Source: Bryum argenteum
Taxonomy: Eukaryota > Streptophyta > Bryopsida > Bryales > Bryaceae
Length of the DNA stretch: 64,000 nucleotides
Reading direction: 5' to 3'
Assembly: GCA_037043015.1 (NCBI GenBank)
Contig: CM073321.1
Coordinates: 2,733,001-2,797,000 of the forward strand
A program made the translations under genes and the position numbers. The notes beneath the pieces were generated by a model. It saw only the letters and a program-made list of their open reading frames with translations. It had not been told where the DNA came from and did no database searches. Below are positions 1 through 64,000 of the stretch, in pieces. Numbering within the stretch: the stretch's first letter is position 1; every line of letters starts with the position of its first letter.

Positions 1-110
1 TTGGGTTGTGCAAATACTAACTCAGGTAGTCGCGTAAGCCTGTCGATGCCTCGCTCGAACTTGGGCCACTCAGCGCCCTAAACCATGAACAGTAAACTAC
101 AATTGAAGTG

Positions 111-632
111 TTAGTTGTTGAACTCCGCCTCCAGTATGAGCCCTGATATATGCTCTGGGTTGCAAAGGAAGCAAGCCCAGTACATGTCGTCCACCATGTC
201 TCCTTCAAGAGTGTCGTCACCATAGTTCCGAATGATGCAAGCCGCACACCAGCTTAGTACGCAGCAGCTACACTCGGTGAGGTTTTCTGTTTGTCCACAC
301 CAAGAGCATGTAGCCACTTCCACCGCCTACACAGATCCAACCTAGTGAGCACCGACTCTGGCAGATTGATTGACCTACAACTTCACACCTTTCATACACA
401 AAAGTCACTACTTTCTTACATTATTCTGTCTGTGACAGTGGCGCACAATTCGATGCTGCAAAAACGCCACACATTCCACATTCATTATAACATTCAACTC
501 TGGATGATAATCGACCTCCTCCAAGCTCTCTATAGTCTCTCCGCAAGCAGTGCAAATCAGTGTCTTCTTCGCCATTAGCATCATCTGCACCTGCGAGCAA
601 AAATTCCAACGGAAAAGCGAATAAATCCACAA
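111..632 (-). pseudogene. ADD-type (ATRX-like) zinc-finger gene fragment
   Basis: The minus strand encodes two parts that match the order of an ADD domain. The first part (about 632-420) has a GATA-like half finger starting L-I-C-T-A-C-G and a conserved-looking H-P-E-L. The second C-x2-C of this finger (C-G-M-C) is in a different frame, which indicates a 1-bp frameshift near 480. The second part (323-111) is PHD-like: C-S-W-C-G, then C-x2-C, W-C-A-A-C, R-N-Y-G and W-A-C-F-L-C-N-P, which is the ATRX/DNMT3 pattern. A plausible intron with GTAAGA donor near 411 and TAG acceptor near 325 joins them. ADD domains read histone H3 tails. No helicase or methyltransferase domain is visible; the upstream side (above 660) shows no further coding sequence. 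I infer a truncated or decayed gene. Confidence 0.55.
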
Positions 633-660
633 TTGCCAATTGTCGAGCGATTCAAAATAA

Positions 661-1199
661 TAATTTTGACACTACACATATCGTCTCACCCCATCAGGTG
701 CCGGCGGATCCTCTCCCGGCGGCAAAGTGATAACGGACTGATTTCACAATAGAGCAAGATTGGCAGCGGTCAAACTCGTGCCACTCACTACACTAAACCC
801 TAAATCACTCTGCTAACACTTGCCGCGTCCTGCCGTATTAGCCGCCCTACTTATAAATAGTAGAATGCTGACGTCAGCCCTAATTTAGTTACTCCTACAA
901 ATATTGTTATGAACGTAGTACACCACAGTTATATCAACATAGACCCCATATTTATAAATCCATTTCTTGGAATCTGAATATTTTGTTACCATCGCCCACA
1001 CGGTTATAGGGTTTTTCCACGGATTTGCACACCACATGTTCAACCTTTTTCAAAAATCTAAGATTGATAAAGTGTACTTTACACACTTCTAAGTGTCCAA
1101 TATTTTTTTAAAAATCTGCTCACGACTAATTAAAAGTCTGCTCATCACTCACGGCTCACGGCTCGCACAACTGCAATCTTGGTGTTAAAGACTGTTTTC
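661..1199. other. non-coding stretch, nothing recognised
   Basis: This AT-rich stretch lies upstream of the ADD-like fragment. I see a possible TATA-like element near 850 (CTTATAAATAG on the plus strand), but no ORF, RNA gene or transposon end that I can support. Confidence 0.4.
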
Positions 1200-2287
1200 A
1201 GAGACGTCATCATATAGAGTACTTGAATGCGTCACTATTGACGCAGGTTTAACTCTAGCGCGTCACTTTTGACGTAGTGTAACGCAAGGAATACCCTAGC
1301 ACATAGCACATATATGTAGCCTTTATGCTTTATGCTACTCAATACTTGCAACTTTGTACCAGTGGCTAATTTTCCATCTAATACAGCGAAAGCACTGACC
1401 AGGTTTATGTTGCACTCCATTTGGTGTATGTTTCTGTCAGAGTGTGTTATGTTTGACGTTGCATTTACGTTATCGAATGTGTCATATGACGTCACTTTTA
1501 ACGTTTTCATTTCCGTCATATTGTGTCATGTTGTGTTTCTTTTGACACACGTCTGCCATCGAATTGCGTCGAATGGATGACGTGGCGAACGTCATCCTAC
1601 ATCTTGTCTCTTTACTTGAAACACGCTAAAACACGTGACATTCGTGTTTAAGTGCGTCAACTTTGACACGAGGCCCTGTTTCTTTTCACACATAACTTGA
1701 TAACGTGAATGTCACCCTACGTCTAAAGACACATCCAAAACGCGTTAAAACAAACGACATTTGCGTTTATTAAACAACGTCTAAGGATGTTTTGGAAATC
1801 GCGTTAAAATAGAGGACACAAGTGTTCCTCAACGTCAATGTGGACACTATCTCCTGTTTCTTTTGATACAAACTCCGAACTTCTTTCACATTCTAGGATG
1901 TGGCCACGTGTGACGATCTCAGCCTTCGAAATTTAAATGCCACGTCAGATTTCCGATGCCACATCAGATCAGATTTCATCCATCACAAGGATGAAAAATT
2001 GTCTCACGTGGCATGTACATACGCGGGAAAAGCTGACGTGGAAAGTAATTTACTTACCAAGTTACTGACCCTCGGTAACTTATCCAACTGGAAAAATGTC
2101 GTTTTAACACTGCATCATAAATCATTTGTCCCCGTTAACATTTTTTAGCACTATACGTTAAACCCAAAAAACGTCCGTGACATTTTCGATTTATTTGCAT
2201 CACTTTTTCTGTCCGTGTTAAACCACGTTAAACCGCGTTAGAAACAACGTTAAAAATAGTGTCCGAGGACCCTGTTTTCCTCTAGTG
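1200..2287. mobile_element. CACTA-type DNA transposon end with subterminal repeats
   Basis: The right terminus on the minus strand reads CACTAGAGGAAAACAGGG (2270-2287), a CACTA/En-Spm type end. Inside it are many short direct and inverted subterminal motifs typical of such ends: ACGTCA, GCGTCACTTTTGACG, repeated CCTGTTTCTTTT (near 1675 and 1855) and repeated GTTAAA-type words (2150-2260). No matching left end and no transposase ORF are visible, so the left boundary is a guess and the 3-bp target duplication cannot be tested. The element is either a small non-autonomous copy or a fragment. Confidence 0.5.
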
Positions 2288-2410
2288 CAGTTTGGGGTCC
2301 AGACCAGTTTGGGGACTAGTTTAGGGACCAGTTTGGGGTCCAGTTTGGGGTCGAGACTAGTTTGGGGACCATTTTGGAGACCAGTTTGGAGTTAAGTCTG
2401 GGGGCCAGTT
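2288..2410. repeat. minisatellite, CAGTTTGGGG-type units
   Basis: About eight degenerate copies of a 12-20 bp unit built around AGTTTGGGG(T/A)CC start directly at the CACTA terminus and end beside the gypsy protease fragment. Confidence 0.7.
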
Positions 2411-3083
2411 AGAGGTCAGTAGATAAGATAAGTAAAGCGGTAGGAAAAATATAACTTTCACAGCGGCCCTGGAGCATGCGATAATTTGTCTTGACTGTCG
2501 AGCAATGGATGACGATCAGGATGACTATGTACAGGATGCTATGGATGTGGATCATCACGTTGCGTATCAAGCCTCGGTGTTTGGCGATGCCGCCATTCGC
2601 CATCTTCAAATTGAACGGCGCAGGGGCGGGTTTGGCTAAACCGAGACGGCAACGTTCTTCCTTCGTGATAACGTCAACGCCGGAGCCGCCATCAATGAAC
2701 ACATCATCAACGTTGTTTTTGCCGACGAAGACGGTGATGAGCGGCATGTGTTTGTTGATGACGGTCGCGGATGCTATCATGGCGGTGTCGGGTAGATATG
2801 TGGGTACCTCCGTAATGGGACAAAGTCGGTTCCGGACAAATGTAGTTAGGGTTGGAGAGAGGTGGAGGAGGTCGCGGAGCGAGACTTAGAGTTTGCAGTC
2901 GTGGAGTTGATTGAGCACGAGCTAGTGAGGCGGTTCCAGGATGCTTTGGCCGTTAGAGTGGCTGTTGGTTGCACTAGGCGACGGGGGTTATTGTGGCATA
3001 GCATCTTCGTCCCAGTTGAAATTGGAGCTGTTGTCTGTCGACTGGTTCGCGGCCGTCGATTTGACTTGATGTTGGTTCTGGAG
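2409..3083 (-). pseudogene. Ty3/gypsy gag-pol fragment with retropepsin domain
   Basis: The 2780-2409 frame contains a retroviral-type aspartic protease: F-I-D-G-G-S-G-V-D-V-I, followed by R-L-G-L-A-K-P and a downstream I-A-K-H-R-G-L-I. D-G-G-S-G-V-x-(I/V)-I is the active-site form of many plant gypsy proteases. Upstream on the same strand (3083-2781) an S/T/N-rich linker-like frame is readable but broken by stops, as expected for the gag-protease spacer. No reverse transcriptase follows, because the frame runs into the minisatellite at 2410. The other side is cut by the copia 5' LTR at 3084. It is an old truncated gypsy piece on the opposite strand to the copia element. Confidence 0.6.
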
Positions 3084-3457
3084 TGTTGAAGATTAGATTG
3101 CTCGTAGTTACTAAGGGTAACTAGAGTTGATTAGAGTATGTGGAGAGGGTTGGATGAATAGAATCTTATCGTAGATAGAGAGGGCTTGTCCACAACAGCC
3201 TTATCGTGTGTAGAGAAGGATGGACCACTAGAGCCTTATCGTATGTACAGAGAGAAGGTCCTCTAGTGGTCTATCCTTTTTTGTAGAGTGATCTTGATCA
3301 CTCAAACCTTATCTTTGTTGTAGCACTTAGTGCCTTCACTTGGATATATAAGTAAGTACTTGGAATGAGTGAGTATCTCATTCAAGCATTCTTTACTCTA
3401 CTACTTGTAAGCTTTGAGTGTGTTGAATTCTCTCTCTCCCTCTATTGAATCTCAATA
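3084..3457 (+). repeat. copia 5' LTR
   Basis: Begins TGTTGAAGATTAG and ends TCTCAATA immediately before the primer-binding site. It contains a TATA-like GATATATAAG near 3343, which is repeated in the 3' LTR near 8490, and a CT-rich stretch before its end. Confidence 0.9.
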
Positions 3458-3471
3458 GGTTATGGGCCCAC
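3458..3471 (+). promoter_or_regulatory. primer-binding site, half-tRNA type (initiator Met)
   Basis: GGTTATGGGCCCAC directly after the LTR is complementary to the anticodon stem-loop of plant initiator tRNA-Met, not to its 3' CCA end. This suggests priming by a cleaved half-tRNA, as known for Drosophila copia and some plant copia elements. Confidence 0.75.
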
Positions 3472-4192
3472 TACTCTTGTAGAGAGGTTGAGTTTGAGTA
3501 CTTTTGGAGGCTTGGAGAGGTCAAGGAGGTGTTGTATGCACATGTAGGGCTCATTTGCACTACTTGGAGTCTCTTGGAGATTTAGAGGTGCACTTGGAGT
3601 CATTTGGAGGTGTTTTTGCAACCATTTTGAAGGAGGTTTGGAGCATTGGAGGCAATAGAAGCAATTTAGAGGTGTTGGAGGTGACTCAAACACTTGTAAG
3701 ATTGTATGCTTGTTGTTTGAGTCCTCCTTGCACATTGAAGGTGCTTCTTTGCATTAAGGGCTCTCAAATCCATTGTTTGAGGTGTTTTGAGCTTAGGAGT
3801 GTGTGTTGTAATGTTTACTTGAGTGCACTTAGAGTTGAGAGGGTCGAATCTAGCATTTGGAGTGCATATGTGCACACATAGGGCTGATTTTAGCATTTGA
3901 GGTGCAAAAGTAGGTGTTTTGAGACTCCTAAGCTTAGATTTGAGTGATTTGTGGATCTACAAGCTTTGTTGACATAGTTTGAGAGTTGATCTACTGTAAA
4001 GAGTGCAAAAGTGCTCATTTGCATGCATTGAGGGTTGATTTGAGTGCTTTGAAGTGCAACCACACCTTGTGCGTGTGTAAGAGATCTAGATATTCTATTT
4101 GGAGGTCAATTAGCTTGCAGAAGATTAAATTTAAGTAGGAGCAAGTGTATTTTGCTTGTTTAAGTGTTGTGGGGAAACATTGGAGCTTTGCC
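3472..4192 (+). other. copia untranslated leader
   Basis: This is a gene-free 0.72-kb leader between the primer-binding site and the gag start. It is rich in repeated TTGGAG, TTTGAG and GTGCA words and has no supportable ORF. Confidence 0.6.
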
Positions 4193-5116
4193 ATGGCTTC
4201 TTTGGAAGGTGAGAGTGTTAGAGTGCTTGAAAGGTTCAATGGCACCAACTTCAACTTGTGGAAGTTCAAGATGAACTTGGCACTTTCTTCCATGGACTTG
4301 TGGGAGATTGTTGAAGGCACGGAGGAGGCTCCACCATCCGAAGCAAGTGAGAAGGACAAGAAGGACTACCAAAAGAGGGTGCACAAGGCGATGTCCATGA
4401 TTGGGCTCAACTTGGTGGATGCGCAACTTGCGCACATCAACAGTTGCAAGGGTCCGGCGGAAGCATGGAGCGTGCTTTGTAACATCCACAAGACAAGAAG
4501 CTTGTCCAACATACTCTATTTGAGGCGCAAGTTCTTCACAATCAAGATGGAGGAAGGGGCGGACTTGTTGGAGCACATCAACAACATCAAGACACTTGCG
4601 GATCAACTCGCATGCTTGGATGTGCCCATGAGGGAGGATGACATTGTCATGACATTGCTTGATAGTTTGCCACCTTCGTTTGAGAGTTTGATCATGGCAT
4701 TGGAGACCTTAAAACTTGCTGACCTTAAGGTGGAGTTTGTTGTGTCAAGGTTGATGCATGAAGTGTCTAAGAGGAAGGAGAAGGGTGCTCCAAGTGGTGA
4801 CGTAGCGTTGGTGGCGGCCCAAAACAAAGGGAGGATGCAAAATGGCCCAAGAATGTGCTACAATTGTGGCAAACTGGGTCACATTACAAGGTATTGCTTT
4901 CAAAACAACAAGAAGGAGAAGGAGAGTGCCAATGTTGCAAGCAACAACAACAACGAGGCGGGTTATGCGTTTCTAAGCGCCGTTGTTGCAAGCAAAGAGG
5001 AGATGAAAGTGGAGCATGCCTTTGCAATCAATGATGGAGATGACAAGACCATGGCCAAGTGGATCATGGATTCGGGAGCAACCAAGCACATGTCACCCCA
5101 TAGGGCATCGTTCTAA
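4193..5116 (+). pseudogene. copia gag and protease start
   Basis: I choose ATG 4193, which opens M-A-S-L-E-G-E, over the upstream in-frame ATG at 4145 because copia Gag usually starts just before the F-N-G-T-N-F-x-L-W-K motif, seen here about 14 residues in. The capsid-like region of the UBN2/gag-polypeptide type follows. A CCHC zinc knuckle C-Y-N-C-G-K-L-G-H-x4-C lies at 4856-4897. The protease active site D-S-G-A-T-K-H-M is at about 5068-5091. A TAA then stops the frame at 5114-5116, although the same frame continues with good protease and pre-integrase sequence. In an intact copy this would be a single Gag-Pol ORF. Confidence 0.9.
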
Positions 5117-6271
5117 ACATATGAGGTAATATCACCACCACGAAATGTGCACTTGGGAGATGATAGCATTGTGCATGCGGTTGGAGTTGGCACCATTGTT
5201 GAGGAGGTGATGGTGATGGGAGTAAAGCACAAGATCAACATGAAGGAGGTGCTCCACATCCCCAAGTTCAAGAGGAACTTGATTTCCATGGTAAAACTTG
5301 CTCTCAACGGTTTAAAAGTGGAGTTTGATGATGATGCATGCATTGTGAGAGATGTCAATAGAAAGGTGATTGCTAGATTGCCAAGAGTAGGGAGCTTGTA
5401 TGAAATGCCCTTCTCTATGCATGAAATGGCCAATGTAGCACACCAAACGCCACAATTAGCCCATGTGGACCTATGGCATAGACGCCTTGGGTATTTGAAT
5501 GTGAAGAGTGTCAAAACGCTTCAAAGCATGGTGAATGGCATGCAAATCAAGGATGGAGCATCGAATTCGGCGGTTTGTGAGGGGTGCGTTGAAGGCAAGC
5601 TCTCAAAGACTCCATTTCCAAGTGAGGGAGGTCAACGTGCAAGCAAGCCTTTGGAGTTAGTCCACTCGGATGTGTGTAGTCCATTTAAGACCATTTTTAT
5701 GGGCGGTTGCTTGTACTTTGTCACTTTCATTGATAATTTCTTTAGGAAGGTGTGGGTGTATGTGTTGAAGTCCAAGAGAGAGGTGTTTGCCAAGTTTGTG
5801 GAGTTCAAGGCCCTTGTGGAGAAGCCATCGAAGCACAAGATCAAAGCATTTTGGTCCGACAATGGAGGGGAGTTCACTTCCAAGGCCTTTGAACGCTTCT
5901 TGCAAGCACATGGCATTGAGAGACAACTATCAACACCATACACACCACAACAAAATGGAGTGGCGGAGAGAGCAAATCGCACCATTGTGGAGATGACATG
6001 GAGCATGCTACATTACCAGAACCTCAACAAGAACCTTTGGGCGGAAGCGGTGGTTACAGCAGTGTACACACCCAATAGGTGCCCAACTAGTGCACTTGTT
6101 GGTAAGACACCCGAAGAGGCATGGAGTGGTAAGAAGCCTTTTGTGACACACATGTGTGTTGGTGTGTTGCTTATGCAAAGGTGCCGGATGAAAAGAGGAC
6201 TAAACTTGATGCAAATGGCACAAAGTGTGTGTTTCTTGGTTATTGTGAAGGAACCAAGGCTTATAGGTTGA
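5117..6271 (+). pseudogene. copia pre-integrase and integrase
   Basis: The frame of gag continues after the stop. It shows the gag-pre-integrase zinc-binding segment (L-W-H-R-R-L-G-Y then C-E-G-C) and the integrase core: D in L-V-H-S-D-V, D in F-W-S-D-N-G-G-E-F, and E in the N-G-V-A-E-R-A-N-R-T region. The catalytic D,D-35-E set appears complete. The correct frame is lost near 6160, where one or two bases are missing, and the remaining translation to 6271 is out of frame. Integrase would join the cDNA into host chromosomes. Confidence 0.9.
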
Positions 6272-7506
6272 TGTGTTTGGAGACGAAGATGATCCTCAAG
6301 TCTCGTGATGTGGTGTTTGTGGAGGATGCTATTCGTGGAGATGCAAATGTGGAGATGTATCCAAGTGGGAGTTTGGAGCCACCTACGGTGATTTTGGTGG
6401 ATACACCTCCAATTTCAGCGCCCGTTGTACAAGAGGCACAAGTTGGAGAGGAGTTTAAAGGTGTGCAAAATCCACAAGAGAAAGAAGAGGAGGAGGTAGT
6501 GGAAGAAAAGCTAGGTCCACACGAGGAGATTGATGAAGGGCAGCGTGCACAAGGCTCAAGGTATCCAAGAAGGGAGAGGAGGCCGCCGGGTGAATGGTGG
6601 TTGAATTACGTTCTTCCACCCACTAACGAGGTAGAACGCGCAAATGTGGCTTCTTTTTATGATCCTTTGAGTCTGGGTGATGCTTTGCAAAGTGTGGATG
6701 CAAGCAAGTGGGAGTTGGCCATGCAAGAGGAGTATGCATCTCTAATGGCCAATGGCACATGGAAGCTGACTCCATTGCCAAAAGGCCGCAAGAGTGTTGG
6801 TTGCAAGTGGGTGTTTAGGACCAAGAAGGATGCACAAGGCAACGTGGTGCGCTACAAGGCACGGTTGGTGGCGAGGGGCTTCTCTCAAGTGGAAGGTGTG
6901 GATTTCCATGAGACCTGTGCACCCGTAGCAAAGTTTACCACCATTCGTTGCATGTTGGCGATTGGGGCAGCCATGGAGTTGGAGATTCACCAAATGGATG
7001 TCAAGACGGCGTTTTTGAATGGTGAGTTGGAGGAGGACATCTACATGGACCAGCCCCTTGGTTTTGTGGAGGAGGGCAATCAACACCTTGTTTGCAAGCT
7101 CAAGAAGTTTTTATATGGGCGCAAGCAATCACCAAGGGCGTGGTACCAAAGGATTGACATGTTATTCACCAAAGAAGGCTTCTTTAGAAGCCATGCGGAT
7201 CACTCCTTGCATGTGAAGCAAACAAGAGAGTTGTTGTTGATTGTAATCATCAATGTGGATGATTTCATCATCTTGGCTAGTGATGATGCGGTTTTGGGGT
7301 GGTTGAAGGCCAAGCTTGAGAAGGAGTTTGAGATGAGTGATCTTGGGCCTTTGGAGTTTTTCCTTGGTGTTGCATTTGAGAAGAATTGCAGCGCACTGAC
7401 CATCACCATGAGCCAAGGCAAATACATTGAGGAGGTGCTCAAGCGCTTCAACATGAAGGAGTGCAAGCCGATTGACACGCCGCTTGATGTAAAGGGTCGT
7501 TGTTGA
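6162..7506 (+). pseudogene. copia integrase C-terminus and reverse transcriptase
   Basis: After the frameshift this frame resumes with V-A-Y-A-K-V-P and F-L-G-Y, the conserved C-terminal integrase part. A spacer and an RVT_2-type reverse transcriptase follow: K-W-V-F-R-T-K, Y-K-A-R-L-V-A-R-G-F, V-A-K-F-T-T-I-R and Q-M-D-V-K-T-A-F-L-N-G. The catalytic box reads I-N-V-D-D-F at 7252-7263 where copia elements normally have Y-V-D-D, so the tyrosine is replaced by asparagine, which should impair polymerisation. The frame ends at a stop near 7506 because of a second indel. Confidence 0.92.
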
Positions 7507-8249
7507 AGCTTTCGGATGAGGATTTTAAGGCGGTTGAAGAGGAGATGAAGGCTATTCCATACAAGGTCATGGTGGGGTCGTTGATGTATGCAAAGGTGGC
7601 CACTAGGGCTGACTTTGCATTTCCGGTGAGCATGGTGAGCCAATTCATGGCAAAGGCTGAGCCTCAACATTGGATGGCGGTTAAACGCATCTTGAGGTAC
7701 TTGAAAGGCACCATTGACTACAAATTGTGCCTTGGTGGTAACAACCTTGATTTGAAGGGATATTGTGATGCGGATTGGGCGGGTGATGTGAATGAGCGCC
7801 GGTCCACGACGGGGTATGTGTTCTTTGTAGGAGATGGTGCAATCTCGTGGAATTGCAAGAGGCAACCTACGATAGCGGTGTCTACTACGGAAACGGAGTA
7901 CATGGCAACTTGCCATTGCTAGAAGGAGGCGTTGTGGCTACGGCAACTATTGGAGGATGTTGGGCTTGTGCAAGCGGAGACCACAAGGATCATGTGTAAC
8001 AACCAAGGGTGCATTGCGCTTGCAAAGGACCCCAAACACCACTCTCGTACGAAGCACATAGATGTGCAACATCACTTCATTTGGGAGAAGTTAGAGGATG
8101 GAGAGGTGAGCTTGTGGTATTGCCCAACGGAGGACATGGTGGCGGATGTGTTGACAAAGGCGCTTGCTAGGGTGAGGCACGAGAAGCTAACAAAGGCGAT
8201 GGAATTGCGAGGTGGTAACTACTTGCAAAGTGGGAGTGTTGAAGATTAG
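7500..8249 (+). pseudogene. copia RT thumb and RNase H
   Basis: This frame continues the polymerase with [11 protein letters not shown] and R-I-L-R-Y-L-K-G-T. Copia RNase H follows: [25 protein letters not shown], then K-H-I-D-V-Q-H-H-F-I and D-M-V-A-D-V-L-T-K-A-L. A TAG at 7920-7922 interrupts just before K-E-A-L-W-L. The stop at 8247-8249 lies 11 bp inside the 3' LTR, so the polyprotein end overlaps the LTR. Confidence 0.92.
8227..8236 (+). promoter_or_regulatory. copia polypurine tract
   Basis: AAAGTGGGAG directly precedes the 3' LTR and lies within the end of the pol frame. Confidence 0.65.
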
Positions 8250-8607
8250 ATTGCTCGTAGTTACTAAGGGTAACTAGAGTTGATTAGAGTATGTGGAGAG
8301 GGTTGGATGAATAGAGTCTTATCGTAGATAGAGAGGGCTTGTCCACAACAGCCTTATCGTGTGTAGAGAAGGATGGACCACTAGAGCCTTATCGTATGTA
8401 CAGAGAAAAGGTCCTCTAGTGGTCTATCCTTTGTAGAGTGATCTTGATCACTCAAACCTTATCTTTGTTGTAGTACTTAGTGCCTTCACTTGGATATATA
8501 AGTAAGTACTTGGAATGAGTGAGTATCTCATTCAATCATTCTTTACTCTACTACTTGTAAGCTTTGAGTGTGGTGTATTCTCTCTCTCCCTCTATTGAAT
8601 CTCAATA
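8237..8607 (+). repeat. copia 3' LTR
   Basis: Direct copy of 3084-3457. Substitutions and a 3-bp shorter T-run near 8430 separate the pair. After CTCAATA the sequence passes into a different coding-like sequence at 8608. Confidence 0.9.
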
Positions 8608-11600
8608 TTCCTGACCACCTTCACGAGATTGTCCTGGCGTCAACTTAGCCGGATTTAGAGCTAGATAGGCCAACACCTATGACCGCTGCGGAGGAGCCTA
8701 TTCCAGTGCAGAGTGTTAAGCCACGTGTTCCATGTGATTGTCTTCTCCAAGATGTGGGAGATATTTATCCCCAACTTGGGGATGTTTTGGCCTCTCCTTT
8801 GTCCTCCCATCCTGCCTCCCTTGACGTCGGCGTTGCAGCCTCCTCTGCAGAAGCTGTTCAGATTCATCCCCAACCCGGGGATGATTGTATGTCAGCTGCA
8901 TCCGAGCCTGTCTCATTGCAGCAGTCAGCGCTCAGGGACCCGGATCTCGAGGAATCACAAGAGGACATTATCGGTGGTTCCGGGGCCGCATTTAAAGGGT
9001 GCTCCACTGATATGAATGAGTCAATGGGTGTATTGGTTTTTGACACCGAGATTTATCCCCGACCCGGGGATAATCTTCTTCCTCCTTCACCGGTTCGTCC
9101 GGCTGAAGGTACTAGTACGGCTATTGGTGAGGTTGGGGCCAACGTATTTCCTGAGTTGTTGACCGAATGTGGACTCGAGATCTCCCAGTACGAGGCCTTG
9201 GTGAATCAATGGGGATGATATTGACATGACAATGCTCAACAAGACCAGCGTCCAAGAAGACCAAGTTCTGGTGAATGACGAGCCTGCGGACAACACTGCT
9301 TGCACTACAGACGCAGAAGCTCACGAAGAAAATGTTATTGCTGGCGATAATGAGGAGCGTTTGGATTATTCGGAGAGCTCGTCATCGAGACAACAGCGAG
9401 AGCACATGAAAGACGTTGTAAGTGCTTCACCTCATAAATAATATTTTTCACGACTTGTATGAATTTGATTGATTTTTGTTTGGTTGTCTTCAGAAGTTCG
9501 ATTCCGTTTGTTTGAATGTGGCTTATACGACTATTATCTTCAGCAGCACATGGACAACCCCTTCGAAAGTTTATTTTACCGAAGTTGTTCACCATCCTCG
9601 TGGCGCGTCTGGTGTTGTAGATTATTTTCTGACAGATGCAGTCTTTAAGAGTAGGTTATTGACTTTGAATAGCACACATTTACATGTTGTATATCAATTT
9701 TTTGATGTATAATATACACACATTTTTCTCGACCTTTCTTATTGTGATTTGATTTTCTTGTATTTGTTTGTCAGCCCTCTCTTATAGAAACTGTTGTGCG
9801 CCCACGGGCCGTGAGATCGCCTATCAATCCTGGCGCTGTGCCCCCAATGGCTCAGATGCAATGCATTCCGTCATTGAGGATTTGTGCGGATCCCACTGTC
9901 TCTGCATTCAATCAGGTATCCTCAATTTATTGATTTCTTTGTTTGCCACGTAGAATCAGTGTCGAACTTCCCATGCCTTTCGCGGCCCATGTCTGCCGTC
10001 CAGTCGGAGCCGGTTAAGTGGTTGAATGTTGTCATCGACATCAACGGAATCCTTTGTTAGTGTGTGCATATGCCAACACTGAAGAAGATTTCCGCCATAG
10101 CCGATCCTCGCGACCGGCTCTACGGATTGGACATCCCAACCAGGATACCTCCCAAGTTGGTGTAGTGTCGGACGGGGGTTTGGGGCTTCCTGGAGTCCAT
10201 GTCCACTCATATTGCGAGGGTTGTGATATGGAGTTCCATGAAGAAGTCCACAGTAGAGGGTGTTGTTGACTTTCTTCGGTGGACTTCCAAGGCCCTTTGA
10301 AATCCTCGGGCAAGAGTCTTGTACCTCAATCGAGGTTAGCGAAGGCGTCTTCCTGGTTTCCCCAACCAATAGTAGCAAGAGGATATTTTTGAAAACCTTG
10401 TCCTCTGCGGTTTTTCCCCTTTCTTGCGGACCGGTTGTTTTCAACGTGGACAACACTCTCCTCATAGACGACATTCTTGAGAAGAGTATTTACAACCACA
10501 CAGGCAACTCAATCTTCCTTGAGCCTTGGTTGAGGTCAAAAAGGAACGATGATGTCCTGTCGACATTACTTGCACTCTGGCTCTTTGCCCTCCAGGCCAA
10601 TTGCAGGCCGGACAATCTTTGAGCTTATGTGGACTCCAATAGGATAGGTGTCCCGCCCCTTAACGGACATAGCAGCCTCGGAAGTTACATTTTGGATGGG
10701 ATGAACCGGTCTACTAGGAACTTAGGATTAACTTATGAGACGCCAAATTTTCCCCACTTCACCTCCAGATGACTTCCGGACTTTCTTTGTTTTGTACATT
10801 GGAAGCTGTCTAACAACTTGTACATAGGATCTTAGAGTCCAGTCCTGATTTTCATAATAAAGTTGTTATGATATTTAAAACATTTTTCATTGTTCACACA
10901 TTCTCACATTATCCTTCTTCTCCTATACATTATTTATTTGAACCAATTGTATTTTCATGTTATGAGTAGCATAGTTGTCGATTTGTTTGCTGTTCACATT
11001 TATTTTCCTATTTATATTTGTTACGTAGTCGTTGTTCTGCTTTGCAGTCGCTCTCAGAATGCCCGGCCCATGGATATTCATGTTGCTTCCTCATTGCTTC
11101 CGCATACATGTGCCCGCATTTTTATCCCCGGACCTTGGATAAATTGTAGTATTCGTTTGATTACCACTCCCTATTTATACTTTGTTGTTGTGGGTAAATC
11201 TTGATCAGGTCACGGCGAGCTTACCCGCCCAGAGTCTGGTGAGGACGGTGACTCGTTATACAGAACTTCAATCAATTGTTCTCTGTCACTTTCAGGAAGT
11301 TTGGCCATTTCTCTTGCTTCAAGGCATTTTGATATGTACACAGCCACATATGTGGCGTCGGCGACAATAGATTTTACGAAAGAAGGTGTGGATGAGGATG
11401 TTGTAGATAGCCCTCCAAGTAGAGGTCTTGTAAGGACCCCCGTATGCTCTCCGTCTCCTCTGAAGCGCATATGTACATCCCCATCTTGTAGGCGATCTAT
11501 GTCGCCCACCCTTCCTTCTTGCACGACCCCTCAGAGGCAGTTGTACTCTCAATTAGAGCCTCCTGATCCACTTTAGCCAGTTTCAACTTCGACACCTACG

Positions 11601-12060
11601 GTGGTAAATGCAGCAAGAATGACGATTCCCGCTCAACCTCGGAATAAAGCCCTCAACAGTCACCTGTTTTACAAGGACTACATGTTCCCTTAGTTGTGTG
11701 CCACGTCCTGCTTTGGCAAGAGGAAACCTCTAGCCTCATCCAAACTCAGTTGGAATGCACCGCCCTCCCTCGAGGGGAGCATCATGCACCATGCGTCCGC
11801 GTCCTGCCCCCGGCACGTTGGCCTCACCTCTCCTTTCTCGTCCCTCGCATTCTCTTGATTCACTCAACAGGCGTAAGGGAGAAGGTTTTGATACTTAGCT
11901 TGCACGTCGGAGTAAATTCTTAGGTACTACTAGTCCCATGGCCTCTTCCCGTCGCAATGATCTTATTTGCGGAATCATGCGGCAACAGGAGGGGGATGCA
12001 AAGTTGTTAGAGAAATCTTCCAAGCCTAATGACTCAGAGTCCAAGGAGAGGGGGCTTTGA
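8608..12060 (+). pseudogene. decayed multi-exon gene with FCP1-like phosphatase domain
   Basis: An open frame starts right at the copia border (I-P-D-H-L-H-E-I-V-L-A) and runs to 9417 with one TAG (8646) and one 1-bp frameshift near 9211. The N-terminal part is acidic and Ser/Pro-rich with three copies of an (I)-(Y/H)-P-(Q/R)-x-G-D motif. Plausible introns are 9418-9493 (GTAAGT...CAG) and one ending TCAG at 9775 before a proline-rich exon (9776-9915), which has a following GTATCC donor. A phosphatase-like region follows (separate entry), then a basic and proline-rich end (about 11690-12060) with TAGs where CAG would be natural, ending E-S-K-E-R-G-L-stop. An AATAAA-type signal sits near 10856. 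The copia element may have removed the 5' part. I infer one host-type or transposon-captured gene now decayed; the exon joins are uncertain. Confidence 0.45.
9985..10760 (+). pseudogene. FCP1/HAD-like phosphatase domain, plant DxNG type
   Basis: Read in pieces, this stretch matches the plant NLI-interacting-factor/FCP1 homology family. It has K-W-L-N-V-V-I-D-I-N-G-I-L (motif I, with D-x-N-G instead of D-x-D-x-T, as in a plant subfamily), R-V-V-I-W-S-S-M-K-K-S-T-V (motif II region), and L-L-I-D-D-I-L-E-K, H-T-G-N-S-I-F-L-E-P-W (motif III region). Two in-frame TAGs (near 10058 and 10165) and a frameshift near 10290 break it. Known members dephosphorylate serine in protein tails or act in mitochondrial import (Tim50), but D-x-N-G forms may be non-catalytic. 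Confidence in the family is fair; confidence that it works is low. Confidence 0.6.
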
Positions 12061-12589
12061 TAACATATGTTCATTTTTGATATTGTAAATAAACAATACA
12101 GAGGACGTAGCTCCTACGTTATCCTCTCAGCATGGAAAACGTCATTCGTATAATTAGTATATATTGTCTCTACTTCACTGATTGGTATATACTCCTACTT
12201 GTAGGCCTACACTTCATATTTGTGTACAAATGTATGTACCTTTTGATATTGAAATATCATTTCTATTGTCTTTACTGAATGACATTCTGAATTTCATATG
12301 TACTATAGGATATGAATGCTCCACTTTGTTTAGTTCAGTCCAAATAAATGTACTTTATATAATATACTTGGGTTACTATTTTTAGTATTAGGAAATGGTA
12401 ATTTTTTGATTTACCTTATCCACTTTAGAGTAGTTTATACATGAGTAGTTTGCTTTCCATCCCTTGGTGTATTCGAGATCTTGAACACTCAATTCGAATG
12501 TCGTACTAATTTGCAAGTCATAATCATAGTACTATTCAACAACTATTAGTACAATTTAGTAAATTTTGAGTATTTGAAAGTCTCAAAAT
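12061..12589. other. AT-rich non-coding stretch
   Basis: No ORF, repeat boundary or RNA gene that I can support; only short spurious frames. Confidence 0.4.
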
Positions 12590-12710
12590 GCGCATTTTGT
12601 CTCAATTTAATGAATACACCCTTTCAATTAGAGAATTTGAATATGAATAAACTAAACTAAAACTTATAGAAAGCAATTCTCGCAAGCGTGAACAGTTTCG
12701 GCGGTTCACA
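12590..12710 (+). repeat. 3' tail of the long LTR family (LTR-A)
   Basis: The last ~120 bp match the tail of the solo LTR ending at 36166, including GCAAGCGTGAAC, TTTCGGCGG and the terminal TTCACA at 12705-12710. The upstream part is truncated or too diverged to place. Confidence 0.6.
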
Positions 12711-12895
12711 CCTTCGTAAGTCCTCGGAGGATCCTTCTTGTTAATTTACAGAGTGCGGAATTACTTCATTCCGGTTGATTAAGGTGATTGGAGTTTCACC
12801 GCTTTCTCTCTTTTATGGTTTTTTCATTCTTTGCAGAGTTCTTCCCTTACAACTAAATCTACCACCGGGTTGGAGTCCAAATGGTAGGTTACTTA

Positions 12896-13869
12896 ACCCC
12901 TAAACGTCCTTGGAGTATTTTTAGCCAAAAGCTCATTTTCAAAAAAAGTGATATAGATGAAAATAAAGATAAGCTATTCAGATCTTAACCGTACAAACTT
13001 GTAATATACTTGTAGTAGATTATGTGGACCAAAACTTGACTCATGGAACCTCATAGATTGCGAGATCACAACATATTAGTGCGCAAAACAGGCTACAAAA
13101 TACCATCATTTCCACTTTGAAGTGAAAATACTACCAACATGAAATTTGCAATAAAAAAATCAGCAACTAGAAAGTTGTTCATCTTCATCTCAAAGACACT
13201 CTTGTACCAAAAAAAATTTATCAAAAAATAATCTTGGCTCAAATAGTAGCCTTGTAGTCGTGAAAACCGCCAAAAATTTTACAAAGGAAAAATAGTCCAA
13301 AACTAGACCCCTCGCACTCAAATCCATGCCTTTTCTTCAATTTATCCTCGATTGGGTCAAGGTTTCTACCACTAAAAATAGACTATAATTGGAATCCATC
13401 CCAAAAAATAGAGTCAAAATCTAATGGTGGATGAGGAGATCTAGCTCTTCAAAAATCATCTATTTTTCACTTTTTTCATTGTAGAAACATCATTGCAAAG
13501 CCAATACCAAAGTTATCTAGATCAAAAAACTTCCAACTACAAAGTTGTTGGGATGCATCTAAATATCAAACCTATGAAAAAAAAATCATGAAAAACTATT
13601 TTAGATGTCACATAATTGGCTTGCAATGGTAAAACATGCCAAATGTTTGAAAACCCAAAAACAAAAGCTGCCTTCACTAAAATCCATGCCATTTATTCAT
13701 ACTTTATTTTATGAGTTTGCATTTTTAACCACATAAACTAGACTTGATTTGTGACCTAACCCAAGTGATTTCGTCAAAAACAAAGTTTGAATGAAGAAGT
13801 TATGGCTCTTCAAAGTTTCTGCCCTTCATCCAAAATGTCGTTTTTCGACACTAGGGACGTTTAGGGGTA
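12896..13869. mobile_element. AT-rich element bounded by inverted ACCCCTAAACGTCC
   Basis: A 14-bp sequence at 12896-12909 recurs exactly inverted at 13856-13869, with weaker similarity further in (CCTTGG versus CCCTAG). The ~0.97-kb interior is AT-rich and has no ORF. It contains two diverged half-copies: AACTA(G/C)AAAGTTGTT near 13166 and 13535, and a GGCTCTTCAAA-type word near 13445 and 13805. Size and structure suggest a MITE-like non-autonomous DNA element, but I find no clear target duplication. Confidence 0.4.
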
Positions 13870-14559
13870 AAGCAATCATCTCATTCTCTCCCTCTCCCCA
13901 GTCCAAAAGTAACTTGCAGTCCGGATTACAGTGAATGGTATTCCACCCTTCAGTCCGCGAGATTTCAACGAGACTCTCCGTGAAGCTAACTGGTTGCGGG
14001 GGGTAGGTACTATTTCTAGTCAGGACTTCCTTAACCGGACATCCAATCCAGCAGGTCGGTTACAGGGTTAGTTTTACTCACCGACGAGGTTCCTCTCCCC
14101 AACCGGAGTATGATACCAAAACGTGCAGCCAGTAGACACACACAAAAAGCCCAGAACTCTTCCACTCAGACTTTTACTGATTTCACACACTCTAACAACC
14201 ACTCACCCGGCTCTAACACAGCAACCACCGGTTCTACGAGGGACTCCTGCTTCTACACCCGGGTTCAAACTACACTTAGACAAGACAGCCGGAAATCACA
14301 TCAATGCAACAAGAGTGCACGGAGTTGAGATGCAAGCTAAACCTTTACTCATGAAGTGCAGTAAATACAAAAAGACTCGGGGCATTCCTCAGAATCCCTA
14401 ATATATATCTTCAGCACCCGGATTTCTTAGAAACCCTCATCAGATTCTACATATCCGGATTCTGAGATTTCTGGAGTAAGTGAACTCGGCTAAGCAGCTA
14501 CATTTTTGTCTACTTTCTAAATATCTCGTAGCATTACTTGCGACCATCTAACTAAATTG
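13870..14559. other. non-coding stretch, nothing recognised
   Basis: Moderately GC sequence between the inverted-repeat element and the chromodomain remnant. Short frames near 14110-14400 have no recognisable motif. It may be older retroelement sequence, but I cannot show that. Confidence 0.35.
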
Positions 14560-14768
14560 CGTACTTGTCTATTGCTGGTCCAATCGAGGTAGAAGGCAAT
14601 TTGAAATGCCAGAACACCAAGAAGAAGGGCAAAGAATACTTGGTGAAGTGGCGGGGGTACCATGAGAAGGAAGAAACATGGGTTGAGGCGAAGTACCTAG
14701 CCAATGCAAAAGAGATGGTGGAATGGTACGAAAGCCAATGGAGATCCAAGACACCGAGAAAGTATTGA
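14560..14768 (+). pseudogene. chromodomain tail of an older Ty3/gypsy chromovirus
   Basis: The frame G-P-I-E-V-E-G-N-L-K leads into [18 protein letters not shown], an integrase C-terminal chromodomain almost identical to that of the intact chromovirus at 48.6 kb. The stop at 14766-14768 is followed by TGAGGACATCAACCT, also shared with that element. Everything upstream of the chromodomain is missing. Chromodomains guide integration to modified histones. The rest of this element continues at 19676 after the inserted LTR element. Confidence 0.85.
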
Positions 14769-14813
14769 TGAGGACATCAACCTTTGAAGTGGAGGTGAAT
14801 CACCACACTTGTG

Positions 14814-14818
14814 TAGAC
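14814..14818 (+). repeat. target-site duplication TAGAC (left)
   Basis: TAGAC precedes the TGTTAATGG end of the LTR element and recurs at 19671-19675. Confidence 0.9.
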
Positions 14819-14847
14819 TGTTAATGGCATATTAGTATTTGTTAGTG

Positions 14848-15032
14848 AATCCGACCTATACCGGTCGACCCGACCTACCAGACGACCCGACCTTGACCGG
14901 TCGACCCGACCTTTACCGGTCGGCCCGACCTACCAGTCGACCCGACCTTTACCGGTCGACCCGACTTTTACCGGTCGACCCGACCTACTAGTCGACCCGA
15001 CCTTTACCAGTCGACCCGACCTTCCTGTACCG
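14848..15032 (+). repeat. tandem array CCGGTCGACCCGACCT
   Basis: Degenerate units of about 22-25 bp with the core GGTCGACCCGACC. The core is partly palindromic (GGTCGACC). The same array lies in the 3' LTR at about 19174-19354. Confidence 0.85.
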
Positions 15033-15053
15033 GTCTCGACTAGACTCTGTAGC

Positions 15054-15200
15054 TAGATCCAGATTCAGATCCAGATTCAGATTCAGATCTAGATCCAGAT
15101 CCAGATCCCGATCCAGATCCCGATCTAGATCCAGATCCAGATTCAGACCTAGATCCAGATCTAGATCTGGATTCATATCTAGATCTAGATCATAGATCTT
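15054..15200 (+). repeat. hexamer microsatellite AGATCC/AGATTC
   Basis: About 24 hexamers. The reverse frame reads as an Asp-Leu/Asn-Leu repeat of roughly 50 residues, which is a by-product of the repeat and not a gene. Copied in the 3' LTR at about 19380-19526. Confidence 0.9.
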
Positions 15201-15340
15201 CCCTTTGTACCTTCTTCTTATAAGTAAAGGCCTTCTTGTGTGATGAAACACATTGAGGTTAGGCATGTTTTACAATGTAGTGGCTCTTGTGTCTTGTTTG
15301 CCCTACCGGTAGGTAGAGCATGTATTTCCTCATTAACATT

Positions 15341-15352
15341 TGGCGACCATGT
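15341..15352 (+). promoter_or_regulatory. candidate primer-binding site
   Basis: TGGCGACCATGT lies two bases after the 5' LTR. It starts with TGG, as expected for pairing with a tRNA 3' CCA. I cannot name the tRNA. Confidence 0.5.
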
Positions 15353-15657
15353 AGTGTTTCGTACCATGATCTCTTGTGAGAGATGTGTTGTGCCCAAGGA
15401 GCTGTTTGTTTTCTCTTGTTCTAGTGTTTGATAGAACCGACATAAAGCTGTCTGGTCGCAGCAGTCATTCCCTGGTCGGTAGAATAAACCCCGCTTTCAT
15501 CTTGTTAGTAGCAGTTTCTGTGATCCAACGTAACTGTGACTGGTAGGAGAAGTAACTTAGACACGTTAGATGAGTTTCTAGAATAAACCCCGATGTTTTG
15601 AAGAGTTTTATAGAATGGTGCCTCTTATTGAGAGTTTTTGTTGCTCTTCAATCTAGT

Positions 15658-15662
15658 AAGTA
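15658..15662 (+). repeat. target-site duplication AAGTA (left)
   Basis: AAGTA flanks the solo LTR here and at 18033-18037. Confidence 0.9.
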
Positions 15663-18032
15663 TGTGAGGTCAAATCCCGGTGTCCCGGTTTCTAACTCAC
15701 AAGTGGGCCGTGGAGATGGGTGCACACAAGACAATCCTCCCAAGCAATGGACAATAAAATTCATACAAGCATAAAATTCCTACTTTGCATTCAACATAGA
15801 AGCACAATCATTCAATCAACCCTCAATTTAATCCCTATAAATTGCAATTCCATGAGTGACTCAAGCCCCAAAACCCATCAAAATTGAGCCTAGGAAGCTA
15901 CAATTGCATCCCTTGAGCCACTAGGGCCTTGGGCTCAATTATGGGGTCAAATAGGACCTAAACTCAAGCAAAAGCCCCCAAAATGCATCAAACTATACTA
16001 CTACAGCACACTTTCTAAGCTCACGAAAATGGTAGATTCAATAGTAAACCCCCATTTCTCGGTTCCAAGGCAATCAAAACCCATACACATGCTCATAACT
16101 CATTCCTACAATGCAAGATACACTTGAATGAGACACTAGGGTTTCCTAGGAAAAAATTGGACAGCGCTTCGCTTGACCCAATACTTCCAAATCAAGCCCT
16201 AATTCAAAGAAATGAACAAAACTTTGAACAACAAGAACCTAGTGAAACTCGGACAGCGCTTCCGCACTGATTACAAATTCCCGAATTTTTTACCTATCTT
16301 TTATAATTTCAGCCCAAATTTGGGCAGCACTTCCGCACTACCCTTTACACACGGAACACCCTACTTACACCTCTAACATTCCAAAGACACTCATTCATTC
16401 AATTAGACAACCATCACACACATAAGATAACATGAATCACACCAACAACAAACAATCAATTTTTTGGCAATTAGTTTTGCCGTTTTCAAAATAGAGGTCC
16501 ACAATTTCTATCAAAGCATTCTACAACCAACCATAAGCAACACGAACAATAAAGGAGGAGGGGGGCTCCCTCTATATTAGTACCCTGTCTACCCTCCGTA
16601 GTATCACGGGGAGGGGACAGGGCTGCTGTTGCTGCCGTGGCTCTCCTTCGCCGGGCTGCTGGCTACTGCGCCGTCGGGGCTGCTCACGTACTCATCGCCG
16701 ATGGCTGAATCGCCGCGGCTCTGTCGCCGGCTCACCGTCGCCCCGTTCAACGCGGTCGATAGCCGCAGCTCCTACTCGCCGTGGTCCGGCCAGCGACGTC
16801 GGTAACTCTTCCACCGACTGACTGCCTGCGGCGCTGCAGATTCTCTGCGCCACCGATCAACGCCGTGTGGGCGCTGACTCGTCGGTCGTCGAGGCTCCGC
16901 CCTCCGCAACTCACTCGGCTGCCTCGTCGGTGGCTCGCGACTACCTCCACCGATTACTGCTTGCTACCGATCCTCGTTCAGATCGCCGGTTCTCCTCTGT
17001 TCGACCGTGCCGGTGCCGTCCTCGTGCGAGGTCGCCGTATTGATCGCCGTCCTTGGCGGGTCACAACCTTCCTGATCTCTCCGACCCCTGGCTGCGGTGT
17101 CAGCACCCTCCGCCGTTCATATCACGATGCTCCGCCTCGAGCGAGCCGGCGGGCGGAGTGTTGCGAGTCGGTGGAGGTTCTTTGTCCCGCGTCGCCGGCC
17201 TGCAGGCCCGCTCCCTCCACAATCTTGCCGAACTAGCCGCTTGCTTTGGTTGCCGCCACGCCGTTGTTACCCGATCTGCAGCTCCCAGTCGCTGTTGATC
17301 GGCCTCGCGTCGTTACCGTCACCCTTCCAGCCTCCGATCTCCCCACGCGATCGATTTCTGAACAGGAATCCACTCAAAATCCCCTAAAACTCCAATCACA
17401 CATTTCCAAAGAAGAAAGATCCACCTAATCTCCCGAGTTTTCCTTGGCAATTTCTTCGCTCTAGGGTTTCATACCCTAGATCCAATGCCACGAAACACTA
17501 CACACACCAAAAACTTGAATCTCCACGCAAAAACTCCAACAATTGCACACAACCCAAAAACTAGCCTAACGGCTTCTCTTCCACCTTCCCCTCCTCCTGG
17601 GCGATCCGGGGAGGTTGAAGCAAAAGCTTCATCCGTCCAATTGGGCGGATTTCATCCGTCGATTGGACGGACTTCCATCCATAGTATTTCCTAACCCATT
17701 GGGCAAGATAAAGGCACCCCACCTCGTACTAGGAGTTTTGTAGAAGGTAAAGGCAAAAACGGGGCAACCCGACTCCTACTTAGGAATACATAATCGCTAA
17801 AACCTACTAAAACTCGCCATTTAATATATTGGCATTTATCAAAAATACTAATTAGGTATAAATTAGAGCAAGAACGGCCGCTTGTGCCAAAACTCCTTAT
17901 GAGACCATGGGTATTCCGTGAATCTACGAAATGAGCTAAAACGACTAATTAAACCATGAAAACTTGATAATTACGCGCTAAACTTTGCGGGGAACGTATT
18001 CCCGCTAGAGTGAACCGTTTTGCGGGTTCACA
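15663..18032 (+). mobile_element. solo LTR of long LTR family (LTR-A), 2.37 kb
   Basis: Starts TGTGAGGTC and ends GGGTTCACA, so the ends TGTGA/TCACA are inverted, and is flanked by a perfect 5-bp AAGTA duplication. It has no coding capacity that I recognise. The middle (about 16590-17350) is strongly GC-rich with CCG/TCG-rich frames, and the outer parts are AT-rich. Three GGACAGCGCTTC-type motifs lie near 16164, 16250 and 16323. A conserved hairpin CCCTCCGT-loop-ACGG lies at 16591-16613, and near 17610-17670 there are two imperfect TTCATCCGTC...GGACGG inverted segments. Solo LTRs arise by recombination between the two LTRs of a full element. Relatives lie at 29454, 34128 and 62353. Confidence 0.85.
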
Positions 18033-18037
18033 AAGTA
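18033..18037 (+). repeat. target-site duplication AAGTA (right)
   Basis: Second copy of the 5-bp duplication made by the solo LTR insertion. Confidence 0.9.
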
Positions 18038-18239
18038 CCTTTGTGAATGAGATTTCGATTTAGAGCAATACTCTTGAAGAACTTAGTGAAAGATCTTTGT
18101 TTTGATGAACTTAGATGAGGTGAGCCATAGAAGCAAGATACCATCAAGCTAGGAGAAGAAGCACGATTTGAAGAACTAAGAGAAGAGATGTTTGACTCTG
18201 ATTTGTTTTCTTTTAGTCATGTTATGTCTGTATGGGTCC

Positions 18240-18685
18240 AACAGCAGTCAACCAGCGAGTCTACACGACCAGGGAGTCTACCCGATAGCAGTCGACCAGG
18301 GAGTCTGCCTGACCTGGAGTCGACCCGACAGCAGTCGACTAGGGAGTCTACCCGACAGCAGTCGACCAGGAGTCGACCTGACAGCAGTCGACTAGGGAGT
18401 CTACCCGACAACAGTTGACCAGAGAGTCTACTTGACAGCAGTCAACCAGGGAGTCTTCCCGACAGCAGTCGACCAGGGAGGTGGCCCGACCAGAAGTCGA
18501 CCAAGGAGGCGACCCAACTAAAAGTCGACTAAAAAGCCGACCCGACCAGTCATTGACTAGGGAGGTCATCTGACTAGAAGTCGACCAGAGGCCGAGCTCA
18601 CCAGAAGCCGACCTGACCACAAGTTGACTAGGAAGCCGACCCAACGAGAAGTCGACCTTGTATTCGACCCGATCAGTAGTCGACC
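18240..18685 (+). repeat. GTCGACCAGGGAGTC minisatellite
   Basis: About fifteen degenerate units of ~30 bp around CAGCAGTCGACCAGGGAGTC with the GTCGAC palindrome. It lies inside the non-autonomous element and shares the GTCGACC/CCCGAC words with the arrays in its LTRs, so it may have spread from them. Confidence 0.8.
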
Positions 18686-19131
18686 TGGACCTGACCATAT
18701 CCGTTGTATGTAAGTTTGCAAATTTCTTGAGAAGTTAAGGAGTTGGAGGAGAAACTATCGGATGGAGATTTTTGAAAGGCTAGCCGACCAGATGAAGACT
18801 ACTGTCGGTTGGAGATCAATCGTTTAGACGGCCCTACAGTAACTACCTACTGAACCCGGTACTTCTAGTGGTGAAGTGACTACCATCAAGAGGAGCATAG
18901 AACTCCCATTGGACTCATGAAGAACCGAGAAGGAGTAATCGAGCCAGGTTTAGAGGAGTGAATACCGGATGACGAGGACGTTTTTAAATGGCAGCAAGAC
19001 TTTTGAAGGAAGGTTTCCAAGACGAACATCTAACCTATAGTGTAGACACTACCAGCCACCTTTAACTATATGTAGAATCTGTAATATGTAGTCTTCGTTC
19101 GATACAGCGTTTACGAGGGCGTAACGCGTTC

Positions 19132-19141
19132 GGAGGGAGGG
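19132..19141 (+). promoter_or_regulatory. polypurine tract of the non-autonomous element
   Basis: GGAGGGAGGG lies three bases upstream of the 3' LTR and would prime plus-strand synthesis. Confidence 0.75.
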
Positions 19142-19144
19142 TAA

Positions 19145-19670
19145 TGTTAATGGCATATTAGTATTTGTTAGTGAATCCGACCTATACCGGTCGACCCGAC
19201 CTACCAGACGACCCGACCTTGACCGGTTGACCCGACCTTTACCGGTCGGCCCGACCTACCAGTCGACCCGACCTTTACCGGTCGACCCGACTTTTACCGG
19301 TCGACCCGACCTACCAGTCGACCCGACCTTTACCGGTCGACCCGACCTTCCTGTACCGGTCTCGACTAGACTCTGTAGCTAGATCCAGATTCAGATCCAG
19401 ATTCAGATTCAGATCTAGATCCAGATCCAGATCCCGATCCAGATCCCGATCTAGATCCAGATCCAGATCCAGATTCAGACCTAGATCCAGATCTAGATCT
19501 GGATTCAGATCTAGATCTAGATCATAGATCTTCCCTTTGTACCTTCTTCTTATAAGTAAAGGCCTTTTTGTGTGATGAAACACATTGAGGTTAGGCATGC
19601 TTTACAATGTAGTGGCTCTTGTGTCTTGTTTGCCCTACCGGTAGGTAGAGCATGTATTTCCTCATTAACA
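19145..19670 (+). repeat. 3' LTR of the non-autonomous element
   Basis: Direct copy of 14819-15338, with one extra hexamer and a few substitutions, ending ATTAACA before TAGAC. Confidence 0.88.
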
Positions 19671-19675
19671 TAGAC
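19671..19675 (+). repeat. target-site duplication TAGAC (right)
   Basis: Second copy of the duplication at 14814-14818. Confidence 0.9.
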
Positions 19676-20486
19676 TTGGCCTAAGTTTTGTCTAGTATTT
19701 GGTGCAAATTGCACATGTTGTAATACTTGGTTGACAATAAAGTTGCAAATTGAATGGCAAGTTCCTTGATTGCATGTTGAATGTGAGATGTTTCCTAGTC
19801 TCATGTTGGATTGTTAGGTTGGTTAGAAGAGGGTGAAGGATACGCGAAGCCAATACTTGGAATGCTGAAAAACAAGGACTTTGGTTTGGGAGTTGTGAGT
19901 GGGTCAATCCCCATGACTCTCAAGTTTAGGACTTGCTCGGGCGGGAGCAAGATAGTGGCATGGGCTCATAAAAGTGCCCTTTGCGGGTTGACCATTGTCA
20001 ACGCATGGGTTGGCCATCCATGTCTCGGTAGGGTGAAGCAAAGGCTAGGTCGGGCGGGACTTAGCATTATCCCTAGGCGAGCAAAGTTCACCAGTTGAGA
20101 GCCTAAGTGCTTAAAAGAGGGCTTGGTGTTGCGACGAAAAAAGTGTTGGTAAGCCTAGAATTCATTTCTAAATCATGGGAGTAAGATAGGCTAGTTGAGC
20201 CTAACTTGGGGCCATTGGGGGCATTCCAAGTAAGTCTCATAATAGATAGGTCTAGATTTTGTTAGGTCCTTAGGAAACATCTTTGAGGTGCCAAGGACCT
20301 TAGACCTATCTAATGCAACCTTTGAGGTCTTAGCTATTTTCCAAGTCGAAGGATGCTTGGAGTATTGCGGGGCTAGCTACCCTGAAACGCAATGCAAGTG
20401 CCAAAGAGGAGGTTACGTTAAGAACTTGGTATTGACGACAAAAGAGATTGTCGATGAGGGCATCGACGCTGTTTGGTGGAGGTGAG
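19676..20486 (+). mobile_element. 3' untranslated part of the split older chromovirus
   Basis: This non-coding stretch is collinear with 48791-49589 of the intact chromovirus. Shared words include a GGGCGGG(A/G)(G/A)CAAG-type segment, GGGCTCATAAAAG versus GTGCTCATAAAAG, GGGCGG(G/A)ACTT(A/G)GCATTA, and GATGAGGGCATCGAC. It ends with a purine tract GGTGGAGGTGAG directly before the LTR at 20487. Joined to the chromodomain at 14560-14768 it forms the 3' end of one old element. Confidence 0.75.
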
Positions 20487-21180
20487 TGTCACATCCCTCT
20501 CAAAAGGATGTCTGAACACCGTGCTGAGCCAAAGGGATCCCGGAAGTGACATCCCGGGCTTGGCAAGAGACAAGGACTGGTGAAGTGACCAAGGGGAGTC
20601 CCAAGCAAACAACACGCAATGGTGTCCTGCTTGGGACAAACTTGGTGAACTGCCTTACATGGTTGGACACCTTGTTTGAGTACACACTTAAAGGTCCAAA
20701 AAACGCGCAATTTGGAGTTGTGAGTCATGAGATATGGCTCCCCAAAGTTGGAGCGTGTTCTAGGACACCTAGGGACTCGGGAGTGTTGCGTCACGTAACT
20801 CAATGTGTCGACCTTCGTGAAAGGCGACATGTTGCATATCGTTTGAAAGCTAATGAGAAGGTCTTTGTAGAATGCTGAGGCTATGATGAGCAAAGCAATA
20901 GTCTAGGAGATATGGCTCTTCAAAGTGGTCGAGACTTTGGGACTCGAGAATGCTGCCTCCCGGGACACCGAATATTCACAGGGGCATATCTCCCTTGGGA
21001 CAACTTTGATTAGGACAAGTAGGTAGTCCATCGATAGCTACTCAAAGATCGGATGTTGAAATTGGGCTTGCATGTCTCATTTGGATACCTGAGCTAGGAG
21101 CTAGCCCGAGAAGAAGTTACGGCCCGATTTTGAGACTAAGGCAAAAACGGGTGGTCTCGAGAAGAGTGCTTTGGCCGAAA
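20487..21180 (+). repeat. 3' LTR of the older chromovirus, truncated
   Basis: Starts TGTCACATCCCTCTC right after the purine tract, in the same place as the LTR start of the intact element at 49590, and is related to 34087-34127 plus 36167-36810 over most of its length. Similarity stops around 21150-21180 without a recognisable LTR end. Confidence 0.7.
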
Positions 21181-21474
21181 ACCACGGTATCTTTCGAGGA
21201 GGAGAAGCCCTTGCTTTTTTTCAGTAGAATCTTTGGTAGAATATAGATATCAAGGATGATAATGAGGAAGGCTACACTGTGCGAAGGAGGCGTCGGTGGT
21301 GGTTCTATGACTGGGGCAAACGAGGTTGTTGAGAGAGGGTATAGACGTCCGGAATCCAAGCTACGGTTATTTTATTACCGCGGAGAGCGTCGTGAAGACA
21401 AAGATACGAAGTGGAGGTTGAGGGGTAACGTTTTTGGCCATAACAACTAAGCAAACACAGCAATCAAGCAGAAA
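21181..21474. other. unassigned sequence
   Basis: No homology to the LTR copies and no convincing gene. Confidence 0.3.
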
Positions 21475-21556
21475 CAGAGAGAGAGAGAGGGATTCAATAG
21501 GAGAGAGAGAGGGATTCAATAGGAGAGAGAGAGGGATTCAATAGGAGAGAGAGAGT
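21475..21556 (+). repeat. 22-bp tandem repeat with GA microsatellite
   Basis: Three units of GGGATTCAATAGGAGAGAGA spaced exactly 22 bp (GGG at 21489, 21511, 21533) inside a GA-rich run. Confidence 0.85.
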
Positions 21557-21689
21557 GATTGGCTATTGGCCTTTGCATACATGCCACGGAATCTGGGTAC
21601 ATTGGAAGACTGATTGAGCTAGCTTAAAAATGTACTTTAATTGTGACTACTACAAGTACCTCTTCTCTTATTTTCTACTACTTATATCC

Positions 21690-22583
21690 TCCATCACACC
21701 GTGGAGGTCCTCGAAATTGGGCAGTGCCCTCATCCAGAGTGTCGTGGTGTCCTTGGTTAGCTGCTATCACCTCCACCTTGGTCGCCATGGTGCCGTGTTT
21801 GATGGCTAAGGCCTCCGTAAAGTGTGCTGTGATTGCCTTGTTGCCTTTATTGCTTCCGCCTTGGTCGCCGTGGTTGCCCTGTAACGTCAGCCGGGTAACA
21901 TTTTGCTCTCCATGTGAGAGCGCAATCCGTCCCCGGATTGGTCAGCACTTGGATCGTAGGTCGGCAAGCCTCCTGTCGGGTTGAGTCTGTTCCCGTGGCA
22001 GCTGCTTTTGTCGTCTCGGCGGTGGTTTGTTGTTGTACAATGCTCTGATAGCTGCGGCGATTCCCTTGTGCAACTATCTTTGGTTCCGAATTGTATTGGC
22101 ATGTTCATAGACATCTTGCACCGTTTTGCCCAACATCTTGTTACAACCGAGACATTGAGCATTACTGGCAGTTGGATTTATGAAGCGTTGTGCAAGATCC
22201 GGGGTCTCAATGAATATTGTTGGACTTCATCGTGCGCGTCTTGGAACTCCTCGTCAACCTCACTGTCATCGTCAAGTTCCACATCCCAGGTATTATCATC
22301 CGACATTTGTATGAGAGCTTTGTCGGTGTTCCGCAAGAGAAATTTTAGTTGTTAGCGTGGTTGATGGCTGCGCGGTTGGTGGCGTTGCGGTTGATGGCGG
22401 ATGAGTTGGTGGCTGGTCTCCTCCTTCTGTTGTCTTCGACGATGGTTGGCGCGTTTGTTCAGTATCTGTTAGGTATTCCAGTATGTGTACTCGCTCTTCT
22501 AGTTGATCTTTGGTCATGGACACACTCTGATACTTCTCCTGGTCGTCTACGGTGCCTTCTGCTGATCCGTCCACGGCTACCAC
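21690..22583 (-). pseudogene. unrecognised ORF remnant with C-x2-C...H motif
   Basis: The minus strand holds a broken reading frame. A segment from 22583 has a coiled-coil-like part (Q-L-E-E-R-V-H-I-L-E-Y-L) and a Pro/Thr-rich stretch. It is followed near 22300 by an acidic segment (M-S-D-D-N-T-W-D-V-E-L-D-D-D), then in another frame C-L-G-C-N-K-M-L-G-K-T with a downstream H, which could be a BED- or C2H2-like finger, and a basic, Gln-rich end. This layout recalls transposon Gag or transposase N-termini, but I cannot name the family. Frameshifts make the borders approximate. Confidence 0.3.
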
Positions 22584-22620
22584 CTGTCAAACCTCGTTTT
22601 CCTACATTTACTCACTTGGA

Positions 22621-23199
22621 TCCAAGTTAGGAGTAGGAACTCGTAAAGAATAAGGGCTTATACATCAGCCTGTCCGGGTAAAGACAAGATAAAGATGAGT
22701 TAGCTAAGAACCTCCCTATCTGGGTATATCTTTAAGCCTAGGAGGCACAAAAATATAGGTAAATCTTTAAAACTCTTTTTTGGTTAGCAACCAAGGCCCG
22801 GCCAAGCCAGCTGTATCTAGGCCATGCAAGACCCGGACAGGATTTCTTTGGAAACTCTTAAACCCCGGACGCAAATCAGGACCGCATACTGTCTAGCCCG
22901 GGTATGGACCTACCCAGATACGGAAGCTTGAGTCGGGCCAGGTACAGAAACACTGGCGGCGGCGGCGACAGGCCTAGACCTGATACGCTCGTGATTATGA
23001 TGCGCCGCCAGTGATCCGGACCACCCCCCTTGTTTTACTTTAGCGCGGTAACGGCTAGGTTACCGCCCTATTTTCATCTTCCTCGTTTTCTGTACTCGCC
23101 AACTCCGTCGCACCTGGCTTCTCGCATGCGCGATTCAGCTCCTTCCACGCGTTCATCCGGAACGCCATAGCTAGGAGACGGGGTACCCGGAGAAGCGCC
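22621..23199. other. non-coding stretch
   Basis: Mixed sequence with several CCGGGTA/GCCCGG words and one palindrome-like GCGGTAACGGCTAGGTTACCGC near 23043. No gene recognised. Confidence 0.35.
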
Positions 23200-23210
23200 T
23201 GGAGACAGAA

Positions 23211-23515
23211 TGGCGCGTACCATGAGTAAAGTCATCTTGGTTGGCATCTCGTTGCAAGAGGATGCCCGGACACAATTAGTCTAGGACCTCACCAAGATGG
23301 AGTGCGTGGGACTGTACTGGTTGGCTTGGAACATAGAGAACGCAGGGATTATCTAGGAGGCTGTTGCCGGACAAGACCCGCCCAACTTCGCGGACAACCC
23401 ACTTTGTACAAAACTGGAGTTCTTGGCAAGGTTGTTATATTGAGCGTGTTGAGGTGATCAGGCGGGCAAAAAGGGCGTACAAGTTGTCCCGGACGGGCCG
23501 GTGTGCCTGCCTACA
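23211..23515 (+). pseudogene. unrecognised coding remnant
   Basis: From ATG 23211 a frame reads M-A-R-T-M-S-K-V-I-L-V-G-I-S-L-Q-E-D and then Gln-rich-looking positions where TAG occurs (23281, 23354), followed by P-P-N-F-A-D-N-P-L-C-T-K-L-E-F. The sequence looks like a decayed protein and not random DNA, and a related-looking coding remnant occurs at 33.7-34.0 kb. Function unknown. Confidence 0.35.
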
Positions 23516-23629
23516 TTGATTGTAGGGAGAGTGTAATTTTTCGTGGGTAACAAACTTTGCAGTAAAAAGCCGCGTAGAATGTGACGTGCAAGTCTATCGT
23601 GGCGTCGGGGCTGGTGACATTGTGCCCGG

Positions 23630-24010
23630 GCGGGTGAACTTTTGTCAAGGCCGGTGAACTTTCGAGGGAGCGGGTGAACTTTAGGAGGGGCGGGTGAAGG
23701 GGGAGGGGGCGCGTGACTGAGGTGCGAGGCGGGTGAGGGGTGGAGGTGGGCAGGGAGGGTGGAAGTGGGCGGGGGAGGGAGGAGAGGGGCGGGTATGGGG
23801 AGGGAGGGGCGTATACAAGGTGGGTACGGGGAGGGGAGAGGGGTGGGTATAGGAGGGAGGTGCCAATATGGGGGGAGGGACGGATATGGAGGAGGCGGGT
23901 AGGAGGGGGGGATGAGGGGGTGTGAGAGGGGGAGAGAGGAGTGAGTGGAAATTGAGGTCGGTCAGTGAGGGGTCCGGTGAGTAAGAAGAAGTGATGAGGG
24001 GGTGAGGGGG
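23630..24010 (+). repeat. G-rich low-complexity tract
   Basis: Purine-rich sequence made of GGGCGGGTGA, GGGAGGGG and GGGTA words, with a strong G/C strand bias. Runs of G3-G7 could form quadruplexes. Long proline-rich frames on the other strand are by-products. Confidence 0.9.
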
Positions 24011-24225
24011 GAGTAGAGGAGCTTCCAAAGATCCAAGTAAACCTACTTCTCCGCTTTATTTCAAATTTGAGGTACCACGAGTTTCTATAGTCTTAAATTT
24101 AAATTAGAGGGAGAATTGGTATGTCGTGGCGCAAATTTGAATAAGAGGGGGAAGTACAAAAACTTGAATTCTCTCTTTCCTTGGATCCCCCCTTCTTCCA
24201 AACTCCAGGTATTTTGGAGGTAATG

Positions 24226-24297
24226 AAGTCCAAACATTCCTCACTAAAGCCGAGATTTGGAGTATCCAGGATATAGTGGAGAATGTTTGAATTTGCT
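24226..24297. repeat. imperfect ~72-bp hairpin, copy 1
   Basis: The arms AGTCCAAACATTCC and GAATGTTTGAATTTGCT flank a centre shared with copy 2 (GATATAGTGG, CCGAGATTTGG). Copy 2 is at 24703-24778. Confidence 0.75.
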
Positions 24298-24309
24298 ATG
24301 ATTGGATTG

Positions 24310-24605
24310 ATCATGCCTCCCCTTCGCTCCCCTTCGCTCCCCTTCTCTCCTCACTGCTCCCTATTATTTCGTCTCCTCCCCTCTCCACCCCCCCTCACCC
24401 CCCGTCACTCCCCCTCACCCCTCACTCCCCTTTACCGCCTCACCCCCCCCTCACACGCCCCCCTCAACCGCCCCCCCCCCCCCGTAACTTGTCCCTCCCC
24501 CCTGTAATCCGCCCCTCTCCCTCTCCCCAGTAACCCCCCCCCCCCGTATCCCGCCCCTCTCCTCCGTAATCCGCCCCTCCCCTCCGTAACCCGCCCCTCC
24601 CCATC
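24310..24605 (+). repeat. C-rich low-complexity tract, first part
   Basis: Tandem-like CCCCTTCGCTCC and CCCCTCA words, C homopolymers up to 14, and repeated CCGTAACCCGCCCCTCC units at 24540-24600. Confidence 0.9.
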
Positions 24606-24702
24606 ACCCACCCCATTCTAGTTTTGTGAAGAGGTTTGCGACGGATTTTCTCATCTCTCTCACCAATCATATGTTTTGCAAAGAAGCAATATTTATAGAG
24701 GA

Positions 24703-24778
24703 AGCAAGTCCAAACATACCCTCACCAAAGCCGGGATTTGGAATATCCCGGATATAGTGGGAAATGTTTGGACTTGCT
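24703..24778. repeat. perfect-armed 76-bp hairpin, copy 2
   Basis: AGCAAGTCCAAACAT at 24703-24717 is exactly inverted at 24764-24778. The inner part includes a smaller GGGATTTGGAATATCCCG palindrome-like segment. Two copies within 0.5 kb suggest a small foldback element or the duplication of one. Confidence 0.8.
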
Positions 24779-24794
24779 ATGATTGGAGTGACCA

Positions 24795-25704
24795 CGCCTC
24801 CCCTCCTCTTCCCTTCCCTCCCTTTCTCTCCCCTTCCCTCCACTTCTCTCGACAATCCTCCCTTTCCTTTCTTCTCCTCCCCTTTCTACCCCCCTCACCC
24901 ACCCCCCCTTTCATCCTGACCCCTCTTCAGTCCCCCTTACCCCCTCACTCCCCCTTACCCGCTCACTCCCTCCCCCTTACCTGCTCACTCCCCCTTACCC
25001 CCTCACTCCCTCCCCCTTACCCCCTCACTCTCCCTTACCCGCTCACTCCCCCTTACCCCCTCACTCCCTCCCCCTTACCCCCTCACTCCCCCTTACCCTC
25101 TCACTCCCCCTTACCCCCTCACTCCCCCTTACCCCCTCCCTCACTCCCCGTTACCCCCTCAATCCCCCTTAACCCCTCACTCCCCTTAACCCCTCACTCC
25201 CCTTAACTCCTCACTCCCCTTACCCCCGATTCTCCCTTAATCCCTCACCTCACCCCCCTCACCCGCCCTCCTTTCACCCCCTCACCCGCCTCCTTCACCC
25301 CCCCCACCCCCGCCCTTCACCCCCCCCACACCGCCTCCTTCACCCCCCCTCACCCGCCCTCCCTTCACCCCCTCACCCACCCTCCCTTCACCCCCTCACC
25401 CGCCTCCTTCACCCCCCCCCACCCGCCCTCCTTCTCCCCCCCCACCCACCCGCCCTCCCTTCTCCCCCACCCCCCCCCCCGCCTCCCCCTCACCTTGACT
25501 CCCCTCTCTACCCCCTCACTCCCCCTCACCCCCTCACCGTCACTCCCCTCTCTCCCCCACTCCCCTTACCCCCTTACTCCCCTTACCCCCTCACCACCCC
25601 CTCACCCGCCCTCCCCGCCCGCCCCTCCTTTACCCGCCCAACAACCCCCCCCTCACCCTCACTTCCATTCTATCCCCGCTCACTCCCCCCTCACTTTGGA
25701 TTAA
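24795..25704 (+). repeat. C-rich low-complexity tract, second part
   Basis: About 0.9 kb of degenerate units such as CCCCCTTACCCCCTCACTCC (period near 18-22 bp), turning into CCCTTCACCCCCTCACCCGC units. No real coding sequence; proline-rich frames are by-products. Confidence 0.92.
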
Positions 25705-25849
25705 CATCCCCTACCTGTAAGTTTATTTTATTATTGTTCTATCATTTTCATAAGATATTTATTAGTTGTAATAAGATTTAAAATTATTTTTTCTCCCCAC
25801 TTAACTATTTATCAATCTAACCATACAATGACTCCATGATAATTAGCAT

Positions 25850-26931
25850 TCACATGATCTTATGATTATAAACAAATGCATAGAGTGTGCCAACAAGTTT
25901 GCAAAAGAAAAGCATATGTATTTCAGTAGTGTTTAGCAATACAGAATAAGAAAAGTGTATCTTGCTTGCTACACAATTACAAAAATCTACAGTTAGTTCT
26001 CGTCCATTGCTGCACGGCTTGGTCCACATCATTCGTACGCTCCAGCAAAACTTTACCCCCGCCCAATTGAAGTCTACGAATTGCTGATCGTGTCTCCTCG
26101 CAGGCCCGTCTTCTTTAAGAATATCCCTCAGGAATTGTGATTGTTGCATGGCTTGAAGCATGCGCCTAGTTTGGGGACTATGTTGTTTCATCAGAAAATC
26201 AATGCTTCGATGTTGTTCAAAATGTCTCTCCATTCCGATTCATCCGTTGCCAAGTTCATCTTGTAATGGCTAGAGGAACGCTCTTCCGACGAATACATCA
26301 TTCCATCCGACTTCCATCTTAGCCCTTCTAGATGAATCCCAAATCGAAACTCCTTGTGCGTTTCGTCCCAATACCCGTTGTAAACTTGGTAGAAAAAGTT
26401 TCACTTGCCATTGGCATTTGAGACATTCAATGGAATTAAATGATAGCACGCCCTCGTAATTGCCTCCGGATTCCTTTCCCAGCCAAAATCCACCCCCATC
26501 AACTGCTTCTCTATAAAAGAGCAAGACAATTTCCAACTCCGGACCAAGTCTTCTCTCCATTTTCCTGTATGATCTTTTGCATTGGTTTCATTATACTCCC
26601 AATGTGGTGGCATGTAATCCTCTAATCTAAAAAAGTTGTACAAGCGCTTGTGTAAGGGAGCTTCACATAGCGGACATCGTCGTCCAACAACCATGAAGCC
26701 AATGAGGCAAATCGGATGAAACATGTGGCGGCAAGTGCCTACCCAATATCCTCCTTCAGGTCCAAAGGGGTTGCAACACATCACACAATTTTCGCCATCC
26801 GTCACGAACGTTGCTGGTGCAGGCCACAATTTTGCTCCTTTCCTCATGTCCATCGTGTTTTCAAAATTCCACTCGCCCTGTGCCCAATCAATTGTTCCAT
26901 CCGGTTTCTTTGGAAAATCGTCCGGAAACAT
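25850..26931 (-). pseudogene. RING-H2 zinc-finger protein with HSPxTRR motif
   Basis: From ATG 26931 the frame starts M-F-P-D-D-F. A RING-H2 finger follows at residues about 48-90: C-V-M-C, then C-R-H-M-F-H-P-I-C, then C-P-L-C, so all eight zinc ligands (C3H2C3) are present. RING-H2 proteins are usually E3 ubiquitin ligases. A TGA (26399-26401) interrupts after N-A-N-G-K, but the same frame goes on to about 26195 (N-G-Y-W-D-E-T-H-K-E-F-R-F). In another frame the end continues with S-I-D-F-L-M-K-Q-H-S-P-Q-T-R-R-M-L-Q and I-L-K-E-D-G-P. That last motif recurs at 62.1-62.3 kb. The gene starts about 20 bp after the frame of copy A ends on the same strand, so the two may form one transcription unit or one broken gene. 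Confidence 0.6.
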
Positions 26932-26949
26932 CTCCGTCTACAATTGCCT

Positions 26950-28233
26950 ATGATGTCAAACCAAATACCCGCTCTTGATTATAATCCTTCCATGTCCTAT
27001 CGATCTTCCTCAACTCCTCAACTATTTGGTCACCCTTGGCGACGGATAAAATGCAGGTCAATATGGTAGTATTGCTCAGCCATATGATTCAGTCGACTCT
27101 TCAAGACCTCATTATCTCGTTGAACATCTAGCAAATCAACTTCAAGGTGTGTTGCAGGCGAGCCTAATACTTCGTTGAAATCTGGATTATTGAATGCGAA
27201 GGAGTCAAGGACACTTCCTATGACCAAACCGTTTGGACTAGTCGATGTATTGGGTCGTGTTGACAATGAAGAAGCCCCCTTCCCCTTTGGCATTGCCCCC
27301 TCAAGCTCCATGATACGTCGTTGATGGGATGAAATCTTGTCGCTAGCTCTTTGCATGTCCTCTTTCAGCCGCTGATTTTCTTCCTTCAAGCGTTGATTTT
27401 CTTCCATCAATTGTCGAATCTGGCCTTCTCTTGGATCAAAATGCTCCATATCGACGGACAAATCTAATGGTGGAATTTCATCCGGCACGCCCCTAGCCAG
27501 AACAACCTCGACTTCTTGGAGCTCAATGTTTCTACCAACTGCATGAACCATCTTTACATTTACTATGTTGGAAAGTAGCTGCACCGGAACTGGTTGTCTT
27601 ACTTTGACCAATATAGCCATGGGCACAGGTTCTAATAATAGAGTTAGCCTCTTCCGCTTATTCCTTTCGATCGTTTTGCGTCGAGGTAAAACTATCACGT
27701 GGGAGCCATCAGAGTCGGAATTAGGCGGAGAGTTAGACATAAGGTTATTAGGGTCTAATTCCGTTGGTTTGTCTGCGAAGAGAAACCACCCAGGATCCTC
27801 TACCGCCCACGTTCCAAAGCCAGGGAAACCATTTTGTACTCGTGGTGCTCGTGCCTTGCGTTCTAAACCCTTCACAGTAGACCAATCGAACCTCTTCTTC
27901 AAAATGATCTCTACATAAACGCCGCGCACTAGAAATAACCCGACCTAGTTCTTGTTTGTTAGCTTCGTACTATAAAGGAGTTGGTAAATTTGAAGACATT
28001 GGGATAGGAACTCCAGGTTGGTGCAGTAGCGCAAATTGGCCTTGTTGCTTCTCAAGTGTAAACCATGGCGTTTGGACTGGAAGGATTTGTCGATGTGGCA
28101 CCACTCAATGTATTGCTTTACATGGTCAAAATCTCATGGGTCAGCTACATCTTCCGAGCCTCTGAATGCCAATTTTGACGTATTATTTAACACATGAAGA
28201 CGGGCCCGCTACTATTTTCCTTGTCGCACTCAT
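26950..28233 (-). pseudogene. WC-RH-ANL family gene, copy A
   Basis: The N-terminal domain (about 28190-27890) has Q-Y-I-E-W-C-H-I, R-H-G-L-H, N-K-A-N-L, then C-x8-C and V-Y-V-E-I-I-L-K-K-R-F-D-W. All invariant residues shared with copies B, C and D are kept at the same spacing. The family start (M-S-A-T-R-K-I-V) is at 28233. A frameshift follows near 28170, and TGA (28134) and TAG (27945) lie in frame. From 27929 the frame is open for 299 residues: a linker, then a coiled coil with repeated E-E-N-Q-R-L-K at about residues 175-215, and a second coiled coil near the end. A 1-bp shift at 27031 leads to about 25 more residues ending at 26953. The domain could bind zinc (inference). A TATA box lies at 28412-28424. 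Confidence 0.6.
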
Positions 28234-28409
28234 TCTTTGTCTTTTTCTCCTTTGCAGATCGCACCCGGTGTCGCCATCGTTGTAAAAAAAATTTTAAAAA
28301 ACCTCCTCCCAATGTGCTCAAACGCCCTTCCCCAATCCTGAATCCAACCATCACAACGAGAAGTGAATCTTAGGAGCTAGGGTGGGTTCCAAATGGGGAG
28401 CCCGCCCCT

Positions 28410-28424
28410 TATATAGTGGTTGGC
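28410..28424 (-). promoter_or_regulatory. TATA box of copy A
   Basis: On the minus strand CCACTATATAAGGGG lies about 180 bp upstream of the family start codon. No GACCG array is present here, unlike copies B-D. Confidence 0.5.
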
Positions 28425-28489
28425 CCTCCCACCAACCCTAACACCGAGCCGGGTCGGGTTCCCGAGCCGGAGCGGGTAACTGGGCCGAG

Positions 28490-28680
28490 CCTAGGCAGGA
28501 GAGGAGATGCAGAGGACGGGGGAGGGCGGGCAGAGAGTAGGGGAGGGGAGGGCAAGGGGTAAGGGGTAGGGTAGGGAAGGAAGGGGGCGGGGAAGGAAGG
28601 GGGCGGGGAAGGAAGGGGGCGGGTGAGGGGAGGAAGGAGGCGGGGGAGGGGGGGGGCCAGGGGAGGGAGTTGCTGGGTTT
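28490..28680 (+). repeat. G-rich low-complexity tract
   Basis: GGGGAGGG and AAGGGGGCGGGGAAGG units (three near-identical copies at about 28575-28625), followed by T-rich sequence. Confidence 0.85.
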
Positions 28681-29033
28681 TTTTCCTTTTTTTTTATCCT
28701 TTTTTTTACTTTTTTTTCAATTTTTTAAATATTTTTTTTCGTAGTATTTACAAATCGATTTATACATAGGTTGAGTGGTATTTTGCAAGGTATCTATATG
28801 AGCGGTTGGACGAGTGAGGAGGGGTGGGAATAAGTAAATATGTGCACCCAAATCAAAACAATGCAATTAAATATGTCATACTAAGATGTAGAAACGCATG
28901 GAATAAGCGAAGTTGCTGCGTATATTATATGTATGTGCATAATTGGAAGTACATATAGTATTGTAATTATCCATGCAATCCTTCTACATATAATAGGCAC
29001 ACACTAACTTTGGAGACCACTAAACTAAATAGC
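28681..29033. other. AT-rich intergenic stretch
   Basis: Starts with T homopolymers; otherwise no recognisable feature. Confidence 0.4.
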
Positions 29034-29430
29034 TTAATCACGGAAACAACACATGGGCATGGTCCAACTAAATGAATACTTTTCCAAGGCCTCAATAGCA
29101 TCCGACACGGTCAACCTTTTGGACACATCCGGGTCGTGGAGGCCTTCTAATTTGTAGCTGAGATACTCGTGATTGTGGGCGCAGTGTTGGCGGTGTGGCA
29201 TAAAGTACTTCATATTGTACTCTTCTTGCCAAATGTGTTGTGCTAACCACCCGATGGAAAATGCATCGGCTGCCTTGGAATATATGTGTTTGCATTTCAT
29301 AACCTCAAGGGAATTGTCGGAATCGCGTGGACCATACAAAAACTATAATTCCGGTGCCACCCATTTTTGCCAATGGGAGCATTTGCCTACCAGCTTCGAG
29401 ACCCTGAGTCCGTTGCATTTTTAGGCAAAA
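29034..29430 (-). pseudogene. protein kinase C-lobe, separated from its N-lobe
   Basis: The minus frame reads W-V-A-P-E-L (subdomain VIII, A-P-E), a TAG at 29343-29345, then K-A-A-D-A-F-S-I-G-W-L (subdomain IX, S-D-V-F-S-x-G type) and D-P-D-V-S-K-R-L-T-V-S-D-A-I-E-A-L (subdomain XI, the R-P-T-V-x-x-A-L type). This is the lower half of a Ser/Thr-type kinase domain. Its upper half lies at 31.9-32.8 kb on the same strand, on the other side of an inserted LTR. The A-P-E glutamate is present. Confidence 0.7.
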
Positions 29431-29453
29431 ATGCCCCGCAGATGGTTGACACC

Positions 29454-31843
29454 TGTGAACCCGCGAAACGGTTCACTCTAGCAGGAATACACTCCCCGCA
29501 AGGTTTAGCGCGTAATTGTCAGGTTTCCATGGTTTAATTAGACTTTTTAGCTCATTTCGTGGATTCACGGAATACCCGTGGTCTCAAAGGGAGTTTTGGC
29601 ACAAGCGGCTGTTGTTGCTCTAATTTATACCAAATTGGTATTTTTGATGAACGCCAATATATTAAATGGCGAGTTTTTAGGATGTTTTAGCGATTACGTA
29701 TTCCTAAGTAGGGGTCGGGTTGCCCCATTTTGCCCTTACCCTCTAGAAAACCCCTAATGTGAAGTTTGGTGCCTTTGTCTTGCCTAATTGTTTAGGAAAA
29801 AACTAGAGATTGAAGTCCGTCCAACTGGACGGATGAAATCTGCCCAACTAGACGGATGAAATCTGCCCAACTGGACGGATGAAGCTTTTTGCTTCAACCT
29901 CCCTGGATCAGCCAGGGAGGGGAGAGTGAGAGGAGGGGCCGTTAGACTAGTTTTTGTGTGTGTGTGTTTTGTGAAGCGATTTTTTGTGAGATCTGGGTTG
30001 TTGTCGCGAATTCATGAGTTCTAGCTAGTGTTGGGGTGAAGAAACCCTAGTTGTGTTCAAGTAGTGGAAAAAATTCCACGAAATTAGGTTGTGTTCTTTT
30101 GGTGGGAGTGTGCATTGGTAAGGAGAGTGTGGCTGCAGGATTGGAGGTTCCCTGGTGCAACTCAGATTCAGTCGGAGGTGTGGCCAGTAGATCTGGCTGC
30201 GAGGTTGCGGAACCAACGCCGAGGCAGCGTCACCCGAAGTGGCCAGCATCACGTCAGGGGAACCGATAGCCGACGAGGAAGGAGACGGACTTGCTGGAGT
30301 CGGAGGTGGGCGGACAGCTCCGCAACGAAGGGCCGGCCATCAATCCCAGCTCGGTAGATCCGGCTGCCGTCGGTAGTTCAGCGAGGAAGCTCGGTGAGGC
30401 GGCACGACGGAAGGGACGACACGGCAGCGGCGAGATCAACCGACACCGAGCTGCGACAAACTCGGAGGTTCAAGCAGATCGAGGGCGGGGTTTACACGGC
30501 AGCAGGCGCGTGATTGCCGCGCCAAGGAATATCGAACCGGCGAAGCCAACTCGGCAGGCGGACGTCCATTTCCAACGACACCGAGCCGCCGGAAAAGCCG
30601 CACCAGATGTCGGCCCGGCATCGCCGGGCGCGCCGAAGATTGACGGCCCAGGAGAGCTGCTCGCCGGCACCTCGGTGAGCCTCGCCAGGGCCCGGGCAGG
30701 AGCAGCATCGCGATCATGACAACAACGAGGAGGCAAGGAGTCGGAAGCCGCAGCGACGGAGGTTAACACCGTGCAGACATTCACAGCGGCAGCTTCGACG
30801 AGATCGGCGATCAGCCTGCCGGAAGACCAGCCGATTGGATCGGCCAGGAGCACGTGATTCACAGCAACTAGCACCGGCAAGGTGACCACGAGGGCCAATC
30901 AACGACGAGTGAGGAGGGCCGATTCTACTCCGGCCTCCACGGCGCAGACACGGCGACGCCGGATTTGGCATCAACGCGTGTCGGACAAAGATCGACACCG
31001 ACATCGGGACCGGTCTTCAGGCCAGTGTCGATGTTGGCCGCCATTCCTTGCAGCATTGCTCTGATCCGTGAGAGGGAGTCCTCATTTCTCTGGTCCTTCA
31101 ATTCTTGCTCTTTTCCTCATCTTGTTGGACTCTTCAGTAACTTCTAAAGTGCTAGATAACTCAATTAGTAAAAATGGTAATTTACATTGCCAACAAAAAG
31201 GATTTGCAATTGTATGTGTGGTGATTGTGATGCTTAGATAGTGGGGTTTTGTATGAATGAGTGAATGTTTTGTGTCTTTGCTTAAATTGAAGATTTGACT
31301 TGACTAGTAAATTGCTTAGTGGTGTGGGTTTGTGTAATCGCACTGCTGTGGTGGTTTTGGGAGTGTTGAATTTGGCCTACGTGAAGGGAATAGCGCGGAA
31401 GCGCTGCCCGAATTTCACTAGGTTCTTGTTGTTCAAAGTTTTGTTCATTTGCTGAATTTAGGGCTTAATTTGGAAGTATTGGGTCAAGCGCGGAAGCGCT
31501 GCCCAATTTTTTCCTAGGAAACCCTAGTATCTCATTTAAGTGTATCTTGCATTGTAGAAATGAGTTATGAGCATGTGTATGGGTTTTGATTGCCTTGGAA
31601 CCAAGAAATGGGGGTTTACAATGGAATCTACCATTTTTGTGAGCTTAGAAAGTGTGCTGTAGTAGTATAGTTTGATGTATTTAGGGGGCTTTTGCTTGAG
31701 TTTAGGTCCTATTTGACCCCATAGTTGAGCCTAAAGCCCTAGTGGCTCAAGGAATGCAATTGTAGCTCCCTAGGCTCAATTTTGATGGGTTTTGGAACTT
31801 GAGTCACTCATGGAATTGCAAGTTATAGGGAGGATTGAGGTTA
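29454..31843 (-). mobile_element. LTR-A copy, minus strand, 5' end truncated
   Basis: The 3' end (TTCACA on the minus strand) is at 29454. Inside are the family hallmarks: GCGCGGAAGCGCTGCCC twice (31393-31409 and 31482-31504), paired TTCATCCGTC-type segments near 29830-29890, and a GC-rich core at about 30120-31070. Similarity to the solo LTR at 15663 ends near 31843, so about 150-180 bp of the LTR start are missing, and no target duplication can be shown. It separates the two halves of a kinase domain. Confidence 0.75.
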
Positions 31844-31899
31844 CTTGTGTGTTTGGACCTTTTGTTGAGATTTGAAGGAGCATCGCATGTTTGCATGAG

Positions 31900-32811
31900 A
31901 ATTTGGAGAATTCCATTGCTTGGAAGGAACTAGTAACACATCACCACTTGGCCCATGTGTGCCCAATTACCTTGCATGAGGAAGTTGGTGTCAGAGCCAA
32001 GTGCGTTGTTCATCCAACTACTCTTGCTTTGCATATCCATACTTGGATTGCGCTTGTTCTACCACTCGACTTGAAATTACCCAATCGCAAAGCTCGATGT
32101 ACACCATCTCTAGTTTCCAATCATCGAAATGCAATAGAACATTGGTTGGAGTAATGTCGTTGTGTAGATAATTTTGTTCATGGCACTATTCCACAATGAC
32201 AATCAAAGACAATGCCAAGTCAAGTCGTCGTTTACAAAATGTTACAACCCAACGTAGTTGTATATCGGATAGCCATGAGTTGAGATCTTTTGGAATGTTG
32301 TTGTATTCCAAGTGCTTTGGGATTTTCCGATTGATATGGATGTCAAAATCTTTGTAGCTACCTCCGTTCCACCATAGCGAAAATCCATCCATTGTTCTAG
32401 GATGCAAGTACGATAGTCTGATGTTTCCCCGGTGCTTCACTAGACATCAACCCGCCTCATTAACGATTGCCATGCGCTTCTCCCTCTCGTTGTTCACATT
32501 TGTCAATTCTGTGCGCACGAATGGAATCCAACTAGGAATATGTTGAAGTTCTGTAAGCACCACCTTAGTCATCTTTCCATATCCACCTTGGAATCTTGCA
32601 TACACTGCCATGGTATAGATATCACGGTAACGGTTGATTCTAGCCACTTGAAAGTTCCACTGTTGTTATGAGACATAACAACATCTTAGGCTCTTAATTT
32701 CCGTGTCTCCTTGGCAATTTCCCTTGTTTCCTCAAGACGGTCAAGGGGGGTTTCCAAGTCTTGATTTCCATGTTGCATACTCGAACTTTGGCTCCCTTCA
32801 CCCTCCATTTT
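31900..32811 (-). pseudogene. protein kinase N-lobe and catalytic loop
   Basis: From ATG 32811 (M-E-G-E-G-S-Q-S-S-S) an acidic start leads to a TAA after R-K-L-R-A. Then come F-Q-G-G-Y-G-K-M-T-K-V (glycine loop), E-R-E-K-R-M-A-I-V-N-E-A (alpha-C-like), a TGA (32447), K-H-R-G-N-I-R-L and W-W-N-G-G-S-Y-K-D-F (hinge), a TAG (32186), and Y-L-H-N-D-I-T-P-T-N-V-L-L. The catalytic loop is H-N-D instead of H-R-D, and C-D-W-V stands where D-F-G is normal. Stops then break the activation segment. Even without the stops, the changed HRD and DFG suggest a weak or inactive kinase. A TATA-like CTATAAATG lies at 32938-32946. Confidence 0.65.
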
Positions 32812-32937
32812 GAATCTGAGAAAAAAAGCAAAAACTCCTCCCTTGTGCTGAAAACATCCCGCCAAGTCCCACACTAAATCGATGAAGAAGTAGTGCTTGG
32901 CAACTAGCGGAGTGAGGTGAATAATGAAATAACTTGG

Positions 32938-32946
32938 CATTTATAG
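32938..32946 (-). promoter_or_regulatory. TATA-like element upstream of the kinase pseudogene
   Basis: Minus strand CTATAAATG, about 130 bp upstream of the ATG and next to the C-rich tract. Confidence 0.4.
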
Positions 32947-32974
32947 GAGAGAGGAGTGTGGGAAATGGAGGGTG

Positions 32975-33525
32975 GGCCCTCTCCTGCTCTCTTTCCCCTC
33001 CCCCCTCCTTCCCCCGCCCTCTGCCCCCCCTTTCCCCCGCCCCCATGCCCCCTCTTTCCCCCGTCCCCTTGCCCTCCCCTTTCCCCCTGCCCTATATCTC
33101 CCCTTCCCCCCCGCCCCATACACCCCCTTTCCCCTGCCCCATGCCCCCCCCCTTTTCCCCCGCCCCGTGTCCCCCCTTTCCCCCGCCGCTCCTTTTCCTC
33201 GCCCCCACTTTCTCCCGCCCCCCTACTCCGCCTTAGTTGCCCCCCCTTTCCCCCTCCCCCCTGCGTCCCCATTCCCCATGCCACATGTCCCCCCGCCTCC
33301 TACCCCCTTTCCCCCCATGCCCCTACCCCCCCTTTCCCCCTTTCCCCCGGCCCCCTACCTCCCCTTTCTCCTGCCCCCTGGCCCCCCTTTCCCCCGCTCC
33401 CATGCGCCCTTCCCCCGCCCCCCCTTGCGGTAACCTGCCTCCCCTCACCCGCCCTCGACCCCCCTCACCCACCCTCGACCCCCCTCACCCGCCCCTAACC
33501 CCTTTCACCCGCCATGTCGTAAGTC
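32975..33525 (+). repeat. C-rich low-complexity tract
   Basis: Degenerate CCCCCTTTCCCCCGCCCC units, changing to CCCTCACCCGCCCTCGACC units at 33430-33510. The last part is similar to the inverse of the G-rich tract at 23630-23700. Confidence 0.9.
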
Positions 33526-33719
33526 CTAGGTGGCACGTACGTGGCGGCCAAGTAGCTTGGATTTTACCTAAACTTTTGCCACGTCCTCGTTTTTTCACCT
33601 AAACTAAAAGTCAACAAAGGTTTGACCATATCGGGTGAACAAGAGCTCAATTGGGCGGGCAAGGCGGACAAGCGGGCGAGCAGCGTGCCTGCCCGGTTTG
33701 ACAACCTTGGTTCTGGGAG

Positions 33720-34075
33720 GAGGCTTGCTGGAGACCTACCGACAACTTTCCGGATTCAGCCACGGGTTACATCTAGGTACAGAACGATACGACTCTCAGT
33801 GAGATGTTTCACAACCTGGCGCACGAGCACAATGGGTACCGGGTGGTGGATTGCAAGTCCGCTAGGAAACAACGCCTAATGAGTTTCCTAGCACCGATCT
33901 TCAACCCGGAGAAGCCGGCATTTGTCACCAACCGGCTCCTAAAGGCGATCAACGAGTCCTACAGGGGCAGGAAGAGGATAGGATGAAGGATCATCCTTGA
34001 GGAAGTGATCAACCGGACAGCAAAGAAGACCACCAGCACGAAAGGATCCCCTAGGCGCCCTTCTTGTATCACATG
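33720..34075 (+). pseudogene. unrecognised coding remnant
   Basis: The frame E-M-F-H-N-L-A-H-E-H-N-G-Y-R-V-V-D-C continues as F-L-A-P-I-F-N-P-E-K-P-A-F-V and I-N-E-S-Y-R-G-R-K-R-I-G, then TGA, then I-I-L-E-E-V-I-N-R-T-A-K-K in the same frame. It reads like a real protein segment with a single late stop, but I do not recognise the family. Downstream it is cut by a gypsy LTR at about 34087. Confidence 0.4.
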
Positions 34076-34086
34076 TACGCTCACTA

Positions 34087-34127
34087 TGAAAATCACATCT
34101 CTTTCCAAAGAATGCCCGAACACCATG
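34087..34127 (+). repeat. gypsy LTR, left fragment
   Basis: Matches the LTR start at 20487 (AATCACATCTCT versus TGTCACATCCCT, then GAACACC(A/G)TG). It is split by the solo LTR, and the rest is at 36167. Confidence 0.65.
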
Positions 34128-36166
34128 TGTGAGGCTAAACTCCGGTTGTCCGGTTCTAGCTCACAAGTTGGGTCGTAGGGGGTGCAACCAATGTAACCTT
34201 CCAAGCAATGGACACCCTAGCAAACACTGTAGTCAATCATTTCAACATGAACCCTGAAGTTCGGGGGTGAATTGGGCAGCGCTTCCGCGCTTGATTCCAA
34301 ATTCCCGGTTTTTTTAACCTAAATTCAAAAACTCAGCCTTAAAATTGGGCAGCGCTTACACACTACTCTTACACGTGGAGCACACTAACTACTCAAAACA
34401 AAAATTCAGCAAGGCACAGACATCCAACCAAGACAAACATCAAAAACAAGAGTATGCAACACGAACTAAATTAAACACACACTTTTTTGGGAAATTACTC
34501 TTGCCATTTTAAGAAGAAAGGTTCACCAACTCAAGCAAACAATCTAATAAACCACTATGAATAATCAAAAGCAAAAACGGGGGAGAGAGAGGATCTCCCT
34601 CTCTAATATCCCTTGTCAACCCTCCGTATAGTCATACGGAAGGGCAGGGGCTAGGTGAGGCAGTCTCTGCTCTAAGTTGAGCTACTGTCGAATCGATGTT
34701 TGCACTGCCGAACTGACGCTGGCAAGCAGCGAACAACAGCGAACACGGTGGTGTCGGCGTCGTGGTATCCCGATCCTCCTTGTAGATTGCCGATGCGGCC
34801 GTCGAGCTCCCCCGCCGTTCTGCTGCCGTGGGCTGTCACCAATCAGTGATCGATGCTGGTGTGGCCGGCCTTCGGTGCCGGTCTTGCTTTTCCTGATCGT
34901 TCTGTCGGTGCTGTGAGCGCCAACCTCGTGCTGTCGATGCCGATCCAACCTTCGTGCTGAGCCTATCGGTGGCGCTGCTGGGTCGCCATGGAGTCGTCGC
35001 CGGCGCGTGATCGCATGCCTTCGGCGTGGTGCTGGTCAGATCGTTGTCGCGCCGTTACGGGCTGCCGAAATGCGTAGGAGCGGTGATCACGTGCCTGCTG
35101 GATCCGTTGATGCGGAAGTGTTGTGCTGGCGCTTCCGCACCATCAAGCTGTTGAGGTGCCGGAGACTGCCGGTCCTTCTGCTCGTCGAACTGTTGGGATG
35201 GTGATCGCCGTCGTCCCGCTGTTCGGGGAGGCTGTTGATGTGATCCCTCGACTTGCCGTCGTGCTCTGATCTACTCGCTCGCGCCTCCACTGATGTTCTC
35301 GTCCTCCTCGTGATCGCCTCCTGCCTCGCCGGAGCTCGCTCGGATCTGCCGTTCCACGGAGCCTTGGTGTTGGATCCGGGTGTCAGTACCGTATCGCCGT
35401 TCACAGCACGGTCCGCCTTCGTCCTGATCGCCGTTGCTTCCTCTGCTCCGGCGCTCTCGATCCGGTTGCTGCTCCGTCGCCCTTCTGAAACTCACACACA
35501 CGCCAATCTAGAACCTAGGAAACGGAACAAAGGACAACCTGGATTTCACACAAGAACACACATAATTTTCCTAGAATCACACGTACACCCGCACAAAAAA
35601 CACCCCGGAAAACGTAACCAACACCAACCTAGGTCTCTCTCCCCCACACACGGGAAAAACACATTCTTTGAAAAATGCGACAAAAACCCAACAGAGATCC
35701 CATGCACTCTCAATCTCCAAAAGAAAAAAACATAAAAAAACTCTCACTCACTTCGGCCTAGTTGGGTACTTGGATGGGGTAAAGCTTCATCTGTTCCAAA
35801 CGGATGAAACTTTGTTCATCCGGCGAATTCATCTGCAGAGTTTACTTAAGTTCTTTGATTATGATTATTAATTAGGATGTATCTAAGCCATCACATGTAT
35901 GTTTGCTAATTTATGAATAATAGTAGAGTTATAAAACATAACCAAAAACATGTCCTAATACTTTGATACCAATCAATATTACTAATTTCGAATAAACAAA
36001 ATAAACGCCGGGGCATTTAGGCAAGACCCCTCCAAATATCATAGATTTTCCGGAAACTGGAAGAATCAGCCTAAATGACCCAATTAGGGAATTTAGATAT
36101 GAATATATTAAACTAAAGCTTGTTGAAGATAATTCGTACAAGCGTGAACCGTTTCGGCGGTTCACA
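34128..36166 (+). mobile_element. solo LTR-A, 2.04 kb, with TSD CCATG
   Basis: Starts TGTGAGGCT and ends GGTTCACA. CCATG at 34123-34127 is repeated at 36167-36171. It has the family features: GGGCAGCGCTTCC near 34276, the hairpin CCCTCCGTAT-loop-ATACGG at 34619-34642, a GC-rich core (about 34680-35480), and CATC(T/C)GT words at 35790-35830. It is a second insertion event, into an LTR of the older gypsy family. Confidence 0.85.
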
Positions 36167-37575
36167 CCATGGTGAGCCGAGAGGACCCCGGAAGTCACGT
36201 CCCGGGCTTGGCAAGAGACAAGGTGAGGTGACCAATGAGAGTCCCGAGAAAACAGCACGCAATAGCGTTGTGCTCGGGACAAACTTGGTGGTGTGCCTTA
36301 CATTGTTGGTAACCTTGTTTAAGCATGCACCCATGGGTCCAAAGAACGTGCGATTTGGAGTTGTAAGTCATGAGATATGGCACTCCAAAGTTGGAGCGCG
36401 TTCCAGGACACTCCGGGACTCGGAAGTGTTGCCTTTCGGGACTTCATGTGTCGACCTTCGTGGAGGGCGGCATATTGCATATCGCTGGAAAGCTTATGAC
36501 AAGGACTTTCTAAAATGCTAATGCTCATGATGAGCAAAGCAATAGTCTAGAAGATATGGCTTCCAAAGTAGTCGGGACTTCGGGACTTGGGATTGCTGCC
36601 TCCCAGGACACCGAATGTTCAGAGGCGCATATCTCCCTTGGAACAGCTCCGATTGGGGCAAGTAGGTAGTTCATCGATATCTACTCAAAGAGTATATGTC
36701 GAAAATGGGCTTGCACGTCCTGTTTAGATACCTAAGCTAGGAGCTATCCCGAGGAGAAGTTACGGCCCGTTTTTGAGTCTAAAGCAAAAACAGGTGGTCT
36801 TCCAAAAAGAAAGTGTGTCACGGAAGGCCCCTCAATACAAGAGGGGAGGGGGGGGCCTACCGAAGACTCCAGAGAGTACTATGAGGAGGGGTGGTCTCCC
36901 TCCTCACTTTCACATGGTGCCATGAAGAGCCGGGGTGGTTCCAAGAGGTGAAGCTTGAGATGCAGCCTCACTCCCGCATCTTGTGGAAAATGGAGAGTGC
37001 TTTGGAGCATCTCTAAACATGGGGTTGGGAAGTGTCCCTCTCTAAGTTAGTCTCGGTCATAAGTAGTGCCGGTTCCCGGGAGTAACCGAGAATGGCTCAA
37101 AAAGGTGAGGCATGGAAAGGAAGCCTCACTCGTGCACCTTGGGCATTGTGGGATGCTCTTGAGCATCTCGCATCATTGAGTTGGAAAGAATCTTGCTCCC
37201 AACTAGTCCCCGGAAAAACTAGTGCCGGATTCCGGGATGGTTTCCAGCAAAGTCCCGAATGGAGTGAGAAACAAGAGTGGAAGGGGACTAGTGGGAAGTT
37301 GGACAATGGATAAGGGCGGTTAGCACCGGGGGTGATTAGTGTCACCCTTGGGAGCTTGGACATTTGTGGAGGGCCGCCCGGTGCCACCAAGTGGCACGCC
37401 CATGTGTTGGCGGGAGTTCCAGGTAATGAGTATCGAATAATGAGTTATGGAGTCAAAGTGGGTTGGATATCTTAACTTAGGATGGTGCTAACATTGTGTG
37501 TGTGGGGTGCATGCAAGTGTTAGCTAAGTCTTGGCCGGTTGCTACCAACTAAGTGAGCCGGGATTCGCTACCAAG
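36167..37575 (+). repeat. gypsy LTR, right fragment
   Basis: After the solo LTR the older LTR resumes (GTGAGCCGAGAGG, GGCTTGGCAAGAGACAAGG) and is collinear with 20526-21150. Beyond that it has GTGGT(T/C)-rich, G-rich sequence of the same style as the LTR at 42819 (AGTCCCGAATGG, GGGGTGCATG, GTTAGCTAAG). The LTR end is not clear. Confidence 0.6.
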
Positions 37576-37619
37576 TAAGGGTCACTAAGAAAAAAAGAAG
37601 TTGGAGTAATTTGGGTCGG

Positions 37620-38077
37620 AGCACTTACGGAGATGAGGAGGAGGAATCAGAGGAAGAAGAAGAGGAAGAAGATGAAGAAGAAGACGTGACTCCTCTGATC
37701 TGGATAAGGACGCGTGCATAGCAACGTGCAGCCGAAGTCGTAGTCGAGGAGGATCTGAATAGGGCAGTCATTGACTTGAAAGGATAACCCAAGTATGCCA
37801 ACCCGACTGCACAGAAGAAGAAGAAGGCCAATGTGGATGGAGTTGGGCCTACCAGTGCACCCCAGAGGTCTACCCTACGGACGCAGACCGGACGAAGGCC
37901 AGCGACCAGGTCGACGCAAGCGATTCCATCCATCTTCACGCCTTACGGAGATGAGGAGGAATCCGAGGTGGAATTGAAAGAAGATGAAGAAGAGAAGGAA
38001 GAGGAGACTCCTCTGATTCGAAGAAGGACGCGTGCACAGCAGGGATGTCAGGGTGTCCAGACGTCCGGCCGTCCGTA
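37620..38077 (+). pseudogene. acidic/basic low-complexity ORF with internal duplication
   Basis: One frame runs from Y-G-D-E-E-E-E-S-E to Q-G-V-Q-T-S-G-R-P with two TAGs (37721, 37787). A segment encoding Y-G-D-E-E-E-S-E, an acidic run, T-P-L-I and R-T-R-A occurs twice (37626-37725 and 37943-38040). Between them are K-K-K-K and T-R-S-T-rich parts. It lies directly downstream of the gypsy LTR and may be Gag-like, but the family is not identifiable. Confidence 0.35.
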
Positions 38078-38134
38078 GGGAGCGATTGTGACTTAGAGAT
38101 TTTGGACTTTTTACTTAAAATAAATGGGGCGACC

Positions 38135-38455
38135 GGCCTGGGGGATGGCCCTCGGCCTGAGCGACCGGCCCCCAGAATGGTCGTCCGCCCGAGCGACCGG
38201 TCTTTGGCTCGAGCGACCGCAATCCAGAGAAAAAACAAAAAATTGGAGGCCCATGACCGTCAAATCGATGACGGTCGATCGACCGGTCGGACGCGGTCTA
38301 ATCGGTCGCCGGCCGACCGATCAGTCCGACGGCGCGATCGGAATTCAAAGAAAAATAAGATAAATAAATAAATAAAAATTAATAAATTAGCTGATGGCCT
38401 GGCCGATCGAGGCCGCCTTGGTGAGAGCCGACCGATCGGACGGCCCGACCGAATT
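38135..38455. repeat. GACCG/CGATCGG-rich repeat, variant form
   Basis: Degenerate GCGACCGGCC, GACCGGTCG and CCGACCGATCGG units, many palindromic. It resembles the arrays upstream of copies B-D but has other spacers. Confidence 0.6.
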
Positions 38456-38458
38456 CCG

Positions 38459-38459
<1 letters not shown>

Positions 38460-38494
<35 letters not shown>
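38460..38494 (+). repeat. ATT microsatellite
   Basis: About eleven uninterrupted ATT/TTA triplets. Confidence 0.97.
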
Positions 38495-38496
<2 letters not shown>

Positions 38497-38499
38497 GAT

Positions 38500-40020
38500 G
38501 GCGTGGGCGTGCAAAGCCGCCTTGGTAGGGAGCTAAGGATAGGGGCCACTCCTTTTAACCCTAACCCTATTCAAATCTATTCCGACAACCACTTTGAATT
38601 TCTTCAATCGATCGATCGACCGAGCGACATGTCGACATGGGTCAACATCCCGGTCGGCGTCTTGCGCTCCTCCTTTCCTCTTACACTCACCAACACTCCC
38701 TCATCTCTCGTCTTCCCTCTTCTTCTTCTTCCTCTTGCCTGCTTTTAAGAATTTCTATTTTTAGGTACATGACATTGTACCCACAACCTAAACCAAGGCA
38801 TTAATGCACATGCCGATTTTGTCAGTGGAATGTCGGGAAGATCTACTTTTCATAGAAAGGAATATTTTATTCAAATGATCTTATGCGCTTGGAGACACAT
38901 GAAAAATAGAAATTATTATGAATAACCCCTTATTGTTCATATGAATCTTAACTATTTATAAATTACTTGGAATTCTTTAGGGTACAATGTCATGCTTTGA
39001 TAGAATTTGCAATATATTCACATTGACTTATGATTATGAAAAATATTTTACTTGCTAACTATTTATGGATCTAAGTATCTAAGCAAATTTTATTTGAATC
39101 CAAATGGGTGGTTGTTTATTTGACCTCTAAAGTCTAAGGGGGGGTTTGGAGGAAAAATAAATGTCTTAAGAAATGTGAGTTTTCTAACTCTTCTGAACTT
39201 TCTCTCCAAAGACAATATAAAAACCTTAATCCTTAGATTATATTGTTATAATAGAAATCCTCATAATAGTTAATAATTCTCTTGGAATAGATTAAAGACA
39301 CCAAAACTTTTAATAGCAATATAAAATTCTCATTTCTCTTCTTAGTACTTATTTATTTGTATGGTTTCCTTAAATTTTATCTTATATGATAAAATATAAA
39401 AGGCCAATACTTATCTATGAAAAATACTACTAGTTTCCTTTTATAATAAGTTATTCAATATTATGCAAACCTTGTCATGTTTGTGATTAGAGGGTTGGTG
39501 TGAGCAATACGTGATTCCAAACTAGGTTTTGTAATGTAAACGAGGTTCCCAACCCATCTTACATGTCGGATGCTTTTTAAATCCTTTTTAAATCGGGTAC
39601 ATCTTGTCAAAATTTGGAATAGAGCACAAAATGGTTGATTGGGCCTTTATTGGTTGAGTGTTATAGTAAATATCTAATCATGTACTATATTGAAAGGCTA
39701 TTAGCATCATATAAATATATAAGTATGAGAAGTAAAAAGATACATAACATAAAACTTGCAATACAAATTCATGCAACCCAACTTCAGAAGTACATGGGTA
39801 CAAAGTAGTATGTGCTAATATCAGGGTTGTCTTATTAGACACAATTTTCGAAATGTCTGTCTGATTTGTCGTATTAGACATGTCTGTTAGACGTCCGATC
39901 GACGAAAATGTCGACTGTACCAAAAATTACATAGTAAAAAACTTGTTGAGATTTACCTTGAGGTAAAAAGCTATTTTCCTACGTGGCGTAAGGCTGATAA
40001 TGACGTGGAAAATCAAAATA
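38500..40020. other. AT-rich non-coding stretch
   Basis: No gene is supported. A CAGGGTTGTCTTATTAGACA sequence starts near 39823 and has a hAT-like CAGGG end. TATTAGACA recurs nearby, but no inverted partner was found beyond the hAT gene. Confidence 0.4.
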
Positions 40021-40027
40021 CACGTCA

Positions 40028-40325
40028 CAGTGGGCGACCGCGGGTGGGTGACCTCGCTAGGCGACCGACAGTCGTACAGGGGCGAACGTCGGTCGCCTGC
40101 TGCGATCGCCGATCGCCCTGACTGCCGCGCGTAGGCGACCGGCAGTCCAGTATGGAGACCGGCGGTCGCCCTGGCAACCGCTATTAGGCGACCGCCGGTC
40201 CAGTAGTGAGCGACCGACGATTGCCCAAGGCGATCGTCGGTCGCTTATAGAGATCGGCGGTCGCCCTGGGGGTAGCGCCCATGTGGCGATCGCTGGTCGC
40301 CTTCGGCCACTGCGTGTGTGGTGAC
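40028..40325. repeat. GACCG palindromic array
   Basis: About ten units of GGCGACCG(C/A)(C/G)GGTC and GGTCGCC type in both orientations with 15-30 bp spacers. It lies 3' of the hAT gene. Confidence 0.8.
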
Positions 40326-40662
40326 CAGCACTATGGTTGAATACGAAACAAGCAAGATAATTTCATATTGGTACAAAATGAGCTTCAATGCATGTTTATT
40401 AATACCTTTTTATCAAAAACAAGATCATTGGTGCATTTCATAGTACAAATTTGTCCATGTCTATAATCATAGTATTCATATATATGATGTAACTATTACA
40501 TATACCAAACTATATATATATTATACTCCGAAACATACTAGAATACCAAAATATTGTAAGCTAATAGTTGCCCTACTTGCAGTACATTGTAGTATTGTAC
40601 TGAGTACTAACAATGATCTTCGTGCTTCTAATCCAAAATAACAAAATTCTAATAACCCGTCT

Positions 40663-42818
40663 TTAGGTATCCTTCAATGTATACGTATCGTCGCTTGATA
40701 CTTCATCTGCGTTTGGATCGGTTTCTCCTAGAGAGTCATCAGTGCTTTGGTCGCCATCCTCGTCTTCATCCTCTGTCTTATTGCGTACTTCACACTCAAC
40801 CTCACTCGCCAAATTGCGCAATTCCGTGTCCGTAGTTGTTTTCTTGTTCACTGTAGCGAGGCGCTTCAAGGGCCGTGAAGCATTAGTGATCCCGTTTGCG
40901 TTCAGTGGTAGATGGCGCATTGTACGTGTATTCGGATTATTGGATGACGCAATTCCCGCATGGACTTCTTCATGTACGCGTGCTCCTTTCCGACATCGTC
41001 GGTCGTGTGCCTTCCTCGAATGCTTCTGGCCTCGTGTAATACGATCGCGAGGTTGTGTAGATGGCTCGACGTCTCGTGCCACTGCCAATGCCCGGGTGCA
41101 TGTTGGACTTGTTGGTTCTATCTTGACCTCCATCTTCGGCAATACCATACGAGTTGTATGGGCCCCTTTAGGTTGGGTAACCCTTGGGAACAATTGTTGT
41201 AAAGGTACATCGGAGTCATCTCCGTTAAGAGTTGAATTCCTTGATCGAATGGTTGAAACTCTAGGTGACCCCACCCTGAATTGGATACATCGTCAGGTTC
41301 CACTTTCATTTGGCCCATTTCAACTCCTGCCGTGGTAACCGTGCACTTCACATTCTCAAGTTTATCGTCGTTGTTAGAGTGTGGGCTGCCTTTAAGTGGA
41401 CCAATGTTCTCTTCATCCATCCGGTTTACCAAGTCTTGTTTCGTTAGGCAGGTACTCTCTTGGAGTTGTAAATTCGCCACTCCTTCTCCTACTGTGTCAT
41501 TGGCGAATACCGCAAACTGGCGAGGCAGTTGTGGAACATCCTGGTCGTCATCGAACTCAAACGGGTCTTTGACATGAATAGTCATGTTTCCTTTGTTGTC
41601 GTTCCAATTCTCTAGGTCGTCGTGTTCGCTACCGTCATTGAGATAATTGTCGTCATCCGCCTCCAGATTATCCATGAATACACCATCATCCCATTCATTG
41701 TCCGCTACATAGTCTTCTTCGTCAGAGTCCTCTTCTTCTAAATAATTTTCGTACCATGTTCTCGGCGATTTGGTACGTTTCTGGCGCTCGAGTTTGGCGT
41801 TCGCATAGATGTACACAAGGTCCTCTGCTTTGGAAGTTGACAACCGATTCCTCACTTTGTTGTGCACGAAAGAGTACATGCTCCAATTCCTCTTACATGA
41901 TGAAGCTGAACATGTCAATGCCAAAATCCTCTTCGCAATTTTTGGCAAGGCATTCCCCCCAACTTGATGCCACCATTGATGTGGTAACAAGTCACAGTGA
42001 GCTGGATCAGGGGCCTCTGAATTGGTGTTAAATGGACCCGTCCTCTCCTCATATTGTATGAGTTCCCGCACCACTTCTTCAAAGACTACTCCCATTGGGG
42101 CGCTAAGCTTCCTTATGACCCGGTTTAAAGCTCTTTTTGCTTCTCCATTGTTTTGAATTGCTCCCATATTTGTCAAATAAGGGTTCAACAAAGCTGCTGC
42201 ATAGTGGAGGTCTGTGAGCATCATTTCCCATCTTTTTTGAAATGCATCCTCGTATTTTGTAGCAATGTCGGGGGATAGTTCGAATGGAGGTTCACGCAAA
42301 GAGAACACGTGTTCCTTAAGGTCCGACATGATCACATACGCCCTAGGCATGGCTGGTACTTCCCCGTCAAACTCCCGAAGAGCTATGAGTACTGATTCAA
42401 CTACTTTCACAAACTTCCTACAATTCTCCAAGAACTCATTGCTCCTAATACTATTCCGCACATTCCTTGCCTTTGTCTGTAACTGGTGACTGATTTGCCT
42501 GTTGAACAATGTTTGGACAAACACATGCCACTCCGCATCGATCACCATGTTGTTCAGAGGTTGTTGTAGCTTTAACAACCGCTCTATCATCAAGTAGTTT
42601 GTTGCAAATCGAGTATGAGGTGGTACCTTGAGCTGCAGCTTCGGCAAGTACTTCCTGAATAGAGCAAGTGGGACGTGCGACCCTTTCATAAATGTGCACA
42701 CTCTCTTGGCTTGCTCCACCAAACGCTTAACCCATGCCTCTCTCCCCCAATCTTCTAGAAGGAGGTCTAGAATATGTGCCGCACAACCTTGTCCATATAA
42801 GTGAGGATAGTCTATCTG
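40663..42818 (-). CDS. hAT transposase, C-terminal part (split by chromovirus)
   Basis: The minus frame enters at the chromovirus border with D-Y-P-H-L-Y-G-Q-G-C-A-A-H-I-L-D, the hAT C-x2-H region, and goes on through the insertion domain. The C-terminal dimerisation (hATC) region follows: W-W-H-Q-V-G-G, A-K-R-I-L-A-L-T-C-S-A-S-S-C-K-R-N-W-S. The usual hATC R-x-F-S is R-N-W-S here. A long acidic tail follows. The main frame stops at 41118, but the more natural-looking tail (P-K-M-E-V-K-I-E-P, then acidic) is in the frame of 41274-40663, suggesting a 1-bp shift near 41250. No other stop interrupts more than 550 codons. The N-terminal part is at 50885-51880. Confidence 0.85.
42814..42818 (+). 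repeat. target-site duplication ATCTG (left)
   Basis: ATCTG before the chromovirus LTR, repeated at 50885-50889. The duplicated bases are part of the hAT coding frame. Confidence 0.95.
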
Positions 42819-44111
42819 TGTCGCGCACCTCTCCTTGAGGAGTGCCCGCAACACCAAGGGCCCAAGGGGGACACCGGAGTGACGCCCGGGCCTTGGGGTG
42901 CCAAGGTGAAGGGAACCTAAGTGGGCCTAGTGTGGGAGAGGACCCCGGGCGTTGGAGACGCCTCTCACCCACGGAGACTAGGAGCCACGACGGAATGGAC
43001 ATGAGATTATGGAAGCTCATGTTGCCACGATTCCGGGATGCTAAGGAGCACCTCATTTGGAGGTGTGAGCTAAAAGTTATGGGAGTTGGAAGATTGTGGG
43101 ACTAAAGGGAGTGCTGTCCAGGGACAGTGCTGGACTGGGAAGCTGGCCCGGGACTCCCGAATCTTCAGAGGGGCATAACTCCCTCAATACTTGTCGGAAT
43201 GAGGCAAGTAAGGTGTCTATCGGCATCTACTTGACGAGTAGATGTCGATAGAGTGGTCGCTCGTCGCGTTTGGATGCGGGACGAGGTAGATACGAGCCCT
43301 GGAAGGTTCGGGAAGTCTCCGGGGCCTTCCAGCGGCTAAGGCATTGGGAGATTGGGTGGTCTTCCAAACCTTAGAGGTGTGAGGGTCCAGCCCTTCACCT
43401 AGGACCAGGGGCTGCCGAATCCCACAGAGTATACTATGGGGAGGGCTGGTCTCCTCCCCACTCCCATGGTGCCTTGGTGGTGACCAAGGTGGGAGTCCCG
43501 AGTGGTGTGGCTAGTGTTGGGGCCTCACCATGGGGACTCCCAAGCCAAGGTGAGTCCCAATGGGTGGAGCTAGTGTTGGGGCTCCACCATGGGGACTCAA
43601 AGTGCAAAATGAGGCACGGTGGGTGGAGCTAGTGTTGGGGCTTCACCACGGTGGCTCATAAGGACAAGGTGAGTCCCGGTGGGGGAGCTAGTGTTGGGGC
43701 TTCACCACGGGGACTCATATAGGCAAAATAAGGACCATGAGTGCTACCGATGTGGGGTGGTGTCTCACCGCCGGCGTTGTGATTACTTGGTGGCCTTGGG
43801 GTCACCATGGTGGTCATGGGCGGTGGTGAGGAGACACCACCAAGTGCGGTTAGGCCGCGTGGTATGGGAGTGCCACCAAGTTGGGCCTTGGACATAAGTG
43901 GAAGTCTGCACCTAACCATTGGCTACCTACGAAGGGGTTGAGTCCCGGTTGCATGAGTAGGAGGGATTGATAACCAAGCGGTGAGCTTGGTGGTTGGTAT
44001 GGGGAGCTAACTTTGTGCATGTGGGGGCTGTGCAGAGTTAGCGCTCGTGACACTTCCTAGAGTTGGGAAAAAGTTGGTGTAAGCCAAGGTGAGCTAGCAA
44101 GGGTTGCGACA
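42819..44111 (+). repeat. chromovirus 5' LTR
   Basis: TGTCGCGCACCTC to GGGTTGCGACA. The last third holds a tandem array: five ~70-110-bp units each with TAGTGTTGGGGC and a G(A/T)GGCTC/GGGGACTC segment (about 43490-43720). Confidence 0.95.
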
Positions 44112-44112
44112 C

Positions 44113-44124
44113 TTGGTATCGAGC
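44113..44124 (+). promoter_or_regulatory. chromovirus primer-binding site
   Basis: TTGGTATCGAGC just after the LTR resembles the TGGTATCAGAGC complement of the initiator tRNA-Met 3' end, with one base missing. Confidence 0.6.
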
Positions 44125-44160
44125 GGCTTTTAGTACCCAAGTGCAAAGTTGTGAGGAGCA

Positions 44161-45358
44161 ATGGGCAAGAAGAAGACCATTGAGGGTGATGAGCCTGGAG
44201 CTTCCAAGCGGCCACGCACGAGGGGGAACAAAGACCCCGATCCTACAAGTGAGGCTCATTCTCATGACTCCAATGAGCAAGCTGCCACTAGTGAGGGCAA
44301 TGAGCAAATGGAATTGTCACTTCAAGAGGAGCCCTTGGGTGAAGAGGAGCGCTCTAGGTCGAGACGCCTAGAGTCTTCCCAAGGGGTGGAAAGACAAGAT
44401 CCTCAATTGGCTTTCCAAATGAGAATGCTTGAGTTCATGGACTCCGTGAATCAAGAGCTCAAGCGTGGGAAGGAAGAAAGGGATCGCCAAGAGAGGTTGA
44501 TTGAACACCTCATGATGCAAGGGTCCCGACCTTCATCTTCCACCAAAAAGTTGGCTAAGGTAAACATGCCAAGCACCTTCTCGGGACTTGGTAAGGCAAG
44601 GAAGGTGAAGGAATTCCTTCTTGAGATGGATAACTACTATGATGTCCAAAAGCCGGATGAGGAGGACAAGGTTTCCATTGCGGTGACATTTCTCAAGGAT
44701 CATGCTCTTCAATGGTGGACAAGCAAAAAGGAGCAAGAGCCGGAGTTGGTGGCAAACTTGACTTGGGGTGGCTTCAAAGACTTGTTGAGTGAACGCTTCA
44801 CACCGTGAGTATCGGGAGTTGAGGGAAGGCATGAACTTGGTGCAAATGAGGCACACCGGGTCTCTCAAGGCCTATGTGCGTGACTTCAATGCCCAAATGA
44901 ATGCCACACCCAAGATGGATGAGTTCTCTAAGAAGTGCATCTTTTTGGGTGGGCTTCAAAAGTGGGTGGTGGATGCCTTGTTCAAGTTCCCAAAACTTCC
45001 CGAGGATGTGGCGGGCATCATCAAGATTGTTGAAAGGATTGAGGCTGATGGACCCGAGAGGAAGTCAAGTGGCCCCTCTCAACAAAGTGGATCAAATAGG
45101 AATGCGGCTCGAGGCAAAGAGCGCAAGAAGTTTGGCTTTGGCAACAAACACAAGAGACAAGTGGATGGTGGAGCCTCTAACAAAAGGGAACACCAAGGGG
45201 GAAAGCCATCTAAAGGGGGAGACAAAGGTGATGACACCAAGGCCAAGAGGTGCCATGGTTGTGGCAAGATTGGCCACTTCATTGCGGAGTGCCCCGACAA
45301 GAAGGTGAGTACCATTGCAAGTCTTGCTTGTGTTGAAGACCGCATACTAGAAGGGGAG
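44161..45358 (+). pseudogene. chromovirus gag
   Basis: ATG 44161 opens M-G-K-K-K-T-I, 50 bp after the LTR. Residues about 80-120 form a charged helix (E-R-D-R-Q-E-R-L-I-E-H-L). The retrotransposon-gag (capsid) domain starts at P-S-T-F-S-G and has A-L-Q-W-W-T and F-K-D-L-L-S-E-R-F. An extra T near 44806 causes a stop, and the frame goes on in +1 with Y-R-E-L-R-E-G-M-N-L-V-Q and F-L-G-G-L. The zinc knuckle C-H-G-C-G-K-I-G-H-F-I-A-E-C lies at about 45250-45292. Gag forms the particle and packages RNA. Confidence 0.92.
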
Positions 45359-48297
45359 GTTTTGTGGCCAAGGCAAGTAGCCTCAAGCCAAGGCCGGGCC
45401 TCTTGTTTCTTGAGGCCCAAGTGAAGGACAAAGATGTCTCATGTTTGGTTGATACAGGGGCAACGCACTCCTTCATGAGTCCCAAACTAGCAAGGGAGTT
45501 GGGCTTGCCACTGCAAAAGGCAAGCAAGCCCATCAATGTGCGTTTTGCAAAGGGCGAACCGCACAAGACGGAGGAAGTGGCGTTGCAAGTGACCTTGAAG
45601 TGTGGGACATTGGAGTTTGTTGAGAATTTCACATTATGTGAGATGGATGAGGTAGACCTCATCTTAGGAGATACCTTCTTTGAGGCGCACACAGTGGATG
45701 TGAGGCGCAAGCTTGCACGGTTAGTGGTGCGCCGTGATGGCAAGGAGTTAGTGTTGAAGTTAACTCGTGGCCCTTTAATAGCGGGGGGCAAATTAAACTT
45801 GGTCTCTTTAGACCAAATGTTGGAACATCAATTTGTGGTGATGGCTCGTGAAGAGCAACTTGGGCATGAGGGGAAGAGGGTGCAACAACCACTTCCCAAA
45901 GAAATTCAAGAGGTGTTGGCCAAGTACAAGGATGTGCTTACCAATGAGTTACCCAAAGAGCTACCCCCAAGAAGAGAAGTGGATCACAAGATCGAGGTGC
46001 TACCCGGAGCTGAGCCACCTTTTAATGCACCTTATCGGTTAAACCAAAAAGAGTTGATGGAGCTAAAGAAGCAACTAAACGACTTGTTGGAAAGGGGTTA
46101 TGTGAGACCAAGCAAGTCACCATATGGTGCACCGGTCCTCTTTGTGGACAAGAAGGATGGCAAGCTTAGGATGTGCATTGATTATAGGGCCTTGAATAAG
46201 GTGACCATCAAGAACAACTACCCTTTGCCTCGAATTGATGATCTCTTTGATAGATTGGCGGGAGCTAAGTACTTTAGTCGCATAGACTTAAAGTCGGGTT
46301 ACTACCAAATCCGCATTGCGGATGCGGATGTAGAAAAGACCGCGTGCCGCACAAGGTATGGGTCTTATGAGTTCCTTGTGATGCCCTTTGGGTTGTGCAA
46401 TGCGCCCTCAACATTCACAACCCTTATGAACACCATCTTTCGAGAGGAAATGGATGACTTTGTGATTGTCTACATCGATGACATCTTGGTGTTTTCCAAG
46501 ACGGCCGAGGAACATGCAAAGCACCTTGAGGCGAGACTCATGAAGCTTAGAGACAACAAGCTTTATGCTAATGGGGAAAAGAGTGAGTTTGCACAACTTG
46601 AGATGGAGTTCTTGGGCCATGTGGTTACCGGAGATGGAATCAAGCCGGACATGAAGAAGGTGAAGGCAATTCAAGAGTCGAAGCGGCCTTCTACACAAAA
46701 GGGACTTAGGTCATTCCTTGGCCTAGCAAACTACTATCGCCGCTTCATACGCAACTTCTCTAAGATTGCCAAGCCTTTGTCTGACTTGTTGAAAAAAGGG
46801 GTGAACCAAGTATGGGATGAATTTTGCTACCAAGCCTTTGAGGAACTCAAGAACAAGTTGTCATCTCCACCAAAGGTGTTGAAGTTCCCCGAGTTTGATA
46901 AGCCCTTTGAGGTCCACACAGATGCAAGTGACTTTGCCATTGGAGGCGTCTTGATGCAAGATGGTAGGCCAATTGCCTATGAGAGCAAGAAGTTGGATGG
47001 GTGTCAAAGGAGATGGCCAACTCACGAGAAGGAGCTCTTTGCGGTGGTGCATTGTTTGAAGACATGGCAACATTACATGGGGTTGCACAAGACTAAGGTC
47101 TACACCGATAATGTGTCTTTGAAGTATTTTGAGACACAAGCACAAATGAGTGCCAAACAATTGAGGTGGCATGATGCTTTGGCGCTCATGAATGTGGACT
47201 TGATCCACAAACCGGGCCGTGACAATGTGGTGCCGGATGCGCTAAGTAGAAAGGAAGAGTTTCATGCCATGAGCACCACCCAAGTCTTGCGGCTCATGTA
47301 TAAGGGTGAAGGCAATTGGGAACGGCGGATAAGAGAGGGGTACATGAAGGACCCCGAGGCACAACAAATGCTTGGTGATCTTAGGAAGGGCAAGAAGCTC
47401 AAGGAGATCAAGTTGGTGAATGGATTGCTCAAGTATAAGCAAAGTAGGGTGTATGTTCCTCAAGGCAAGCTTAGATTGTTGGTTTTGAAGGAGGAACATG
47501 ATAGTCCCATAGCCGGCCATAGGGGAGAAAAGGCTACCATTGCAACGGTGTCAAGGAGGTACTATTGGCCGGGGATGAAAGATGACATAACCCACTTTGT
47601 GAAGACTTGTGTGAAGTGCCAACTCAACCGGGCTTCATATCAAAAGCAAACGCGCTTGTTGCAACCATTGCCAATTCCGCCGGACCCTTGGCATAGTGTG
47701 TCTATGGACTTCATCACAAGCCTTCCCGAGTCGCAAGGGTATGATGCCATCTTAGTGATGGTGGATCGGTTTAGCAAGTTGGCTCATATGGTGCCAACTA
47801 GAGGAACTGCAACTGCGCTTGAGACCGCCAAGATCTTTCTCGATGCATGGTGGAAGCATCACGGGTTGCCAAGAGTGATTGTGTCAGATCGAGACCCAAA
47901 GTTCACAAGTGCATTTTGGAGACACTTCTTTAGGAAGGTGGGAACCAAGTTGACATTTAGCACTGCCTTTCATCCCCAAACAGATGGGCAAACTGAAAGG
48001 GTGAATGGAGTCTTGAACCAATACTTGAGGAACTTTGTGAGTGCGGACCAACGTGATTGGGTAGACTATGTGGGGTTGGCGGAGTTCAGTTACAATGCGG
48101 CCACACACTCGGCGACTAAGGAGTCACCTTTCAAAGTGGCCTATGGAGTGGAGCCACTCCAACCTGCTGACTTAGCTCTCGAGGGGACACATTCAATACC
48201 AGAGTTCAACCAAGATGGTGAAGACTTGGCCAAGAAGCGGGAGCATATGTTGGAAAAAAACCAAGTTGTTGTTGGAGAAGGCAAGAAGGCGCTATGA
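45356..48297 (+). pseudogene. chromovirus pol: protease, RT, RNase H, integrase
   Basis: Relative to gag this frame is -1 at GGTTTTG near 45359, by mutation or by ribosomal slippage. Protease: [32 protein letters not shown] and catalytic Y-I-D-D-I-L-V-F. RNase H: H-T-D-A-S-D, with E in the H-E-K-E-L region. Integrase: zinc-binding H-x-H-C-C (G-H-R-G, C-V-K-C) and the core D-D-E with [14 protein letters not shown] and [10 protein letters not shown]. All catalytic residues look intact. The frame breaks near 48256, where a run of seven A stands for an expected six. Confidence 0.95.
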
Positions 48298-48790
48298 GAA
48301 GCGAGTCAATGCCGGAAGACGTGAAGTGGAGTATGAGGTGGGACAAAAGGTGTTGTTGAATGTGAAGAACTTCACCATGTCCGAAGGCCTCACTCCAAAG
48401 TTCATGTCCAAGTTTGCGGGTCCGTTTCCCATTGTGGAACGGGTGTTCAAAGATGTGTATAAGTTGGAGCTACCACCCGAGATCAAAGTGCATCCAACAT
48501 TCCATGTTTCATTGTTAAAGCCATTCAAGGAGGATACCTTGTGGCCGGATCGCAAGCAAGTGATTCGGCCACCACCAGAGTTGGTTGGACAACATTTGGA
48601 ATATGAGGTAGAGGCCATCCTCAAGAGTAGGAACCTCAAAAACAAGAGCAAGGAATACCTTGTGAAGTGGCGAGGATACCACGAGAAAGAAGCAACGTGG
48701 GTGGCGGCAAAGGACATGGTGAATGCTAAGGAGGTGGTGGAGAACTTTGAGAAGAATAGGAGCTCCAACAAGAAGCAACGTAGGCATTAA
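48257..48790 (+). CDS. chromovirus integrase C-terminus with chromodomain
   Basis: After the A-run shift the frame gives [21 protein letters not shown], the G-P-F-P-I-V motif and [10 protein letters not shown] (the GPY/F module), then a chromodomain: [17 protein letters not shown] and A-K-E-V-V-E-N-F. Chromodomains tether the integration complex to methylated histone or to heterochromatin. It ends Q-R-R-H-stop at 48788-48790. Confidence 0.93.
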
Positions 48791-49576
48791 TGAGGACATC
48801 AACCTCCGTAGTGGGGGAGGATGACTTGTAGCTTGGGCGTAGATCCACAACACTTGTACTCGTTCATTGGATTTGGCAATAAAGTTTGGCTTTGGTGTGT
48901 GCAAAGAGAAGAGTATGAGATGGAGTCCTAGTCTTGTACTTGTGCTAAGTTGGTGGAAGAGGGGGAATAGAGATGTGAAACCGAGTTGGGAAGGCCGAGT
49001 AATGGGGACCAAGGCTAGGAGAAAAAGTGGATAAAACCATGAAGTCCCTTGGCCTTGGGCTTGTCCGGGCGGGGACAAGGTAATGGCGCGTGCTCATAAA
49101 AGCGCCACTCCCACAAACTAGTGCAAGCTAGTGCATGGGAGTCATGAACCCATGCCTTGAAAGAGATAGTGGGATCCGAGTTGGGCGGAACTTGGCATTA
49201 CCCCCGTGCGATCGAGTCGTGGTGTAAAAGCCATCTTGGGTTTGCAACCAAGACAACTTGGTGGAAGCATTGAGGTCCAGCCTAGTAGTCAAGGAAGAAG
49301 TGTTAGGCTAGTGGAGCCTAACTTAGAGAGCCAAGGTAAGGGCAATCCAAGAGGGTCTCAAAGTAGGTGGGTCTAGAGTAGTTTAGTTGCCTTGGAAGAA
49401 GTCCAGGGTTCTAAACGGACCACCTAGTGACGACACCTTTGAGACTTTGCCAAAGTTTGAGAGTGCATTGTGGGGGTCGCGCCCTGGTGAAACACAATGC
49501 TGCACCAATGGGGATGGCAACCCAAGAGTTGGTGTGACCGACTACAAGTATAGTCGATGAGGGCATCGACTCCATT
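48791..49576 (+). other. chromovirus 3' untranslated region
   Basis: 0.8 kb without ORF between pol and the polypurine tract, collinear with 19676-20486 of the older relative. Confidence 0.8.
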
Positions 49577-49589
49577 AGGTGGGGGTGAG
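49577..49589 (+). promoter_or_regulatory. chromovirus polypurine tract
   Basis: AGGTGGGGGTGAG directly before the 3' LTR. Confidence 0.8.
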
Positions 49590-50884
49590 TGTCGCGCACC
49601 TCTCCTTGAGGAGTGCCCGCAACACCAAGGGCCCAAGGGGGACACCGGAGTGACGCCCGGGCCTTGGGGTGCCAAGGTGAAGGGAACCTAAGTGGGCCTA
49701 GTGTGGGAGAGGACCCCGGGCGTTGGAGACGCCTCTCACCCACGGAGACTAGGAGCCACGACGGAATGGACATGAGATTATGGAAGCTCATGTTGCCACG
49801 ATTCCGGGATGCTAAGGAGCACCTCATTTGGAGGTGTGAGCTAAAAGTTATGGGAGTTGGAAGATTGTGGGACTAAAGGGAGTGCTGTCCAGGGACAGTG
49901 CTGGACTGGGAAGCTGGCCCGGGACTCCCGAATCTTCAGAGGGGCATAACTCCCTCAATACTTGTCGGAATGAGGCAAGTAAGGTGTCTATCGGCATCTA
50001 CTTGACGAGTAGATGTCGATAGAGTGGTCGCTCGTCGCGTTTGGATGCGGGACGAGGTAGATACGAGCCCTGGAAGGTTCGGGAAGTCTCCCGGGGCCTT
50101 CCAGCGGCTAAGGCATTGGGAGATTGGGTGGTCTTCCAAACCTTAGAGGTGTGAGGGTCCAGCCCTTCACCTAGGACCAGGGGCTGCCGAATCCCACAGA
50201 GTATACTATGGGGAGGGCTGGTCTCCCTCCCCACTCCCATGGTGCCTTGGTGGTGACCAAGGTGGGAGTCCCGAGTGGTGTGGCTAGTGTTGGGGCCTCA
50301 CCATGGGGACTCCCAAGCCAAGGTGAGTCCCAATGGGTGGAGCTAGTGTTGGGGCTCCACCATGGGGACTCAAAGTGCAAAATGAGGCACGGTGGGTGGA
50401 GCTAGTGTTGGGGCTTCACCACGGTGGCTCATAAGGACAAGGTGAGTCCCGGTGGGGGAGCTAGTGTTGGGGCTTCACCACGGGGACTCATATAGGCAAA
50501 ATGAGGACCATGAGTGCTACCGATGTGGGGTGGTGTCTCACCGCCGGCGTTGTGATTACTTGGTGGCCTTGGGGTCACCATGGTGGTCATGGGCGGTGGT
50601 GAGGAGACACCACCAAGTGCGGTTAGGCCGCGTGGTATGGGAGTGCCACCAAGTTGGGCCTTGGACATAAGTGGAAGTCCGCACCTAACCATTGGCTACC
50701 TACGAAGGGGTTGAGTCCCGGTTGCATGAGTAGGAGGGATTGATAACCAAGCGGTGAGCTTGGTGGTTGGTATGGGGAGCTAACTTTGTGCATGTGGGGG
50801 ATGTGCAGAGTTAGCGCTCGTGACACTTGCTACAGTTGGGAAAAAGTTGGTGTAAGCTAAGGTGAGCTAGCAAGGGTTGCGACA
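49590..50884 (+). repeat. chromovirus 3' LTR
   Basis: Direct copy of 42819-44111; ends GGGTTGCGACA before ATCTG. Confidence 0.95.
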
Positions 50885-50889
50885 ATCTG
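50885..50889 (+). repeat. target-site duplication ATCTG (right)
   Basis: Second copy of the chromovirus target duplication. Confidence 0.95.
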
Positions 50890-51880
50890 CAACTTCTTCA
50901 CAGCACCTAATATGGAGCTTGCATTGTCTGTGCATATCTGAACGATGTTTTGTGGTCCAACCTTCTCTATGTACTTTGCCATTTCATTTGCCACATAAGC
51001 GATGTCCTTTTTCTTCCCTGTAGTATCCACTGATCCTCGAAACACCTCTCCCACTAGGCAAACGAGCATCATGTTAATGAGTGATCTACTTGTGACATCC
51101 GACCACCCATCTGAGCATATTGTTCCTCCGTACTTCTCGATAGAAAGTTTTGTTCGATTCTCTACCGACCTTTGCACAGCTGCCTTCTTCGCATCGAGCA
51201 TTGTAGTCCTAATAGCATGATACAAGGGTGGTTGATATCCACCAATACCGGCCTTTGCTGTCTCTTGAATGACACTTATGAATGCTGGATGTCGTACAAC
51301 ATTGAATGCAATGTTTGCCTCATAGAAAAATGAAGCCCACTTTGCATCCAAATTTTGCCTAGTGGCAAGATCAAAACTATCCTCCATACTCCTTTGCCCA
51401 TGTCGCCGTCCACTAGAGAGTGTAGAGATCCTTTGTCCATTGCTGCCATGACTCCCCTTGTTAGAGGATGGCACCTGATTAGACCTTAGGTTAGGGGATG
51501 GCACTTGTTCAGACTTGATGCAAGGGGAATCTATGTTCTCTATAGTTTCCCTTGCCACATATGGTATGCCGACATCCACTCGTGAGTCAGGAATAACATC
51601 CGCATAAGGAATGTTGTTCTTTGGAACCATCCCTCCGCAGTCACGGAATAGCTCGAGAACTCCACGGGGTAACTTCGTACACCGGGGTAATGGAGAATTC
51701 TGAGGATATCCAAAATGAGCAAATGCTCGTTGCTTTACAAAGACTGTGCTTTTCCAACAGAATAAGCACACGCGAATATTTGGCTTGTCGTTCCGTTCCG
51801 TGGATACTTGTAGCCAATCGTCCCATTTGCGAGTGTCTCTTCTATTATCTGCTACCCCTTAGATTGGGAAGAATGCTCCA
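50885..51880 (-). CDS. hAT transposase, N-terminal part
   Basis: Reading toward lower coordinates, a BED-like finger start is visible (K-W-D-D-W-L, V-C-L-F-C-W-K-S-T). A linker follows, then the DUF659-type catalytic start: Y-G-G-T-I-C-S-D-G-W-S (first D), R-G-S-V-D-T-T-G and Q-I-C-T-D-N-A (second D). The frame runs into the chromovirus inside the duplicated ATCTG target and resumes in frame at 42818. The first ATG in frame is 51771, inside the finger. The frame is open upstream to about 51867, where a TAA occurs, so the true start is probably on an upstream exon or was lost. hAT transposases excise and reinsert DNA; DUF659 proteins are often domesticated. Confidence 0.85.
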
Positions 51881-52046
51881 TGTTTCGGAATCGCACCTCC
51901 ACCGGTGCAATGAAACTGGTGACGACAACGCACACTACAAGGGCTCAAGTTACTTTTTGCACATATGGACCGAGCAGGGGGCTTCTCATGGGGAGACCCA
52001 AGACAACGGTCAAAGCGCAAAGGAAAGTGGCTTCAAGCTCGTGAAC

Positions 52047-52115
52047 GACTCCTTATATACTCCATACTTCTGTAAGTCGGGGGCGAATGCGCATAGAAGG
52101 CGACCGGCGGTTCGG
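52047..52115 (-). promoter_or_regulatory. candidate hAT gene promoter with GACCG unit
   Basis: A TATA box (GTATATAAGGAG on the minus strand, 52048-52059) lies about 170 bp upstream of the open frame. Further upstream a single GGCGACCGGCGG unit occurs at 52099-52110, the same word as in the arrays of the copy B-D genes. Confidence 0.45.
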
Positions 52116-52119
52116 CGGT

Positions 52120-52513
52120 TTGATGAAGAGCACTTTACTCCCAACCACAAATTTGTAGGGGGCCATAGTCAATATCCATGGTCCACACAATACAGCTATT
52201 ATTAACTAGATTCCCGGAGACCATGCGGCTCAAAAATGTTTGATTGGCAATTATACTATTCTTTTTTTTAAAAAAAAGAAAAAAAACAAATAAAGGGAAC
52301 ATCGGAAGGCAAGAGAGAGAACAATAAGGACTCATATTAGAAACTAGAGTTTTAACTTCTCTTGCTCCAAATCCAAAAAATGAAGGGATGAATATTGCTC
52401 AATCCACGTTTCCTAAATAATTAAGAATGATAAAAATTGCCATATATAAATGAAGGTACCTTTGACATTGAAGGTTTTTCCCTTATGCTAATACCAAATG
52501 CAATAGTGAGATT
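52120..52513. other. AT-rich stretch
   Basis: Contains an inverted T8/A6-type run near 52263-52290; no gene. Confidence 0.35.
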
Positions 52514-53263
52514 TCATTCACCAAGAATATTTAAATTGAAGAAAATCAAATTTCTACAACTGCTAAAAAAACGCCCCCCTTCTGTACAAACTTGGCTTGG
52601 CCCCCCTTCTGTACAAACTTGGCTTGGCCCCCCTTCATCCAAATGTGCTTCATCTTCCTCCATCGTTTGGTTCGGCTCCCCTTCATCCACTTCTCGCCTT
52701 TCGGTCCCTTCTTCTTCCGAATCTGTCCAAACTATGTCCTCATCGGGGATTCCTCCTTTGTAACCCCTAGGCGTTGTAAGACCTTCTCGTGGGTTGGCCG
52801 CTGGATAAGGAGCTCGCGGAATATGGGGTTCTGTTGGCTTAATTGTTTGAGGGGATTTTTTTAACGTTCTCCAATCCACCTCCCTCTACAAAATTATCTC
52901 CGCGTACACCATTTGTGCTATGTTGTACGAAACCTCGTTGCTCACCACATGCACACCGGCGTAGAGGAACTTCCACACTTCAATGCATCGTTGCACAAAT
53001 TCATCGTGATTGCAATAGTGCAAATTTGCGCTATTCAAGCGGCAATGAAACTCGTGACGATAGTGTGGAAACAAATGGCCGATTTGGCACCAAGCAATGT
53101 ACCACTTGCAAGTCTTAAGGGTCCACGGTCTCTCTACTTGCGCCCACCCCGGAAAAGCATGTTGCGTGGGATCTATGAGAATCTTGTGAAATCTCCTTTG
53201 CTTCTTTCCTTTCCTCTTGCGGTCCTTGTCTCTCGCTATCTTTCGCTCCTGGCTAGGCGTCAT
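52514..53263 (-). pseudogene. WC-RH-ANL family gene, copy B
   Basis: ATG 53263 opens M-T-P-S-Q-E-R-K-I-A with a basic start (K-R-K-G-K-K-Q-R-R). The domain follows: H-A-F-P-G-W, A-W-C-Q-I, R-H-E-F-H, N-S-A-N-L, C-x8-C and A-Q-M-V-Y-A-E-I-I-L. A single TAG (52886-52888) stands where other copies have G, E or K; the frame then continues R-E-V-D-W and N-P-R-E-G-L-T, then D-S-E-E-E. A 30-bp tandem duplication (52574-52632) repeats P-S-Q-V-C-T-E-G-G. The C-terminal coiled coil of the other copies is missing, as the frame ends at 52514. It is the least damaged N-terminal domain after copy D. Confidence 0.65.
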
Positions 53264-53432
53264 CGTCACCCAAATGCTAACCAAGAAAGAAAATTATTAA
53301 AATATTCAAAATAAAGTTATATCTATTCCGTGGACTAACACAGAATTTGAAAAACTCGAAAATCGGGCAGCACGTATGTGTAAAATGTGCACGTGTGGCA
53401 CGTGTGTGTCAATCACCGCACGCTCTAGCGCT

Positions 53433-53476
53433 CGAACAAGCAGGCGGCAACCAGAGGTCGACACCAGACAATGCGC
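53433..53476 (-). promoter_or_regulatory. conserved promoter block of copy B
   Basis: Minus strand GCGCATTGTCTGGTGTCGAC... to ...GCTTGTTCG. It matches the blocks upstream of copies C (58323-58366) and D (60279-60323) at most positions, and lies 170 bp upstream of the ATG. Confidence 0.75.
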
Positions 53477-53543
53477 AAGGCCCGACACGTGGAGGTGAAA
53501 AATGGCGACAGCCGGTGTCCGCGCGCGTATTTGTAACCCTGGT

Positions 53544-53845
53544 GCTAGGGCGACCGTCAATCCAGCCGATGGGCGAGCGTCGGTCGCTGGGGCGAGCGTC
53601 GGTCGCTGGGGCGACCGCCGATCCAGCGGATGGGAGACCGCCGATCCACTTGGTGGGCGACCTTCAGTCAGAGGGCGCGACCTCCAAATGAGAGGGCGCG
53701 ACGTATGTCTGGGGGCGCGACCTCTGGATCGCGCGACCGCCGATGCAGTGGACGGGCAAACGTCGGTCGCTGAGGCGACCGCCGATCCAGCTGGTGGGCG
53801 AACGTAGGTCAGTAGGCGACCGCCGGTCCAGCTCATGGGCAAGGA
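53544..53845. repeat. GACCG palindromic array upstream of copy B
   Basis: Units such as GGGCGACCGCCGATCCAGC and GGGCGAGCGTCGGTCGCTG in alternating orientation, mean period about 25-30 bp. An AT-rich AAATACGCG spot separates it from the conserved block. Confidence 0.85.
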
Positions 53846-53879
53846 CTTACCTTCCTCCCAGCGTATTTGTCAAAATTAT

Positions 53880-55330
53880 CAAAGCAGTAACGAATTTATA
53901 TAATGGCTTTTGGTGGCAAGTATTTGGAACCATCAAAACTATAAAAAAAAGAGATAAAATAGATAAATGGGGCAATAATGTGATTTTAATACTTGGACTT
54001 CCTAATAGTGACCCTATGAAAATGATCGAATCATAAAAAAAACCATAGGGAAATCGCATCCATATGTCATAATTTAGGTGCAACCTCCAGAACTTCGAAT
54101 GATAAGGGAAAAGAGAATAAAAGGGTACAGGAGGTGATACGAACACTTGAATTAGGTAATAAGGGCCTCATGAATGTAATGGAAGTATTCATAAAACCAT
54201 AGGAGAATGGGAACTATGTGGTTGAATTTATATGGGGATATTTGAATTGCGGGGTTTGAAGCACGGGGGCATATGTAAAAATATAAGCAAAAAGGGAGTG
54301 GAAGGGGTGTTGATAACTTTCCTAGGTGATTCATATAGTGTAAAAAATATGGTATAAATCTTAGGGCCACGGGAGGAACGAAAGTATTTTTCCCGAATTT
54401 CTAAAAATGAAATAGTCATGTGAAAGTAGGCGGTGTGCGCACATGTATACGAAAACAAAGTGGGGAATGTAATTTGAACATTTGAACTACACTAAATAGG
54501 TACATTAGTGTTAGATTTTTATAAGATTTGAAAATGCTACAAGTTTTTACTTTTGGTAAAAAACATTTACCGAGAGTATTGATTCCATTACTATGTAAGG
54601 ATCCCCATCTTGACCATTGTAGAGGGTACAAATATTGACTAATAGTAAAAACTTATAGCCTATTTATGTAAATTAGTGTATCTAACACTAATCTACCTAT
54701 TTAGTGTAGGTAATATGGATCATATAAAAATGATGGAACCATCAAAAATATTATAGGACAACCTAATTTTCCTAAACTATTTTTCCCAAATTAATCTAGA
54801 ATTTTCGAAGTAAGTAGAGCTTTAAATAATAGATAAAAAATAGTTAAATGGAGAGAAAAAATATTTTAAAAAGAATTGGACTATTTAATAACTACCTTAT
54901 GAACATGATGGAGCTATAAAAAAAAATCGTTGGAGTAAAGGATCTATAGGGTAGATTTTGGTTGCAAGCACTTAGAAACACCAAAACTTCAAAAAATAAT
55001 AAAAAATAGATAAAGGGGGTAAGGGGACAATTTAAACCCTTAGACTACCTAATGATGACCCTATGGAAATGATGGTGTTATTTAGAAAATCGTGGGGATA
55101 TCTCATCTATAGGTCATCATTTACTTGTAAGTCATTTGAATGAGTAGAATATTGAATGATATACGGAAAATAGATTTGTGGAAAGAGATAACGATTTTAA
55201 AACTTGTGTTGACTAAAAAAGACCTTATAAAAATTATGGAAGAACAAAATTTCCCGTAAAAGAAACGTATCTACATGTTATGATTTACTTTGACTTTGTA
55301 GGATGCTGAGTAATAGAGGAAGTTATACTA
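53880..55330. repeat. degenerate ~160-bp tandem repeat
   Basis: The segment beginning TAATAGTGACCCTATGAAAATGA recurs in diverged form at about 54004, 54157, 54311, 54709, 54887, 55049 and 55208. The spacing is near 153-178 bp where units are adjacent. Each unit has CATAAAAAAAACC/ATAGGGAAATC-type and TTGG(A/T)ACCATCAAAAC-type parts. AT-rich, no coding sequence. Confidence 0.55.
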
Positions 55331-55502
55331 AAGGGGGGAGGAGGTGGTTTTATTATTTTCTCTAACCGTATTAAATATATTGAATCATGAAAGAAGCCAC
55401 ATGGAACTTGGATTTACATGGAAGGAAATACTTGGTGTTAATTTGATTCAACCCTGGCATGGTATAGGATACTTGGTGTTAACTTGATTCAAAACCTCCA
55501 GA

Positions 55503-55935
55503 TCACGCGACCGCCAATACAGCGGATGGGCGAACGTCGGTCGCTAGGGCGACCGCCGATCCAGTCGATGGGCGAACGACGGTGACAGGTCGACCGGCGG
55601 TCTACGCGATGGGCAAGGACCCAAGGAGAAAGTGTCCCCGAGCCTCCGTGCACCCCCTCCTGATGGGGCGACGGTCGATCCAGCCGATGGACGAACGACG
55701 GTCGCTAGGGCGACCGACGATCCAGCCGATGGGCGAACGACGCTGACAAGGCGACCGGCGGTCTACGTGATGGGCACGGACCCAAGGAGAAAGTGTCCGC
55801 GAGCCTCCGCGCAACCCTCCTGATGGGGCAACGGCCGATACAGCGGATGGGCAAACGTCGGTCGCTAAGGCGTCCGCCGATCCAGCCGATGGGCGAACGA
55901 CATTGAGAGGGCGACTGGCGGTCTACGTGATGGGC
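55503..55935. repeat. GACCG palindromic array, no adjacent gene
   Basis: Same units as at 53.6 kb, with a ~130-bp higher-order repeat: the segment from GGCGGTCTACG(T/C)GATGGGC to GAGCCTCCG is present at 55582-55650, 55752-55812 and partly at 55917. No family gene copy was found next to it. Confidence 0.85.
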
Positions 55936-55940
55936 GCGAA

Positions 55941-56664
55941 TATCTGCTTCCCCCCCTTTTGCTACAAATCTTTTTCTGCATATTTGAAATCATGTACGAT
56001 TATACTGAATCATTACCTTTAGATGTTTTGGGGGGTTTGTCAAAATATTCATCGACTCTAAATACTTGCAACTAAATCCCACCATATATTGATACGTAAC
56101 TTCAACAACTTAGTTACGATTCCAAATTTTTACAAATTATTTATCATTATTTCATCGTGGATTAATGCTAATCAAAGCTTTCCAAAATTCAATATCATTA
56201 TATATACATATGGAATAGTATAGACGACATACTTTTCTAAAAACCACTGTCCAAAGTATCCACCAACCTACCAACATACCAACCTACCAACTTAAATAAT
56301 TACCAACCTACTTACCATTCTAAGAACCTTTCTTTACATATTTCCAAATCATGCATTTAAAATAAAAAAAACTAAAATAAATAGAATAAACAAGATGATT
56401 AAACTAACACCGTGGGTATATATACAAATAATAAACATCACATTGCTCAACGGGTATCTTACTAGTAAAAACATATCATATAATCAAAAAGATACATTGT
56501 AGCCTATACATTACAGAAGATCATAACATCCAGCCTAGCACATATCTCCCAACTTTCGGTTCACAAATAAAATAAAGTAAATGGATATAACCAACACACG
56601 AACGTCTTTCTAAAATTTGATTCCGCTTACTCTAATCTTCTTCCATTGTACTTCCGATTTTTTA
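55941..56664. other. AT-rich non-coding stretch
   Basis: 3' flank of copy C. Only an ACCAACCTACCAAC-type short tandem at 56263-56312 is notable. Confidence 0.4.
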
Positions 56665-58235
56665 TCAATGGTACCAGCTCCGACATTTCTCCTTTGTCTT
56701 ATTTGCAATACATAGATCTTCGATCCTTGCATTTAAGAACCTCTCCTCTTCTGCGAGCACAAGTAGCTTTTTGACCAACTCCTCAGTTGTTTCATTGCGC
56801 TGTGAACTTTGACCCTCTTCTGCAATATCCACGGTTCCATCTATTCTATTGAGTACTAACTTTTCCTTGTTCTCCTTCAATCTTCTTGATGCTAGGTTCA
56901 CCCTTTCGATCTCAGCTCTCAAGGCATCGCATGCCGAAATGAATACCTTTAGCTCCTTCTTAGAATGACCTTGGTCCTTGGCTCCTTCAACCATAATATC
57001 CTTCTCGCGACCCCAATCATTGACCATGAACCATTCGTCGACGTGATTATATCTCCTTTGCACATCTTCGAAATGTTTCATCTGCTTTATGACCTCTTTC
57101 TCATAATCGACCTGATCCGATGCATCGAGAGTTGGAAAAACATTCGTCGCCACGTCTTGGATCTTCTTTTTTGCATCCTTGATTACATGTATGTCATGTT
57201 GGAGTTCAACATACTTTGCCCGTTCGTATGACAAAGCATGAAAGAGATATTCATAATCCTCATAAGCCCTCTTCATCTCCTTCATCCACGAATCATCGAT
57301 TTCATTCCGGCGTTTCGCTTTGAAGACTACTTGAACTTCCTTCTCCAACTCTGCTTCTTCGTTTCCTTCTCTTTCTGGTTGTTCAGTCGTTTCCATTGGA
57401 TATTCTTGAGTCCCATCCTCTACGCTAACATTTGTTTGAGGAGAGGCGCTCATAGCCGGCCGAACTATAACTTCGGGTGGACCCAAAGTACAAGCACCAA
57501 ACATTCCTTCAATGTCCATGTATTCAATGACATCCGCTTCTCCTTCTGTTCGTAGGTCCTCGACGTGCTTCACAGGTGCATCAATCACATCCAAATCTCG
57601 CACGCTTGTTTCACCCACATGAAATTGTTCTACGCCACCAATAGAACCTTCTACAAGAGGAGTATGATGCTCCCTCTCATTTACCTCTTCTTCATCAGAA
57701 TTAGGATTTTCCCAAACAAAGCATCCCCATCTTTCCGATGTCTTGCTGCCGTAAGTCCTTCTCGTGGGTTTTCTGTCAATGGGGCTCTTGGAATGTCTTG
57801 CTTGGTTGGAAGGAAGAATTGAGGCGATTTTTTCATTGAGCTCCAATCCACCACTTTCTCCAATATTACCTCTGCATACACCATTTGAGCAATATGATAC
57901 GAAACCTCGTTCTTGGTGACATTCTTGCCTTAATAAAAGAACCTTCACACTTCAATACATCGTTGTACAAATTCGTCATGCTTACAATAGTGAAGATTTG
58001 CAGCATTTACTTTCATGTGCGTCTCATGTCGAAAGTGTGGAAACAACTTGCTGATGTGGCACCAGGCGATGTATTTCTTCACTGTTTTCTGTCTTTAAAC
58101 ACCCTCTTTGGTCTCCCACCCCGGAAAAGCGCGTTGAGTGGCATCTTGGAGAATACGGTGATTCCTCTTGTGTTTATTTCCTCTCCTACTGCGTCGTTTG
58201 CCGAGTACTATTTTACGTTCCGCAATTGTAGTCAT
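56665..58235 (-). pseudogene. WC-RH-ANL family gene, copy C
   Basis: ATG 58235 opens M-T-T-I-A-E-R-K-I-V with a basic start. The domain reads A-F-P-G-W, A-W-C-H-I, R-H-E-T-H, N-A-A-N-L, C-x8-C and Q-M-V-Y-A-E-V-I-L-E-K-V-V-D-W. Stops TAA (58095), TGA (57945) and TAA (57931) lie inside it. After N-P-R-E-G-L-T a 1-2 bp shift near 57725 moves to a long open frame to 56665: acidic linker, then extended coiled coil (residues about 210-420) with K-R-R-N-E-I-D-D-S-W-M-K-E-M and E-E-L-V-K-K-L-L-V-L-A-E-E-E-R. About 1.57 kb, some 520 codons. The long intact C-terminus next to a broken N-terminus could mean that a shorter product is still made, but that is speculation. Confidence 0.65.
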
Positions 58236-58322
58236 TGTTACCTCCGATCACGGAAATGCGGCTATGATGTGATGTTAGATACAAAATACCAAAATTAGTG
58301 CAATCCACGTTGGCCGACCAAT

Positions 58323-58366
58323 CGAGCAAGCAAGTGGCAACTTTGAGTCGACACCAGACAATGCGC
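58323..58366 (-). promoter_or_regulatory. conserved promoter block of copy C
   Basis: Minus strand GCGCATTGTCTGGTGTCGAC, then TCAAAGTTGCCACTTGCTTG, then CTCG. About 90 bp upstream of the ATG; shared with copies B and D. Confidence 0.78.
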
Positions 58367-58435
58367 AACACCACGGCACGTGGACTGAAAAGTGACGACT
58401 ACGGCCAATAACAATTGTATTTAACCTCCAGTGGT

Positions 58436-58622
58436 AGGGCGACCGGCGGTGTCACGGCGACATCGTTAGAGCGACCGGCGGTGTCACGGCGACATCGTTA
58501 GAGCGACCGCCGGTCCAGCTGCAGCAGACCTCCGGGGCGACCGGCGGTGCAGCTTCAGAAGAGTATCGATCCAGCCTCAGCGGAGCGCTTTGGGGCGACC
58601 GGCACTCTGCAGGGGCGACATC
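58436..58622. repeat. GACCG array upstream of copy C
   Basis: Units GGGCGACCGGCGGTGTCACG (twice in tandem with GCGACATCGTTAGA) and GCGACCGCCGGTCCAGCTG. A TATA-like TTAAATACA (minus strand, 58418-58426) lies between the array and the conserved block. Confidence 0.85.
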
Positions 58623-58626
58623 GCAA

Positions 58627-59940
58627 GAGCTCCCGCTCTTGTTCTTGGATCCTCTTTATGCAATATTCAAATATTGAATTAACCGATTCAAGCATCTCCC
58701 CCATTCCCTCCTTCAATCCCCCTCATCCCCCCTCATTCCCTCTCATTCCCACTCCGTTCTTCCTATTTCTCATTCCCAATTGAAAATGATTCTCATGGTC
58801 ATGGGCATTTTGCCAAGAGCTGTGACCATGATACATGAAAAATGTATTTTATGCTCATTGGATACTCTTGTGGTGTAATATGGATTAGATCGATACAGGT
58901 TTAATCACAATTTACAAAATTATAATTTTCAACATTCTCAAAATTCTCAACATAAAATTCTCATCAAATATTGGTTCCAAAAGTACCCTGAGTAATGGGT
59001 TGATTAGAATGTCCGCAAATCATTAGTCTTCTTGACTTCAAATATTTACCTTCATATGGTGGTCACTCATTTTTTCTCCAAACATATAATATGTCATGAT
59101 ATATCACCTTTTAATTTGGTAAGCAACTATTTCTCTCAGTGCTTACTAGGGTATATGCACTAATCCCATTCACTTAATTGTATTTCAAGGCGTTATTATT
59201 TGACTTGCCAAAATATTCAAAATCCTCCCCCCTCTCAATTTAACCAATGTTATAATGTTATGAGGCAATAAACTCATTGCAAGGATAATCTATTAGCATA
59301 TATATACTCGGATATTGTATATGGAGATCTTATAATTTATTAAAGGGTCCACTGATATAAAAAGAAACTAGAAATTGTTCTTGAATGTGATGTTAGAATA
59401 TGAGGTGCAGTTTTGGTGCAAAAATGGTATCTTATCTAGATGCTAGAAATTGACTACCTTGGATTACATTCTAAGATTGTAGCTATTAAATCGTTAGATG
59501 TATTAAAGTGTTTTCATGCATTGAAGAGGCTGATGCTCTATAAATGAATTCACATTTTATCACTTATTATAAATGGTTAGGCACAATATGACTTGTTAAA
59601 ATATACATCATACAAAATAATATATACCATTCATGCCTACGAAGACGACGAGGAACTCTCACCCCATCCTTCCTCCCATTCACTATTATCCATTTAGACA
59701 TCTCTTGTCCATTTCTTATGAATCGAATGATCATAAAATGGGAATTATGGGACCGACGATCCGAAATTCCTACCCTATGCGTACCTTCTTAATTCTTAAA
59801 CTAATACATTATAAACTATAGGGCTCTCTTATCCCTCCCCCATCCAATATTCATCCTCATGTCATGATTCTCATCCTCGTAGGAGCTGCTATGAAACCTC
59901 ATGCCCTCGCATTCAACATAAAGAGGTGAATTCCCGATTG
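58627..59940. other. AT-rich intergenic region between divergent copies C and D
   Basis: No gene. A short C-rich run (58695-58760) and several GAATTCTCATTCCCA/CTCATTCCC-type words are present. Confidence 0.45.
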
Positions 59941-59945
59941 CAAAT

Positions 59946-60245
59946 AGGGCGACCGCCGATTCAGCGGATGGGCAAACGTCGGTCGCTAGGGCGATCGGCG
60001 GTCCAGCTCATGGGCGAACGTCGGTCGCTCGGGCGATCGGCGGTCCAGCCAATGAGCGAACGTCGGTCAAAGGGCGAGCGCCAGTATAGCTTATGGGCGA
60101 ACGTCGGTCACTCATGGACGAACATCGGTCGCTGGGGCGATCGGCGGTACAGATAGGGCGATAGCTGGACCGGCGGGCGACCGGCAGTGCAGATTTTGTA
60201 GACCGCCGGTCGCCTTATTACTGTGCTTAAGAACGCGACTGGCAG
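59946..60245. repeat. GACCG array upstream of copy D
   Basis: Units GGGCGATCGGCGGTCCAGC and GGGCGAACGTCGGTCGCT alternate; about ten units, ending about 110 bp before the ATG of copy D. Confidence 0.87.
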
Positions 60246-60278
60246 TCGATTTTCACACTTTGCGAGCCCCTCTTTTTC

Positions 60279-60323
60279 GCGCATTGACTAGTATCGACTT
60301 CAGTGTTGCTACTTGCTTGCTCG
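60279..60323 (+). promoter_or_regulatory. conserved promoter block of copy D
   Basis: GCGCATTGACTAGTATCGAC to GCTACTTGCTTGCTCG, 34 bp upstream of ATG 60357; matches the copy B and C blocks on the coding strand. Confidence 0.78.
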
Positions 60324-60356
60324 TAGAGGGACTTTCCTTTTCTACGAATTTTTTTT

Positions 60357-61043
60357 ATGGAGGCACTACCCGTTGTAGCAGGTACATCCATGGTGCACCA
60401 TGAACGAGGTCGGATTGAGAAGAAGCGCATAGACATCTTGAAGAATCCAAAGATATTAGCGTTTAGAGGATGGGAGGAAGAGACGGGGCCGTGGTCTTTT
60501 GCCATATGTGAGAAATATGAGCAGTGGTGCCACATCAACAAGCTCTTTCCTCTACATCGGCACAATATTCATCGGCACCAGAATGAAGCAAACCTCCGAG
60601 AGTGCCATCATTACCTATTTAAAGCAAGATGCATATATGCTTGGCATTTGATATACGGTAACAATCATAATTTTAAATATGAGGTTCCCTACTTTTTGGC
60701 AAAAATGGCATATGCGGAAATGATTCTCGGGAAGCAAGTGGATTGGTTGACACATCCACGTTTGCCTATACAAGAGAAGACCGAACGAATAGAGATTGGA
60801 GAGACATCAAAGACTATTGAAGGAGATGGAATTGGAGCTATACCTATGAGTCCTAAGGCCAACGGAGAATTTTACACAACGGGGTCTTCTTCCGAATCCT
60901 CGCAGGATGAACACACACACGAATACGAGCTTTGTGAACTGAGTGAACCAACTGGTCCCCCAATAAACTGGATGGAGGGGATTTCCTATGAGGCAAATCC
61001 ACTCCAAACAGTGGGTGGAAGATTATCCAAATACATGCAATAG
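60357..61043 (+). CDS. WC-RH-ANL family gene, copy D, N-terminal part
   Basis: ATG 60357 gives an open frame of 228 codons and the only N-terminal domain here without stops. Order: basic start (E-K-K-R-I-D), K-I-L-A-F-R-G-W-E-E-E, Y-E-Q-W-C-H-I-N-K-L-F-P, R-H-N-I-H, N-E-A-N-L, C-x8-C, A-K-M-A-Y-A-E-M-I-L-G-K-Q-V-D-W, then a Ser/Glu-rich acidic linker (S-S-S-E-S-S-Q-D-E-H). The C, H and H residues could form a zinc site. I recognise no known domain. The frame stops at 61041-61043, and the coiled-coil part follows in another frame after about 20 bp, so either a short intron or a frameshift lies near 61040. Upstream it has the block and array shared with copies B and C. Confidence 0.7.
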   Translation: MEALPVVAGTSMVHHERGRIEKKRIDILKNPKILAFRGWEEETGPWSFAICEKYEQWCHINKLFPLHRHNIHRHQNEANLRECHHYLFKARCIYAWHLIYGNNHNFKYEVPYFLAKMAYAEMILGKQVDWLTHPRLPIQEKTERIEIGETSKTIEGDGIGAIPMSPKANGEFYTTGSSSESSQDEHTHEYELCELSEPTGPPINWMEGISYEANPLQTVGGRLSKYMQ

Positions 61044-61627
61044 AAGTAATGTAATATAAAAAGGAATTGGAAGCCCTCAAAAAACCATACAATTTACAAG
61101 AAGACTCTCGGGAGACTTTGGAAAAAGTTCTAGACTGCATAGCTTATATGGAGACCATACTTGTGCTACGAAAAGAGGCTCGTGAGAAGTTTTTTGAGAA
61201 GAAACATTCAAACAACCTTTCCATAGAAGACTACGTAGAGTTGTGGACAGTGAAACATACTTTCCTGGAAGGGGTCTTAGCTGAGAGGAGGGATAGGTTG
61301 ACGGATATTGAAGAATCTATTGCTCTAGAGGTAGACAAAGAGATGCTACGCATTCGTGATTTGGCATTTGCGGGTAAGTATGGCAAGACTCCAGAGGAAG
61401 TTGACAAATTAAAGAGGCTGGTGAAATGGAGTGAAGACCAGAATGTAAAACTCGCGAAGCAACTACGTGTAGCTGAGGAGGATGCTCGATTCGAGGACGC
61501 ATGGGCAGAGTGGGCTCATCGTAAAAATAACGCAAAAATTGACATCAACATAAACGCAATCGACGTTGATTTGGAACCGCAACGATCACTTTTTTCGAAG
61601 GGCAAGGAAAAAGTTGAAGATTCTTAA
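61044..61627 (+). CDS. copy D, coiled-coil C-terminal part
   Basis: The frame K-K-E-L-E-A-L-K-K-P runs as a predicted long helix with heptad-like leucines and high E/K content (L-E-K-V-L-D-C-I-A-Y-M-E-T-I-L, K-L-K-R-L-V-K-W-S-E-D-Q-N-V-K-L) and ends with a basic K-G-K-E-K-V-E-D-S-stop. Position and composition match the coiled-coil half of copies A and C. The first ATG in this frame is 61067. Confidence 0.6.
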
Positions 61628-62059
61628 CGTAGAGGCGATGGACTTACACCCCCAACATTCACCAAACGATATTTGATTTACGTTAATTAGGTGTAGGGAA
61701 AGTATACGTAATTTCTTCTATGTACTTTTTTGCATACACTTTATATATGGAAGTTTGTTTTTACCTTTCATCATGCGTGAGTACGTGTTTGTGCATTGGT
61801 ACAAGGGGTTGGGCGGGTTATATGGACTATGAAGATGAAAGATACAATAAAAGCTGACAAAGTACAATCGATAGACCCCAAGCAAAGGAGTGAACCAAAT
61901 ACATACCATTGATTTAATCGGTGCAGAAAGTAGTACAATAGGAAATGAAATACATTGTTGCAAAAAGTTGCCACTCGATAATACTATAATCAAATATAGT
62001 CCTATATAGCTAAAACCATACGCTATGCTGGAGTGTATGGATTCACAATATCGTAATTA
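61628..62059. other. non-coding stretch
   Basis: 3' flank of copy D, AT-rich, no feature recognised. Confidence 0.4.
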
Positions 62060-62350
62060 TCATTCACCAGACTGAGGGTTGGAGCGCTCTCCAACAAGAA
62101 GTTTACGCTTTGCACGAGTTCGACTGAATGGACCATCTGCATTTAAGATCAAATCTAAGACTCTAGAGTCTTTCAAGTCCTGCAAAGTCCTTCTTGTAAG
62201 GGGACTATGTACATCCAGTAAATAGTCTAGAGCTTGAGACTGGTATCGTGGCCCCCAAGTAGACTCAGCATATTGACACTCTTCCAAATCTTCCATGGAG
62301 GCATGACCTTCACCGTCGGTTACTCTCTTCCCATATTGATTCCATCAATG
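62060..62350 (-). pseudogene. HSPxTRR-motif fragment related to the RING gene end
   Basis: The minus frame reads A-L-D-Y-L-L-D-V-H-S-P-L-T-R-R-T-L-Q and L-I-L-N-A-D-G-P-F, matching the end of the RING-H2 gene near copy A (I-D-F-L-M-K-Q-H-S-P-Q-T-R-R-M-L-Q and I-L-K-E-D-G-P). The frame is open up to the LTR border at 62353, so the LTR insertion has probably cut the gene and removed or displaced the RING part. It ends S-N-P-Q-S-G-E-stop at 62060. Confidence 0.55.
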
Positions 62351-62352
62351 TC

Positions 62353-64000
62353 TGTGAGGTTAAATCTCGGTGTTCCGGTTTCTAACTCACAAGTGGGCCG
62401 TGGGGGTGGGTGCAAACAAAACAATCTTCCAAGCAATGGACAACCTAGCAACACTTAGCAAATCTTCTCAACATATCCTATGAAGTTCGGAGTTAAATTG
62501 GGCAGCGCTTCCGCGCTTGGTCCCAAATTTCCGAATTTTTAACCTAAACTTGTAAATTCAGCATAAAACTTGGGCAGCGCTTCCGCACTGCCCTTACTCG
62601 TGGTGCACACCAACTAATCGAAACAGCATTTCAGCAAGGCAGATTCATTCAACAAAACAACCATCACTCAATTATAAGGCAACACCATTCAAAAAGAAAA
62701 GAACAAAAGAAAGAAGAAAAAACAAAAGAAACAAACAATCAATTTTTTGGGCAAGAGTTTGCCGTTTTTTTAGGGCACAAGGTTCATAAACCCTACAAGC
62801 ACTTCAACAACCAACCAGGAATAACCAAAAAAAGAAAAAAGGAGAGGGGCTTCCTCTCTAATGCCACCTGTGCGCCCTCCGTATTATCACGGAGGGGACG
62901 GGGTTTAGCAAAACCGTTGCTCGATCTTTGATCTCCACGCCGATCGGCGTCGTCGTTGGTGTTATCGGTCGGTCCTCGTGGTGGTCGCCGACCCAAGCTC
63001 CGTGGCCGCCGCTCCGGTCTTTGTCGACTCTCTCTCCGGTCGTCTCTCGCTTCTCTCCGTGGATCCTCCAATCGCCGTTCACGCTTCTCCGTCGCTCGAG
63101 AACGATCTCGCTCCTCGAACTTCCGCTACCTCGTTCGCTCTGAGAGCGATGCTGCTCCTCGAACTTCGAATTGCTGGGCTCCGTCGGTGCGGGATGGGCC
63201 GCGACCTTGCTGCCTCCTAGCGACCGCTCCTCCACCTTCCCATCCGATGAATCCGCTCTCACCAAAAACCCCAATTGGCTCCGTTCATCGTTAGGATCTT
63301 GTCGCCTGGGAAAGCGGATCCACTACCCCAAATTCGCCCAACCTCGAGAGAAATGGGAGTTGGGTCAAGGTGCTCATGGGTGATTGCAAGATCCCGATCA
63401 CGCTGGGGAGTGCGTGGAAAATGCGAGTGCCGCCCTACCGATCTCGTCGTGTCGATGCTGCTCGCTGTTGCTAAACCGACATCGGTCTGGAGTTGCCGAA
63501 GTTGGGCTGCCGCCTTCACGCAGTCCGCGACGGCCGGATCGGCTGCCCGCTCCGACGCGGTGCTCCCAGCGCTGTCCGCTCCACGTGCAGCTCGAAGCCA
63601 AGTTCGTCGTCCTCGCCACCATCGGCCGATCGCGCTTCTGCGGTGCTAGAGCTTCCGCTTGCAGCTGCTCTCTCGTGTCGACGTTTTCGGCGCTCTTCCG
63701 AACTCCAACTGGTCCTCCGTCGCTAAATCTGGCTCCTCTCCAGATAGCCCTCGGCTCTCCCACCATGCAGACTTCCACCCAAACAACACACTGAACTCCC
63801 ACCCAAAAAACTCTAACCCTAAAACAATTCTAAACCTCAACCAGATTTATCGTCCCAACACAATCAAACACCAATCCCTAAATCCATACAAAAATCATGA
63901 AAACCAAGCAACAACCAAAAACTCGTCTAACGGCTCCTCCTCCGACTCTCCTCCCCTCCCTGGCTGATCCAGGGAGGTTGAAGCAAAAAGCTTCATCCGT
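62353..64000 (+). mobile_element. LTR-A copy, cut by window end
   Basis: Starts TGTGAGGTTAAATC with ATGTC before it as a possible target duplication (the partner is outside the window). Family features: GGGCAGCGCTTCCGC at 62500 and 62574, the perfect hairpin CCCTCCGT-ATTATC-ACGGAGGG at 62876-62897, a GC-rich core (62930-63770), and GATCCAGGGAGGTTGAAGC near the window end, matching 17605-17625. Whether it is a solo LTR or belongs to a full element cannot be seen. Confidence 0.8.

Follow-up and report, generated by a model that had tools for sequence, protein, structure and literature searches.

The four genes with a conserved W-C domain (WC domain) in a 64,000-nt stretch of the Bryum argenteum genome (hereafter the window) are mobile DNA. 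Three of them (B, C, and D) are paralogous genes of one transposon copy of about 19.9 kb in the hAT superfamily (family 1), while the fourth (A) sits in an element of a second, hAT-like family (family 2, window 23427–33709). In the copies read, the WC genes lie between matched terminal inverted repeats (TIRs) and 8-bp target site duplications (TSDs); in family 1 they adjoin a hAT transposase, a RING-bearing paralogue, and a protein kinase, and each family has its own short motif in non-coding arrays. We consider it rather probable that the WC proteins are accessory, element-encoded regulators of these giant hAT transposons and that they would bind the motif arrays.

A six-frame scan with the core motif found W-C-x9-R-H-x2-H-x3-N-x-A-N-L-x2-C-x8-C, its spacing compared by eye, in exactly four places of the window (D 60525, +; B 53092, –; C 58064, –; A 28103, –), as the initial annotation had described, and tblastn with relatives returned the identical four places. 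The looser pattern W-C-x9-[RK]-[HR] added three chance places (6160, 49627, and 42856) in which the remainder of the motif was absent. The description as a four-copy family holds within the window and not genome-wide: the D gene has at least 150 scored matches (1250 candidates) in the 258.8-Mb genome, and the RING part of copy A at least 150 scored rows (579 candidates). Copy A had been read as a single frame (28233–26950, –); the gene instead occupies about 28313–26099 on the minus strand, with stops and frameshifts, and continues past that frame into a RING finger and then a conserved C-terminal region. B, C, and D are likewise broken in the window. The coiled coils of A, C, and D had been called by eye, and in that region the structure prediction covers the A-type protein alone, with long helices predicted at residues 265–319 and 398–455.

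A reading of these genes as an undescribed host gene family was rejected because of the TIRs, the TSDs, and the copy number. Open reading frames of 440–735 aa do exist, as an ordinary host gene family caught in repeats could supply; however, each of the four sits within an element of one or the other transposon family, with TIRs and 8-bp TSDs, and gene order is common to the copies compared, which leaves that reading with next to no probability. A retrotransposon Gag was also discarded, the LTR element in the window being a later insertion.

Table 1. Features of the two transposon copies in the window (coordinates of the window; TIR, terminal inverted repeat)
Feature	Position	Strand	Details
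Family-2 hAT-like element, 10,283 bp	23427..33709	+	TIRs CAAGGTTGTTA / CAAGGTTGTCA
Family-2 motif CCCCTNACC, 35 sites	23740..33500		Clusters at 23.7–24.4, 24.9–25.7, 28.6, and 33.4–33.5 kb
Copy A, family-2 A-type gene (WC + coiled coil + RING + C-terminal domain), broken	26099..28313	–	
Family-2 kinase gene, 3' end and following sequence	28678..29372	–	86% nucleotide identity to L058 2729–3392
Family-2 kinase domain part	31996..32712	–	89% nucleotide identity to L058 3389–4098
Family-1 giant hAT element (B, C, D)	39822..64000	+	Left boundary and TIR common to two complete copies
Left TIR CAGGGTTGTCTTATTAGACAC	39822..39842	+	
GAYCGNCGGTC cluster, left subterminal	40157..40262		4 sites
hAT transposase gene, 3' part (DUF659 end, hAT dimerisation domain)	41118..42818	–	Pfam Dimer_Tnp_hAT 3e-5, above cut-off
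Ty3/gypsy LTR retrotransposon in transposase gene	42819..50884	+	LTRs 99.4% identical over 1296 bp
hAT transposase gene, 5' part (DUF659)	50885..51858	–	Pfam DUF659 1e-24
Gene B (WC domain, short tail)	52514..53263	–	One in-frame stop; 93.5% to L034 B frame over 200 aa
GAYCGNCGGTC cluster 5' of gene B	53613..53828		4 sites
GAYCGNCGGTC cluster between B and C	55551..55763		4 sites, without recognised gene
Gene C (WC domain + coiled coil), broken	56665..58235	–	83.5–89% to L011 C frame
GAYCGNCGGTC single site 5' of gene C	58505..58515		
GAYCGNCGGTC cluster 5' of gene D	59751..60211		4 sites
Gene D (WC domain + coiled coil), broken	60357..61627	+	82–86% to L026 D frame
Family-1 A-type gene, 3' end (WC + coiled coil + RING + C-terminal domain)	62063..62350	–	88.5% to P0005

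Two complete copies of family 1 measure 19,914 bp (C7) and 19,818 bp (C9). The window's own copy (Table 1) carries later interruptions; it was read from its left end and runs beyond position 64000. Its homology to the complete copies ends at 62352, and the RING part of an A-type gene follows just outside the window (C1:2797520–2797978, window coordinates 64520–64978). The 61-nt left end occurs at no fewer than 40 genome places (40 scored of 263 candidates). The TIRs of the two families read CAGGGTTGTCTT and CAAGGTTGTCA. The 8-bp TSD of family 1 was exact in 11 of the 13 copies read, matched at 7 of 8 positions in one, and was lacking in one; a paired-end candidate without TSD is located at C1:26.02–26.04 Mb. 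Shorter copies with matching ends and TSDs indicate that the ends have been mobilised, such as a 2,291-bp derivative with an exact TSD, in which about 346 + 375 bp of the ends and 8 motifs are left. Family 1 is a member of the hAT superfamily by its 8-bp TSD, its short TIR (CAGGGTTGTCTTNNTAGACAC), and its transposase with DUF659 and hAT dimerisation domains.

The family-1 gene set consists of this transposase, four WC proteins (one with an additional RING finger), and a protein kinase. In the window, the 5' part of the transposase gene is separated from its 3' part by the Ty3/gypsy element, which has a 5-bp TSD (ATCTG) and is foreign to the transposon system. Transposase frames of 1018–1073 aa, stop-free in the matched part, are open at three places. 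Outside C1, 22 of 27 transposase places have a scored D place at most 20 kb away (16 of these at 8.9–9.8 kb), compared with a mean of 0.28 and a maximum of 3 under random placement, a control with guessed lengths for C2 and C11 and with the C1 rows omitted. The Pkinase domain scored above its cut-off of 31.7 bits in both P0006 (43.3 bits) and L058 (37.3 bits), and HND, DWG, and APE motifs were read by eye; matches to known kinases in the PDB were weak (best 6.9e-5), and two database relatives are 85% and 66% identical. The RING of the A-type protein matched zf-RING families with values of 2.6e-6 to 1e-4, which narrowly miss the Pfam cut-offs, and several database relatives have precomputed PF13639/PF14634 assignments.

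In family 2, the window element is the sole copy read at both ends; its TIR is CAAGGTTGTYA and its flanks (GTTCTTGG / GTTCTGGG) match at 7 of 8 positions. The family retains the pair of RING-bearing WC gene and kinase gene: an open relative of copy A in L058, a family-2 copy, encodes 735 aa, and the window's kinase domain part, which lies 2.6 kb away from the 3' end of the gene, is 33% identical to the family-1 kinase, while the N-terminal part of the kinase present in L058 is unmatched in the window. The N part of the family-1 transposase had no tblastn match in window 23427–33709. By our tally of the genome rows for the RING part of copy A, 67 are at 58–100% identity and represent family 2, and 83 at 38–47% were taken as the family-1 paralogue.

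Hosts commonly use kinase and RING domains as modules, and the accessory genes might have been captured from the host as cargo that helps it, as in Starships or ToxhAT. Against this, two families have both preserved the A-type/kinase pair, with the A-type RING parts sharing only about 40% identity, the motif stands 5' of every family-1 gene in two complete copies, and the genome searches with the D gene and the copy A RING identified no host WC gene. The kept pair and the motif 5' of the genes fit element functions, and we judge host cargo to be very unlikely. Large size, several genes, and many copies would also suit a fusion of virus and transposon like Teratorn, a reading that appears highly improbable: no viral family was above cut-off in the scanned ORFs (small ORFs covered in part), the 29 pattern matches in IMG/VR contigs contained 0 relatives, and viral structure models (BFVD) gave one chance match (E 7.2).

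Among 25 aligned members of the WC family, W57 and C58 were conserved in all 25, H59 and C83 in 24, C92 in 22, H69 in 21, and H72 in 18. Zinc binding by the domain is possible, judging from the nearly invariant C58, H59, and C83; H72 is not among the invariant positions. In agreement with what had been proposed, no named family covering the domain was found in Pfam, NCBIfam, PHROGs, or the PDB: Pfam returned sub-threshold chance matches only, NCBIfam and PHROGs zero matches, and a sequence profile (A1) against the PDB two matches only, both thymidine kinases (E 0.65–0.76). At least 49 related database proteins, all without a name beyond "hypothetical protein", were found among the 7997 candidates with most shared words to which scoring was limited. 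The WC structure model (228 aa, mean pLDDT 69.6) reaches 90–96 at residues 41–130; Foldseek gave 0 PDB matches at E ≤ 10 and VIA-align nothing (2 chains compared). The A-type model (787 aa, mean pLDDT 60.2) has a C-terminal domain at residues 631–720 with pLDDT 81–90, and its fold search yielded nothing beyond one chance match (E 8.4). The WC model matched no known DNA-binding fold, which speaks against the regulator reading, and the model-based fold searches do not show the fold to be new. With no acceptable match in the databases searched, we regard the WC domain as a new kind of protein domain. The suggestion that it was under selection has partial support: among 14 stop-free D copies, dN/dS was 0.58 in the WC domain, compared with 1.18 in the coiled coil and 0.84 for the whole of D. 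From the latter two values we conclude that the copies mostly decay.

The family-1 motif, the near-palindrome GAYCGNCGGTC, was recovered by unbiased 9-mer counting. E7 has 57 sites and E9 has 33, compared with averages of 0.02 and 0.06 after shuffling. None of the 57 sites is inside the E7 genes, which make up 11.0 of 19.9 kb. Window 1–39821, the 39.8 kb beside the element, has 0 sites, and the counts in L032, L033, L035, and L036 equal those inside the elements, so that about 26 kb of flank holds 0 as well. In the two complete family-1 copies, every gene has an array on its 5' side, and both subterminal regions hold arrays as well; in the window copy (Table 1) no site remains 5' of the transposase, and one E7 cluster (7952–8343) adjoins no recognised gene. 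Across the genome, the 14-mer GGCGACCGCCGGTC occurs 1232 times (reversed control 0), and 85 of its first 100 places (C1) have a scored D gene or an element end no more than 25 kb away (rotation control: mean 17.2, maximum 83); among these first 100 places, 5 of 17 motif clusters have no scored D gene or end nearby. Motif density varies from 2 to 17 per 10 kb, with 0 sites inside D in 20 of 20 loci. For family 2, a motif picked after the window was viewed, CCCCTNACC, has 35 sites in the element and is absent from the 29.5 kb that belong to neither element; the L058 copy has only 4 sites in 5.3 kb. The low L058 count speaks against the regulator reading, as do the E7 cluster lacking a recognised gene, the loss of sites 5' of the window's transposase, and the 5 clusters distant from any scored D gene or end.

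The Ac transposase binds subterminal repeats. The arrays could similarly be binding sites of the hAT transposase, the WC proteins acting otherwise, for example by serving transposition complexes as scaffold or as ubiquitin-ligase adaptors; the clusters in both subterminal regions, retained in the 2.3-kb derivative, point in this direction, as does the fact that no protein other than the transposase has a known role at the ends. We hold this to be rather unlikely, because clusters also lie 5' of B, C, and D, in mid-element, and in the stretch that separates the A-type gene from the kinase gene, a placement that exceeds the needs of end recognition, and because the pieces scanned with Pfam showed no BED finger. 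That the transposase could be the array binder counts against the regulator reading all the same.

If the WC proteins are regulators, they may bind the motif arrays as coiled-coil dimers, and could act like VANC of VANDAL elements or TnpA of En/Spm, activating the element's genes or keeping them unsilenced, and could dress the element ends for transposition. The RING paralogue might, by ubiquitylation, remove or mark host silencing factors or partners, and the kinase might modulate its action. Duplication within the element would have produced a short version (B), versions with a coiled coil (C, D), and one with a RING finger (A-type). More tentatively, these hATs may carry a complete self-regulation and anti-silencing system of an origin independent of the VANDAL VANCs. 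It would be composed of a new helical WC DNA-binding domain in four versions, one of them a RING fusion, together with a kinase, and would read arrays specific to each family, of near-palindromic sites in the case of family 1, that precede every gene and occupy the two ends.

Elements of the hAT superfamily are usually small and have one gene. Family 1 is like Ac and Tol2 in its 8-bp TSDs, short TIRs starting with CA(G/A)GG, and a transposase with DUF659 and hAT dimerisation domains, but is about 19.9 kb long with six genes, including four paralogues with a new domain, a kinase, and a RING protein. VANDALs are Mutator-like, whereas Pfam assigned the family-1 transposase to the hAT type and not to a Mutator-like one. 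For comparison, Tol1 measures 4.4 kb and Tol2 4.7 kb (excerpts of PMC10175614). According to excerpts of PMC5735166, the VANDAL/VANC system of Arabidopsis is similar in its short tandem motif arrays, which are mainly non-coding and rare in other transposable elements, in the variation of motif number between copies, and in a family-specific motif; the VANC21 sites are non-coding, tandem, and family-specific, with binding seen in vitro as well as in vivo, and share a single orientation within their arrays, whereas the family-1 motif is near-palindromic, which counts against the regulator reading, and the WC domain, the RING, and the kinase are absent from the description given there. Accessory proteins beside the transposase are also present in En/Spm (TnpA) and in the enlarged CACTA elements of Chondrus crispus, which differ in transposase superfamily. 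TnpA of En/Spm is associated with subterminal motifs. The Chondrus crispus elements are 16–20 kb long with 4–5 ORFs, in a source (excerpts of PMC6431247) whose main text has 0 occurrences of "hAT". ToxhAT of fungal wheat pathogens (14 kb) is likewise a large element with an extra gene and is hAT by name; it carries the effector gene ToxA as cargo. Teratorn and other giant eukaryotic transposons are also large and multi-gene, but no viral genes were seen here in the scanned ORFs. Among the literature matches listed, by title and start of abstract, there was no hAT with such accessory genes.

The WC protein family merits its own database entry. A high-copy hAT of about 20 kb that encodes a RING protein and a kinase and in which proteins with a new domain have multiplied shows how far cut-and-paste elements can grow. 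Candidate sites are already mapped, and a direct test of whether WC proteins read the arrays is therefore possible; if they do, this would be a second, independent case of sequence-specific transposon counter-silencing.

A six-frame scan of the window placed the motif of the initial annotation, with its spacing intact, at exactly four sites, and all four copies (A, B, C and D) are broken there. Copy D belongs to a high-copy family: its residues 1–228, which are free of stops, were used as a query against the 258.8-Mb, 25-contig genome that contains the window, and among the best 150 of 1250 candidates, which were scored, about the best half showed 76–89% identity, with the matched part often open. 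When 20 loci of 10 kb around D copies were compared with two of them, similarity mostly reached far past the gene, and two copies taken with extra flank, on contigs C7 and C9, had sharp common ends delimiting elements of 19,914 and 19,818 bp, respectively. Read by eye, their ends are CAGGGTTGTCTTATTAGACAC and CAGGGTTGTCTTGCTAGACAC, inverted, and the flanking 8-bp duplications are GCTGCAGC and GTGGCGTG. Genome searches with the ends (best 40 of 263 candidates scored for the left, best 40 of 256 for the right) gave ten further, manually paired sets, with an exact 8-bp duplication in eight, 7 of 8 bp in one and none in one. By its duplications, ends and transposase, this family (family 1) is a transposon of the hAT superfamily. 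The 13 copies read span 2.3 to 35 kb by arithmetic, several near 18–22 kb and others 7–12 kb; the shortest is a 2,291-bp derivative (C1:11335846-11338236) with an exact 8-bp duplication, which retains only ~346 bp of one end and ~375 bp of the other, with 8 array motifs. Contig C1, which holds the window and accounts for 44.1 of the 258.8 Mb, carries 109 of the 150 scored D matches (tally) and, by eye, 22/40 scored left and 12/40 scored right ends, a concentration that could reflect a non-recombining (for example sex) chromosome.

Genes, motif clusters and window features of family 1
Feature	Sequence	Coordinates	Strand	Remarks
hAT transposase	C7 copy	about 4150-930	-	Pfam DUF659 + Dimer_Tnp_hAT
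Gene B	C7 copy	5998-5264	-	
Gene C	C7 copy	10651-9095	-	
Gene D	C7 copy	about 12740-14066	+	
A-type WC/coiled-coil/RING gene	C7 copy	about 16957-14400	-	RING sub-threshold in Pfam
Protein kinase	C7 copy	17470-19058	+	Pfam Pkinase
Motif cluster, left subterminal	C7 copy	263-536		
Motif cluster 5' of transposase	C7 copy	4278-4409		
Motif cluster 5' of B	C7 copy	6259-6464		
Motif cluster, no recognised gene beside it	C7 copy	7952-8343		window about 55551-55763
Motif cluster 5' of C	C7 copy	10876-10917		
Motif cluster 5' of D	C7 copy	12326-12577		
Motif cluster between divergent A-type and kinase genes	C7 copy	16996-17307		
Motif cluster, right subterminal	C7 copy	19506-19705		
Family-1 copy start	window	39822		comparison with complete copies
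Ty3/gypsy LTR element	window	42819-50884		young; 99.4% LTR identity across 1296 bp; flanked by a 5-bp duplication (ATCTG); lies within the hAT transposase gene

The transposase and D gene move together: outside C1, 22 of 27 transposase places have a D place within 20 kb, 16 of these at 8.9–9.8 kb. Neither end-to-end copy retains the transposase as a single open frame; elsewhere the matched part is open at three places, in frames of 1018–1073 aa. Since a family-1 copy spans the window from its tabulated start, with later insertions, B, C and D are three genes of a single element. One insertion is the young Ty3/gypsy element. A second, of ~2 kb, probably lies on the 62352 to 64000 side, because likeness to the complete copies ends at 62352, within the A-type gene, and an A-type RING part sits just beyond the window end. 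A further reading frame, seen by eye at window 6160 (+), is one we take to resemble a Copia-type polyprotein.

Copy A sits in a different element (family 2), and its extent, annotated initially as 28233-26950, had to be revised to a gene at ~28313-26099 that additionally codes for a RING finger and, C-terminally, a conserved region. A family-2 copy on contig C3 (L058) holds an open 735-aa relative and, next to it in the same orientation, a kinase gene. Its comparison with the window set the right end (CAAGGTTGTCA, inverted) at 33709; the left end, at 23427, is CAAGGTTGTTA, and the flanks are GTTCTTGG and GTTCTGGG. Judged by its ends and duplication size, family 2 is called hAT-like; a translated search of the window found no transposase in its copy. 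The pair of RING-WC and kinase genes is common to both families, the A-type RING parts being only ~40% identical. Within the window copy, 2.6 kb without similarity to L058 (29372-31996) interrupt the kinase gene and may be a further insertion. C-rich minisatellites at 24.9–25.7 and 28.5–28.7 kb are part of family 2, and GC skew is -0.42 in 24–28 kb.

The WC region, i.e., the domain carrying the shared motif, had no acceptable match in Pfam. A first profile recovered 4 database relatives and a second 49, all unnamed or "hypothetical", of which 19 have 661–928 aa and the others are shorter, some lacking the WC part. Invariant residues among 25 aligned members include G38, W39, W46, W57, C58, A78, N79, E121, and L124, while H59 and C83 are kept in 24, C92 in 22, H69 in 21 and H72 in 18; a C/H metal site is possible. 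AlphaFold gave a confident, mainly helical domain (residues 41–130) that matched no PDB structure. Among 14 stop-free D copies, dN/dS was 0.80 in the N-terminus, 0.58 in the WC domain, 0.74 in the acidic linker and 1.18 in the coiled coil; per gene, over all copies compared (number in brackets), it was 0.84 for D (25), 0.44 for A-type (10), 0.59 for kinase (8), 0.69 for C (8), and 0.36 for B (3), these ratios blending selection with later neutral decay.

In the two complete elements, tandem-repeat and unbiased 9-mer counts converged on one GC-rich near-palindrome, counted as GAYCGNCGGTC or GACCGNCGRTC. The C7 copy has 57 and the C9 copy 33, against shuffle means of 0.02 and 0.06; both copies have the same set of clusters, and none of the 57 falls within a C7 gene. 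The window copy has 17, with none remaining 5' of the transposase, and there are none in window 1-39821, the LTR element or L058. Across the 20 loci, density was 2 to 17 per 10 kb, with none inside D in any. A 14-mer core occurs 1232 times genome-wide (reversed control, 0), and of the first 100 places listed, 85 have a scored D gene or element end no more than 25 kb away. For family 2, the motif CCCCTNACC is a weaker case, since it is C-rich and was picked from the same window that was scored. The window copy contains it 35 times; it is absent from the 29.5 kb of window that belong to neither element, occurs twice in window 39822-64000 and once in each of the two complete family-1 copies (C7, C9), and numbers only 4 within the 5.3 kb of element in L058.

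The literature searched gave no account of an element of this size with such genes, a WC domain and an array system; we regard family 1 as a novel form of the known hAT superfamily that carries a new domain. According to two reports (PMC5735166, PMC10398659), the Arabidopsis protein VANC21 targets non-coding arrays in the element that encodes it by binding their 9-base motif, these arrays expand and contract between copies, VANC6 motifs differ from those of VANC21, and VANC action leads to derepression and a loss of DNA methylation. The family-1 arrays are similar in being non-coding, varying in number between copies and having a different motif in family 2, whereas the family-1 motif, unlike the VANC21 site, is near-palindromic and would suit a dimer. 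The transposase could itself be the binder of the arrays. We nevertheless infer that the WC proteins bind them, because the anatomy matches that of VANC elements in these respects, the near-palindrome would suit a dimer and three of the four WC proteins seem to carry coiled coils. So bound, the WC proteins would activate or protect the element, and proteins of the host or partner proteins would be the targets of the RING protein and the kinase.
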